Shown: positions 1 to 64,000 of the stretch, piece by piece | Numbering within the stretch: position 1 is the first letter of the stretch | How the letters are laid out: each line of letters starts with the position of its first letter | From: Zingiber officinale | Taxonomy: Eukaryota > Streptophyta > Magnoliopsida > Zingiberales > Zingiberaceae | Direction of reading: 5' to 3' | Length of the DNA: 64,000 nt | Assembly (NCBI RefSeq): GCF_018446385.1 | Contig: NC_056005.1 | Span: 45,575,461 to 45,639,460 of the forward strand | Notes under the pieces: generated by a model | Database searches by the model: none | Seen by the model: only the letters and a program-made list of their open reading frames with translations | What the model was told of the DNA's origin: nothing | Position numbers and translations under genes: made by a program

Positions 1-519
1 TGCCACATCATCATGGCTTCTTCATTTGGTCAAGTTTGACTTGACCAAATGCCACCTCATGGAGGAGATCAAGAGACTTGACTCTTGATATTCCATGAGG
101 GTTACAAACCATTATGTGGTCGGCCACCTTTAGTGTGGAAGAGATTGATTTTTTTCATTCAAGACATTCATTCCATCTTCTTCCTCTTGCTCTCAATTTT
201 CTTCTCCCTCTCCTCTCTTGGCCGAACACTTCATAGGTGCTAGCACACCTTTTGCTTGGCCTCTCCATCTCTTGCTTGTGTGGATACACATAGAGAAGTG
301 TCTACTTTGACACTTTCGAGATCCGGCGAACCGAGGACTAGCGGGATTGCGAAGGGCTTCGCATCAAGGGTAAAATTCCTTCTCCTAGTGTAGATCTAGG
401 CTTTAGTAAACTCATACATGAAATTTTATTTTATAAACTTCGCACGGATCCGGTGGCATGGGAGATTCGGGGTTTCCCCAACGAGAAAAAGCGGTTTTTA
501 CGTTCCGAAAATCCCAACA
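1..519 (+). repeat. Partial 5' LTR of element A (U3 end, R, U5)
   Basis: Bases 1-519 align with 7234-7751 in the 3' LTR almost without gaps and end in the same ATCC(C/T)AACA terminus, immediately before the primer-binding site. The first about 1.29 kb of this LTR is outside the window. Several of the differences from the 3' copy are C/T or G/A, as expected from decay of methylated DNA. Confidence 0.95.
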
Positions 520-520
520 G

Positions 521-532
521 TGGTATCAGAGC
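521..532 (+). other. Primer-binding site, initiator Met-tRNA type
   Basis: TGGTATCAGAGC starts one base after the LTR end at 519. It is the standard sequence pairing with the 3' end of plant initiator tRNA-Met and marks the minus-strand DNA start of element A. Confidence 0.93.
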
Positions 533-1970
533 CACGTGCGAAGTCTTGTACGAGTTTAATTTATATTTTTAAGAAAAATATCAGTTCTATAACTTTCTGT
601 AATTTTATGATTTTTATGGATATTTTTCTCGTAGAAGTGAAGCACAAGTGTTTCGACACTTATAGGCTTCGGCTACCGAGAAGATTTTTCCAAAATGGCA
701 AGGTTTCGCCCCAAATCTTTTGGGACAGCGGGCTAAGGCGCTGTAGGATCGCTAAGTAATACTAGTGATGGTTATATCGCGGGTAGGGGCGCTGCCCCTG
801 ACCCTGCAAGGGGCTTTGTTCCGCGATTGCGCCCGAAAACCCGCTAAACGGGACCGCTGGGAATTTTACTCATAAAAATTATAAAATTATGGTAAAAATT
901 ATAGAAAATTATAGAAAATACATAATTTATAATTATATATTATTTTGTGATAGTCATGGCCCAAAAGACCCAAATTGCATTTGAAAAATTGTGTTGTAAT
1001 TCATATTACGGCCTGTGCGCCGTCATTTGTGTTGTGTGTGCTGTATACTTGATACACGACCTGCGCGTCGTGCCTCTCTTTTATTCTTGTTGTAAATTAG
1101 TTTAGACTCGAATGTAACTCGAGTTTCAAAATTTTAATGTACAAAATTGGAGCGGTGGAAGGTCCACTCGAGATGAAGTTACGAGGAGGGCGCGAGCAGC
1201 ACAAGGTAGTCAAAGGGAGGAGCTTGAGAAGCTGATGACCCTAGGTTGACCATTCGATCTTCTCATTGGCTTGAGAAGATCGTAGTAGGGCCATGACTAA
1301 TCACAAATAATTTAATTAATTACTTGTGTGTGTATATGTGATGCATGCTAGTAAAGTAGTTAATTAGCGCCTTAACGATTAGATTAGATTTAAATCGTGT
1401 ACAAGATGCACCCTACGATTAGATTAGATCTCAATCACGTCAACTCTAAAATGCCTACCATGCCGTGATACCTATCACTACCTCGATCACATGTGTTGTT
1501 GAATCTGCTAAAGCAGAGCAACACATATTATCTTGGTAGGGTACGGAGGGACAATCTTGGTCCCGCCTATCAACGCATGGGTGAGTAGAGACTCAATTTG
1601 ATTGAGTACAACTAGTTAAATCGAGTTTAACTGTAGGCATTCTTCCAACGGTTGGAAAGATAGGATATAAATCACATTTATATTAATTCTTGGGCGTATT
1701 AGCCAAAGCTAACTCAAGTTTTAATATAAATACGGATAATGATCCTATAAACAAGAGTTGCATAGAGATGTAATTGGTAAATCGTTACCTACCGATCATA
1801 CTAAATCTTGGGCGTATTAGCCAAAGCTAACTTAAGGGTTAGTATGATGTGGATCTTGTCCCACATGAATTATAGAATTCAGTGGGAGCATCATTTAATT
1901 AAAAGCCTAATTAAATGACTACTAGAATATGATGTTTATTTATTTTCTGCATTTTCTGTTGTAGATAACC
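533..1970 (+). other. Long untranslated leader of element A, with a duplicated hairpin
   Basis: There is no credible coding frame between the primer site and the gag ATG. The stretch is 1.4 kb, long for a copia leader but usual in Angela/BARE-like elements. It contains a repeat of CTTGGGCGTATTAGCCAAAG at about 1688 and again at about 1806, each able to fold through TTAGC-CAAA-GCTAA. A weaker repeat, ACGATTAGATTAGAT, occurs at about 1376 and 1413. The frame at 418-759 runs across the LTR end and primer site and is not a gene. Confidence 0.75.
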
Positions 1971-2846
1971 ATGACGTTAAATACGAACACCTTCTCTCTG
2001 TGTTCTGTCCTTGACAAGGACAAGCTCAACGGAGCAAATTTCCCGGACTACTACAGGAATCTGAGAATAGTTCTCACCCAGGAACGTAAACTGTACGTTT
2101 TGGAGCAGCCCATTCCGGAGGCTCCTCCTGCCAATGCCACGCGAGCGGACAAAGATGCTTACAAGAAGCATCAAGATGATGCATTAGATGTATCATGTCT
2201 AATGCTCGCGACCATGAACTTTGAGCTTCAGAAGCAACATGAGTTAATGTGTGCTTATGATATGGTTGAACATCTTCATCAACTATATCAAGGACAAGCG
2301 CGACACGAGAGATTTGAGATCTCGAGGGTACTATTTCAGTGCAAGATGTCAGATGGGGCTCCCGTAGGCCCATATATACTCAAAATGATTGAGTACATAG
2401 AAAACCTACAGAGGTTGGGGTTCCCACATGGCCAAGAGCTGACCACTGACCTGATCTTGCAGTCCTTGCCAGATAACTATAGTCAATTCATTCTAAATTA
2501 TAACATGAACGAAATTGACAAGCCACTGCCCGAGCTGCTTAGCATGTTAAGAACTGTTGAGCTCAACCTTAAGAAGGTTAAGCCCAACTCTGTTATGATG
2601 ATTCAGAAACATAAGGGCAAGGGCAAGCCCAAAGGCAAGGGAAAGTCCCAAGCCAAGGGCAAAGGCAAAGTACTGAAGCCTAAAGGAGGGGTCGCCAAGG
2701 ATGCTACCTATTTCCACTGCGGTCAGACTGGGCACTGGAAGAGGAACTGCAAGGTGTACCTGGAAGATCTTAAGAAGAAGCGAAGTGAGACTTCCACTTC
2801 ATGTATATATGTTATAGAAGTCAATCTATCTATCTCTTCATCATGA
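1971..2846 (+). CDS. gag: Gag capsid/nucleocapsid protein of element A
   Basis: A 291-residue Gag of copia type that would form the virus-like particle. The N-terminal and middle parts carry the usual copia gag core, with SLPDNY at about residue 165. A Lys/Gly-rich basic stretch follows (about residues 213-240, repeated KGKGK), then a zinc knuckle at about 247-260 in which the spacing GHWKRNC is kept but the first Cys of the CX2CX4HX4C set is replaced by Tyr. The ATG follows about 1.4 kb of leader. The frame closes with TGA at 2844-2846, immediately before the protease, and pol continues in the same frame. In one-ORF copia elements this position is read through as sense, so the stop is most likely a mutation and not a designed gag/pol boundary. 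Confidence 0.88.
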   Translation: MTLNTNTFSLCSVLDKDKLNGANFPDYYRNLRIVLTQERKLYVLEQPIPEAPPANATRADKDAYKKHQDDALDVSCLMLATMNFELQKQHELMCAYDMVEHLHQLYQGQARHERFEISRVLFQCKMSDGAPVGPYILKMIEYIENLQRLGFPHGQELTTDLILQSLPDNYSQFILNYNMNEIDKPLPELLSMLRTVELNLKKVKPNSVMMIQKHKGKGKPKGKGKSQAKGKGKVLKPKGGVAKDATYFHCGQTGHWKRNCKVYLEDLKKKRSETSTSCIYVIEVNLSISSS

Positions 2847-5800
2847 GTATTAGATACTGGATGTGCTTCTCACATTTGTACTAATGTGCAGGCGCTGAGA
2901 AATACTAGGACATTGACGAAGGGCGAGGTGGACCTACGAGTAGGCAATGGAGCACGGGTTACTGCTGTTGTTGTAGGAACTTATCATCTATCTCTGCCCT
3001 CTGGGCTTATATTAGAATTAGATGAATGTTGTTATGTGCCTGCTTTAACTAAGAACATAATCTCAGTTTCTTATTTGGACAAGAAAGGTTTCTCTTTTAT
3101 AATAAAGGACAAATGTTATTCTGTTTATTTAAAAGATATGTTCTATTGTAGTACACCTCTGATGAACGGACTCTACATTATAGACCTTGAAAGCCCTATC
3201 TATAACATAAATACCAAGAGGTTCAAGTCAAATGACATGAACCAAACCTATCTCTGGCACTGTCGCTTAGGTCATATAAACGACAAGCGCTTATCCCAGC
3301 TCTACAAGGATGGTTTGATGGACTCATTTGATTTTGAATCTTATGAGACGTGCGAGTCATGCCTACTAGGCAAGATGACCAAGACTCTCTTTAGTGGGCA
3401 CAGCGAAAGAGCGACTGATTTGTTAGGACTTATACATAGTGATGTATGTGGCCCTTTCAATGTCGTTGCTAGAGGCGGTTATAGGTACTTCATCACATTT
3501 ACTGATGACTTCAGTAGATATGGTTATGTGTACTTGATGACACATAAGTCTGAATCCTTTAAAAAGTTCAAAAACTTCAAGAATGAAGTACAGAACCAGC
3601 TTGGCAAGAGAATTAAGATACTTCGATCAGATCGAGGTGGAGAATACCTTAGCCATGAGTTTCGTGACTATCTAGCTGAGTGTGGGATTCTATCCCAACT
3701 CACTCCTCCTGGAACACCACAATGGAATGGTGTATCCGAAAGGAGGAACCACACCCTATTAGATATGGTATGGTCTATGATGAGTCATACAGATCTTCCT
3801 ACATTTCTTTGGGGCTATGCTCTAGACACGGTAACTTTTATACTCAACCGAGTTCCATCCAAGGTCGTGATAAAGACACCATATTGGATATGGACTGGGA
3901 GAGATGCCCAGATGTCATTTATGAGGATTTTGGGTTGTGAGGCTTACGTTCGATGTCAAGTCTCAGACAAATTAGTACCCAAATCCGACAAGTGCTACTT
4001 TATTGGATATCCCAAGGAAACTAAGGGATATTACTTCTACATTCCCAGTCAACACAAGGTAGTTGTGGCAAAGATTGAAGTCTTTCTAAAAAGGGACTTT
4101 GTTTCTAGAAAGACTAGTGGGAGTACGTTCGATCTTGAAGAAGTTCAAGATGCGGACCATAGCACTGAAGCCTCGATGGAAGTTGAACTGGAACCACAAA
4201 GTGTTGTGGATGATGTTGTTCCACAAGGAGTTGAGGAACCACAACCAGTTCAGGTAGACATACCTCTTCGCAGGTCTGATAGGGTACGTCGTTAGCCTGA
4301 GAGATACTCATTTCTCTTGTCTGACCATGATAACGTTGTGCTCATAGAGGATGAGCCCACCACCTATCAGGAAGCTGTGATGAGACCAGATTCCGAGAAA
4401 TGGCTAGAGGCCATGAGATCCGAGATGGAATCCATGTACACCAACCAAGTATGGACTTTGGTTGATCCACCCGAAGGGGTCAAATCCATTGGGTGTAAGT
4501 GGGTCTTTAAGAGAAAGACTGACATGGATGAACTTATCTATAAGGGTCACTTGGTAGCTAAAGGTTTCAAGCAAATTCATGGTATTGACTATGATGAAAC
4601 CTTTTCTCCAGTAGCGATGTTTAAGTCCATTCGGATCATGCTTGCTATTGTAGCATACCATGACTATGAGATATGACAGATGGATGTCAAAACCGTGTTT
4701 CTAAATATAAACCTGCTTGAGGATGTGTACATGACACAACCTGAGGGTTTTGTAGATCCACAGCATACTAGCAGAGTATGCAAGCTGCATAGGTCCATTT
4801 ATGGACTAAAGGAAGCTTCTCAGAGCTGGAATCTTCGATTCGATGATGTAATCAAATAGTTTGGTTTCAACAAGAATGAAGATGAACCTTGTGTCTACAA
4901 GAAGGTTGTAGGAAACACAGTTGTCTTCCTTATATTGTATGTGGATGACATACTACTCATTGGGAAAGACATCCCTTTGCTGCAGTCTGTCAAGACTTGG
5001 CTAGGGACTTGTTTCTCAATGAAGGACTTAGGTGAAGCATCCCGTATTCTAGGCATACAGATCTATAGAGATAGATCTAAGAGGTTGCTTGGCCTAAGTC
5101 AGAGTACATATATTGACAAGGTACTCTTTCAGTTTGCCATGCAGAACTCCAAGAAGGGATTTCTACCGATGTCACATGGTGTGAGTCTTTCGAAGACTCA
5201 AGGTCCCTCTTCTAGAGAGGAGAGAGACCGCATGGATCAGATCCCTTATGCCTCAGCCATAGGATCTATTATGTATGTCATGCTATATACTCGTCCTGAT
5301 ATCTCATATGCTTTGAGCATGATGAGAAGATACCAGTTAGATCCAGGTGAAAGTCACTAGATAGCGATCAAGAATATTCTTAAGTACTTAAGAAGGACTA
5401 AAGAATATTTCTTGATATATGGAGGCAATGACGAGCTAGCTGTAAAGGGTTACAGTGATGCCAGCTTCCAGACCGACCAGGACGATTTTCGATCACAGTC
5501 AGGGTTCGTGTTTTGCATAAATGGTGGTGCTGTGAGCTGGAAGAGTTTGAAGCAGGACACAATAGCTGATTCTACGACATACGCCGAGTATATCGCTGCA
5601 TCAGAGGCAACAAAGGAGGCAGTTTGGATCCGCAAGTTCATCACTGAACTTGGGGTGGTTCCTAGCATTGCTGACCCTATTGAGATCTATTGTGACAATA
5701 ATGGAGCTAAAGCACAGGCGAAGGAACCTCGCTCACACCAGCGGACCAAACACATACTACGGCGCTTTCATCTCATTCGAGAGATTATCAAGAGAGGAGA

Positions 5801-5921
5801 TGTGAAGATTTGCAGAGTACCCACAGAGGCTAACATCGCAGATCCCTTGACCAAGGCTTTGGCACAGAGAAAGCATGATGGTCACACTAGGTCATTGGGG
5901 CTTAGAGCCCACACTGATTGA
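2847..5921 (+). pseudogene. pol: Pol polyprotein of element A (PR-IN-RT-RNase H), four internal stops
   Basis: The reading frame of gag continues without any frameshift to the final TGA at 5919-5921. Protease: LDTG just after 2847. Integrase: HHCC finger (H-X4-H with CESC, about 3258-3365), then the DDE core with HSDVCG (about 3439), TDDFSRYGY (about 3502) and the Glu in NGVSERRN (about 3728). RT: KWVFKRK (about 4498), YDETFSPVA, then YVDDILL at about 4938. RNase H: YSDASF (about 5452), YAEYIAA (about 5581) and TKHI (about 5746). Internal stops sit at 4293-4295 (TAG), 4674-4676 (TGA), 4857-4859 (TAG) and 5358-5360 (TAG), plus the TGA at the gag end. Domains are complete in order, but the product cannot be made as one chain. 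Confidence 0.93.
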
Positions 5922-5926
5922 CACTA

Positions 5927-5941
5927 GTGCTAGTGGGAGAT
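5927..5941 (+). other. Polypurine tract of element A
   Basis: The purine-rich run AGTGGGAGA lies directly upstream of the TGTTAG start of the 3' LTR, where plus-strand synthesis is primed. Confidence 0.75.
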
Positions 5942-7751
5942 TGTTAGTTAGAGCCCTAGAGCCAATCATTTGATGATTATTGTATGGACTCATTGTATTA
6001 TATTCTTGTATATTAATAAAGACATTTGTTTTGGTTATTATACTTACTTGTATTTGTGCCAAATAAACTAAGTATAATAGCATCCTTGAGTAGAAGGTTC
6101 TTATCTATATCAATCGATTGGTTGAATCGATAGTGAGATGATATAGGGAACACTACTCTTAATCATTACTAGTCAAGTATTAACATTCAGGGACAATGTT
6201 AATGCAATGAGACTAGCATGTAGGTCAACTCGATGACTTGATCTCACAAATCATGGATATGGAGATATCAAGTTGACATATGAGTATGCATTGGAGAATG
6301 TATACTGAATGACCCGCCATGAGAAAGTATCATGGATCGTTATATGAGTGTCATATACTTTCTCATGTGGCTATTAGTATGACTACTAGTCCTTGGACCT
6401 GAAGTCACCATGGATCCCTACATAAGGAGTTATGTACTTTGGTTTCGTCAAACGTCACCCGTAACTGGGTGGACTATAAAGGCGATTACTGGGTATGTAA
6501 CGAATTATGCAGAGGGATGTGAGTGATGTAGATGAGATCTATCCCTCCTATATAACGGGAGTGACATCGATATTTTTGATAGAGTGAGACCACTAAGTGC
6601 ATGACCTTGCCCAAATGAGTCAATATGAGATATTGAGCTCATTTGATCGAGTGAGTCTACTTGGAGTTCAAGATTTAGATTGATTAGAGGATGACACGGT
6701 CTATGCCTCATATTGATCAATCTAGATGTCTAGGATAGAAGGACACTTGTCATATATTATGAGGAGTCACAATTAGTAGTCACAAGGTGATGTTGGATCT
6801 CAACATTCTTGTAACTTGGGTAGTAATGATGTGTTGCTAGATACCGCTCATTACTTATGCTTCTAAATGTGTTTAGGAGCATTGCCAACGTTACAAGAAC
6901 CTATAGGGTCACACACAAAGGGTAATTAGATGAAGATTAGGTTCATTTGATGAACCTAAATGATTAGGTTCATATGATGAACCAAATTGGATTAAGAGTA
7001 ATCCAAATTGGGCTAATTGAGTTAGACTCAAGTTGATTCATGTGTTTAATGAGTCTAATTTGGACTTAGACTCATTTAATTAATTTAATTCAATGAATAG
7101 AGATTCATTAAATTAAAATTGACTTGAACCAATGGTTAGATTAGATCAACCAAGGGAGAGAAGTGGTCAAGTTTGACTTGACTTAAGTAGGAAGATGAAG
7201 AGTCAAGTTTTGACTTGACTTTGACTTGACCAATGCCACATCATCAAGGCTTCTTCATTTGGTCAAGTTTGACTTGACCAAATGCCACCTCATGGAGGAG
7301 ATCAAGAGACTTGACTCTTGATATTCCATGGGGGTTACAAACCATTATGTGGCCGGCCACCTTTAGTGTGGAAGAGATTGATTTTTTCATTCAAGGCATT
7401 CATTCCATCTTCTTCCTTTTGCTCTCAATTTTCTTCTCCCTCTCCTCTCTTGGATGAACACTTCATAGGTGCTAGCACACCTTTTGTTTGGCCTCTCCAT
7501 CTCTTGCTTGTATGGATACACATAGAGAAGTGTCTACTTTGACACTTTCAAGATCCGGCGAACCGAGTACTAGCGGGATTGCGAAGGGCTTCACATCAAG
7601 GGTAAAATTCCTTCTCCTAGTGTAGATCTAGGCTTTAGTAAACTCGTACATGAAATTTTGTTTTATAAACTTCACACGGATCCGGTGGCATGAGAGATTC
7701 GGGGTTTCCGCAACGCGAAAAAACGGTTTTTGCTGCTCGAAAATCCTAACA
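5942..7751 (+). repeat. 3' LTR of element A (1.81 kb)
   Basis: The LTR starts TGTTAG after the polypurine tract and ends CTAACA. Its last 518 bases match the window start. The solo LTR at 19482-21441 is a diverged relative in the opposite orientation. The frames at 5892-6083, 6505-6720 and 7318-7542 lie within LTR sequence and are not genes. Confidence 0.93.
6549..6555 (+). promoter_or_regulatory. Probable TATA box in LTR of element A
   Basis: TATATAA follows the pyrimidine-rich CCCTCC. The relative at about 20830 in the solo LTR keeps a diverged form on the minus strand. No transcript evidence is available; this is position and sequence only. Confidence 0.5.
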
Positions 7752-9113
7752 TTAGTGAGTAGAGCTAGGTGGTGAAAGTCTTGATGAGTGAAAACAGGTA
7801 GTGGAAAGTCCTAGTGATTAAAACTAGATAATGAAAAATCCTAGGGATGGTAACCGTAAGTAATGAGAAGTCATGGAGGAGTGAATTATAAGCATGTGTG
7901 ACCGAATTGTTTTCGGTCAATCACCCGCGGTTGACCAAACCATTAGATCTTAGTAAACCTAAGTATAGTTTTACCAACACTATTTTGTACTAATTTAGTA
8001 TTACAGGAAAAGTCTTAGTGGATCAAGTGATTAGAAACTGAGCAGAGAAAGTCAAAATAGGTCTTAAGGACCAGATGTTTGGTAGGTGAGTTGAGGTAAG
8101 CTCCTGAAGGAAATACAGTGAGATCATGTCTCGGTAGGGACAAACCTTAGGCTCTGATCCAACTAAAGAAACCAAGAGATTTTTAAGTTGAGATCAAGAT
8201 AGTCCTAACTGTCATACTACTCATATATATTCATATCTCTCTAACTCTGTTTTGCAGGACTACTATTATTATTGTTATGCTAACTTTGTTTTATAGATAA
8301 ATGAAATTCCATGTTGACTGAGGTTTCAGTTGACCTAACGTATGGTTTAGTCGACTGATCTGACCAGCATGACACATATCATAATGGAGTTCAACAAATA
8401 TGGTTAACAGCTTATTCAGCCGATGGATAAGATTTATCGATCGACCGATCCATAAATGGAAATGATAGATGATTAGATCGGATATCATAGAAAAGGAAAT
8501 CCAGAGGTTCATTCGAGGGATAAGGTTGGACAGTTAACCAAATAGTGTGATTTATGGGATTAGATAGATTAGATTAGAGAAAAGAAGGAAAGACTCAGGT
8601 TTCAATCGATGGATAGATGGATCAGTCTAGTGAAAGGATCAGTCGATGGAATGTGGATTAAGTCGATTGAATAGTACCTATAAAAAAAGACCTTGGGGTT
8701 CGAGTCAAATCATTTTTTCATTCATTGCTCCATCTTGTCTCTATTATTTCTACGCATGCAAGTTTTGCTACTACGACGTTGGGAGCCTTTCGATAACCTA
8801 CTCTTTATTTCATACACATTGTTGTCAGTATCTTTATTATACTTGCATATTGTATTCATACTTGTATGAATCTACTTCTTCTCCAATAGTTTTTGAAGAA
8901 AATAAATATATTAGATTGTCCATCGAAAGCGATCAAGGATCACAGACCTTAGAGTAGTAGTCGTTAGACTATGAACCAAGTAAAATTAATCATGTCTTTG
9001 TCTTCTCTTTTATTCCATTTCTACTATTCTTTGATTTGACTTTATGAAGATGAAAATAAAAGATTTCAAACAAATGAGATTCATCCCCATCTCTTATCTC
9101 CTACAATCTTACA
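7752..9113 (+). repeat. Relic H: decayed SIRE-like LTR, 3' part
   Basis: It ends in CTTACA just before a primer-like sequence. It has a TATA-like TATAAAA (8679-8685) and a stretch at about 8330-8660 with dispersed dyads of the TCGATCGA/GTCGAC type, as in the LTRs of C, D and F. Its 5' start is lost at the junction with element A, which probably inserted into it. Frames such as 8646-8957 cross the LTR and are not coding. Confidence 0.55.
8679..8685 (+). promoter_or_regulatory. TATA-like box of relic H LTR
   Basis: CTATAAAAAAAG lies about 430 bases before the LTR end and is followed by a pyrimidine-rich stretch, a layout seen in plant LTR promoters. Confidence 0.4.
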
Positions 9114-9115
9114 AT

Positions 9116-9127
9116 TTGTATCAAAGC
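9116..9127 (+). other. Degenerate Met-type primer-binding site of relic H
   Basis: TTGTATCAAAGC lies three bases after the CTTACA terminus. It differs by one base from the TGGTATCAAAGC form seen in element D. Confidence 0.55.
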
Positions 9128-9281
9128 CAAAGTGCTTTGAAATAGGTTAACAGTTTTTCGAGCCCCTTTTAAAAATCTTTTCTCTATTCTTTAAAAAGTT
9201 CTTTATTCTTTTTTCTCTATATCCTCTACTTACCACAAGACCAAGTCTTGGAATATTTTTAGTCTATATTATTTTGCAAGA

Positions 9282-9606
9282 ATGTCAATATCTCATCAAA
9301 AAGGGTGAAACATCTACGAGCCTCCACTTACTATCAAGGTGATTTCAATTACTATAGGTGAGCAATGGAATGGTTCGTAGGAAGTGAAAGTCTCAACAAC
9401 TGGATAACATTGAAGAAATCTTCTCAAAACTCAGAGGCAAATACAAAAGTAATGAATATGTTAATTAATGTTTTGGCTAATGAAATCGTGTGTATATTAG
9501 GAAAGTATAAAAATGCCCACAAACTTTGGACTTAGCTGATCGAGCTTCACGAGGACCCATCAAAGGTAGAAGATCAAGTAGAATCCGTGCTAGATACGAT
9601 AAATAA
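9282..9606 (+). pseudogene. gag: Gag N-terminal remnant of relic H
   Basis: An ATG at 9282 opens a region that, across frames, gives QGDFNYY, then AMEWFVGSESLNNW, then KNAHKLW and LIELHEDPS. These are the typical blocks of SIRE-type copia gag (small N-terminal WxxxM domain followed by the UBN2-type core), and they parallel KNAHELW in D and LWDKLIELNEG in C. The frame is broken by several stops and at least one shift within 325 bases. The 3' continuation of the gag is not recognisable after about 9606. Confidence 0.7.
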
Positions 9607-10023
9607 ATAGTAATTAAATAATAGGTATTAATTAAGAAATTACCTTGTAGATTTTTAGGATTTTTTTTCAAAATTTAAACCAAATTCGTATGACATGTTT
9701 AAGGGATAAATTTATTAGGCTTGGAAGAAGTCTAATTGAAATATCACTTAAGTGGAACTTGAATATTTTCATTAACCTAGGTTATACTTAATTAAACTAA
9801 GTTATTTCACTCGATTCGCTCCCCTCTTCATCGTCGTCACCCTCATCTATCTCTCGATTGCCACAAACGATTGTTGCCCAATCATCGTGCCACCCCAATT
9901 GTAAGATTTCGACACCCTACACTGCCAACCGCCACCGTTCTCCACCATCGTAGCCCCTTTCTTCCCAATCCACTAGTGACATGAGCGACCATACATGGCC
10001 ACCGCAACCAGCTGTGACCACCG
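9607..10023. other. Unassigned stretch left of element E
   Basis: AT-rich until about 9810, then a C-rich section (about 9810-10023) with CACC/CCACCG runs. I find no coding frame supported by a family and no terminal repeat. It could be more of relic H or unrelated DNA in which E inserted. The five bases next to E are CACCG (10019-10023); the matching right-hand copy is not in the window. Confidence 0.4.
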
Positions 10024-11345
10024 TGTAGGATCGATGTGCTGGGGGGGGGAGGTGAATAACATTCGTGACTTTCACGTTCATTCTAAAATAACTTTGGAGA
10101 GACAAGCAGTAGTAGAATAAAGAAAAAAAAAATAAGACAATTGCAAACATGACCAAGATTTACTTGATTCAGAGCTTGTGGTGACTCCTACTCCAAGGCC
10201 TACACGTGAGAGTGATTTCGTTGGACAATCACTAATTAATCCAAAAAATTACAAATGTAATTACAAAGTGAATAAGTAACTTCAACAATAACAAAATGAT
10301 ACCGATGACTTGGAGAAATAGATATATAGTGTAGTCGTTGATGGAGCAGCTTTTGGGCTTTGTAGAGGTCTTTTTGAAGCAGCGCGCAGAAGCAGAAGTT
10401 ATTTGTATTGATGAATTGAAGCTGTTCATTGAAGCCTCCTTTTATAGCCACGTCCGGGCACCTGGATCCCCTCCCAGGTACCTGGACTGTGTTGACATAG
10501 TGAACTCTTGTCAAAACTTCATCTCTGAAGTTTATCCACGTCTGGGCGTTTGGATCCTTTTCGAGTGCTTAGACCATTGACGTGGGTTGGACACTCATTG
10601 CGCTCCAGCTCAGCAAGAAGATGAAATTTTGACCATCCGAGACTTGGAGCACCTCTAGGCGCTCGGATGGCCCAGGTGCCTGGCTAGTCACCTGCTTGGG
10701 GCTTCCTCTGTGATATGCATGTCTGAGGGCTTGGAGTAACTCTGGGCGCTCAGAACAACTTTTTTGCCAGCCTCTTCTATCTGTAAAATAAAATTAGTCC
10801 AAGCAAATAATATGTAAAGCATAAGTTTTGACAACCTCTGGACTATCCGATCCTGACTTTGAGTTTCATTGAAACTCTAGGTTGGACCGATGCCTATAGT
10901 TTCCTTTTCGGGGAATGCGCCCTCATCTACTCCTTTCAGGAGAGATTACCTTTTGCTAGACCATTCCTCCAAACCTTCTGGACTTTTGCTAGCATACAAT
11001 TCATCAAGACTTCATGCTGGATGTCCGATTCCCGACCCGTCTAGTCTTCCACCTGGTGTCCACGACCCCTAGGATTTTCACCTAGCGTCCTCAACTCTAG
11101 GATTTCACCCAACATCATTGACCTGACAATACTTTACCCAATCCCCTAAACTAGGACTTTGTTGCCTAACTGTAGTTAGGACTTTCCACCTGCTTAGTCT
11201 CAACTAGGACTTTCCTTTGCCTAAGATCATTTGGGACTTTTCTGCATACTCAGTTCAACTTGTTAGATAACAAGAAACCTTAACTTTGAACTCTTTGTCA
11301 TAATCAAAACTAAGGTTCGATCATCTGGTACTTTCTACACCAACA
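10024..11345 (-). repeat. 3' LTR of element E (left arm, 1.32 kb)
   Basis: Begins TGTAGG and ends CCAACA on the plus strand. It is matched by 62566-63826: both share the TCGTGACTTTCAC block, the ACTTTGGAGAGACAAG block, the GCCTCCTTTTATAGCC block and the AAACTCTAGGTT block. A section at about 10450-10770 has repeated GGGCGC(T/C) motifs. A CCTAGGATTT-type repeat begins at about 11067. The frames at 10236-10580 and 10859-11072 are inside it and are not genes. Confidence 0.88.
10438..10449 (-). promoter_or_regulatory. TATA box of element E LTR (minus strand)
   Basis: On the minus strand the sequence reads GGCTATAAAAGG. The same block is at about 62979 in the right LTR and in both LTRs of F, so it is a shared promoter core of these elements. 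Confidence 0.65.
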
Positions 11346-11362
11346 ATCTTCCTCTTTTCATT
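11346..11362 (-). other. Polypurine tract of element E
   Basis: Plus-strand ATCTTCCTCTTTTC follows the LTR terminus CCAACA. On the minus strand this is a purine run directly before the 3' LTR, confirming the minus orientation. Confidence 0.65.
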
Positions 11363-11369
11363 ATGATAA

Positions 11370-12414
11370 TAAAATTCAAAGTTTAGTAAGGTATAACAAA
11401 AAAAATGTTGCATAAGTATGGAAATTAAGCATAAATAAACCAATTTGGTGATTTAGTAAATTAAAGATGCTCCCCCTTAATTTAGTCCTCAATTATAAAA
11501 GATTATTAAGTTATGTTTGACTTAACTTTTAACCTTTCTCTCTCCCTTTGACATAAATAAAAAGAATACTATGTAGAGAGAAAATTAACTTGTAAAGATA
11601 GTAATTAAAAAAAACTAAGTTTTAATCTCTTTCAAAAAATTTAACTTTAAGCTCCCCCTAAACTCATCACTTTAACTTTCTTTTTAAAAAATTTAGCTTT
11701 AAAAAGAGTTTCAAACAAAAAACTTATCTTTAAAAGGAGTTTCTTTGCTAAATACTTAGCTTTGAAAATGATTTATTACTTAGCTTTGAAAAGAAATTCC
11801 TTATAAAAATACTTAGCTAAATTCATAGCTTTAAAAGATTTTTCTTAAAAACTTAACTTTAAAGAAGTACTTTATTTAAAAAGTTTAACTTACTTTTTGA
11901 AAAGTACTGACTATCCTTTTAAAAAATATGTAACTTTTTTTTTAAAAAAAAATTAACTTTGAAGAGTATTTTAAAAAAAAAAATTAACTTACTTCTGAAA
12001 AGTACTTACTCACTTTTTGAAAAATACTTTAACTTTACAAAACCTTAACTTTGAAGAAATACTTAAAAAAATAATTTACTTTATGAAAAGTACTTACTCT
12101 CTTTTTAAAAAATATTTAACTTTAAAAAAAGACTTAACTTTGAGGAAGTACTTTTAAAAAAATTTAAATTTAAAATTAAAAAAACTACTTTAACTTAAAA
12201 ATATATTTAACTTTGAAAATTTAAAAAAATACTTTAAATTCAAAAATTTGAATTTGAGATTTTGAAAAAAATACTTTAACTTTGAGAAAATATTTAGCTT
12301 AAAAAATATTTAACTTAACTTAACTCCTTTCACTCCCTCTTAATTAATGCCTTAAAAATTATTTTAAGTAAATTATTTAAGTTTGAGGGTCCTAGAGTGC
12401 AAGCATGAGAAACA
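11370..12414 (-). other. AT-rich non-coding internal region of E, left arm
   Basis: About 1 kb of extremely AT-rich sequence made of loose repeats of an ACTTAACTTTGAAAA type motif, without any open frame of note. F has the same kind of stretch at 48711-50100, in the place where a full SIRE element would carry pol. It ends at the target duplication AAACA (12410-12414) of element D. Confidence 0.75.
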
Positions 12415-12613
12415 TATTGGAACAATCCCAATGGTCAGTGTGATCATGTGTTTTGGTGTTTGGAAAAGGGTTTAAGTTAGGTTTACCCTTATATTTGATA
12501 TATGTATTTGAATTGTATAGGTTTGCAGGATACACATATGACTCAGCTTGATGGCTTCGGGTCCGGTGAAGGATGGAGCATCTGAGGGATCGAGGACAAG
12601 ACATCAAGGACAA

Positions 12614-12840
12614 GAGCCGAGGGAAGCACACTTTGAGGTATATGCCAAGGATGACATTGGGACGAGCCACGGGCTTGAATGCATCCGAGGGACGAGAGCT
12701 AAAGGAAGAAGACTTGAAGGCAAGAGCCGAGGGAATCGACTTTGAGGCATACTCGAAGGATGACATTAGGACGAGCCGTGGGCTTGGGTGCATCCGAGGG
12801 ATGAGAGCCAAAGGAAGTAGGCTTGAAGGTAAGAGATCAA
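12614..12840 (+). repeat. 110-bp tandem repeat in D LTR
   Basis: Two units and a bit. The same register occurs in the right LTR with units starting at 56368 and 56478, so the duplication predates the insertion. Confidence 0.8.
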
Positions 12841-13124
12841 AGCTGCAAGGAAGAGTCAAGTGAGTCGTAAGGGTGAGGGTCCGAGTGCCGAGGGACTATA
12901 CTTGGGGTACTAGTCGACTGATGGAAATGACAGTTGACTGGTACAGTCGATTAGGAGCGAACAGAATGCTTCTATTCACTCGGCCAGTGTGGAGCAGTCG
13001 ATTAGTACTTTCACCAGTCAAATGATATCGAGCCATTGGGTTGTAACAGTCGAATCTCCACAGAGGGCAGTCGACTGGTGGTTTCATTAGTTGATTGGTA
13101 GGTAGGATTTTCCAACCCATGGCA

Positions 13125-13131
13125 TATATAA
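13125..13131 (+). promoter_or_regulatory. TATA box of D LTR
   Basis: TATATAA in GGCATATATAACCAAGG. The right LTR keeps it at 56865-56871, both within GTATATAACCAAGGC-like context. Confidence 0.6.
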
Positions 13132-13544
13132 CCAAGGCTTGGAAGCTTAGTTAAGGTTGATGAAATAGAGGTGGTTAACCCTTATTAGTAGTCTACTAGC
13201 GCCCTACCTTCTCAAGAGTTCTTGTGAGAGTTGTGGTGAGGTTTCTCAACCCACAAGGAGCTACGTAAGCTAGCCGGAGGTCTTCCGGGGAGTAATCCAC
13301 CGACAGATAAGGATCGTCCACCTTACGGGCAGCTGTGGAGTAGGAGCCTTATCTCCGAACCACATAAATCGACAAGTAGCGGTTTGCTTTTTTTTGTCTT
13401 TATTATCTTTAGCTTTTATATTCATATTTGTATTGTTTTTGTATTATTCCGCTGTGCAACTAACAAATATGTAGAAAGCGATCATTTGTGGGGCGTCGTC
13501 TATCCAACCCCCCTTCAAGCTGGCCATACAAGATCTCTAACAAG

Positions 13545-13555
13545 TGGTATCAAAG
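13545..13555 (+). other. Primer-binding site of element D
   Basis: TGGTATCAAAG lies two bases after the LTR end. It is a one-base variant of the initiator Met-tRNA site common in SIRE elements. Confidence 0.8.
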
Positions 13556-13598
13556 TGCAGGACACTCTCCATTGGACTAATTGCCAAGGAAGTAAAAG

Positions 13599-14027
13599 AT
13601 GGTCGACTTGATAGCACCTCCAAAGTTTGAAGGAGGAAGCTTATGTGACATCATGTATTGGATAATGAAGATGGAAGTCTTCTTCAACACGGATTGAGAC
13701 ACTGTGATGGTGATCAAGGATCCATTCAAAGTCCCAAGAGACAAGAAAGGAAAAAGACTCCGACCAAGATATTTGACTGAGGAGCAACAATCATGATCAA
13801 AGGTAAATGATAAGGTAATATCTATTTTGATTGATATATTGCCTAGTGATATGATGAGCCGTGTAGGTGAATAAAAAAATGCCCATGAATTATGGAGCAA
13901 GATAAAGAAGGCTCCATGGGAAGAACCTCTGCCTACACAAGAAGAAGAAGAAGAAGAAAAATCTGAAGAAGAGCATGAAGTGGCTCAAATAGAGGAGGAG
14001 CAACCAGAAGATGTCGTATGTTCAACT
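13599..14027 (+). pseudogene. gag: Gag of element D, first part (split by element C)
   Basis: The ATG at 13599 opens APPKFEGG, then MYWIMKMEVFF, which is the W-X-X-X-M block of the small N-terminal gag domain in SIRE-like elements. The core that follows contains KNAHELWSKIKKAPWE, then an acidic linker rich in Glu. In-frame stops occur at 13695-13697, 13794-13796 and 13872-13874. The frame then runs open to 14027, where element C interrupts it after the TSD CAACT. It resumes in the same codon phase at 53858. The break by C and the stops make it non-functional as it stands. Confidence 0.82.
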
Positions 14028-15424
14028 TGTTGGTGCAATCATGCCCTAGAAGTTTCAATTTGTTGACAATTATTTAAGTTTAGGTTAATACGTTGGATCT
14101 AACATGTATTGTGAGTTTGCAAAAGAAGTTCTTGTAGGTCAGAAAACTGGATGTATAGCAAGAGAAGTCCAAGAAGGTCGAGGACCAGATTCTTGGCAAA
14201 AGAAGTTCTTGTAGGTCAGAAGACTGGATGTAAGGCAAGAGAAGTCCAAGAAGGGTGAGGACCAAATTCTTGGAAAGAGAAGCCCTTGCAGGTCAAAAGG
14301 CTAGATGCAAGGCAGGAAAGTCCAGGGGTATTTATTAAAAGAAATATATATTAATCCACTTGCTATTAATCGAGAAACCAACAATCGATTGGTAAATTGA
14401 TTGAGACGCATGGATATGAAACAGAGTATTCCTGGATCGATCAGCCGATCGATTGGAGTAAGCCAATCGATTGGTCGATCGATTGGAGAAACTTTACGCG
14501 AAACACAGAATGCTCCTGGATCGATCAACCGATCGATTGGAGTAAACCAATCGATCGACCGATTGATTGGTGAAACTTCTGCGCGAGGCACAGAACGCTC
14601 CTGGATTAATCAGCCGATCGATTGGAGTAAACCAATCAATCGACCGATCGATTGGTGAAGCTTCTGCGTGAAGCACAGAACACTCCTGGATTGATCAGCC
14701 AATCGATTGGAGGTATCCAATTGATCGACCAATCAATTCATAAAGGTTCTGCATTTTTATGCTGGAGCATAGCGCATCTGAATCGATTCGTTGATCAATT
14801 GATAAATTCAATCGATTGAGAATAATGTCCCAATCGATTGAGGTTCGAACCAAATAATCTACACTGTTGATCTTGACGTGATAGTGCTCAACGGATACTT
14901 TTGAATCAATTGAAAGACAAACACAATCGATTCACGACGATGATCATGTGAGAAACACCTATATTTGAAGACATTTAAAAAGCTGGAAAAGATGAAACGA
15001 AAGCTCTCACCAAAAAATACACTGTTCTATTGCTCTCAAGTGCTCAAGATCTCTCAAGTGCTCAAGTTCAAGCTCTCTTCTCCATATTTTCAAGTTGTAC
15101 TCTGCAAAGAAGAAGGTATTCTAAGTTTGTAATCATCCTCTTCTTCTTCCTTGTAGTGGTTGTGATCTTTTTCTTTTGGAGAGAGAGAGTTGTAAATCTT
15201 GTAAGGTTTCTCCACCTTCGGTGTAATTCTGAGTAGGAGAAGTTTTATAGTAGAAGAGTGATAGTGGTGTGGATCCTTAGACTAGTCACCTCCTTGAGGA
15301 GGTGGATACCAAGTAAATATAAGAGTTTGAATTGCTTTCAAGTTTCCGCTGTGCACAATCAAGTCAACAAAGAAAATGAAGTGACCCCAACCCCAGGGCC
15401 CCTTTAGCTCAACCGGTGCTAACA
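14028..15424 (+). repeat. 5' LTR of element C (1.40 kb)
   Basis: Starts TGTTGGTGCAATC and ends GTGCTAACA. It contains an 85-bp tandem array (14421-14758) and a pyrimidine-rich region at about 15030-15160, shared with 46980-47110 in the 3' LTR. Frames at 14301-14676 and 15030-15236 are LTR frames. Confidence 0.94.
14421..14758 (+). repeat. 85-bp tandem array of CGATCGATTGG dyads in C LTR
   Basis: Units begin with ACAGA at 14421, 14505, 14590 and 14675, spacing 84, 85 and 85. Each has two or three near-palindromes such as CCAATCGATCGACCGAT. The 3' LTR has three units, at 46484, 46539 and 46624, one of them shortened to 55 bases. It lies upstream of the likely promoter (U3). Confidence 0.9.
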
Positions 15425-15426
15425 AG

Positions 15427-15437
15427 TGGTACAGAGC
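15427..15437 (+). other. Primer-binding site of element C
   Basis: TGGTACAGAGC is the Met-type site with one T missing. It lies two bases after the LTR end. Confidence 0.8.
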
Positions 15438-15492
15438 AACGGTTTGCTTTTGAGGATTCATCGCCAAGAAATCACAAGTTAAGAGCTACAAG

Positions 15493-17116
15493 ATGTCATT
15501 GAAAGAGGGACATAGTACTTCATGGCCACCATTCTATGAAGGCAACAACTTTACTTACTGGAAGAGCCGTATGGAGCACTACTCATGACCGAAATTGATA
15601 TATAGTTTTCAATCACAGAGGGATTCACAGAGCCAACCGAGAATGGAAAAATGCTTGAATCATCAAGGTGGACCGTTAAACACAAGATGAAGGCTCAAAC
15701 AAATGCTAAGGCGATTGTGACTCTTCAATGTGGGTTGAGCTCGGAGCAACTCAACAAGGTTGGATCTTTCAAGAGTGCCAAGGATTTATGGGATAAGCTC
15801 ATTGAGCTAAATGAAGGCACCCAACATTCAAGAATTGCAAAGAGAGATCTCTTAATAAATCAACTTCAGAATTTTACAATGAAGGATGGAGAAACGGTAA
15901 GTTCACTACATGAGAGATTCAAGGAACTCTTAAATGATCTCCATTCAGTTGGAGAGAGTGTGGAAAATCGAGATCTCATAAGGTATGCTCTAAAATCCTT
16001 CCCAAGAAATTCATTATTGTCATCCATGGTGGATGCCTATAAGGTTTCAAGGGATCTGTCAATAGTAGAATCAGATGAATTATTTTGTGAACTTGAATTG
16101 TATGAGCAAGCTAACACAATACACAAAGAGAAAGGTATAGCCTTGGTTGTAGATGAAAAGAGTAAAAAGAAGCACAAGGAAAAGAAGGAGTCATCTTCAG
16201 AATCTGAGCAAGACAATGATAGTGATAGTGATGAAGAGCTATCATCAAGTGAAATGACAAATTTTGTTCGAAGAATGATTAGACATTCAAAGAAGTTTGA
16301 CAAGAAGGATGTTAAAAAAATCTTCAATGATGACAAGAGAAAGGTAAATCTCTTATGGATTCAAAGACTAAGACTGATATAATTTGCTATGAATGCAAGA
16401 AAAAGGGGTACTACAAAATGTGTCCAAAATTAAAGAAGCAAGAAGAAAAGAATAAGAAAAAGAAGAAGGCTTTAAAAGCCACATGAGATGATTCATCCTT
16501 AAGCTCATCGGAAGAAGATGAAAGGAAGAGCTCAAGGCACATGACACTCATGGCCTTAAGCCATGTAGAAGATAGTGAAGATGAAGATAGTCATGGGGAG
16601 GATGTGGAATCTTCAAGTGAGTCATCATCTAGTGATGATGAGGTAATTTCTCCCAAGCTTGATAAGATGTATACCACCATTGCATGCTTAACTAATGCAC
16701 TATCTAAATCAAAAGGCAAGGTTAAAAAGTTGCAAAATGAATTGAAATTACTTAAGAATGAAATTGTGTCATGTGAAACTTGCATGCCTCATGAAAATGA
16801 CATGCATGAATTTGATGATCTTAAAAAGGAAAATGCATCTTTGAAATTACAAGTTGATGATCTTAGAGGTGTTTTAGAAAAGTTTACTTCAAGCTCTAAA
16901 TATTTGGGCATGATTCTAGGAGCTCAAAGGGGTGTGTACAATAAAGAGGGATTAGGGTTTAAATCACAACATAAGGAAATCAAATTCATGTCTCTAATTA
17001 GTAGAAATCATGCTTCAGGGGTTAAGGTTGTTCAAGCTTGGGTACCCAAGCAATTTGTTGTTAACGCTATCAGACCCAAAGTTTGGGTACTAAAACATTT
17101 GGTTTATCGTGTTTAA
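15493..17116 (+). pseudogene. gag: Gag of element C, frameshifted
   Basis: The ATG at 15493 begins MSLKEGHSTSWPPFYEGNN and YWKSRMEHY (small N-terminal WxxxM domain), and stops at 15586-15588. The core continues in another frame from about 15610 (FTEPTENGK) to 16382, with ANAKAIVTLQCGL-like NAKAIVTLQCGL, KDLWDKLIELNEGT and SMVDAYKV (UBN2-type gag). After a shift near 16344 comes a zinc knuckle, CYECKKKGYY, in which the His is Tyr and one spacer residue is lost. An acidic Ser/Glu tract follows, then a coiled coil (about 16680-16900, KKLQNELKLLKNEI), and VVQAWVPK just before the protease. Capsid role by family. At least two frameshifts and a stop at about 16484 disable it. Confidence 0.88.
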
Positions 17117-19481
17117 ACAGGCATGCGCCGAGGGGGAGCATCCAACCACATGGTTCGTAGATAGTGGATTCTCTAGGCACATGACGGGAGACTTTTCAAA
17201 ATTCTCATCATTAAGACACAGAAGTAAATGTACCGTTTCTTTTGGTAATAGTGGTGAATTAAAAGTTATGGTAATAGGAGATATTAGAATTTTTGAAAAA
17301 TTTGTGATAAAAAATGTGTTATTAGTGAAAGGCATGGTCTTTAATCTTCTAAGTGTTAGTCAACTATGTCATTCAGGTTATGGAGTTGAGTTTAACTCAT
17401 CTCAATGCTTAATCAAGCGTAGTGAACTAAACACCATTATCCTCATAGACCATAGAAAAGAAAATATTTATCAAGTTGAGTTATTTAGTGCTACTAATGT
17501 ATTTGCTAAGTGCCTCATGTCTAAAGAAGAGGAGACTTGGCTTTGGCACCGGATACTTGCTCACACCAACATGAGGAATATCAAAAGACTCTCGAAGAAA
17601 GAGCTGGTGCAAGGATTTCCAAAGTTAAAGTTTCAAAAAGATAAAATGTGTGATGCATGTCAACTGGGTAAGCAAACCAAAGCTACCTATAAAGGTAAAA
17701 ATGTTGTAAGTACCTCAAATGCTTTGGAGCTCATTCACATGGATTTGTTTGATAGTAGTAGATATATTTCTTTAAATGGTAGTAGGTATTGCTTTGTGAT
17801 TATGGATGATTATACTAGATATACATGGGTGTTCTTCTTGAAACATAAGGATCAAACTCTAGATACCTTGATTGCTTTTTGTAAAAGGGTAGAAAATGAA
17901 AAGAATCATAAGATAAATAAAATAAGAAGTGATCATGGAGGTGAATTTGAAAATGATAGATTCACAAGTTTTTGTATGGAAAAAGGTTATAAACATGATT
18001 TTTCCACCCCTAGGACTCCTCAACAAAATGGAGTTGTTGAGAAAAAAAATAGGGTTTTGCAAGAGGCTGCTAGGAGCATGTTAAATGAATATTCACTTCA
18101 TAGTTTCCTATGGGCCGAAGCAATTAATACGACTTGTTATGTACAAAATCGAACTTTATTACATAGGTTTCTAGGAAAAACACCTCATGAGTTGTGGTTT
18201 GGTAAACCACCTACAATTAAGCATCTTAGAGTATTTGGATGTAAGGTTTATATTCTAAACACCAAAGATTATTTGGGAAAATTCTCCACTAAGGCGGATG
18301 AGGGCATTCTTGTAGGTTACTCATAGCAAGGCGTATCGAATTTACAACAAAAGATCTAAAGTAGTAGAAGAATCATTAAATGTTGTATTTGAAGAAAATC
18401 CTTCTTTGAACCCTATAAGAACAAACGATGAAGAATTACAATTTGAGTTAGAGAAATTAACACTAAACGAAGGAAATAATCAAGGGGGAAAAATCCAAGA
18501 GAGTGATGGTGAGAAAATTGAAACTTTACCACTTGAACTCGAAATTGTAACAAATCAAGAATCAAGACCTACTAGGATTCATGTAAATCATCCCTTAGAT
18601 CAAGTAGTAGGAGACATCACTCAAGGAGTGAGAACTCGATCTTACTTTAGAAATGAAAGAAGTCAAGTAGCCCTAATCTCTCAAACAGAGCCAAAAACCA
18701 TTGATGATGCCTTGTTTGATCCGGATTGGATTTTAGCAATGCAAGATGAACTATCTCAATTTGAGAGAAGTCAAGTTTGGGATTTAGTTCTTAGGCCTAC
18801 CAACAAATCAATTATTGATATAAAATGAGTCTTTAGAAACAAACTTGATGATAAGGGGATGGTTGTGAGAAATAAAGCTAGATTAGTTGCTAGGGGTTTC
18901 AATCAAATAGAAGGGTTAGATTATGATGAAACTTATGCACCCGTAGTAAGATTGGAGTCTATTAGAATGATGTTGGCCTTTGCCACTCACAAGAGGTTCA
19001 AGTTGTACCAGATGGATGTAAAATCAGCATTTTTAAATGGTGTTCTAAAAGAAGAGGTGTATGTTTAGTAACCATTGGGGTTTGAAAATTTAGAGTATCC
19101 AAATCATGTATATAAACTTAAAAATGCCTTATATGGGCTAAAACAAGCTCTCCGAGCTTGATATGAACGATTATCAACATTTCTAGTATCAAAAGAATTT
19201 CATAGAGGAAAAATTGATCCCACATTATTCTTGAAAAATAGTGGTAATAATATATTTGTGGCCCAAGTATATGTAGATGACATTATTTGTGGTTCCACAA
19301 ATAAAGATTTTTTAAATGACTTCATTAATCACATGGAGAGTGAGTTTGAAATGAGTTTGTTTGGCGAGTTGGCATTTTTCCTAGGTTTACAAATTAAGCA
19401 AACCAAAGAAGGAATTTACATTCATCAATCTAAATATGCCAAATAGCTATTTAAGAAATTTGGAATGGAAAATGCAAAAGA
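17109..19481 (+). pseudogene. pol: Pol of element C, protease to RT (before solo LTR insertion)
   Basis: Protease FVDSG at about 17155. Integrase finger WHRILAH with CDAC (about 17540-17660). DDE core with HMDLF (about 17737), MDDYTRYTW (about 17803) and the Glu of NGVVEKKN (about 18028). The 405-residue frame ends at 18326 and pol resumes after a shift. RT blocks: [16 protein letters not shown] (about 18921), [10 protein letters not shown] (about 19014) and YVDDII (about 19270). Stops: 18826-18828, 19066-19068, 19159-19161 and 19444-19446. The reading frame of RT to RNase H is interrupted by the solo LTR after GMENAKD and rejoins in phase at 21447. Confidence 0.92.
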
Positions 19482-21441
19482 TGTTGGGTTTTTCGGGCCA
19501 CAAAAACCGTTTTTCCGCGTCGCGGAAACCCCGAAAGCCCCATGCCACTGGATCCGTGCGAAGAGTATAGAACAAAAATTTACATGTACGAGTTTATTAA
19601 CTAGATCTACACTTAGATCTACATGTTTAGAAAGTTACCCTTGTTGCGTGCCCTTTGCAAATCCCGCTCGTCCAAGGTATGCCGGATCTCGAGTGTGTTC
19701 AAATGTACACACCTCTAGTAGTATCCACACGAACAAGAAGTGTTCTCTAACACTCAAGGATGGAGAAGAGAACACCACAAGTGTGCTAGCACTTCTTGAT
19801 GCTCTCGGATAGAATTGGAAGATGAAGAAAGGAAAAGAAGAGAACACACTCCTCTACAAACTCTATGTGACTTTCACTAACCTTTCTTCTTGGATTAGAT
19901 TCACTCTCCTTTCTTCTCCCTTGATTGAAACTCATGACCAAGAGAAGATAAAGAGCAACAAGAGAGCTTGAGAAAGAAGATGATGTCAATGTGAGTGAAT
20001 GAAAAATTCATTCTCATTCAAAACCAAAAAGGTAACCCCCATTCTCATTAAATGTGACCATTAAAGAGAATAGATTTGTAACCCCCATGAGGTGGCACAC
20101 TTTGATGATGTGGCACATCATCATTAGTCCTCCTAATGCCAAATCACTAATGATGTGGCAAATAGTCAAGTTAAACTTGACTCTTCCTCTTCCTCTCAAG
20201 TCAAGTCAAACTTGACTTAATCTCTCTCATGGTTGATCTAATCCAATCATTTAATCCAAGCCAATTTAATATAATGAATCTAATTCATTTAATTAAATTG
20301 ATTCAATGAGTCATAATCTAAATTAGACTCATTGAACACATGAATTAACTTGAGTCCAACTCAATTAGCCCAATTAGGATTACTCTTAATCCAATTTGAT
20401 TCATCACATGAATCTAATCCTCTTGGTTCATCATATGAACCTAATCTCCATCCATTTGTTCTTTGTGTGTGACCCAATAGGTTCTTGTAACGTTGGCAAT
20501 ACTCCTAAACCCATTTAGGACCATAAGTAATGAGCGGTATCTAGCAATACATCATTACTACCCAAGTTACAAGAATGTTGAGATCCAACATCACCTTGTG
20601 ACTACTAATTGTGACTTCTCACAATATATGACAAGTGTTCTTCTATCCAAGACATCTAGATTGATCAATGTGAGGCATAGACCGTGTCATCCTCTAATCA
20701 ATCTAAATCTTGAACTCCAAGTAGACTCACTCAATCAAATGAGCTCAATATCTCATATTGACTCATTTGGGCATGGCCATGCACTTCGTGGTCTCACTCT
20801 ATCAAGAATATCGATGTCACTCCCGTCATATAGGAGGGATAGATATCATCTACATCACTCACATCCCTTCGCATAATTTGTTACATACCCAGTAATCGCC
20901 TTTATAGTCCACCCAGTTACGGGTGACGTTTGACGAAACTAAAGTACATAACTCCTTATGTAGGGAATCATGGTGACTTCAGATCTAAGGACTAGTAGTC
21001 ATACTAATAGCCACATGAGAAAGTATATGACACTCATATAACGATCCATGATACTTTCTCATGGCGGATCATTCAGTATACATTCTCTAATGCATACCCA
21101 TGTGTCAACTTGATATCTCTATATCCATGACTTGTGAGATCAAGTCATCGAGTTAACCTACATGCTAGTCTTATTGCATTAACATTGTCCCTGAATGTTA
21201 ATACTCGACTAGGAATGATTAAGAGTAGTGTTCCCTATATCATCTCACTATCGATTCAACCAATCGATTGATATAGGTAAGAACTTTTCTACTCAAGGAC
21301 GTTATTATACTTAGTTTATTTGGCACCAATACAAGTAAGTATAATAACCAAAAATCAAATGTCTTTATTTATATATAGAATATGATACAACAAGTCCATA
21401 ATACAATCATCAAATGATTGGCTCTAGGGCTCTAGCTAACA
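19482..21441 (-). mobile_element. Solo LTR of an Angela-type copia element, in RT of element C
   Basis: The plus strand starts TGTTGGG and ends CTAGCTAACA. It is the inverted relative of the LTR of element A: both carry the TCGCGGAAACCCCGAA block at one end and the GGCTCTAGGGCTCTA block at the other. It is 1.96 kb with no internal sequence. The target duplication AAAGA is perfect (19477-19481 and 21442-21446). It is about 150 bp longer than the LTR of A, mainly around 19690-19990. It most likely arose by LTR-LTR recombination. Frames at 19465-19812, 20014-20199 and 20493-20876 belong to it and are not genes. Confidence 0.95.
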
Positions 21442-21446
21442 AAAGA

Positions 21447-22180
21447 TATATCTACTCCCATGGCCACTAATACTAAATTAGATAAAGATCTTGAGGGGAA
21501 AGAGGTTAACTCTAAGGTGTATCGTAGTGCTATAGGAAGTCTTCTTTATCTCATGGCTAGTAGACCCGATATACTTTTTGCTGTGGGTATATGTGCAAGG
21601 TATCAATCTTGTACCAAGGAGTCCCATTTGAGTGTCGTTAAGCGAATTCTCTGATATCTCAAGGGAACTCAAAATGTTGGCCTTTGGTATCCTCGAACTG
21701 AAACTTTTGACCTAGTGGGATATATCGATTCTGATTATGCCAGATACAAATTGAATCACAAAAGCACTAGTGGTGGTTGTCAATTTCTAGGATCCTCTCT
21801 AGTAATTTGGTCAAGTAGAAAATAACATTGTATAAGTCTCTCCACAAACCGAAGCGGAATATATTACCATGGGAGAGTGTGCATCATAATTATTGTGGAT
21901 GACCCATACTCTAGAGGACTATAAACTTACCTACAATAATGTTCAAGTTCTTTGTGATAATATGAGTACAATCAACTTGACCAAAAATCCTGTCCATCAT
22001 TCAAGAACAAAACACATAGAGGTTAAACATCATTTTATCCGTGATCATGTTACTCAAGGTGACATTGTTCTAAATTATATTGAGTCAAAATCAAACTTAG
22101 CTGATATCTTCACTAAACTTCTTCCCGAAGTTGAATTTAGTTCTCTTAGAAGGAAATTGGGAATGTGTTGTATTGATTAA
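21447..22180 (+). pseudogene. pol: Pol of element C, end of RT and RNase H
   Basis: It continues the C pol in phase once the solo LTR and one AAAGA are ignored. YRSAIGSLLYLMASRPDI is the copia block linking RT to RNase H. RNase H then gives YIDSDYA, STSGGCQFLG, TEAEYI (about 21856), LCDNMSTINL, RTKHIEVKHHF and LADIFTK. Stops occur at 21652-21654 and 21823-21825, with a frameshift at about 21838 that moves the rest to the 21893-22180 frame, plus a stop at 21887-21889. The end, MCCID then TAA, is the usual pol C-terminus of this lineage. Confidence 0.92.
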
Positions 22181-23328
22181 ATCACATCCTCCATGATCAC
22201 TTCATAGGTAAAGTTCTTGAAGTTCTCTTAACCTTAATTTTGCCTCTCACTAAAACATAGGATTGTTGTCTTGATAATGTTTAGATGGGGGTGAGAGGTT
22301 AGGGGCATTTCTCTTGGTCATAATACTTGTTATGATGCATTATTTTGGTCAAGAAAGGTGGATTTCATATGAAACTTTCATTTGTCCAATCATAGGGAAA
22401 GTAAATGTACAAATCATGTGCATTTAGCCCAAATATTATGATTGGAAATTTCTATTTTGAAATACATATCAAACTCATTTTTGAAAAATCCTGTTGAAGG
22501 TTGTGTTTGGATAAGAGTTACTATTGCATCATTAGATACGAACTTACAAAAAAAAACTGAAGTTTTAGATGATTTCCAATTATGTGTCAATCTTCGGACA
22601 CAAGGATCATTTTCGTCAACACTTATTTTTCCCTGATCATAGAAGACATATGTAGTGTCTACCCAATATTTCATGATTTTTTGATTAGTATATAATTATT
22701 GGTGCATTTATGACACTCGACTATGAAAATAATCAGAACTACAACATTATCAGAAATCTCAATCGATTGGTCAATTGATTGGGAAGCTCGCGCCTCACCC
22801 ACAAAGCGTCGCTGAATTGATCACTGGATCGATTCAGCAAGTATCAATAGATCGGGCGATCGATTGAGCTGCATGTCTGAATCGCACAGAAGCTTTGTGA
22901 ATTGATCGGTCAATTGATTCACTTGCTCTCAATCGATCGGGTGATTGATTGGGGAATTTGAAATTCAACCTAAAGCGCTGTTGACCTAAGTCTCTTCTCA
23001 CTTCAAACCTTTCTCTCTCTCGACTCGTCCTGTTCCCTAATTTGGGTGATTTCTCCGGTGATTCTCCCAACCTTGTCGGCTGTCTTCTCCAACACCGAGT
23101 GCTCTTTTTTCTTTCCTCTCCCACTTCCGCTCTCCTCCTCTCGGTGAACAGGGCTTGAAGTCACTGTCTTCATCGTCTCCTCGTCGCAGAACTCACGTTG
23201 CAGAATCCAAACCCTAAGTAACTTGTACACTTTTTCCTTTACTTTCTCTCTAAACTTTGCTTCTATAATCTGAATGTTGCTAATCTTATTGTGTTTTTTG
23301 CTGCATTTCATTCATGCATCATATGCAT
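22181..23328 (+). other. Post-pol spacer of element C
   Basis: 1.15 kb without a convincing ORF. At 22750-22960 it repeats the CAATCGATTG-type dyads of the LTR of C. From about 22985 to 23215 it is pyrimidine-rich and GC-richer, then the sequence CCTAAGTAACTT could be a splice donor (GTAACT at 23216). The gypsy element inserts after TGCAT (23324-23328). In SIRE elements this region holds the start of the env-position ORF; I cannot identify its ATG here. Confidence 0.5.
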
Positions 23329-23596
23329 TGATGTGCATAGATTATAAACACCTTTTATGCATATTTGGACACACGTTCACATACTTTGCACATGCTTTGT
23401 CTACGTATTTTCGTACTTCTAGCTTTCCTTTTAGCATATTTACTCTTTTTGTTCGGATATCTGCTTTTGTGCATTTTCTGTACACAGGAGTTGAATTTAG
23501 TGAAGGATTCATGTTCGAGGTCAAATCTGCAAGCGAAGCTAGAGAGGAAGGCGTCATCCCTTAACCTCACATGACCCTGCCATGGGGGGTTGCCCA

Positions 23597-24005
23597 GGCC
23601 GTGTGGTGATCCTTGGACGTGTGGCTGCAGCAGAGGAGGAAATTGCCACGGCCGTGTGAACCTCACACGGCCGTGCCAATATTTGAAGCCAAATGGAGCC
23701 AGGCCGTGTACACCACACGACGATGTAAGATTTCCAGAGAACAGGGAAGCCCTGGCCGTGTACACCACACGGGCTGTGCAAGGTTTCCAGTGAGCAAGAG
23801 GGCTCTGGCCGTGTACACCGCACGGCCGTGCCAGGTTACCAGAACTGGAGGCAATGTAGGCCGTGTAGATCTACATGGTTGTGCAAGGATAGCAGAGGCA
23901 GAGCATGTCATGGCCATGTGCACCACACGGTCGTGTGAGACAGGCAGAGAAGGGAGTGAACCAGGCCGTGTCTCACACACGACCAAGTCCTGGGGTCGTG
24001 TGGCG
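23597..24005 (+). repeat. 52-bp tandem dyad array in Athila LTR
   Basis: GGCCGTGT-like starts are at 23650, 23702, 23754, 23807, 23859, 23912 and 23964, with spacing 51-53. Each unit has GGCCGTGT paired with ACACGGCC around a short loop, so each can fold as a hairpin. The same array is in the 3' LTR (about 42718-43160). The period of about 52 bases is close to five helical turns. Confidence 0.9.
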
Positions 24006-24021
24006 CCCGAATTTCCCCCTC

Positions 24022-24028
24022 TATATAA
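24022..24028 (+). promoter_or_regulatory. TATA box of Athila LTR
   Basis: TATATAA in CCCCCTCTATATAAGG, directly after the dyad array. It is conserved in the 3' LTR at 43176-43182. Confidence 0.75.
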
Positions 24029-25077
24029 GGTTTTCTACCTTATTTGAAAGGGGATCTTCTCCCTTTTGGGGGGAAAGAAGATTTGGGGCGTTCCTTACCA
24101 TTCTTGGAGGGATTTCCGACGATCTAAGGGTGGATCTTCACCGAATCGACTCCGGGAAAGCAAGGATTAGATCCAAAGATGTTCTTCTTTGTAGATTAGT
24201 TTTCTTTCTCTCTTTTCTTGGATTTGAGGGGATCAAGAATTCTTGTAATCTTCTTTCTTCGGGTTCTTTTCTTGTTTTATGGAGTAGATTTCTTGTTCTA
24301 GGATGGAGGGAGTAATTGTAAGGATGTTTTGATGTAAAACTCTTGTGGATGTGTCAATTTCTTATTTCTATGATTTTGCCCTATTTGTATTCATTCTATC
24401 TTGTATGGATTGTTGTGATTAGGGCTTAATTACCATACTTGATTGGATTATTGGATATCTTGTGGATCTTGTAGAGATTATATCTCATTCGATTTTTTGA
24501 GGGACGTTCGTGACAGGAACATGCCCGTGTAAGGACATTTGAGGAACGATCTTGAGGGTGAAATAGGATAATTCAAGGAGGTAGGATAGATTGTGAGCAT
24601 TAATCTTTATATCTTGATGCGGTTTATGAGTGATGAATTCATATGTTGATTATTCGAGGGACGCACGTGATAGGCAAGCCCGTGTAAGGACAACATAGGT
24701 TCATTCCTAATTGATCACATTTAGGTATATATTTCAATCCTAGGCCGGTTGTCTATTGTAAGAGAGAATTGACAACCTTCTACAAATGATGGACAAATGA
24801 GGAATAAGATTTGGTAGATCATTTACATGGAACAATCCTTACAAAGAAACCAAACTCCTAGAATATTCCCTTTATCGTCGCCCTTACTCTTGTTTCTTAT
24901 TCTTTCATTTCTTGTTTACATTTCATAATCATACTTAGCTTTTGAAAACCAATTGAATAGTTGTTTGGCTAATTCATATTGAGACATCTTTAGTGCTTAT
25001 TCTAGTCCCTGTGGATATGATATCTTTTATTATTACTTACGACGTTTCTGTATACTTGCAGAATGTCAACAAGTTTT

Positions 25078-25095
25078 TGGCGCCGTTGCTGGGGA
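25078..25095 (+). other. Primer-binding site of Athila-type element
   Basis: TGGCGCCGTTGCTGGGGA is the widely seen TGGCGCCGTTGCCGGGGA site of Athila/Tat-group elements with one change. It begins six bases after the LTR. Confidence 0.88.
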
Positions 25096-25468
25096 CTGCG
25101 CTATAACATTAGGGGTTATCAATTGAGTTAGACTAAACATAACTTTTCTTTTCATTTGCATAGTTAAATCTAATTTTTAGAATTCTGATTTCATAACTTT
25201 TTCTTGTATTCCTTTCTACATCTTACTTGTAGCAAATCTAATTCTGCACTTTTGATTTTCTAGCATTCTAATCTAATTCTATCTCTATTTTTCTTGTCTT
25301 TGATTCAGCTTCTTTCTTTTTCTTTTATACATATCTTGCAATCTTATTCTTGTGTATGTGAAGATCTAACTTTGCAGGAGAACTTCTTCCTCTAGATCCC
25401 GAGATAGACAGAACATTTCATAGAAGAAAATTCTGCAAAGACAACAAGAAAAACAAGAACATTCTATC
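25096..25468 (+). other. Leader of Athila-type element
   Basis: T-rich untranslated leader of 373 bases between the primer site and the probable gag ATG. No coding or repeat structure seen. Confidence 0.6.
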
Positions 25469-26206
25469 ATGGCTAATAGATAACTAAAGGATTATGCAGC
25501 ACCTTACGCTAGGGGTTTTCGATCTAGTATTTCAAGGCCTTCAGTTGAAGCAAACAATTTTGAGATCAAACATGCAATTATATCTATGGTGCAGCAAAAT
25601 CAGTTTGGTGGAGGACCGCATGAAGACCTAAATCAACACTTGGAGGTCTTCTACGAGATATGCGACACAATGAAGATGAATGATGTTCCTTCTGAGGCAG
25701 TGCGCTTATTACTATTTGGGTTTTCTTTGAGAGATAGAGCTAAACAATGGTTAAACTCTTTGGCTCCAAATAGCATCACCACATGGGACCAATGTGAGCA
25801 ACAATTTCTTGACAAATTCTACCCTCCAAGTAAAATGACTCATATGAGGAATCTTATTACAAGTTTCAAACAAGCCAACTCAGAATCTTTATTTGAAGCT
25901 TGGGATAGACACAATAGTATGCTCAGACAATGCCCACACCATAGTTTGGAAAGGTGGTTAGTGCTACATACATTTTATAATGGTATCAATTATCATACAA
26001 AGGTGTCCCTTGATTCAGCTGCTGGAGGGGCACTTATGAACAAGAGTTTGGATGAAGCTGAAAAATAATTGAAAGCGTAGCACAAAATTACCATCAATGG
26101 GCTAATGAAAGAAGTGGTGGCTATTCTTGTGTGAACCCAACAATAAAAGCATCAGGGAAGTTTGATGTCGATGCAGTTACTTTATTGGCTGCAAAATTAG
26201 ATGCTC
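25469..26206 (+). pseudogene. gag: Gag of Athila-type element, first part
   Basis: The likely start is the ATG at 25469 (MANR), with a premature TAA at 25481-25483. The frame then continues to 26068. It holds a classic gypsy gag domain: GGGPHEDLNQHLEVFYEIC, LLLFGFSLRDRAKQWLNSL, WDQCEQQFLDKFYPPSK and a following helix. A one-base shift near 26066 moves the rest to another frame (SVAQNYHQWANE, then LLAAKLDAL). It is cut at 26206 by the triple-LTR element and resumes at 37410 with TKRFENMG. Capsid function by family; inactive here. Confidence 0.9.
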
Positions 26207-29200
26207 TGTCACACCCCAGAGGAGTCCCTGTCCGAAGAAATTTCAGTAGCATCTCCCCTGTACGGGAGACAATCTGAAGCATTACTACATACAAAATATA
26301 CCTCAGCCACACTCGGCTGGAATATATATACAAACTAGAAATAATATAACCACGCAGTTAATACAGCCTACCCAGTTGGACATAAATGAATAAAACATAT
26401 AATATAATACAACAGTGCACACGGCTGGATATAAGCTAAATACAACCACTCAGTTTAATAAGCCTACACGACTGAACGTAAACACACAACAGCGGAAGAC
26501 ATAAAATGATACGAACGTAAAACCAACAAGGACACTAACAAAAATACCTGTCATCACAGACTTGACCCAAAATTCACATCGACTTATTGAAAAGCAAAAT
26601 ACACAAAATCAATATATCACCCCAAACGATAACAAAACTAAAACGAAAACTATCCACGAGTGTGACGTAGGACCTAGGACTGGCAGCCGACATCTCTCCA
26701 AGCATCCATGACTCATTTATCTGTAACCTGGCGAAAGAAAACCATTTTGTGGGGTGGTGAGTATTGGAACTCAGCGGGTAAGGAAAGAGATAGTGCATGA
26801 ACATAACGTGTAAGTAGAGAGTGTCAACAGTATACAGCCTCATAAGAAGAATAGCAGATACTACAATAGAACCAAAATAAATGCTAATACCTGAAACCAT
26901 ATCCTAGGTTAGGTTTAGTAGGTCAGAACTGGAACTAATCTACTACAGTACTGCTCATAACTACAGAGGAAATATGTAAGGTATATACAAACTTCCAATA
27001 GGTAAGTCAATCTAAACACCCACAACAAACATATATATATCTCAACATATATAAACATATCAGCATAAGTCAGCAACAGTAACATAAGCTAGCAACAACA
27101 ACATGAGTAATCGACAACAGCATTTGCAAACAGCAGTAGCCAAAGCAAGTGTAATAACAGCGTATGCACGGATGGTCATCCCGCCCACCTCTCTACACCA
27201 CGACCCCTGTATAGTCGAGAGACCGGATCAATGACAACTGTACCACCCAAAGGCTGCCACTCTCTCGAGTGACCGGATGGACATGTGCTGAGTAGCTAAC
27301 TAGCTACACAGCGAAGGGGGTCCCTGCTGTTCGCAACTCTAGCTACCACCAATTGCAAGTGGCCGAGTGCGGCACGACAGGACAAGCGGCATCAACTCCA
27401 GCTACCACTCTGTCGAGTGGCCGAGGATGCGGCCCTAGTCAACAACTCTCTCGACCGCAAGGGAGAATTGGTCGTTGACATGTCTGCCATGATATAATGC
27501 ACCAAATGCAACAGTCATCATATATATAAATATAAACAAGCATCAGGTATGCTATATGAAGCCAGCATGCTCAACACAGAACAGAACTAAACAACCATCA
27601 AAACATGCAAACATAGTATCCAGTATCTGTTAAATATAAGTAGATGACAACAAAAGATTGTATGGATATAGAAACGAATAACTCAAAGGTTTGAGTGGAA
27701 GTATCAAGCGCAAGAAAATAAGAGTAGAGTCAAGGTAAAACGGTCCGTATCCAAAAATAGCTCATGCACCAAGTTCAAAAACTAAAGAGACAAAGTAAGA
27801 AGTACCCACCTTTACTTGTCGATCGTGCTAGGCTGTCTCCACTTCGGAACACTTGGCTCGTAGCAGTGTCCTGCAACAAATCATATGATTACAACCAAAA
27901 CCCCTCATACCTCTACTTGTTACCTAAACTTAATTCAAACAGAATACCCTAATTGAACCAAAGCAACCTAGAAAACCAATACTGAATCCATCCATCTGAA
28001 TCTAAATCATCATGGAAAAACTTGACTTCTAGTAAGAGGACTCACTACTAATCAATTCAATTCAACCATTCCATAACGACAGGAGAATAAAGTATCTTGG
28101 TCACATCTTAACACCCATCGCTCTGTTCAACCTTCAAAACCAGGAGGAAGAAGAAAAACATCACCCAAACTAGCCGTATCTACTAAGAACTTGGACCAAA
28201 ATTCTGAAATTCAATAAGCAGAAAAGAACAGTACTGTCAAGAGATTCTGTCCAGAAAACTTGATTCCTAAAGACGAACAGAGCAACATTTCGATCAAACC
28301 TCATTCTATCCACATCTAAGAACCCGATCCAAAACTCTCAGGAAAAATCAAATCGAAGCAAGAACATGAAGGAAAGAAATCGAATCACCTCACATTCAAC
28401 TAATCAACATCACAATGAAACCATGCAATCCACAAAGAAAACCCGAATAAACTTCTCGTGATAAACCAGAAAATCAAGCACACTCTCGGGTAAAACTAGG
28501 AACAACATCTGAATCCCTAGAAACGCTCATCCATACCTACAAAAGGGGAAACTACCTGTGAGACCAGCTAAGGCATGACACAGAGAGAAGAGGATCGGTG
28601 GTGGCATAGAGAGGATCGACCAATTCGGGGCAGCATCTCGCTGGATCGAGAGAAAGTCTCGACCAACGGTCGGACCATAGCGTAGGCAGACGTGGCCGGA
28701 GCTGTAGCGCACGAATGCAGCGATGAGGGAAGAAGCTAGGGCTCGGATTTCCCACTCTTTCACTGAAGGTCGGGCTGTGCAGAGCAGAGGCCTGAGGAGA
28801 GGTGTACCTGGCGGAGCTGTGTGGTGCTCGTGCGAGGAGAGCCGACGGTCGTGGCTCGAGGGAGAAGAAGTTGCCGGTGGTGGGGTGCTCGGGCGAGGGG
28901 GACAAGGAGGCGCCGTCGCGTGAGGGCTTGGGGGAGAAGAGAAACGGCGAAGGAGGAGGAGAAAGGGGAATCGGGTAAGGGAGGTGTCGACGTTGGTTTT
29001 AGGGCATGCGGGTGAGGAAATAAAAGAGAGGATTTATAAACCTAGGTATATTTGATTAAGCCCTAGATTAGTTTCTCAATCAACTCCCATCTTCGGGTAT
29101 TCCAAACAGACTTTTTCTCGAGCCCATAAATGCATCCCCTTAAAATACGTCATATGAGCTCCGATTAAATCGCAGAAAATTTCTAAAAATTCCTAAAAAA

Positions 29201-29264
29201 TCCAATAAGATTATTTGTCTAATAACTTTATTATTTAATTATTATTTAGGCACCATATTTTACA
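26207..29264 (-). repeat. LTR copy 1 of triple-LTR element
   Basis: It runs from TGTCACACCCC to TATTTTACA. It includes the hairpin cluster (27166-27482) and a GC-rich section (28540-29010) whose frames on both strands (for example 28552-28905) are not genes. It is 3' on the element's own strand. Confidence 0.93.
27166..27482. repeat. Cluster of short hairpins in LTR copy 1
   Basis: Consecutive stems such as CACTCTCTCGAGTG, CCACTCTGTCGAGTGG and CTCTCGACCGCAAGGGAGA, several followed by GACCGGATG or GGCCGAG. The cluster recurs at about 31240-31545 and 35308-35620. Copy 2 has lost eight bases in the GTCGAGTGG stem. Confidence 0.75.
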
Positions 29265-30275
29265 TTCTCCCCCACTAATAAAAATTTGGTCCCCAAATTT
29301 ACTAATAACTCAGGAATCCTTATCTAAGGATAAGAACCAAATAACACACCCATATACTAGTCCATCATAGTGTCATGAACAAATCCTTAACTGAAAAGGA
29401 TGCTTCTGTGGGTTATGGACTCATCTTGCTTCCACTGCGCCACTCTGATATTCTGCCTTCACTTGTTGACACATAGAGAATCAGACTTCAAAGTTCACAA
29501 TATCATCCTCTGTATGTTCCCTTTCCGTAATTGCTATATATATACAGGGTGACTTAGTTCTATGAAAGAGTAAGTCGGTCTTCTACCGATCAAGCTAATA
29601 CGAGAAAATTAGTCCTCCACTAACCAAACCAACACGAGTACATCGACACTCTATACATCGGGTCCATAAAACTATCTAGGGCACTGTAAACCTAAATAGC
29701 AATATCAAGGGCTCCTCATGTCCGTACAACAAACATACCCAAACATAAGAACACTGGCACAAAGTCTGTAATCTAACCTTCAACTAAAATCACCAACTCC
29801 ATAAATATCAAGGCATTATACTCTTTAAGTTACTATCAACATCAAAGACTAAATAATAGACCATCAAGTCTAATATCCACCAATAGATCATCAAAAGACA
29901 ACATATCACCATATCTGATCTAACCAATGACTGGCACCACAAATCATACATGGTATAAACACATGGTACAAACAACTACCCATGTACTAATAAATATGTA
30001 TGATAACAATTTACAAACATACCTCCTATAACTTGAAGATTCCTGCCGCAGCCTGGTCCCACAACTCGAGAGTCACATCGAGGGATCAACTTACAAAGGG
30101 AAAACAAAACAATCGGAACATCGAAAATCATAAATCAAAATAAGATCGAAATTTCAAAACACAAAACACAGCATTTGACTCGAACCATGCCCTGATACCA
30201 CTAAATTGGCATCAGATTAACTCGAAAATAATCATAAACCGAAACAAGATCGAAACTGCTCTAATACCACTAAAT
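29265..30275 (-). other. Internal segment 1 of triple-LTR element
   Basis: 1,011 bases without a coding frame. On the minus strand the primer site is at 30258-30269 (one base off, plus-strand CTCTAATACCA) and the polypurine tract is at 29265-29276. A second primer-like CCTGATACCACTAAATTG lies about 69 bases further in, at about 30190. Confidence 0.88.
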
Positions 30276-33200
30276 TGTCACGCCTCAGAGGAGTCTCTGT
30301 CCGAAGAAATTTCGACAGCATCTCCCCCGTATGGGTGACAATCTGAAACATTACTACATACAAAATATACCTCAGCCACACTCGGCTGGAATATATATAC
30401 AAACTAAAAATAATATAACCACATAGTTAATATACACAGCCTACCCGGCTGGATATAAAAGAATAAAACATATAACATAATACAACAGCGCACACGGCTG
30501 GATATAAGCTAAATACAACCACGCAGTTTAATAAGCCTACACGACTGAACGTAAACACACAGCAGCGGAAGACATAAAATAATACGAACGTAAAACCAAC
30601 AATGGCACTAACAAAAATACCTGTCATCACAGACTTGACTCAAACTTCACATCGACTTATTGAAAAGCAGAATACACAAAATCAATATACCACCCCAAAC
30701 GATAACAAAACTAAAACGAAAATTATCCACGAGTGTGACGTAGTACCTAGGACTGGCAGCCGACATCTCTCCAAGCATCCATGACTCATCTATCTGTTAC
30801 CTGGCGAAAGAAAACCATTTTGTGGGGTGGTAAGTATTGGAACTCAGCGGGTAAGGAAAGAGATAGTGCATGAACATAACATGTAAGTAGAGAGTGTCAA
30901 CAATATACAACCTCATAAGAAGAATAGCAAATACTACAATAGAACCAAAATAAATTCTAATACCTGAAACCATATCCTAGGCTAGGTATAGTAGGTCAGA
31001 ACTGGTACTAATCTGCTACAGTACTGCTCATAACTACAGAGGAAATATGTAAGGTATATACAAACTTCCAATAGGTAAGTCAATCTAAACACCCACAACA
31101 GACATATATATATCTCAACATATATAAGCATATCAGCATAAGTCAGCAACAGTAACATAAGCTAGCAACAACAGCATGAGTAATCAACAACAGCATATGC
31201 TAACAGCAGCAGCCAAAGCAAGTATAATAACAGCGTATGCACGGATGGTCACCCCGACCACCTCTCTGCACCACGACCCCTGTATGGTCGAGAGACCGGA
31301 TCAATGACAACTGTACCACCCAAAGGCTGCCACTCTCTCGAGTGACCTAATGGACAGGTGCTGAGTAGCTAACTAGCTACATAGCGAAGGGGGTCCCTGC
31401 TGCTCGCAACTCCAGCTACCACCAACTGCAAGTGGCCGAGTGCGGCATGACAGGACAAGCGGCATCAACTCCAGCTACCACTCTGTCGAGGATGCGACCC
31501 TAGTCAACAACTCTCTCGACCGCAAGGGAGAATTGGTCGTTGACATGTCTGCCATGATATGATACACCAAATGCAACAGTCATCATATATATAAATATAA
31601 ACAAGCATCAGGTATGCTACATGAAGCCAGCATGCTCAACACAGAACAGAACTAAACAACCATCAAAACATTCAAACGTAGTATCCAGTATCTGCTAAAT
31701 ATAAGTAGATGAAACAAAAGACTGTATGGATATAGAAATGAATAACTCAAAAGTTTGAGTGGAAGTATCAAGCGCAAGAAAATAAGAGTAGAGTCAAGGT
31801 AAAACGGTCCTTATCCAAAAATGGCTCATGCACAAAGTTCAAAGAACTAAAGAGACAAATTAAGAAGTACCCACTTTTACTTGTCGATCGTGCTAGGCTG
31901 TCTCCACTTCAGAACACTTGGCTCGTAGCAGTGTCCTGCAACAAATCATATGATTACAACCAAAACCCCTCATGCCTCAACTTGTTACCTAAACCTAATT
32001 CAAATAGAAAACCCTAATTGAACCAAACCAACCTAGAAAACCAATACTGAATCCATCCATCTGAATCTAAATCATCATGGAAAAACTTGACTTCTAGTAA
32101 GAGGACTCACTACTAATCAATTCAATTCAACCATTCCATAACGACAGGAGAGTAAAGTATCTTGGTCACAGCTTAACACCCATCGCTCTGTTCAACCTTC
32201 AAAACCAGGAGGAAGAAGAAAAACATCACCCAAACTAGCCGTATCTACTAAAAACTTGGACCAAAATTCTGAAATTCAATAAGCAGAAAAGAACAGTACT
32301 GTCAAGAGATTCCGTCCAGAAAACTTGATTCCTAAAGACGAACAGAGCAACATTTCGATCAAACCTCATTCTATCCACATCTAAGAACCTGATCCAAAAC
32401 TCTCAGGAAAAAATCAAATCGAAGCAAGAACATGAAGGAAAGAAATCGAATCACCTCACGTTTAACCAATCAACATCACAATGAAACCATGCAATCCACA
32501 AAGAAAACCCGATTAAACTTCTCGTGATAAACCAGAAAATCAAGCACACTCTCGGGTAAAACTAGGAACAACATCTGAATCCCTAGAAATGCTCATCCAT
32601 ACCTACAAAAGGGGAAACTACCTGCGAGACCAGCTAAGGCACGACACGGAGAGAAGAGGATCGGTGGTGGCATAGAGAGGATCGGCCAATTCAGGGTAGC
32701 ATCTCGCATGATCGAGAGAAAGTCTCGGCCAACGGTCGAACCACAACGCAGGCAGTCGTGGCCGGAGCTGTAGCGCACGAATGCAGCGACGAGGGAAGAA
32801 GCTAGGGCTCGGATTTCCCACTCTTTAGCTAAAGGTCGGGCTGTGCAGAGCAGAGGCCAGAGGAGAGGTGTACCTGGCAGAGCTGTGTGGTGCTCGTGCG
32901 AGGAGAGCCGACGGTCGTGGCTCGAGGGAGAAGAAGTTGCCGGTGGTGGGGTGCTCGGGCGAGGGGGACAAGGAGGCGCCGTCGCGTGAGGGCTTGGGGG
33001 AGAAGAGAAATGGCGAAGGAGGAGGAGAAAGGGGAATCGGGTAAGGGAGGTGTCGACGTTGGTTTTAGGGCATGCGGGTGAGGAAATAAAAGAGAGGATT
33101 TATAAACCTAGGTATATTTGATTAAGCCTTAGATTAGTTTCTCAATCAACTCCCATCTTCGGGTATTCCAAATAAATTTTTTCTCGAGCCTATAAATGCA

Positions 33201-33331
33201 TCCCCTCAAAATACGTCATATGAGCTCCGATTAAATCGCAAAAAATTTCTAAAAATTCCTAAAAAAAACCCATAAGATTATTTGCCTAATAACCTTATTA
33301 TTTAATTATTATTTAAGCATCATATTATATA
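30276..33331 (-). repeat. LTR copy 2 (middle) of triple-LTR element
   Basis: Same structure as copies 1 and 3. The right terminus reads TATATA where the outer copies have TTTACA, so the CA end is lost, which is tolerable only in an internal copy. Confidence 0.92.
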
Positions 33332-34339
33332 TTTCCCCCACTAATAAAAATTTGGTCCCCAATTTTACTACTAACTCAGGAATCCTCATCTAAGGATAAC
33401 TACCAAAGAACACACCCATATACTAGTTCATCATAGTGTCATGACCAAATCCTTTACCGAAAAGGATGCTTTTGTGGGTTATGGACTCATCTTGCTTCCA
33501 CTGCGCCACTCTGATATTCTGCCTTCACTTGTTGACACACAGAGAATTAGACTTCAAAGTTCACAATATCATCCTCTGTATGTTCCCTTTCCGTAATTGC
33601 TATATATACAGGGTGACTTAGTTCTATGAAAGAGTAAGTCGGTCTCCTACTGATCAAGCTAATAAGAGTAAATTAGTCCTCCACTAACCAAACCAACGCG
33701 AGTACATCGACACTCAATACATCGGGTCCATAAAAATATCTAGGGCACTGTAAACCTAAATAGCAATATCAAGGGCTCCTCATGTCCGTACAATAAACAT
33801 ACCCAAACATAAGAACACTGGCACAAAGTCTGTAATCTAACCTTCAGCTAAAATCACCAACTCCATAAATATCAAGGCATTATACTCTTTAAGTTACTAT
33901 CAACATCAAAGACTAAATAATAGACCATCAAGTCTAATATCCACCAATAGATCATCAAAAGATAACATATCACCATATCTGATCTAACCAATGACTGGCA
34001 CCACAAATCATACATGGCATAAACACATGGTACAAACAACTACCCAAGTACTAATAAATATGTATGATAACAATTTACAAACATACCTCCTATAGATTGG
34101 AGATTCCTGCCGCTGCTTGGTCCCACAACTCGAGAGTCACATCGAGGGATCAACTTACAAAGGGAAAACAAAACAATCGAAACACCGAAAATCATAAATC
34201 AAAACAAGATCGAAATTTCAAAACACAAAACACAGCATTTGACTCAAACCATACTCTGATACCACTAAATTGGCATCAGATTAACTCGAAAATAATCATA
34301 AATCGAAACAAGATCGAAACTGCTCTGATACCACTAAAT
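33332..34339 (-). other. Internal segment 2 of triple-LTR element
   Basis: Nearly identical to segment 1. The minus-strand primer site is perfect here (plus strand GCTCTGATACCA, 34322-34333), with a second copy at 34254-34264. The frame at 34064-34402 runs across the LTR junction and is not a gene. Confidence 0.88.
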
Positions 34340-37300
34340 TGTCATGCCCGAGAGGAGTCCCTGTCCGAAGAAATTTCGACAACATCTCCCCTGTACGGGT
34401 GACAATCTGAAGCATGACTACATATAAAATATACCTTAGCCACACTCGGCTGGAATATATATACAAACTAGAAATAATATAACCACGCAGTTAATATACA
34501 CAGCATACCCGGCTGGACATAAATGAATAAAACATATAACATAATACAACAGCGCACAAGGCTGGATATAAGCTACATACATCCATGCAGTTTAATAAGC
34601 CTACACGACTGAACGTAAACACACAGCAACGGAAGACATAAAATGATACGAACGTAAAACCACCAATGACACTAACAAAAATACATGTCATCACAGACTT
34701 GACACAAAATTCACATCGACTTATTGAAAAGTAGAATACACAAAATCAATATACCACCCCAAACGATAACAAAACTAAAACGAAAACTATCCTCGAGTGT
34801 GACGTAGGACCCAGGACTGGCAGCCTACATCTCTCCAAGCATCCATGACTCATCTATCTGTTACCTGGCGAAAGAAAACCATTTTGTGGGGTGGTGAGTA
34901 TTGGAACTCAGCGGGTAAGGAAAGAGATAGTGCATGAACATAACATGTAAGTAGAGAGTGTCAACAGTATACAACCTCATTAGAAGAATAGCAGATACTA
35001 CTATAGAACCAAAATAAATTCTAGTACATGAAACTATATCCTAGGCTAGTTATAGTAGGTCAGAACCGGTACTAATCTGCTACAGTACTGCTCATAACTA
35101 TAGAGGAAATATGTAAGGTACATACAAACTTCCAATAGGTAAGTCAATCTAAACACCCACAACAGACATATATATATATCTCAGCATATATAAGCATATC
35201 AACATAAGTCAGTAACAGTAACATAAGCTAGCAACAATAGCATTAGTAATCAACAACAGCATATGCAAACAACAGCAGTCAAAGCAAGTATAATAACAGT
35301 GTATGCACGGATGGTCACCCCGTCCACCTCCCTGCACCACGACCCCTGTATGATCGAGAGACCGGATCAATGACAACTATACCACCCAAAAGCCGCCACT
35401 CTCTCGAGTGACCGGATGAACAGGTGCTGAGTAGCTAACTAGCTACACAGCGAAGGGGGTCCCTGCTGCTCGCAACTCCAGCTACCACCAACTACAAGTG
35501 GCCGAGTGCGGCACGACAGGACAAGCGGCATCAACTCCAGCTACCACTCTGTCGAGTGGCCGAGGATGCGGCCCTAGTCAACAATTCTCTCGACCGCAAA
35601 GGAGAATTGGTCGTTGACATGTCTGCCATGATATGATGCACCAAATGCAATAGTCATCATATATATAAATATAAACAAGCATCAGGTATGCTACATAAAG
35701 CCAGCATGCTCAACACAGAACAGAACTACACAACCATCAAAACATGCAAACATAGTATCCAGTATCTGTTAAATATAAGTAGATGACAACAAAAGATTGT
35801 ATGGATATAGAAACGAATAATTCAAAGGTTTGAGTGGAAGTATCAAGCACAAGAAAATAAGAGTAGAGTCAAGGTAAAACCGTCCTTATCCAAAAATAGC
35901 TCATGCACCAAGTTCAAAGAACTAATGAGACAAAGTAAGAAGTACCCGCCTTTACTTGTCGATCGTGCTAGGCTGTCTCCACTTCGGAACACTTGGCTCG
36001 TAGCAGTGTCCTGCAACAAATCATATGATTACAACCAAAACCCCTCATACCTCAATTTGTTACCTAAACCTAATTCAAACAGAAAACCCTAATTGAACCA
36101 AACCAACCTAGAAAACCAATACTGAATCCATCCATCTGAATCTAAATCATCATGGAAAAACTAGACTTCTAGTAAGCGGACTCACAACTAATCAATTCAA
36201 TTCAGCCATTCCATAACGACAGGAGAGTCAAGTATCTTGGTCACAGCTTAACACCCATCGCTCTGTTCAACCTTCAAAACCAGGAGGAAGAAGAAAAACA
36301 TCATCCAAACTTGCCATATCTACTAAGAACTTGGACCAAAATTCTGAAATTCAATAAGCAGAAAAGAACAGTACTGTCAAGAGATTCCGTCCAGAAAACT
36401 TGATTCCTAAAGATGAACAGAGCAACATTTCGATCAAACCTCATTCTATCCACATCTAAGAACCCGATCCAAAACTCTCAGGAAAAATCAAATCGAAGCA
36501 AGAACATCAAGGAAAGAAATTGAATCACCTCACGTTCAACCAATCAACATCACAATGAAACCATGCAATCCACAAAGAAAACCCGATTAAACTTCTCGTG
36601 ATAAACCAGAAAATCAATCACACTCTCGGGTAAAACTAGGAACAACATCTGAATCCCTAGAAACGCTCATCCATACCTACAAAAGGGGAAACTACCTGCG
36701 AGACCAGCTAAGGCACAGCACGGAGAGAAGATGATCGGTGGTGCTATAGAGAGGATCAGCCAATTCGGGGCAGCATCTCGCTGGATCGAGAGAAAGTCTC
36801 GGCCAACGATCGGTCCACAGTGCAGGCAGTCGTGGCCGGAGCTGTAGCGCACGAATGCAGTGACGAGAGAAGAAGCTAGGGCTCAGATTTCCCACTCTTT
36901 CGCCGAAGGTCGGGCTGTGCAGAGCAGAGGCCTGAGGAGAGGTGTACCTGGCGGAGCTGTGTGGTGCTCGTGCGAGGAGAGCCGACGGTCGTGGCTCGAG
37001 GGAGAATAAGTTGCCTGTTGTGGGGTGCTGGGGCGAGGGGGACAAAGAGGCGTCGTCGCGTGAGGGCTTGGGGGAGAAGAGAAACGACGAAGGAGGAGGA
37101 GAAAGGGGAATCGGGTAAGGGAGGTGTCGACGTTGGTTTTAGGGCATGCGGGTGAGGAAATAAAAGAGAGGATTTATAAACCTAGGTATATTTGATTAAG
37201 CCCTAGATTAGTTTCTCAATCAACTCCCATCTTCGGATATTCTAAATAGACTTTTTCTCGAACCCATAAATGTATCCTCTCAAAATACGTCATATGAGCT

Positions 37301-37404
37301 CCGATTAAATCACAGAAAATTTCTAAAAATTCCTAAAAAATCCCATAAGATTATTTGTCTAATAACCTTGTTATTTAATTATTATTTGGGCACCGTATTT
37401 TACA
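34340..37404 (-). repeat. LTR copy 3 of triple-LTR element
   Basis: 5' LTR on the element's own strand. It ends TATTTTACA next to the target duplication TGCTC. Frames at 36692-37155 are the counterparts of those in copy 1. Confidence 0.93.
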
Positions 37405-37409
37405 TGCTC

Positions 37410-38952
37410 TCACAAAAAGGTTTGAGAATATGGGAGCTAGCTCAAGTATGGTCAATGCTATTGTTTCTTCTTGTGAAATATGTGGAAGTTCTGAACATAC
37501 AAATGACTCATGTCTATTGGGAGCTATAACTGCACAAATTAATCAATTGGAAGAGTGTGATGCAATCATGGGGTTCAATCAAAAGCACAACAACCCATAC
37601 TCGAGTACCTATAACCCTGGATGGAAGAGTCATCCTAATTTCTCTTACAAAAATAACCAAGATTAAGGACCATCTATGGGGGCAAGACCTAATTTTCAAT
37701 TTGGGCAACAGAATTTTCAACAACAATAATCTTCTCAGGGCTTTTCTATGTCTAAAATTGAAAAGATGTTTGAAGAAATTATCTCCAATTAGAATGAAAT
37801 GAAACAAGATATTTTAAGCTTACTCAGAGAATGGATAGTTCTAATAAGCATCAAAAGATTCTGGATAGTTAGATTGCCCAACTAGCTTCCTCATCTTCTA
37901 GAGCACCAAGACAACTACCTGGCAAGCCTGATGTCAATTCTGTGGAGCACTGCAATAGAATTGAGCTTAGGAGCGGACAGACCTTGGGAGATTCCCAAGT
38001 GACTGCTCTAAAAGGGATGCACACTGAAGAAGAGCTCTCTTCTCCAACACAAAATCAGATTCAAGATAATGAGAAGAGTACCACTAAGGTTGAAGAGACT
38101 CTTCCACTTAACCATCAAGGTATAACAATCCCTTTTCCTCAAAGACTTATTATGTTAAAGAAGGATGAAGAGTTTGACAAATTCTTGGAGAAGGTGAAAG
38201 AAATATGTGTTGAAGTACCACTTATTGATGCAATTCTTCAAATGACCAAGTTTTCCAAATTCTTGAAGGACATCATGTCGAACAAAAGAAGGATAGGAGA
38301 CATAGAGATCATTGCACTTACAGAGGAATGCAGTGCTCTTTTGGAAAAGAACACTTCTCCAAAGTTGAAAGATCCTGGAAGCTTCTATATTCCTTGCAAT
38401 ATAGGAACTGAATTTATTGAGAAAGCTTTTTGTAATTTGGGGGCAAGTGTTAGCCTCATTCCTTACTCTATTTGTAATAAATTAGGTCTCAAAGACTTTA
38501 AACTTACTACTATGGTACTGCAACTTGCTGATCACTCCTGCAGGTACCCTATGAGTATTGTTGAAGATATACCGGTAGAGGTAGGTGGGAGTATAATTCC
38601 CACAGATTTTGTTGTGTTATACATGGAGGATTACCCAAAAACCCCTATCATATTGGGAAGATCATTCCTTGCTACAGCTGGAGCTATCATAGATGTTAAA
38701 AATCATAAACTTTCTTTGGTAATTGGTAAGGAACAGTTGTAATATGATTTATTTAATGCCTCTAACCATGTCTCTTCTCTTTTGAATGCTTGTAGCAAGG
38801 CAAGCATTTACAAACTTGAGGAATGGAATTTCCATCCTCATGGGAGGCCACCAAATGAAGAAAATATTGTGGTGGAAGATGTTGGGAGAAGACCTCCCAA
38901 CAAAAATGACAAATATGTCTGCCCTTTGAGGGCAAGGAAAAGAGAAGAGTGA
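37410..38952 (+). pseudogene. Gag end and protease domain of Athila-type element
   Basis: The frame resumes after the nested element with RFENMGASSS and a zinc knuckle CEICGSSEHTNDSC (about 37469-37510). A Gln/Asn-rich stretch with a stop at 37664-37666 and a frameshift follow. From 37942 the frame gives NRIELRSGQTLG, then an aspartic-protease domain: FCNLGASVSLIP (about 38432), where the family has Asp-Leu-Gly and the catalytic Asp is Asn, and IILGRSFLATAGA (about 38649). A TAA at 38740-38742 is followed in frame by about 70 more residues to TGA at 38950-38952. RT would be expected next and is absent. Protease is inactive on this reading. Confidence 0.88.
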
Positions 38953-39184
38953 TTAAGATTGGTCGAGCTAAAGACCCTAAACAAGCACTTCTTGGGAGGC
39001 AACCCAAGGGTGTTAGTGCATTTTATGTTTCTATTTTTCATTATAGTGTCTTTACTTTGTTTTTTTGCTTTTGGTTTTCAGGTTGAAATTTTGCTTCCAT
39101 GAGCTGGCCATGATCGTTTCATGGGCATGAAGGTATTGGAAAAAAAAAATAGAGAAAAACCATCTTTTGGAGCAAAACAGAGCA
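38953..39184 (+). other. Junction where pol is missing in Athila-type element
   Basis: Starts GGTCGAGCTAAAG and GGAGGCAACCCAAGG, then T-rich sequence. No RT, RNase H or integrase motif in any frame. This is where about 2.5-3 kb of pol would be expected. Confidence 0.65.
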
Positions 39185-39640
39185 TGGCGGTGTGCTGTAC
39201 ACGACCAGGCATATGCTGCAGAAAAGGGAGATGCTTGGGTCGTGTCTACATAACACGACCTTGTAGAGTCTCCAGAGAAGAAAAGGTGCTCGGTCGTGTC
39301 TCACACACGACCGTGTGAAGAATCCAGAGAAGAAAAGGTGTTCGGCCGTGTCTCACACACGGTTGTGTGAAGAAACAAGTATAGAAGCATGCGCTGGCCG
39401 TGTCACAGACACGACCATGTGCTGATTCCAGTAAAGGAGAATGGTGGGGTCGTGTCCTATACACGACCGTGCAAGGATAGCTGAGGAGAAGAAGGTTATG
39501 GTCGTGCCAATTGGCACGACCGTGTGAGCTAACCTGAGAGGGAGAAGGGAGGGGTCGTGTAGATCTAGACGACCCATGTGGAGAAAACTATTCAGGTCGT
39601 GTCTCCTATACATGACCAGATTCAAGCCGTGCCCACCACA
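39185..39640 (+). repeat. 52-bp dyad array inside the Athila element body
   Basis: Units of GGTCGTGT...ACACGACC occur at about 39189, 39238, 39291, 39343, 39394, 39447, 39500, 39553 and 39595, mostly with the same period of about 52 as the LTR array, but with GTCGTG more often than GCCGTG. Open frames on both strands here (39119-39643) are by-products of the repeat. Confidence 0.88.
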
Positions 39641-39866
39641 CACCCCCTCATCTCAACACCCTCTTCTCTCCAAAACTCCTTTCTTCTTCAACCTTTTCTC
39701 CAAATATTCTCATATCTAGGTCTAAAACTCTTTCTTTTCCACAAACTTCATCTAGATCTAGATTCCTAGACTCAAGATCTCCACTTTTATAACCCTAAGA
39801 TCTATTTCTTCAAGATCTAGCTTCGTCAATCACAAACAGTACCCTTCCCCACTCAAACTTAACAAT

Positions 39867-41375
39867 ATGTCCAACCTTCTAAAGAGACTTCGCAAGGGGG
39901 GTGGTGGATCTAGTGGGGACAAAGGGAAGGAGCCAGCCAAAGACAAAGGGAAACAACCGGTGAAAGACAAAGGAAAGAGGACCTCACGCGACGAAGGTAA
40001 TGACAATGAATTCAATATCGTGTTTAGAAATGATGATCAAATAACTAGATTTGCAATTCTTATCAATAGAAGGATCGTGTGTACTAGGTATATGGACTCA
40101 ACGATTTTAGATATGATGGGAATTAGAGATGATATCGATTTGGATGATTAGGTTCTTGGATTGGAGTGATATTTTGTACACAAATCTACCTACTTATCCT
40201 CGCCTTGTTTTGGAGTTTCTAAGTTCACTAGATGCCCATTTTGCCAATGAATATGATTATGTTGGCAAGATAACTTTTAGATTAATGAGTCAAGAATTTC
40301 AATGGACATTTAGTGACTTTAACACTTATTTTGGATTGTCTTTTGGTAGCTCTCGAAGGTTTGACTCTAGGTTTAATTGGAATAATTTTTGGAGTTCGAT
40401 CACCGGATTAGATCAACGCTATGGGCCCTCTAGAGCCAAGGCTTCTCACATGCAAAACCCTGTTTTTAGATACCTACATCGAGTCATGAGCAAAACTATT
40501 TTTGGTAGAGGGGAAAGTGATGGAGTCATCAAGAAAGTAGAACTTTATTCTCTATGGGCTATGTTACATAAGGTTGATTTTGATTCTGGTTTTCATTCTT
40601 TACAAACCTTAGTGAGAACTGCGAGGGCATCCTCGGGATCAATAGTACTTGGTGGTTTGATTACTCAAATAGCCATTAACTTGGAACTTGATTTAGATGG
40701 GTTGGAAGTTATTCATGGCAATGATATGATCGACATGGATACATGTCTTGCTATGAAAATAATTTGTTGGGATGAAAATAGTTTTGCATTCCAAGGTCGA
40801 ATGGTTTTCCTTTACCTCTTCCTTGTCCTGATCGAACTTCAGTTCACAACTCAGCTAATTGGATAATCACTGATTTAGACCCCGAGAATGTTCCTTCCAT
40901 ATCTGGAGATATAGAGCCACACATTGAACTCTCGACATCTGGACACCCGCATCCCTCCGAACATCTGGATCCTGCTAGGCATTCTTTTGCCTATAGTACG
41001 GGTCCCTCCAGATTTGACTTCTTAGATTTTTGTGCATCTCTAGAATCACTTCATGAGAAGAAAAATTCCCAACGAGAAATGTTGGAAGGCCACTTCTCTT
41101 TATCAAATAACCAGTTTATAGAGGTACAAAATCACTTTCAGTTCATGAGGAATTTTCAAGGTCAAGTGGCTGAATTTGTCCAGGATTATGATACGGATCA
41201 AGTTAGAATGAGAGATTTCATGCAGAGCATGAGTGTCACTAGCCAACAAGTTGATGCCTTGTTTGAGTATCATATAATCTTGAGCGAAACTCCAGGTTTT
41301 CCTAGTTTTCCCATTGGCCAACCACGTCATAGGCCTCCTTTCCCTCGTCCTACTCCACCTCCTCCACCATATTGA
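39867..41375 (+). pseudogene. ATHILA-type ORF downstream of pol position, frameshifted
   Basis: The first frame (39867-40151) starts MSNLLKRLRKGG, has a Lys/Asp/Gly-rich repeat (KDKGK) and ends after RYMDSTILDMMGI. After a shift near 40140 the main frame (to 40866) gives YPRLVLEFLSSL, then FNTYFGL, a Trp-rich middle and GGLITQIAINLELDL with MDTCLAMKI, resembling the Arabidopsis retrotransposon ORF-1 (ATHILA) family. A second shift near 40805 leads to the last frame, ending at 41375 with a Pro-rich tail (PPFPRPTPPPPPY). Its biochemical role is unknown; it lies where Athila elements carry their extra, sometimes called env-like, protein. No signal peptide or membrane segment is evident. Confidence 0.8.
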
Positions 41376-42466
41376 TTTCACCGGGACGATGAAAAGTTTA
41401 AGTCCGGGGGGGTGGTGTCGAACTTGTGATTTTTCTTTTTGCATTCTAGTTTTCAATTTTTGCTTGTTTTCTGCATGCTTAGTTTTTGTTTTGCATTTGT
41501 TCTTGCTTTGATTGCTTGATTTTTTTTTATAGTCACTTGACTATCTTTTGAAAATCTTGTGGCATATATCTTGAGAACATCAAAACTTCACTTATATGCT
41601 TTCTTGTCTTCAAGTTTAAATGTTAGCACGTTCATTATCTAGATTCATGATGTTTTAAATGATGCTAGTAGTATGCTTAATGAACCACTTTTCTCTATCT
41701 TGGGTAGAATGACATAAGCTAAGTATCTTATGGAGATGAGTTTTAGTTTTGGCTTGACCTTAAGGATCTTACCTTCACTTCACTATACTTGAGCTTGAAT
41801 GGTTGACATCATTGAAATAGTCATGATTCATCTTGTTTATTTAGTACTTGGTTTCCATGGTGATTTCTCAAACTTTATTTTGGTTACTGGATGAGGTTCA
41901 GGTCATGTAAGCTCATTTGGAAAAATCAAGATATCCCAACATTTGTGCTAAAAGTACATTTGTAAATAAGTTTTGCACAATGCAAATACTTATGAAAAAA
42001 AAGTGAAAAAAATAGAAAAAAAAAGTGAATAAGGGATATAAAAAATAGTTGTTGTGAGTGGAATCTAGCAAGTCACCCCTTTGAGACCGAGTTAGGTTAC
42101 TGAGGAAATGACTGCTTAGCTTCTCTTGAGATTGAGCACGCCTTTGAGACCTTGGGTTGATTGAGAAATATGAACCAAGTGTTTGGCAAGTAAGTGTCTA
42201 TCACTGGTTACTTGTTTATCACCGGAAATATTAGGAATTCAAATTTGATGACGACTTGACTAGGACATAGATTGAAACTTGAAGAGTTTTGAGTTACCTT
42301 GCACTGTGCACAAGAGACTTATGCTTGAGCCATACTTATCTTGTTTCCATGATCATGCTTGTTAATGAAACTTTTTGATAGAGTTAGGAGAATGCATTAG
42401 GGATATGAGAGCATTGTAAAACATGTAAGCTTAGATTGCAGCATTTTGCTTGAGGACATGCAAAGG
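41376..42466 (+). other. 3' non-coding region of Athila-type element
   Basis: 1.1 kb without a coding frame. It has a second purine tract, TTTAAGTCCGGGGGGG (41397-41412), very like the real one 1.07 kb later, and an A-rich run at about 41994-42030. Confidence 0.7.
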
Positions 42467-42467
42467 T

Positions 42468-42480
42468 TTAAGTCTGGGGG
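42468..42480 (+). other. Polypurine tract of Athila-type element
   Basis: TTTAAGTCTGGGGG directly precedes the 3' LTR start TGTAATG. Confidence 0.8.
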
Positions 42481-44227
42481 TGTAATGTACATAGATTATA
42501 TACACCTTTTATGCATGTTTGGACGCACATTCACATACTTTGCACATGCTTTGTCTACGTATTTTCGTACTTTCATCTTTCCTTTTAGCATATTTACTCT
42601 TTTGGTTCGGAGATATGCTTTTCTGCATTTTCTGTACATAGGAGTCAAATTTGATGAAGGATTCATGTTCGAGGTCAAATCTGTAAGCGAAGCTAGAGAG
42701 GAAGGCGTCATTCCTTAACCTCACACGGCCCTACCATGGGGGGTTGCCTAGGCCATGTGATGATCCTTGGCCGTGTGGTTGTAGCAGATGAGGAAATTGC
42801 CACGGCCTTGTGAACCTCACACGACCATGCCAAGATTTGAAGCCAAATGGAGCCAGGCCGTGTACATCACACGACCATATAAGATTTCCAGAGACCAGGG
42901 AAGCCCTGGCCGTGTACACCACACAGACCGTGTAGGGTTTCCAATGAGCAAGAGGGCTCTGGTCGTGTACACCACACGGCCGTGCTAGGTTACCAGAACT
43001 GGAGGCAGTGCAGGCCGTGTAGATCTACACGGTCGTGCAAGGATGGCAGAGGTAGAGCATGTCATGGCCATGTGCACCACACGGTCGTGTGAGATAGGCA
43101 GAGAAGGGAGTGAACCAGACCGTGTCCCACACACGGCCAGGTCTTGGGGCTGTGTGGGGCCCGAATTTCCCCCTCTATATAATGGGTTCTTCCTCATTTG
43201 AAAGGGGATCTTCTCCCTTTTGGGGGAAAGAAGATTTAGGGCGTTCCTTACCATTCTTGGAGGTATTTCCGGCGATCTAAGGGCGGATCTTCACCGAATC
43301 GACTCCGGGAAAGCAAGAATTGGATCCGAAGACGTTCTTCTTTGTAGATAAGTTTTATTTCTCTCTTTTCTTGGATTTGAGGGGATCATGAATGCTTGTA
43401 ATCTTCTTTTATTCGGGTTTCTTTCCTTGTTTTATGGAGTAAATTTCTTGTTCTAGGATGGAGGGAGTAATTGTAAGGATGATTTGATGTAAAACTCTTG
43501 TGGATGTGCCAATTTCCTATTTCTATGATTTTGCCCTGTTTGTATTTATTCTATCTTGTATGGATTGTTGTGATTAGGGCTTAATTACCATGCTTGATTG
43601 GATGTTTCGATATCTTGTGGATCTTGTAGAGATTATATTTCATTCAATTTTCTGAGGGACGTTCGTGACAGGAACATGCCCGTGTAAGGACGTTTGAGGA
43701 ATAATCTTGAGGGTGAAATAGGATAATTCGAGGAGGTTGGATAGATTGTGAGCATTAATCTTTATATCTTGATGTGATTGATGAGTGATGAATTCGTATG
43801 TTGATTATCCGAGGGACGCACGTGACAGGCAAGCCCGTGCAAGGACAACATAGGTTCATTCCTAATTGATCACATTTAGGTATAGATTTCAATCCTAGGC
43901 CGGTTGTCTATTGCAAGAGAGAACCGGTAACCTTCTACAAATGATGGAAAATTGAGGAATAAGATTTGGTAGATCATTTACATGAAACAATCCTTACAAA
44001 GAAACCAAAACTCCTAGAGCATTCCTTTTATCGTCGCCCTTACTCTTGTTTCTTATTCTTTCATTTCTTGTTTACATTTCATAGTCATATTTAGCTTTTG
44101 AAAACCAATTGAATAGTTGTTTGGCTAATTCACATTGAGACATCTTTAGTGCTTATTCCAGTCCTTGTGAATACGATATCTTTTATTATTACTTACGACA
44201 TTTCCGTACACTTGCGAAACTTCAACA
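42481..44227 (+). repeat. 3' LTR of Athila-type element
   Basis: Matches 23329-25071 throughout, including the 52-bp array (about 42718-43160), TATATAA (43176-43182) and terminal TTCAACA. The flanking TGCAC is the right target copy. Frames at 42446-43254 are array frames. Confidence 0.92.
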
Positions 44228-44292
44228 TGCACGACATTGCATTCTTTGCATTGTGTTATCTGTGGCCTTATGCATTTTTTTTCCCTCCTCAG

Positions 44293-45565
44293 GAAGAAAC
44301 AAAGGTTGGTGAGTCGGGTGAGGGTTCGTCTCGGTTATAGTCCCACCCTCAACCTCCCACTAATCAGCATTTTCCGAATGCTGCCTTGTAGCAAGCTTTT
44401 AACTGAAACACCTTCAATCTGATCCCTCCTCGGTCCTTCGATCGTAAATTTTATCATGATTCCTACTTTGAAGTGTTTTCCCTAATCAAATATTACCAAC
44501 TTTCTTCCATTGTCTACTGTGAAAGAAATGTCAATCCCGGGCTTGTATCCGAGTTCTATAATAACTTGCATACATCGGATGGAGTTCTTTATCATACTCG
44601 TGTCGCCAAGCGTAGCTTGGATTTTTCTTATCAAATTCTTCAACAGTTTTTGGGGTGTCGACCGTCGACGAATGAGTTCATGTTTTACCCTACCCTACCT
44701 GATCTCTTGCCTCCGCCATTCGAGCATATCACCATTGATTCCATGCATCAGAGTCTTTTTGGCCGTCCCCGTCTAGATGATCCAAATGTGCATATCACCA
44801 CTTTCTCCTCCCTTGAATTATTTGCCAGGGACAATGCCTTATTCAAAATAGTTATTAACTATCTTTTGCCTATTGTCTCCCGTGCCTTAGCCCTCCTCAG
44901 TCCCTCTCACATGTTTTTATTGTATGCCATGCGACACCGCCTTAATGTCAACATTGCTTTGAACATCTTTCATTGCTTCATCCATTTCACTCAGCCTGTG
45001 TAGCAAATAGTTCATATGCCTTTTGGCAACATCATTACTGACTGGTTAGAGTCCATGCATATAGATGTATCCTGAGGGAAGCTAGAGCATATGACAGTTT
45101 CATATTCCCGAATCTCTACACGACCCTTCACTATGACTGGCATTGAGGCTGGGTCGGATGACATATGATGGATTGACCGGCGTGCCCTTGGTAAGGGATT
45201 GTGAGATCGACATCGGGGCAGGACAGGCGGCAACTCCGGAGGTTGCTGATCCTAAGGCAGATGTTGGGGCACCTGCTTCTCCAGGTCCTATTGTGGTTGC
45301 TCAGATTTAGATACTTGAGGAGACCATAGACACTCGCTTTGAGGAGCTATCCATGGCTATTGCTGAGATGCATGCCGAGGTTGCCACTTTGCGGATGAGC
45401 GTTGAGTCTCTGACCGAGCTAGTGCGATCTTGGATATCAGGTCACTCTCCTTCACCTCCCCCTCCAGCAAGTGATGTGCCACCTGTTTTTGATGCTTCTA
45501 AAAGTCCTGCTGATCCTCTTGAGGGCGATAGGATTGAGTTTACTATTTCGTGTTATGACTTATAG
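44293..45565 (+). pseudogene. Env-position extra ORF of element C
   Basis: Longest frame 44473-45003 (176 residues), recognisable from FDRKFYHDSYFEV: CERNVNPGLVSEFYNNL, LQQFLGCRP, and a helical C-terminal part. It resembles the putative plant transposon protein domain found in ORFs after pol in SIRE elements. Stops at about 44389 and 44404 precede it and a TAG ends it at 45003. Downstream sequence still encodes related pieces: IITDWLESM, then after a frameshift the 45353-45565 frame, with a coiled-coil-like MAIAEMHAEVATLRMSVESL and a Pro-rich end. Just before it, TTTTTTTTCCCTCCTCAG (to 44292) looks like a splice acceptor. The N-terminus is not identified. Function unproven in the family; broken here. 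Confidence 0.65.
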
Positions 45566-46053
45566 TTTCCCTTCTTGTATGGATAGTTTTTTTTTTGACT
45601 TTTAGTCTATAGTGTGCCTCTTAGACACTATTTCGTGTGTTGTATCTATGATATGGCTTCTTATTGGACATATGTTTTATGGCACTAGTGTTTTTAGTTC
45701 TATTATCATAGTGTTTGGTTTGCATAATACGTGGGGGGCATACCCTATTGTCTTTTAGTTTAGGGGGAGTACCCCTCAAGTATACTGTGTTTGCTTAATG
45801 CACCCATTGAGGGGGAGTGTTTCTAGTTTCTTTTTAATATTTGGCAAAGGGGGAGATATAAGTTGAAGTTTATACTTAATTAAAATGAAACTCATGCTTA
45901 GTTATATATGTGTTGTTATTACTGCTTATGCTTAATTTAGATGAATTTCATGCATAGTTCATGACAATATGTGGTTTTCTATTACTATTTACCATTTCAT
46001 TATTATTATGGTGTGTTAGAAATTAAACTAAACTTAAATAGATTGTCAAATAT
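45566..46053 (+). other. 3' non-coding region of element C
   Basis: T-rich sequence with repeated GGGGGAG(T/A) runs at about 45764, 45809 and 45849, and no coding frame. Confidence 0.6.
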
Positions 46054-46068
46054 CAAAAAGGGGGAAAT
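46054..46068 (+). other. Polypurine tract of element C
   Basis: CAAAAAGGGGGAAAT directly precedes the TGTTGG of the 3' LTR. Confidence 0.85.
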
Positions 46069-47358
46069 TGTTGGTGCAATCATACCTTTGAAGTTTCAAT
46101 GTATTGACAATTATTTAAGTTTAGGTTAATACGTTGGATCTAACATGTATTGTGAGTTTGCAGAAGAAGTCCTTACAAGTCGGAAGACCGGATGTAAGGC
46201 AAAAGAAGTCTAAGAAGGTCGAGAACCAAATTCTTGGTAAAAGAAGTCCTTACAGGTCAGAAGACCAGATGTAAGGCAAGAGAAGTCCAAGAAGGTTGAG
46301 GACCGAATTCTTGGCAAGAGAAGCCATTGCAGGTCAGAAGGCTAGATGCAAGGCAAGAAAGTCCAGGGTAATAGACCCTCATCTGACACAAGGTATTTAT
46401 TAAAAGAAATATGTATTAATCCACTTGCTATTAATCGGGAAACCAGCAATCGATTGGTATCGATTGAGACACACAGTTGTGAAACAGAGCGTTCCTGGAT
46501 CGATTAACCGATCAATTGGAGAATCTTCTGCGGGAAGCACAGAACACTCCTGGATCGATCAGCTGATCGATTGGAGTAAACCAATCGATCGACCGATTGA
46601 TTGGTGAAGCATTTGTGCAAAGCACAGAACACTCCTGGATCGATCAGCCGATCGATTGGAGGTATCCAATCGATCGACCGATTGATTCACAGAGGTTCTA
46701 TATTTCTACACTGGGGCATAGTGCGTCTGAATCAATTTGTTGATTGATTGATAAATTCAATCGATCGAGAATAATGTCTCAATCGATTGAGGTTCGAACC
46801 AAATGATCTACACCATTGATCTTGACGTGATGGTGCTCAACGGATACTTTTTAATTGATTGAAAGATAAACCCAATCGATTAACAGTGACGATCATGTGA
46901 GAAATGACTATATTTGAAGACATTTTAAAAAAATGGAAAAGATGAAACGAAATCTCTCATTGAAAAATACACTATTCTATTGCTCTCAAGTGCTCAAGAT
47001 ATCTCACGTGCTCAAGATCTCTCAAGTTCTCAAGTTCAAGCTCTCTTCTCCATATTTTCAAGTTGTACTCTGCAAAGAAGAAGGTATTCTAAGTTTGTAA
47101 TCATCCTCTTCTTCTTCCTTGTAGTGGTTGTGATCTTTTTCTTTTGGAAAGAGAGAGAGTTGTAAATCTTGTACGGTTTCTCCACCTCCGGTGTAATTCC
47201 AAGAAGGAGAAGTTTTATAGTGGAAGAGTGACGGTGGTGTGGATCCTTGGACTAGTCACCTCCTTGAGGAGGTGGATACCAAGTAAATACAAGAGTTAGA
47301 ATTGCTTTCAAGTTTCTACTATGCACAATCAAGTCAACAAAGAAAATGAAGTGAGCCA
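46069..47358 (+). repeat. 3' LTR of element C, first part
   Basis: Matches 14028 onward, including the dyad array (units at 46484, 46539 and 46624). It is cut after AGCCA (47354-47358) by element F and completed at 53800-53852, where ACCGGTCCTAACA gives the terminus. Confidence 0.93.
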
Positions 47359-47747
47359 TGTTGGATCGAGACACACTGGAAGGGGGAGGGGTGAATAGCG
47401 CTCGTGGCTTTTACTTATCATTTTCGAAAACGTTCGAGTAAAGCAGTAGAAAATAAAGCACACACAAGAAGACCCAAGTATTTTTACTTGGTTCAGAGCC
47501 TTGGCCGACTCTTACTCCAAGGCCCACAATTGTTGATCGCTTTCGATGGGCAATCAAAATCAATCCGTAAATCTTTTACAATTTTAAAGTACAAGTACTG
47601 AATAAAGAATTATACCGACAGTACAAACAGATGAAGAAAGTCGCCGTCAGTTGTCGGAGTTGTGGAGCGTAGTTGAAGCGTTTAGAGCAGCGTACAAGAG
47701 CACAGGTTGTTCAATTTTTGTTCGTGTTGAAGTTTCTCCCCGAGGCT

Positions 47748-47759
47748 CCTTTTATAGCC
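47748..47759 (-). promoter_or_regulatory. TATA box of element F LTR
   Basis: Plus-strand CCTTTTATAGCC. The counterpart in the right LTR is at about 52805-52816, and the same block is in E. Confidence 0.65.
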
Positions 47760-48269
47760 TCTGTAGGACTGATCCATATCCTCAAAGCTCGGGATCAGGT
47801 TTGACCCGAAGCGGATCAGTCGACCGATACCACGTTCGGTCGATCGATCAGATGGTCTCCTCCTCATCCGATTTGCTCACTCCGCTTCAATCTGGTCAAG
47901 TCCTATTCTTGGTTCGGTCGACTGATCCCAAGGTTCAGTCGATTGATCCCTCGACTGAACCTGGTCTACAATATGGAAATCTGGTCCTTTTGTGTCGCGG
48001 TTCAGTTGATCAATTAGGTCGTTCGGTCGACCGATCATGGCTAAGTCCGACCCTGTAGAAATGTTAGTTTCCTGCAAAATAGATTTAGATAAATAGCAAA
48101 TAAAACAAATAAGTTGACAGCTTTTGGATTGTCCGGTTGTGACTTTAAATTTCCGACCGGAACCCCTAGGTTGAACCGACGCCTACTGATCCCTCCGTGG
48201 GGAACACATCCTCACCTACTCCACTCAGGAGAGCATACCTGTTGCCAGTCCGGTCCTCCAGACCGACTG

Positions 48270-48560
48270 GACTTTCTACCTAGGGTTACTACCCCCTAGG
48301 ACCTAGGGTTATCGCCCCTAGAGTTACCTCCCCCTAGGACCTAAGGTTACCCCCCCCTTAGGATTTCCACCACCTAGGGTTACCACCCCCTAGGACCTAA
48401 GGTTGTCACCGCTTAGGGTTTACTTCCACCTAAGGTTACCACCCACTAGGACCTAAGGTTACCGCCCCTTAGGGTTTTCCACCACTTAGGCTTGGCACCC
48501 CCTAGGACCTAGGGTTGTCACCCCCTAGGGCCTAGGGTTACCACTTCCTAGGGTTTTCCA
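48270..48560. repeat. CCTAGG-rich minisatellite in F LTR
   Basis: About ten imperfect units of the form ACCACCCCCTAGGACCTAGGGTT. Each has one or two CCTAGG palindromes. Repeated at 53430-53660. CCTAGGGTT recalls plant telomere CCCTAAA only loosely. Confidence 0.8.
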
Positions 48561-48687
48561 CCTGCCTAACCGCAGTTAGGACTTTCCTGCAACCTCATTC
48601 ACACATTAGATAAAAAACTAACTTAACTTGAACCCTTTGACATAATCAAAACGCCGGGTTGATCGTCGGATGCTTCCCGCACCAACA

Positions 48688-48702
48688 ATCTCCCCCTTTT
48701 TT
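48688..48702 (-). other. Polypurine tract of element F
   Basis: Plus-strand ATCTCCCCCTTTTTT next to the LTR terminus gives AAAAAAGGGGGAGAT on the element strand. Confidence 0.85.
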
Positions 48703-50960
48703 ATTATGGCAACACGATTCAAAGTTAAGTAAAAATATGACAAATTTTAAATATGAAATTAAGAAATTTAAACATGAGCATGAATGTAAAAATATCTTTG
48801 TAAAACTTATGCTCCTCCTTATATTTAAATTCTTAATTCTTAAGTTTCTTTAACTTTGACTTTTCTCTCCCCCTTTGACATAAATCAAAAAGAATAAGTA
48901 GAGAAAAAAATATTTTATATAATTTTAAGCTCCCCTGAATAGTAGCACTTAAAAAAATTTAGCTTTGAAAATACTTAGCTAATTTAGAAATATTTTGAAA
49001 AATATCTAACTTTTTCAACAAAAATTTAGAAGATTTTTATATCTTTTTCCAAAAACAAACTTAGCTAAATTTTCAGCTTTAAAATTGATTGCGTTGGGAA
49101 AACTCTTTGCCAAATAGCTAAGTTTTAAAACATAATCTAACTAAGTTTATTTTTTTTTTTAAAAAAAAACTTGATTAAGTATTTAGCTTAAAGGGGTTTT
49201 TTTGCAAAAGCATAGTTAAGCTTGAAAAATACTTAGCTTTTTCAACAAAAAACTTGGCAAAACTTAGTATTTGAAAATAATTATTTTGGAAAACATTTAG
49301 CTAAATTTGAAAAGCCTTTGAAAGATTTTTACAAACCCTTAAAAATATTTTTAAATACTTAATTTTTAAAAGGATTTTCTTGATAGAAGTTTAGTTTAAG
49401 TACTTAACTTTAAGAGGATTTTCATAAAAGCTTAGCTTAAGTACTTAGTTTTGAAAACTTTTATATTTTCAACATAGACTTAGCTAAATTTTGAAAGTAA
49501 ATGTTTTGTCAAGTACTTAGCTTTCAAAACTTAACTTAAAACACTTTGATAAATTTAGTACTTAGCTTTAAAATATGTGAAAACAATTTTTGATAAACTT
49601 TATTTTTCACAACTTAGCTAAATTTTTTTCTTTGAAAATACTTTTATCAAAGACTTAGCTAACCTTTTAACTTTGAAAATAATTATTTTGTCAAGTACTT
49701 AGCTTTCAAAAGAAGTTGATTTAAAACTTAGCTTTAAAAGACTTTGAGAATTTTAACACTTAGTTTCAAACATAAAACACTTAGCTTCAAGTAAAAGTTT
49801 TGAAAAAGTGCTCAACTTAAAACATATTTTGATAAAACTACTTGATTAAGTAAGTGATTTGAAAAATACTTTAGCAAATACTTAGTTTTTGTAGATAATT
49901 TACTTTTCATTTTAAAAATAAATTGAATTTTTGGAAAAAAGTTAAGAAAAACTTAGCTCGACTTCCTTCACTCCCCCTTAATTAATGCCTTAATAAATTC
50001 TTAGGGTCCTAGAGTCCAAGCATGTAAATTAACAAAAACTTAACAATTGTTACATATGATTTTCCTAAATTTCCATCTCACCCATTCTAGGTGATCAAGC
50101 ATGTTCAGCTTATAAGTGAGTGTGAGACGGAGTTGTCTTTATTTAAAAATATTGATATTTATATTTAAAATATAAATTTGAATTTTCCATGAGTTTGAAT
50201 TAAAAAAAAAAGTAAACATTTTAAAATCTTGATGATTTTGAATTAACTGTAATTTGAAAATTAATTATTATATGACTTGAAAATTGGAAATTTTGTAGAT
50301 AATTATTTTGAATTTAGAAATTATTATGATTTGAAAATTATAATTTTGTAGATAATGATTTTGAATTTTGAAATTAATATGATTTGAAAATTGAAATTTT
50401 GTAGATAATTATTTTGAATTTTGAAATTAATATGATTTGAAAATTATAATTTTGTAGATGATTATTTTGAATTTTGAAATAAATATTAAAATTAATTAAG
50501 TTAAATTTATTAAATTGATTAAATTGAATTAAGGTTGATTAATTAGATTAAATTAAATTAGGTTGATTTAAATTCAACTAAGTTCAATCTAGATCCATCT
50601 CACCCGATTCTAAGTTGTCAATCAGGGAACCTTATGTATTTTTGTGAAATGATTAGTTTTAATTTAAATTATATCTAAGGATTAATTTACATTTGAGTTA
50701 AACTTAGGTTTTCCAATTAGTTAATTAAATACACATTTCTAAGATTAGCTCCCAGGCTGTGGCGAGACACTAGACCTTCTTGGGTATAAGATCATCCACC
50801 ATTTCTAGACAGAGTCTTTTAAAGAAATCATATATTTAATTCCCTTTTTGAAACCCCTAGGTTTAACTAAACAAGTATAAATTACGTCTAGGTCCTTAAA
50901 CTATCCTAATTTAAACATGCATATTATAAAGAAAAGAAAATAAGCAATCATCAAGAGATT
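48703..50960 (-). other. AT-rich non-coding internal region of element F
   Basis: 2.26 kb of very AT-rich DNA. The left part has loose repeats of ACTTAGCTTTGAAAA type, then a CATCTCACCC block twice (about 50082 and 50597) and repeats of a TTTTGAA(A)TTATTATGATTTGAAAA type at about 50240-50480. No coding frame. It stands where pol is in element C. Confidence 0.75.
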
Positions 50961-51549
50961 TTATCTATTTATCCAGATAATTTTTCTATTGGCTCCCCCT
51001 AGATCATAGCCTCGATATGGTCTATCAAGGTAATAGACTTGATCCTTGGGGACCCAATAGTGTCCAAGTCTCACTTGATTAGTCAGATTTGACTTGGGGA
51101 CCCATGCTTGGACTACTTTTCTATTTGATCGATTTACAAGTGATAAATACGACTTGTATTTTGTGTTTGGCCTTGAATCCAAGTCCGGATTTGTTGTAAA
51201 CGGCTCACTATTTTCCAAGAATTAGATCATGATTCTTGGAACCCAATGTGAACCATTCCAGCGTATCCTTGATCTCTTTAACTTGAGTATTCAAATTGGA
51301 GTTTTCTTCCTCAAGTTGTTGGACTTGAGTTGAACTTCCAATTTGAACTGGCTCAGTCAAAGGACTCGAGTTAGTCACTTCCTTAAGGGTTGTTACATCC
51401 TTTTAGAGTGACTTAACCCGGACGTTGGATTTAGCTAATTTCCTTAACAAATAAGAAACTAACTTTTGTAAATCATTTACTTGAGTACCGGTGAATAGAG
51501 AACTTATAGTGGAGTTAGGCCCTTCGGAAACAGATACAGATCCGTGGCT
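50961..51549 (-). pseudogene. gag: Gag C-terminal remnant of element F
   Basis: On the minus strand, broken frames give a coiled-coil-like section (QLEEENSNLNTQVKEIKD), then GLGFKAKHK-like sequence, then VVQAWVPKSNLTNQVRLGHYWVPKD (read in overlapping frames). This is the segment that lies between gag and protease in SIRE elements; C has it as VVQAWVPK. The 85-residue frame at 50961-51218 covers the last part. Protease does not follow. Confidence 0.75.
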
Positions 51550-52170
51550 TCACTCAGACTCGGTTTCTGATTCGCTCTCAGTTTCGGACTCGAACTCAGA
51601 CTCGATTTCCACAATATTTGCTTGTACTGGTAGAGCGAGTAAGCTCATTTGTTCTTCTTCATCAGATTCGGATTCGTCTAATGACTCAGACCATGTTGCC
51701 TTCAATACTTTCTTCTTTCTAACCTCCTTTGTCTTGCTTGTACCTGCAACCAACTCAACACCCTCCTCGGTCGAAGTAGTATTAGTCTGCTCAAATAATT
51801 CGTCTATTAAATCATGCTTACTTACTTTCGTATTGGAAGTACCTTCGTGTAGCTCAATTAGCTTCTGCCATAATTCTTTTGCACTTGAGAAAGGGATGAC
51901 ACGGTTGATCTCCTCATCGGTTAAGCCGCACTGAAGTGTATACGTTGCTTTGGCGTTTGCTTCTACCTTCCTTATTAGAGTTGGATCCAAATTCTCGCAC
52001 GATATTGGTTTACCGGCGTCATCAGTTGGAAGATCCAGACCAGTTTTGACGATCATCCAGACTTCAAAGTGAGTATGAAGGTATGCCTCCATCTGACCCT
52101 TCCAGTAACCGAAGTCATCTCCGGTGAAGAGCGGTGGGCGGGTGGTGCTAAAGCCTTCTTGGAGAGCCAT
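51550..52170 (-). CDS. gag: Shortened Gag of element F
   Basis: 206 codons, open throughout. MALQEGFSTTRPPLFTGDDF and YWKGQMEAYL form the small N-terminal domain, followed by NAKATYTLQCGL and ELWQKLIELHEGTSNTKVSKHDLI (UBN2-type core start). It then jumps directly to DELFEQTNT, missing about 85 residues that C has between these points. The zinc knuckle is also missing: the basic KEVRKKKV runs straight into an acidic ESDEEE tract and a terminal Ser/Glu repeat (ESETESESE). Both losses keep the frame. The start is the first ATG after the primer site. It might bind partner Gag but would lack the usual RNA-binding finger. Confidence 0.8.
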   Translation of the reverse strand: MALQEGFSTTRPPLFTGDDFGYWKGQMEAYLHTHFEVWMIVKTGLDLPTDDAGKPISCENLDPTLIRKVEANAKATYTLQCGLTDEEINRVIPFSSAKELWQKLIELHEGTSNTKVSKHDLIDELFEQTNTTSTEEGVELVAGTSKTKEVRKKKVLKATWSESLDESESDEEEQMSLLALPVQANIVEIESEFESETESESETESE

Positions 52171-52407
52171 CTAGCATGAAAAACGAGAAAGAAGCGTGTC
52201 CCAGGACTTGATTCTGGATTAGTAGTGCGGTTTAAAAAGAAAATACTACGTGATCTCAAGTGGTGTTGCACCAACTTTGAGACAAATTTGATTACGAACA
52301 AAAACTGGATTGGAAGACTGGATACCGGTTCCAATCGACTTCGAAAAATTGAAAAGCACAACGAAGATGTGCTTGACTGGTGGTTACACCAAATCGAAGT
52401 GATCTCT

Positions 52408-52418
52408 CTCTGATACCA
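52408..52418 (-). other. Primer-binding site of element F
   Basis: Plus-strand CTCTGATACCA is the complement of the Met-type site and lies two bases from the LTR at 52421. Confidence 0.88.
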
Positions 52419-52420
52419 AT

Positions 52421-53794
52421 TGTTGGATCGAGACGTACTAGAGGGGGGGTGAATAGCGCTCGTGGCTTTCACTTATCATTTTAAAAAACGTTCGAGTAAA
52501 GCAGCGGAAAATAAAACACACACAAGAAGACCCAAGTATTTTTACTTGGTTCGGAGCCTTGGGCGACTCCTACTCCAAGGCTCGCGATCGTTGATCGGTT
52601 TCAGTGTGTAATCACTATCAATCTGTAAATCTTTTACAATTTTAAAGTACAAGTACTGAATAAAGAATTATACCGACAGTACAAATAGATGAAGAAAGTC
52701 GTCGTCAGTTGTTAGAGTCATGGAGCGTAGTTGAAGCGTTTAGAGCAGCGTACAAGAGCACAGGTTGTTCAGTTTTCGTTCGTGTTGAAGCTGCTCCCCG
52801 AGGCTCCTTTTATAGCCTCTATAGGACTAATCCATATCCTCAAAGCTCAAGATCAAGTTTGACCCGAAGCAGATCGGTCGACCGATACCCACGTTCGGTC
52901 GACTAATCAGATGATCTCCTCCTCATCCGATTTGCTCGCTCCACTTCGATCTGGTCAAGTCCTATCCTTGGTTCGGTTGATCGATCCCAAGGTTCGGTTG
53001 ACCGATCCCTCGATTGAACCCGATTTGTAATCTGGAAATCTGATCCTTTTGTGCTGCGGTTCGGTTATCCAATCAGGCTGTTCGGTCGACCGATCATGGC
53101 TAAGTCTGACCCTGCAGAAATGTTAGTTTCTTGTAAGACAGAGTTAGACAAATAGCAAATAAAACAAATAAGTTGATAGCTTTCGGGCTGTCTGGTTCTG
53201 ATTTCGAATTTTCGATCGGAAATGTTAGTTTCCTGTAAGACAGAGTTAGACAAATAGCAAATAAAACAAATAAGTTGATAGCTTTCGGGCTGTCTGGTTC
53301 TGATTTCGAATTTCCGACCGGAAACCCTAGGACGAACCGACGCCTACTATTCCCTCCATGGAAAACACATCCTCACCTAATCCACTCAGGAGTGCATACC
53401 TGTTGCCAGTCCGGCTCTCCAGACCGACTGAACTTTCTGCCTAGGGTTACCACCCCTTAGGACCTACGGTTACCACCCCCTAGGGTTACCTCCCCCTAGG
53501 ACATAAGGTTACCCCCCCTTAGGATTTTTACCACCTACAGTTACCACCCCCTAGGACCTAAGGTTGCCACCCCTTAGGGTTTTCCTCCACCTAGGGTTAC
53601 CACCCCCTAGGACCTAGGGTTACCACCCCCTAGGACCTAGGATTACCACCTCCTAGGATTTTCCATCTGGCTAACCGTAGTTAGGACTTTCCTGCAATCT
53701 CATTCACACACATTAGATAACAAACCAACTTAACTTGAACCCTTTGACATAATTAAAACACCGATTCGATCATCGGATGCTTTCCGCACCAACA
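52421..53794 (-). repeat. 5' LTR of element F (right)
   Basis: Pairs with 47359-48687. It has an extra direct duplication of about 100 bases near 53115-53290 (the AATGTTAGTTTC...GATTTCGAATTT block appears twice), which the left LTR lacks. Confidence 0.93.
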
Positions 53795-53799
53795 AGCCA

Positions 53800-53852
53800 T
53801 TCACCCCCCCCCCTCCCCCTCCCCACCTCCTCTAGCTCAACCGGTCCTAACA
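53800..53852 (+). repeat. 3' LTR of element C, last 53 bases
   Basis: Runs from TTCACCC through a C-rich stretch to AGCTCAACCGGTCCTAACA, matching 15390-15424 of the 5' LTR. Followed by the target duplication CAACT. Confidence 0.92.
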
Positions 53853-53857
53853 CAACT

Positions 53858-55035
53858 TCTGAGGAGGAGAAGGATGAAGAAATGCCATCCACAAGTGTAG
53901 ATGAGGAAACAACCTCAAAGGTTGAAGGAGAATCCAAGACAAGTGAAGAAGAAGAAGTCTTGGAAGTCAATCTAGTGAGCATCTCAACTGAAGTGAAGTC
54001 AAAGGACCATGTCATTTGCTTCGGGTGCAATGAGAAGGGACACTAATAGGGTAGGTGTCCGTTGGGTAAGAAGAAGGTAACTTCTAAACTCATTTAAGTT
54101 AATTTAAATACTAACAAGGGTTGTAGGAATGAAGAAACCTAAGGAAGGAGATTGCGCATCATATGCGTCACATGTGGGGAGAAGGGTCACTACCACACTA
54201 AATGCCCCAAGAAGCAGGAGATCAAGAAGCTTGCACATTTGAAGCAGTGGGAAGAGAAGAAGAGAAGCAAAAGTCAAGGGGGAGCTTCAAGGGTAAGGGA
54301 GGTATACCCTAACTTGAATTGCAATTATAATTCTTATACTCCCATGCATGCTAGAAATAATTATCATTATTTACCCATGAAAAATTTTAGATTTAGATAT
54401 CATGATAGGAATAGGGTAAATGTTAGAGATACCCCCCTAGGCGACCTATGCATGATAAATCTAGAAATGGTAGACCTAAGGAGAATCTAGGTAAAAATCC
54501 CAAGAAGGGAAGACATATGTCTAGAAAAATGGGTAGGTCTAGGAATGCCCAATGTGGACATGTCTATTTTAGGTTTAGGAACCTAGAAAGGGAAAATCAA
54601 GCTTTGAAGGAAAAGCTTGATAGTTTGGAGAAAACCCTAGCTAGATTCACGATTGGATCTAGAGGGTTAAGTATGGTGTTGGATAGCCAAAGACCCAACA
54701 ATGATAGATCGGGTTTGAGATACTGATCTAGTGTCTCCAAGGCTAAGGGAAAGTCTTATGCTAGGGTTGCATATGACTATAGCAAGGAGAAATCAATAAA
54801 TGGTAAGGGAAAGTCATTTAATGGCAAGAAGAAATTAACCAAGGACAAAGTGTCCAAGGTTAAAAAGGTTAGGTTTGTAGGCCAAGTGTCACCAAAGGTG
54901 CACCGATGTGACCTAGAAATTGTGGATGAGTCACCTAGGGATGTGGCTAAAGTTAAGAGCTCTAGAGGGAGATCTAAGAGTCAATTTGGGACCCATGACA
55001 AATGGATCTCAAGTGGGTTTTACTTGAGAGTCTAG
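53858..55035 (+). pseudogene. gag: Gag of element D, second part
   Basis: Continues the D gag in phase from SEEEKDEEM. There are two zinc knuckles: CFGCNEKGH at about 54018-54045, cut by TAA TAG, and CVTCGEKGHYHTKCP at about 54161-54205. Basic and Asn/Tyr-rich sequence follows to 54490. After a shift, the 54448-54726 frame has a coiled coil (LERENQALKEKLDSLEKTLA) and GSRGLSMVLDSQRP. The last piece (54850-55035) is Lys-rich and ends FGTHDKWISSGFYLRV. Order and content match the C-terminal gag of SIRE elements. No protease follows. Confidence 0.8.
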
Positions 55036-55864
55036 ATTGGGTCATAAAATGTGCTAAAATATTTAGAGACATATTTGAGTCTCAACCTTAGGGAATTGAC
55101 ACAATTGGGTTGTGTTTCATGCAAGGAAATATGACATTGGGGGTCATATCACATGATAATTGATTTTGGATGTATAGATGCCATATAAACCAATGCTAGG
55201 GATGCATTGTTGTTTAGTATAAACAAATACATCAAGAGGAAGCCAAAACTAGGACTTTAGGTCAAGGTTCAATTGAATCATTTAGCTAGTTTTGGATTTT
55301 GTGTCAATCTTAGGATTGATGATAGATACATTTTGAATGTATTTTTCCCAAGTAGACATGGGTAAAACATACCTCTCCATAAAATTTGGAGATTTTTAGA
55401 TTTTTGTGAAATTTCTAATGTATTTCTAAAATTGGGTTAGAAATGTTGAAATGGGCTGGAAGAGAGTACTAGTAGACTGGTGCAGTAACCAGTCGACTGG
55501 TAACAGTGTATTTCAAATACAGAATGGTTTTGTGTGTTGAAATCAATAGGAGCAGTCAACTGGTGATTTTGACAGTTGATTGATACCAGTCTAAAATTAT
55601 TTTCAGCACTAGATTTTGACCGGGTCAGCTCGTATAGGTGTATGAGATCGTAGGGGGATAAATACACAAGTTTAGGGTTAATTTAGATGATAAGTTTCAA
55701 CAATTGAGATATTGTTGGAGCTTTTTGATATTAAAAAAAGGGGGAGAAGTAAGGTTTAAGTGGGAAAACCTTAAATGCCTTTGTATTTGGTAAAATTCCT
55801 TGCTCATGGGGAGTATAGGTGTAGGGGAAGCCTGGAGATAGGTTCTAATGCATGTTTGCATACC
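55036..55864 (+). other. Non-coding 3' part of element D
   Basis: No supported frame. It contains CAGTCGACTGGT dyads at about 55470-55590, like the LTR of D, and a GGGGGAGAAG run at about 55740. Confidence 0.65.
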
Positions 55865-56098
55865 CATTCGGTGGTGTAAGTCCAAGTGTGTAGCCTTGGC
55901 AACGTAAGTCCATTCGAGGGTGTATGTCTAAGTGTATAGCCTTGGCAACATAAGTCCATTCGACGATGTAAGTCCAAGTGTGTAGCTTTAGCAACGTAAG
56001 TCCATTCGGCGGTATAAGTCCTAGTGCATAGCCTTGGCAACGTAAGTCCATTCAGTGGTATATGTCCAAGTGTGTATCGTTAGCAACGTAAGTCCATT
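55865..56098 (+). repeat. 46-bp tandem repeat, five units
   Basis: Units begin CATTC at 55865, 55911, 55957, 56003 and 56049, exactly 46 apart. Each contains GTAAGTCCAAGTGTGTAGC and GGCAACGTAAG. Because 46 is not a multiple of three, the minus-strand frames (55804-56051) show the unit in several frames. Confidence 0.92.
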
Positions 56099-56157
56099 GT
56101 TTTTAGCATGTTTATTTGCTATTATAGTTTCCTTAACTTAAATGTATTATCAAACAT

Positions 56158-56172
56158 CATAAAGGGGGAGGT
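56158..56172 (+). other. Polypurine tract of element D
   Basis: CATAAAGGGGGAGGT directly precedes TGTTGAAGC of the 3' LTR. Confidence 0.82.
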
Positions 56173-57265
56173 TGTTGAAGCAATCCCAATGGTCCATGCG
56201 ACCATGTGTTTTGGTGTTTGGGTAAAGGGTTTAAGTTAGGTTCACCCTTATATATGTGTATTTGAGTTGTGCAAGTTTGCAGGATACACATATGACTCAA
56301 CTTGATGGCTTTCGGTCTAGTGAAGGATGGAGCATCTGAGGGACCATGGACAAAGCAGTAAGGACAAGAGCCGAGGGAAGCGCACTTCGAGGCATACACG
56401 AAGGATGACATTGGGACGAGTTGCGGGCTTGAATGCATCCGAGGGACAAGAGCCAAAGGAAGAAGGCTTGAAGGCAAGAGTTGAGGGAAATGACTTTGAG
56501 GCATACGCGAAGGATGACATTGGGATGAGCCGCGGTCTTGGGTGCATCTGAGGGACAAGAGCCAAAGGAAATAGGCTTGAAGGCAAGAGGTCAAAGCTGT
56601 AAGGAAGAGTCAAGTGAGTCGTAAGGGTGAGGGTCTAAGTGTTGAGAGACTATACTTGGGTACCAGTCGACTGATGGAAATGACAGTCAACTGGGAGCGA
56701 ACAGAATGCTTCTATTTGCTCGGCTATTGTGGAGTAATCGACTAGTACTTTCACCAGTCTATTGGTATCGAGTCATTGGGTTGTAACGGTCGAATCTCCA
56801 CAGAGGGAAGTTGACTGGTGGTTTCATCAGTCGACTAGTAGGCGGGGCTTTCCAACCCGTGGTGTATATAACCAAGGCTTGAAAGCTTGGTTAAGGTTGA
56901 CGAAATAGAGGTGGTTAACCCCTATTAGTAGTCTACCAGTGCTCTAGCTTCTCAAGAGTTCTTGTGAGAGTTGTGATGTAGTTTCTCCACCCACAAGGAG
57001 CTATGTAAGCCATGGATAGCCATTGACGGATAGGGATTGTCCACCTTACGGATAACCATGGAGTAGGAGCCTTATTTCCGAACCACGTAAATCAGCGTGT
57101 AGTGGTTTGCTTATTCTTGTCTTTATTGTCTTTAGCTTTTATATTCATATTCATATTTGTTTTTGTATTATTTCGTTGTGCAACTAACGAATACGTAGGA
57201 AGCGATCATTTTGGAGCGTCGTCTATCCAACCCCCCTTCTAGCCGGCCATAAAAGATCTCCAACA
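56173..57265 (+). repeat. 3' LTR of element D (1.09 kb)
   Basis: Matches 12415-13542: 110-bp units at 56368 and 56478, GTCGACTGG dyads, TATATAA at 56865-56871, terminus CTCCAACA. It is shorter by about 35 bases. Frames at 56157-56613 are repeat frames. Confidence 0.93.
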
Positions 57266-57270
57266 AAACA

Positions 57271-58140
57271 TAGGTTAAAAAAAACATAAAAGTTATTATA
57301 TATTTTTCTGATTTTCCATCACCCTTTCTAAATTATCAAATATGTTAAGCTTATGAGTTTGTGTGAGATGAAATTAATCTTAATTTTGAGAATATTATCT
57401 CTAAATTTTGAAAAATATTTATGTTTAAATTTGTAAATATTTAAATTTTAAAAAATTTAATTTTAAATTATATTAATATTTAAAAATTAATTATGATTTA
57501 AAAATTAATTAACATTTAAAAATAAGTAAGATTTTGAAATTAATTAAAATTTAAAAATTAATTATGATTTGAATATTAATTAACATTTGAAAATAAGTAA
57601 GATTTTAAAATTAATTATGATTTGAAAGTTAATTTTTGAAGATTAAATTAAGTTTAATTTGATTTAGTTTAAGTTTGGTTAAGTTTGATTAATTTGAATT
57701 ATATTTGTTTTGATTTAAAGATTAAGTTAGTTTTAAGCTTTAATTAACTAATTTAAACTTAAATCCATCTCACCCTTTTTCTAGATTGTTAATTAGGGAA
57801 CCTTATCTATTTTGTGAGATGGTTAATTTTATCTCTAATTTAGATTAAAATCTAAGGATTGATTTATATTTGAGTTAGACTAAAGTTTAACAGTTAGTCA
57901 ATTAAACATCAATTTCAATAATTGACTTCCAAACTGTGGCGAGACACTAGGCTTTCTTAGATATTGGAGCAACAACTACTTCTAAACAAAACCTTTTAAA
58001 GAAATTAAATATTTAATTTTTTTTCTAAAAATCCTAGGTCTAACTAGTCAAGTGTCGATCAAGCCTAAATCCTTATCTACCCTAATCTAAGCATTTATAA
58101 GGAAAGCGGTAAGCAAACATCAAACAAGTCTATTTAATAG
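57271..58140 (-). other. AT-rich non-coding internal region of E, right arm
   Basis: Continues the E interior after D: CATCACCC and CATCTCACCC blocks (about 57318 and 57766) and repeats of AAAATTAATTATGATTT type, in the same order as 50082-50640 in F. No coding frame. Confidence 0.75.
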
Positions 58141-58660
58141 TGAAAATAGTCTTTTTATTGGCTCCCCCTGGATCATAGCCTCGATAAGGTCTATCAAATT
58201 AATGAATTTGATCCTTAGAAATCCAATATTGATTAAGTCCAACTTGATTAATCAAGTTGGATTTAGGAACTCATGCTTGGACTAGTTTTCTATTTGGTCG
58301 ATTCACTAAGGATAAGTATGATTGAATTTGTGTTTTGCCTTATATCCGAGTCCGGCTTGATTGTATATGACTCTTTGTTTTCCAAGGATCAAATCAAGAT
58401 TCTTGGAACCCAAAGTGAACTATTCCAACGAGTCCCTAAGTTCCTTAACTTGGCTTTTCAAGTTGAAATTTTTTTCCTCAAGTTATTGGATTTGAGTTGA
58501 AGTTTCAACTTGAATAGATTCGGTCAAGGAGCTTGGGTTAGTCACTTCCTTAAGGGATATTACCTCCTTTTGGAGTGACTTGATCTAGATGTTGGATTTT
58601 TCCAGTTTTCTAGACAAGTAAGAAACTAAATTCTATAATCTAATTATTGATGTACTTACA
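58141..58660 (-). pseudogene. gag: Gag C-terminal remnant of element E
   Basis: On the minus strand, broken frames correspond to the coiled-coil and pre-protease region of F. The nucleotide block TTGGCTCCCCCTGGATCATAG (first 20 bases at 58159) matches F at about 50989, and CATGCTTGGACTA matches the VQAWVPK site. Several stops and shifts. Confidence 0.68.
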
Positions 58661-59437
58661 GTGGAATCATCTTCTGAGCCGGATTCCGATTATATTCAGC
58701 TTCGGTTCAAGACTTGGACTCAGTTTCAAAAACATCAACTTGTACTGGTAGAGCATGGAAGCTCGCTTGCTCATGTTCTTCATCGGAGTCTTTCGAGGAT
58801 TCAGACCATGTTGCTTTCAAAGCCTTCCGTCTTCTTTGCTTCTAATTTGGACATTTCGGCTTGTAGTGTCCCTTCTTGTTGCAGCTATAGCAGGTAACTT
58901 CAGACTTGTCCTTCGTGTTCGATTGAGCCATCTTCTTGATTCTCATTTGGTGAAGCCCTTCTTCTTCTTGTATAGTTTTCGTACCAGTTTCATGAGCTTG
59001 GCGGTGATTTCATTATCAGGCTTGGTTTTTGGTTCCCTCATTTTGGTTGTACCTGCAACCAAAGAAATACCTTTCTCAATTGGCAGTGCATTAGTCTATT
59101 TGTGAAGTTCAAATTCAGAAAACAACTCATCTAATTTAATTAGGGAAAGGTTCTTAGATACCTTGTAGGCATCTACCATTGATTCCCACAATGTATCCAC
59201 AGAAAAGTATTTAGCGCGTACCTAAGGACATCACGGTTCTTTACTTTTTGTCTGATCGCGTGGATGCCATTCAGTAAACTTGGATGCAAACGTGTAACTA
59301 GCTTGCCAACTTACCTTCCTTGATTTTAATGTTATACAATTTATTAAGAATTAAATCTCCCATAATTCTTTTACGCTTGAAAAAGGGCTAACTCAGTTCA
59401 ATTCTTTTTTGATTAGGTCGCATTAGAGAGTACATAT
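58661..59437 (-). pseudogene. gag: Gag core and zinc knuckle of element E
   Basis: Minus-strand pieces in order: VSPFSSVKELWE, SMVDAYKVSKNLSLI, DELFSEFELHK, GISLVAGTTK, RKLYKKKKGF, then a zinc knuckle CYSCNKKGHYKPKCP (about 58845-58890; the frame is continuous over the finger), and an acidic end. It has the middle gag section that F lacks. Stops include ones near 59420 and 59375. Its N-terminal part lies at 62057-62278 beyond the solo LTR. Confidence 0.75.
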
Positions 59438-62051
59438 TGTTGGTTGCTACTCGGAAAACCTAGAGGTTCCACTGTACAAAAATTTTGTACAAAGGTCTGA
59501 ACCTTTTCCTAGCTACCATGTGTTCTTTTAAATTAAATTTTGGATCGCCTGCGGAACTTAACACGTTTGATCCAAAACTTAATCTATTTGTTCTTTTAGG
59601 TTTTGACTTGGATCTCCTGTGGAACTTAACACGTTTGATCCAAATCACCTAAGTTATTAATTCCATTAAATATTAATTTCCAAAATTGGTTCCCAGTACT
59701 GACGTGGCGAGGTACATGACCTTCTTGGATATGGGAGCAACCACCACCGACTAGACAAAACCTTTTAAGGAAAGCTAATATTTAATTTCCTAAAATAACT
59801 TTAGGTCAACCAAAAAGAACAATCAAATCACAAGGAAAAGAAAAACAAAAGAACACTATATCGAAAACAAATTCGAAACACTAGAATCATATGCCTCTTG
59901 AATTTAGTATTATTTCTAAAAATAACTAGTATGATGCGGAAAGAAAAATTACTAGTTATACCTTTTAGAAAGACCTCTTGATCTTCTACCGTATTCCTCT
60001 TCTAACCTCGGACGTTGTGTGGGCAACGATCTTCCGAGATGAGAACCACCTAGGCACCTTATTCCTTCTTCCTTCAAGTTTCGGCCAAGCACAAGAACTT
60101 TCAAAGGATGAAGAATTTTCCACCAACCAAGCTCCAAGGGATGCATGCTTTCTCTCCTTCTTCTCCTTCCTTGATCCGGCCACATCCTCCAAGCTCCAAG
60201 AGATGATAGATTTCGGCCACAACAAGAGGAGAGAAGAGAAAGGGAAGGGCCGGCCACCACACCAAGGAAAAGAGGGAGAAAAATAGAATAGAGTCCTTAG
60301 CCTTGAAGCCTCCTCTACCCCCTCTTTTATAATCCTTGGTCTTGGCAAATAAGGAAAATTTAATAAAAACTTCCTTAATTCTTTTTCCATTGAAAAGGAA
60401 AATTTATTTAATTAAAATAATTTTCTCTTTTCAAATTACAATGGCCGGCCATAACAAATAAAATCTCCAAGCAAATAAAATTTTAAACACCAATTAAAAC
60501 TTCCTTATTTGCTTCCGGAAATTTATAAAAATTTCTCCAATAATTTTTATCCCTTCATGATTGGTTTATAAAAAGGAAATTTAATAAATTAAAATCTTTC
60601 TTTTAAACTTGTGGATAAAAAAAAAGTTATCTCATCTTTTGTAGAAGAGAATATTTAATTTTAAACTCTCTTTTAAATCATGAACATGATTAAAAAGGAA
60701 ATTTTTCTTAAAATTTAAAATCCTCCTTTAATCAACAAATAAGGAAAGATTTCAAATTTTAAACTCTCTTTTAAACATGTAGATGATTTACAAATAAGAA
60801 AAGTTTTTACCAAAAATTAAAAAACATCCTTTTAAACTACAAATAAGGAAAGAGATTAATCTCTTCTCTTAATCTTTTGTAGAAAGCTATAAAAGGAAAT
60901 TTTTAATTTTTAAACTATCTTTTTAAAATCATGATATCCACATAAGAAATAATTTTAATAAAAATCCTTTTAAATATTCTAGTGGGCGGCCACCCAAGCT
61001 TGGGACCCAAGCTTTGGCCGGCCACCTACATGGCTCATCCACTTGGTCTTGGCCGACCCTAGCTTGGGTTCCAAGCTAGCTTGGCCGGCCCCATTGGATG
61101 GGTAAGAAGGTGGGTATGCGATGGGTATAAATCTCTATATACTAGAGGCTACGATAGGGACCGAGAGGAGGAATTGGTTTTGGTCTCCTGATAAAATTAA
61201 GCATCCCGTGTTCTCCCCGAACACACAACTTAATTTTATCAATAATAATTCATTCCACTAAAGAACTATTATTGAACTACCGCACCAATCCCAAATTACA
61301 TTTTGGACTCCTTCTTATTATGAGTGTGTTAGTCTCCCTGTGTTTAAGATAACAAATATCCACTAATTAAGTAAGTTACTGACAACTCACTTAATTAATA
61401 TTTAGCTCCAAGAGTAGTACCACTCAACTTCATCGTCATGTCGGACTAAGTCCACCTGCAGGGTTTAACATGACAATCCTTATGAGCTCCTCTTGGGGGC
61501 ATTCTCAACCTAGATCACTAGGACACAGTTTCCTTCTATAATTAACAACACACACTATAAGTGATATCATTTCCCAACTTATCGGGCTTATTGATTTATC
61601 GAACTAAATCTCACCCATTGATAAATTAAAGAAATAAATATCAAATATATGTGATTGTTATTATATTAGGATTAAGAGCACACACTTCCATAATAACTGA
61701 GATCTTTGTTCCTTCATTAAGTCAGTATAAAAGGAACGACCTCAAATGGTCCTACTCAATACACTCTTAGTGTACTAGTGTAATTATATAGTTAAGATAA
61801 ACTAACACCTAATTACACTACGACCTTCCAATGGTTTGTTCCTTTCCATCATGGTCGTGAGCTACTGTTTATAATTTATAAGCTACTGATAACATGATCT
61901 TCTATGTGTGACACCACACACCATGTTATCTACAATATAAATTAACTGAACAACTACATTTATCATAAATGTAGACATTTGACCAATGTGATTCTTATTT
62001 CTAGATAAATGTTTTATACCAAAAGCTAGGCTTTTAGTATACATCCTAACA
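59438..62051 (-). mobile_element. Solo LTR, 2.6 kb, Angela-type copia, in gag of E
   Basis: Termini TGTTGG and CCTAACA; perfect target duplication CATAT (59433-59437 and 62052-62056). On the minus strand it begins TGTTAGGATGTATACTAAAA, a layout I associate with long-LTR copia elements of the Angela type (inference from memory, not compared). It includes GGCCGGCC runs (about 60250, 61015 and 61080) and a minus-strand TATATAG (about 61134-61142). There is no primer site, coding frame or second LTR. Frames at 59952-60390 are on both strands of LTR sequence and are not genes. Confidence 0.9.
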
Positions 62052-62056
62052 CATAT

Positions 62057-62278
62057 CGCTTTAGCATCTGCCTCGATCTTCCTTTTTGTTGGTGTGTCCC
62101 ACTTGTCGTAGGGGATGAGTACTCCATTTTCGGTGGGAAATGTGAATTCGGTTTGGATTATGATCCATATTTTCACTTGTGTCTTCAAGTGGTACTCTAT
62201 CCATCGTTTTTAGTATCTGAAGTTATTGCTAGAGAAAAGGGACTAGCATGTGGTATTGTAACATTCTTGATGGGTCAT
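62057..62278 (-). pseudogene. gag: Gag N-terminal part of element E
   Basis: The minus-strand ATG at 62278 opens MTHQECYN; a TAG and a TAA follow. Then RWIEYHLKTQVKIWIIIQ, EFTFPTENG and RKIEADAKAI, matching MEAYLHTHFEVWMIV and RKVEANAKA in F. It is joined in phase to 59437 once the solo LTR and one CATAT are ignored. Confidence 0.8.
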
Positions 62279-62552
62279 TTTATTGTAGATCTTACAATGA
62301 TAAAAACAATGAAACTTGTTCCAATACTTATTCTTGGATTAGTAGTGTGATATAAATGAGAAAAGGCAACAAAGTGATTTGACTGGTGTTGCACCAATTT
62401 TGAGAAAAACTTTGAAGAATCGACAAATTTGTCAAGAGAGGTTATTAGACCAATTTTGTCTTATGGTAAAAATTTAAAAATGGAAAAAAATGGATGAAAA
62501 GCAATGATAAAGAATGCTCGAATAGTAGTTGTACCGATTCAAATTGGCCTCA
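62279..62552 (-). other. Leader of element E
   Basis: Untranslated stretch between primer site and gag. The block CACTACTAATCCA(A/G)AATAAG is shared with F at about 52190-52230. Confidence 0.65.
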
Positions 62553-62563
62553 CTCTGATATCA
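62553..62563 (-). other. Primer-binding site of element E
   Basis: Plus-strand CTCTGATATCA, one base from the complement of the Met-type site, two bases before the LTR at 62566. Confidence 0.8.
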
Positions 62564-62565
62564 AT

Positions 62566-63826
62566 TGTAGGATAGTTGCGCTAGAGAGGGGGTAAATAAC
62601 TCTCGTGACTTTCACATTAATTTTTAAAAAACTTTGGAGAGACAAGTGGCAGCGAAATAACGAAAAGAAAAAAAAAAGAAAATGCTAGCATGACCAAGAT
62701 TTACTTGGTTTAGAGCCTGTGGTAACTCCTACATCAAGACCCGCATATGAGAGTGCTTTCGTTAGGCAATCACTAATCAATCTAGAAAGTTACAAATATA
62801 ATTATAAAGTGAATAAGTAACTTCAACAATAACAAAATGATACCAACAACTTAAAGAATCAGATTTGTAGTGTAGTTTTCGTTGGAGCAGCTTTTGGGTA
62901 TCATAGAGGTCTTTTCGAAGTAGTGCGCAAAAGCGGAAGTTGTTTGGTTGATGTATTGAAGTTGCTGGTTGAAGCCTCCTTTTATAGCCTCGTTCGAATA
63001 CCTGGATTGTGCTGACGTGGCAAACTCTCGTCGAAGCTTTATCCCTGAAGTCTATCCATGCCCGGGCGCCTTGACCCTCTTTGGGCCTCTGGACAACTGA
63101 CGTGGGTCAGCCACTCGTCATGCTCCAGCTCAGCCAAAAGATGAAGTTTTGGTCGTCCGGGCGCCTAGAGCACATCTGGGTGCCCGGACTGCCCGGGTGC
63201 ATAGCTATGCACACACCTAGGGCTTCCTTTACGATGAGGCCTATCCGGGGGCCCAAAGCAACTCCAGGCGGCCAAAGTTTGGGCGCCTAGACTAACCGTT
63301 TTGCCAGCCTCTTTTTCCTACAAAATAAAGTTAGTTTAGGCAAATAATATGTAAAGCATAAGTTTTGACAGCCTCCAGACTATTCCGTCCTGACTTTAAG
63401 TTTCATTGAAACTCTAGGTTAGACCGACACCTATAATTTCCTTTTTGGGGAATGTGTCCTCACCTACTCCTCTCAGGAGAAATTATCTTTTGCCAGACCG
63501 GTCCCCCAGACTATCTGAGTCATCAGGACTTCATGTTGGACGTTCAACCCTCGACTAGTCTAGTCTTCCATTAGTGTCCGCGACCCCTAGGATTTTCACA
63601 TAGCGTCATCAACTCTATGATTTCACCCAACGTCCTTGACCCGCTAAGACTTTGCCCAGTCCCCTGAACCAGGACTTTGTTGTCTAATCACAGCTAGGAC
63701 TTTCCACCTGCTTATTCTTAAGTAGGACTTTCCTTTTCCTAAGATCACTTATGATTTCCTACACACTAAATTCAACTTATTAGATAATAAGAAAACTTAA
63801 TTTTGAATACTTTACCATAATTAAAA
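62566..63826 (-). repeat. 5' LTR of element E, right arm, end missing
   Basis: Matches the left LTR from TGTAGGATAG to CATAATTAAAA. The last about 45 bases expected (to CCAACA) are replaced from about 63827 by unrelated AT-rich DNA, so the LTR is truncated or interrupted. The minus-strand TATA GGCTATAAAAGG is at about 62979. The frame at 63081-63290 is in LTR sequence with GGGCGCC repeats. Confidence 0.85.
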
Positions 63827-64000
63827 TTTTTCTTTTTATTTTTGATTTAATAAAATCAAAAATTTCTCAAAACACAGTATTGTGTTTTTGACGAATGAAC
63901 AATAATTAATAATGTTCATCATCATTAATTAGTTATTTAAATCAATTACAAATCTATTTAATCAATTACAGCTGTGCTTGAATCGATTGCACTAATCAAC
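63827..64000. other. Unassigned AT-rich sequence right of element E
   Basis: Not homologous to the left LTR of E. It has two short hairpins: TTTTTGATTT/AAATCAAAAA at about 63838-63863 and AAAACACA-GTAT-TGTGTTTT at about 63869-63888. Probably the edge of another insertion. Confidence 0.4.

What the first reader, a model, noticed from the sequence alone, without database searches (positions are those of the whole stretch)
10024..63826. Five-level nest of LTR elements with target duplications at each nested junction
E contains D, D contains C, C contains the Athila-type element, and that contains the triple-LTR element. Side branches are the solo LTR and F in C, and a solo LTR in E. Five-base duplications are visible: AAACA, CAACT, AAAGA, TGCAT/TGCAC (one mismatch), TGCTC, AGCCA and CATAT. 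Removing each insertion restores a gag or pol frame, or a known block order. Relative ages follow by order alone, without a molecular clock.
Basis: seen in the sequence. Interest (0 to 1): 0.75.

Follow-up and report, generated by a model that had tools for sequence, protein, structure and literature searches.

The report
Five-deep nest of plant retrotransposons
A stretch of DNA, probably from a ginger-family plant, holds five retrotransposons inserted one inside another like Russian dolls, and the junctions and relative ages fit that history; such nesting is ordinary in large plant genomes.

Summary
E contains D, D contains C, C contains an Athila-type element, which contains a three-LTR element; two solo LTRs and F are side insertions. 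Six of seven target duplications match 5/5, one 4/5.

Hosts were not rebuilt; flanks were placed separately on relatives. Continuity is base-exact for the three-LTR element in Athila gag (18 of 21 relatives reaching both flanks) and for E's solo LTR, and within 7 bp for D in E. C in D and Athila in C show order only.

LTR divergence falls inward: E 0.246, D 0.143, C 0.106, Athila 0.083, triple 0.044-0.055. Four of five dated host/guest pairs fit; F in C (0.121 vs 0.106) is reversed, not significantly.

The nest is probably deeper. E's left flank aligns to the start of a triple-family LTR lying in a decayed gag; the right flank is outside the window. Within the nest, pol was found only in C.

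Nested and tandem LTR elements are well known in plants: a clean new example, not a new phenomenon.

The parts
10024..11345 (-). E, left LTR (element on minus strand)
   Evidence: LTR pair with 62566-63826; K2P 0.246; end read
62566..63826 (-). E, right LTR, lacking about the last 36 bp (no target duplication visible)
   Evidence: primer motif on minus strand at 62552, 2 mismatches
12410..12414 (.). target duplication AAACA, left of D
12415..13542 (+). D, left LTR
   Evidence: K2P 0.143
56173..57265 (+). D, right LTR (PPT motif at 56161, second at 55737)
57266..57270 (.). target duplication AAACA, right of D
14023..14027 (.). target duplication CAACT, left of C
14028..15424 (+). C, left LTR
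   Evidence: K2P 0.106 against the right LTR part before F
15493..19476 (+). C: copia gag (PF14223), gag C-terminal piece, Pol_BBD, gag_pre-integrs, integrase core, first half of reverse transcriptase
   Evidence: Pfam on separate open pieces; tblastn to the left copia element
19477..21446 (-). solo LTR (19482-21441) with target duplication AAAGA on both sides, inside C pol
   Evidence: related to LTR 5942-7752; pol pieces either side map in frame to the left copia element
21447..22177 (+). C: rest of RT and RNase H-position pieces
23324..23328 (.). target duplication TGCAT, left of Athila
23329..25071 (+). Athila-type element, left LTR
   Evidence: K2P 0.083; tRNA-Asp-type primer motif at 25078
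25484..26206 (+). Athila gag, first part (PF03732)
26202..26206 (.). target duplication TGCTC, left of three-LTR element
26207..37404 (-). three-LTR tandem: LTR 26207-29264, internal 29265-30275, LTR 30276-33332, internal 33333-34339, LTR 34340-37404; no coding domain found in the three open pieces scanned
   Evidence: primer motifs on minus strand at 30258 and 34322
37405..37409 (.). target duplication TGCTC, right of three-LTR element
37410..38739 (+). Athila gag second part and weak protease match
   Evidence: 18 of 21 relatives in exact register
40117..40863 (+). ATHILA ORF-1 family open frame (PF03078)
42481..44227 (+). Athila-type element, right LTR
44228..44232 (.). target duplication TGCAC (one mismatch), right of Athila
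44407..45000 (+). C: ORF in the env position (PF20167 match below Pfam cut-off; 3 relatives found, best from ginger)
46069..47358 (+). C, right LTR, part before F (with target duplication AGCCA 47354-47358)
47359..53794 (-). F: LTRs 47359-48687 and 52421-53794, gag-like ORF 51553-52170, no pol found; inserted in C's right LTR
   Evidence: K2P 0.121
53795..53857 (+). duplication AGCCA (53795-53799), last 53 bp of C's right LTR, duplication CAACT (53853-53857)
54143..54723 (+). D gag remnants (zinc knuckle below cut-off; piece related to C's gag)
58142..59437 (-). E gag, C-terminal pieces up to the solo LTR
59433..62056 (.). solo LTR in E (59438-62051) with target duplication CATAT on both sides
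   Evidence: exact gag register, offset 2619
62057..62278 (-). E gag, N-terminal piece
9588..10023 (+). [not shown]
8911..9587 (+). Y: motif shared with F's LTR (8911-8988), degenerate primer motif (9116, 2 mismatches), decayed copia gag (9362-9562), interrupted by Z (inferred seventh level)
   Evidence: Pfam found nothing in 9362-9532

Best explanation
This is a stack of independent retrotransposon integrations at one site. Each element arrived as a cDNA and was joined by integrase to a 5-bp staggered cut, duplicating 5 bp of the host element (duplications and register shown; the integrase step is established knowledge, recalled). The order was E, then D in E, C in D, Athila in C between pol and the env-position ORF, and the three-LTR element in Athila's gag. 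F went into C's right LTR. Two further elements landed in C's pol and E's gag and were reduced to solo LTRs, presumably by LTR-LTR recombination (inferred). The three-LTR element behaves as one insertion: one outer target duplication, a primer motif in each internal copy, similar divergence among LTRs and between internals. It was inserted as a tandem, or made by unequal crossover early after insertion. Pol was found only in C, so E, D, F and the triple, and perhaps Athila, were probably mobilised by proteins from other copies (inferred).
For: Nested LTR pairs. Seven duplications; chance per 5/5 site 0.00136. Triple in Athila gag: flanks mapped separately to natural relatives; 120 of 120 hit the left flank, 21 hit both, and 18 of those 21 give the offset 11203 set by the duplication (one of the 18, P0162, also gives 11194). 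Solo LTR in E: residue 37 of C's gag piece falls at 62056 and at 59437, offset 2619, the duplication offset. D in E: E's left flank alone, in five query lengths, ends at F 50026; E's right flank alone (one length, 57271-57600) starts at F 50025, as. Solo LTR in C: RT-piece residue 98 at 19477 and residue 121 at 21493, in frame and 18 nt short. F in C: the right LTR resumes with the same end as the left LTR. K2P order E .246 > D .143 > C .106 > Athila .083 > triple .044-.055, kept after removing CG/CHG sites and gap edges.
Against: F is nominally more diverged than its host C (0.121 vs 0.106, z -1.05). D>C and C>Athila are only z 2.25 and 1.85, falling to 1.78 and 1.38 without CG/CHG sites. Transversion fractions put C below Athila. 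C in D shows gag collinearity only, about 170 bp apart in length (my arithmetic). All three env-position relatives map only to the right of Athila, so that junction is untested by register. Three of 21 relatives miss the exact offset at the triple junction, and 99 of 120 did not reach the right flank. One target duplication has a mismatch. A first local placement of E's left flank on F ended about 260 bp short (F 49748). No other haplotype or empty site was examined.
Confidence: 0.94

Rival explanations
1. The stack is partly an assembly artefact or came from segmental rearrangement rather than stepwise insertion.
For: Repeat-dense DNA is prone to misassembly (general knowledge); one duplication has a mismatch and E's right end is incomplete.
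Against: Target duplications at all seven inner insertions and host continuity that is base-exact at two and within 7 bp at a third would not arise from random joins; divergences differ by layer in the expected order.
Confidence: 0.03
2. The three-LTR element arose by unequal crossover between LTRs some time after a normal two-LTR insertion, rather than being inserted as a tandem.
For: LTR1-LTR2 (0.044) and internal1-internal2 (0.040) are a little closer than either LTR is to LTR3 (0.055); LTR3 has 94 unique sites against 64 and 64, two-sided p 0.021 for 94 vs 64. By my arithmetic this fits a unit copied after 19-27% of the element's life.
Against: Differences are small, the internals could evolve at another rate, and the left/right switch expected of a crossover inside LTR2 is not evident along six segments. 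PMC11899658 (abstract and two sections read) favours single insertion in rice but leaves both routes open.
Confidence: 0.4
3. The nest ends at E, and the similarity of 9588-10022 to a triple-family LTR and of 9362-9562 to gag is neighbouring repeat debris.
For: No right-hand counterpart is in the window: 63827-64000 scores 149-150 against shuffle maxima of 173-191. The tail 9746-10022 alone scores 187-205 against shuffle maxima of 202-212. Pfam found no family in 9362-9532, and 2-mismatch primer motifs also occur elsewhere, e.g. 8151.
Against: The left stretch as a whole starts at LTR position 1 with TG at 9588 (two of three LTR copies; position 8 for the third) and runs to position 458-464 just before E, score 474-501 against shuffle maxima of 249-271, 274 for the wrong strand and 240 for the Athila LTR.
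Confidence: 0.35

Closest known systems
Nested LTR retrotransposons of plant intergenic DNA (adh1 locus of maize, SanMiguel et al. 1996, cited in PMC1560396, passages; 4126 nested/original pairs in PMC7251063, abstract and passages)
   Same: Younger elements in older ones, 5-bp duplications, LTR divergence mostly falling inward; some reversed pairs (1042 of 4126 in PMC7251063; here 1 of 5).
   Different: Deeper than the three-layer maize region described in PMC1560396; different host, probably Zingiberaceae.
Tandem LTR-retrotransposons sharing an internal LTR (PMC11899658, abstract and two sections)
   Same: LTR-internal-LTR-internal-LTR, one outer target duplication, none inside, high identity between internals and among LTRs.
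   Different: 3.06-kb LTRs with only 1.0 kb internal sequence and no coding domain found; about 4-5% LTR divergence.
Sirevirus Ty1/copia elements (PMC2829016, passages)
   Same: C, D and F show two PPT-motif copies near the 3' LTR (45846/46057, 55737/56161, 48868/48691); C has gag, copia pol domain order and an ORF in the env position.
   Different: Pol was not found in D, E or F; the paper gives about four PPTs per linker, I counted two with my own motif; lineage not tested by a tree.
TR-GAG elements (PMC8704663, passages)
   Same: F and E, and probably D: LTRs, primer motif, gag only, no pol found.
   Different: Gag is decayed or interrupted here; mobility not shown.

Membership tests
Nested LTR-retrotransposon insertion | Inner element bounded by LTR ends and a 5-bp duplication of host sequence | tested here: met
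   Seven of seven inner insertions (D, C, Athila, triple, F, two solo LTRs), one with a mismatch; E's own duplication is not visible
Nested LTR-retrotransposon insertion | Host sequence continues across the insertion | tested here: met
   Exact at two, within 7 bp at one, in frame at one, LTR-continuous at one, collinear or block order only at two
Nested LTR-retrotransposon insertion | Host older than guest by LTR divergence | tested here: met
   4 of 5 dated pairs in order; C/F reversed, z -1.05
Tandem LTR-retrotransposon (three LTRs) | Alternating LTR and internal copies with a single outer target duplication and none inside | tested here: met
   (inner boundaries read by eye)
Sirevirus (element C) | Ty1/copia domain order gag-PR-IN-RT-RH | tested here: met
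   (RT and RH pieces by match to the left copia element)
Sirevirus (element C) | Multiple PPT copies upstream of 3' LTR | tested here: met
   45846 and 46057; criterion from PMC2829016 (passages, which also note one extra PPT in some Athila-group elements)
Sirevirus (element C) | env-like ORF in the linker (present in some members) | tested here: inconclusive
   ORF 44407-45000, PF20167 E 1.6e-6 but below cut-off
Sirevirus (element C) | Placement in the Sirevirus clade of RT trees | not tested
   no labelled reference set built
Athila (Ty3/gypsy) | tRNA-Asp-type primer site and ATHILA ORF-1 family protein | tested here: met
   12 of 12 at 25078 (motif recalled); PF03078 E 6.3e-15
Athila (Ty3/gypsy) | Recognisable reverse transcriptase and integrase | tested here: not met
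   No RT or IN in 25484-26065, 37873-38739, 40117-40863, 40782-41372 or in 10 of the 15 open pieces of 40 aa or more listed for 38740-42481. So: Athila-type, apparently pol-less, not shown to be a complete Athila
TR-GAG (E, F, D) | LTRs and gag without pol | tested here: met
   129 copia pol queries: none hits D or E at E<=0.01; the one hit in F lies in gag
TR-GAG (E, F, D) | A single intact gag ORF | tested here: inconclusive
   F keeps a 206-aa stop-to-stop ORF; gag of E and D is in pieces

The most novel reading that the evidence does not exclude
The nest is at least seven layers deep: Y (a decayed Sirevirus-like element) holds Z (a relative of the innermost three-LTR family), Z holds E, and E holds the four further layers. 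One family would thus occupy both an outer and the innermost layer, and most layers would be pol-less elements moved by proteins from other copies.
Probability: 0.55. Interest if true: 0.35.

Novelty: new member of a known kind. Interest (0 to 1): 0.22.

Why it matters
Nesting gives an order of events without a clock, so a five-layer stack is a compact test of LTR dating: here the clock agrees along the main chain and is ambiguous for one side branch. It also shows how a probable Zingiberaceae genome piles apparently pol-less elements into one site; in ginger, LTR elements were reported as 56.6% of the genome (PMC8342452, passages). It changes no accepted view.

Tried and rejected
Scans of viral contigs with C's integrase piece and Athila's gag piece each matched 4 stretches, none confirmed. 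The tRNA scan and the Rfam scan (gathering threshold) were empty. The 3 env-position relatives did not reach left of Athila. A first blastn placement of E's left flank on F was blurred by AT-rich repeats (best stretch ended at F 49748); end-to-end placement resolved it, where of three planned right-flank lengths only the first ran. A crossover switch inside the middle LTR of the triple was looked for and is not evident. Considered and rejected: that the three LTRs are two independent insertions (no inner duplications seen). The 168-aa ORF in the triple's LTRs has no Pfam match and was not pursued. Paper searches returned nothing.
Full report
WHAT IS THERE. Comparing the 64-kb window with itself gives LTR pairs whose coordinates enclose one another. 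From outside in: E (LTRs 10024-11345 and 62566-63826), D (12415-13542 and 56173-57265), C (14028-15424 and 46069-53852, the latter split by F), an Athila-type element (23329-25071 and 42481-44227), and an element with three LTRs and two internal copies (26207-37404). Side insertions are a solo LTR in C (19482-21441), F in C's right LTR (47359-53794) and a solo LTR in E (59438-62051). E, F and the three-LTR element run on the minus strand, by tRNA-Met-type primer motifs (motif recalled; 0-2 mismatches).

TARGET DUPLICATIONS. Random TG/CA boundary pairs match 5/5 in 0.00136 and at least 4/5 in 0.019 of 200,000 draws. CATAT is weaker on its own, since 61 equal-pentamer TG...CA pairs exist in that stretch; register proves it instead. 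E's own duplication is not visible: its right LTR stops matching about 36 bp before the end.

HOST CONTINUITY WITHOUT REBUILDING HOSTS. I placed the left and right flank of each insertion separately on relatives. (1) Triple in Athila gag: 136 relatives of the gag piece were found and the 120 listed ones used; 120 of 120 hit the left flank, 21 hit both, and 18 of those 21 give the offset of 11203 that the duplication predicts (P0162 also gives 11194); P0147, P0154 and P0202 do not. (2) Solo LTR in E: residue 37 of C's gag piece falls at 62056 and at 59437 on the minus strand, offset 2619, the duplication offset. (3) D in E: E's left flank, in five query lengths, ends at F 50026, each above the best of 10 base shuffles (for example 1763 against 1079); its right flank (one length) starts at F 50025, as did the best local match. 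With the 5-bp duplication counted, this is within 7 bp. (4) Solo LTR in C: residue 98 of the left copia element's RT piece at 19477 and residue 121 at 21493, in frame with an 18-nt length difference. (5) F in C: C's right LTR resumes at 53800 and ends as the left LTR does. (6) C in D: gag pieces lie in order on the two sides (C gag 3-65 at 13713-13904, E 0.010; C gag part two 108-158 at 54571-54723, E 4e-6), about 170 bp different in length by my arithmetic; not base-exact. (7) Athila in C: pol pieces to 22177, then Athila, then an ORF with a PF20167 match below cut-off; its three relatives map only to the right side, so this is block order alone.

AGES. K2P between LTRs: E 0.246 (SE 0.017), D 0.143 (0.013), C 0.106 (0.010), F 0.121 (0.011), Athila 0.083 (0.007), triple 0.044, 0.055 and 0.055 (0.004 each), internals 0.040 (0.007) (the ends used there differ by at most 8 bp from those listed above). 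z for host minus guest: E/D 4.80, D/C 2.25, C/Athila 1.85, Athila/triple 3.31 (LTR1-LTR3), C/F -1.05; without CG/CHG sites and gap edges 4.36, 1.78, 1.38, 1.94 and -0.43. So 4 of 5 dated pairs are in order and one is reversed, not significantly. Transversion fraction alone puts C (0.0161) under Athila (0.0195). PMC7251063 (abstract and passages) reports reversal in 1042 of 4126 nested pairs, so one reversal in five is unremarkable. With 1.3e-8 per site per year, the rate used for ginger in PMC8342452 (passages), my arithmetic gives about 9.5 (E), 5.5 (D), 4.1 (C), 4.7 (F), 3.2 (Athila) and 1.7-2.1 (triple) million years. These are illustrative only, since most changes are transitions.

THE THREE-LTR ELEMENT. 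LTR and internal copies alternate, a primer motif lies at the end of each internal copy, and only the outer ends carry a duplication. Divergences are nearly equal, with LTR3 slightly apart: 94 unique sites against 64 and 64, two-sided p 0.021 for 94 against 64. By arithmetic this places the tandem at insertion or within roughly the first quarter of its life. PMC11899658 (abstract and two sections) shows such tandems are common in plants and leaves insertion and recombination both open.

WHAT THE ELEMENTS ARE. C has copia gag, PR-region and IN and RT and RH pieces. C, D and F each carry two PPT-motif copies; [quoted passage not shown] E did not match my exact PPT motif. Of 129 pol queries (120 relatives of C's integrase piece and 9 window pieces), none hits D, E, Y, Athila or the triple at E<=0.01, and the single hit in F lies in gag. 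These queries are copia; for Athila the test is Pfam, which found gag and weak protease matches but no RT or IN in the pieces scanned (10 of the 15 open pieces of 38740-42481, 37410-37872 not scanned). E, F and probably D resemble TR-GAG elements; PMC8704663 (passages) reports that one such element transposed in an Arabidopsis ddm1 mutant.

HOST PLANT. Of the listed relatives of the Athila gag piece with at least 70% identity, the 9 that carry a name are all Zingiber officinale (for example P0125 80%, P0203 86%); one unnamed one has 90%; Curcuma longa appears at 56%. The best relative of the env-position ORF is also from ginger, 63%. Against: among the 120 listed relatives of C's integrase piece (of 2129) the names shown are other plants (Trifolium, Dendrobium, Linum and others), none from ginger. 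A Zingiberaceae host is therefore an inference.

PROBABLY DEEPER THAN FIVE. The 435 bases 9588-10022, left of E, align to positions 1-464 of the triple-family LTR (score 495; maximum of 30 two-base-block shuffles 249; wrong-strand control 274; Athila LTR control 240); against the other two copies the scores are 501 (from LTR position 8) and 474 (from position 1). That LTR begins inside a decayed copia gag (9362-9562: match to a D piece E 7.9e-7; F gag E 0.005 and C gag E 0.024), preceded by a degenerate primer motif at 9116 (2 mismatches) and an 80-column motif shared with F's LTR (76%). So E probably sits in Z, and Z in Y. Against: the tail 9746-10022 alone does not clearly beat shuffles, 63827-64000 does not match, Pfam found nothing in 9362-9532, and a 2-mismatch primer motif also occurs at 8151.

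VERDICT. Real, correctly interpreted and well supported; ordinary in kind. Literature searches made. None listed a paper on this locus, but no search named it and the library omits most subscription journals.

Noticed in passing
window 1-7752: A copia element with gag, PR/IN and RT pieces (open frames 1965-5921) and LTRs about 1-519 (cut by the window start) and 5942-7752; LTR identity 95.2% over 518 columns. The solo LTR in C belongs to the same LTR family (92% over 1284 columns; 85.8% over the whole aligned length).
   Followed up: partly
window 9588-10023: Start of an LTR related to the three-LTR family, interrupted by E: a likely sixth layer.
   Followed up: partly
window 8911-9587: Decayed Sirevirus-like LTR end, primer motif and gag: a likely seventh layer.
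   Followed up: partly
window 59662-59791, 57898-58019, 50724-50845: About 127 bp inside the solo LTR in E is 74-76% identical to internal sequence of E and F; origin unexplained.
   Followed up: no
window 53795-53852: F sits 53 bp from the end of C's LTR beside a long poly-C run, which resembles the C-rich integrase signal reported near Sirevirus LTR ends (PMC2829016, passages).
   Followed up: no
window 28530-29033 and 32596-33099 (minus): A 168-aa open frame kept in two of the three LTRs of the triple element and split in the third; no Pfam match.
   Followed up: no
window 63827-64000: After E's right LTR breaks off there is AT-rich sequence with a 26-bp self-complementary stretch at 63838-63863, 92%.
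   Followed up: no
window 51553-52170: F's gag appears to lack several hundred bases of middle sequence relative to C and E (inferred from match positions).
   Followed up: no
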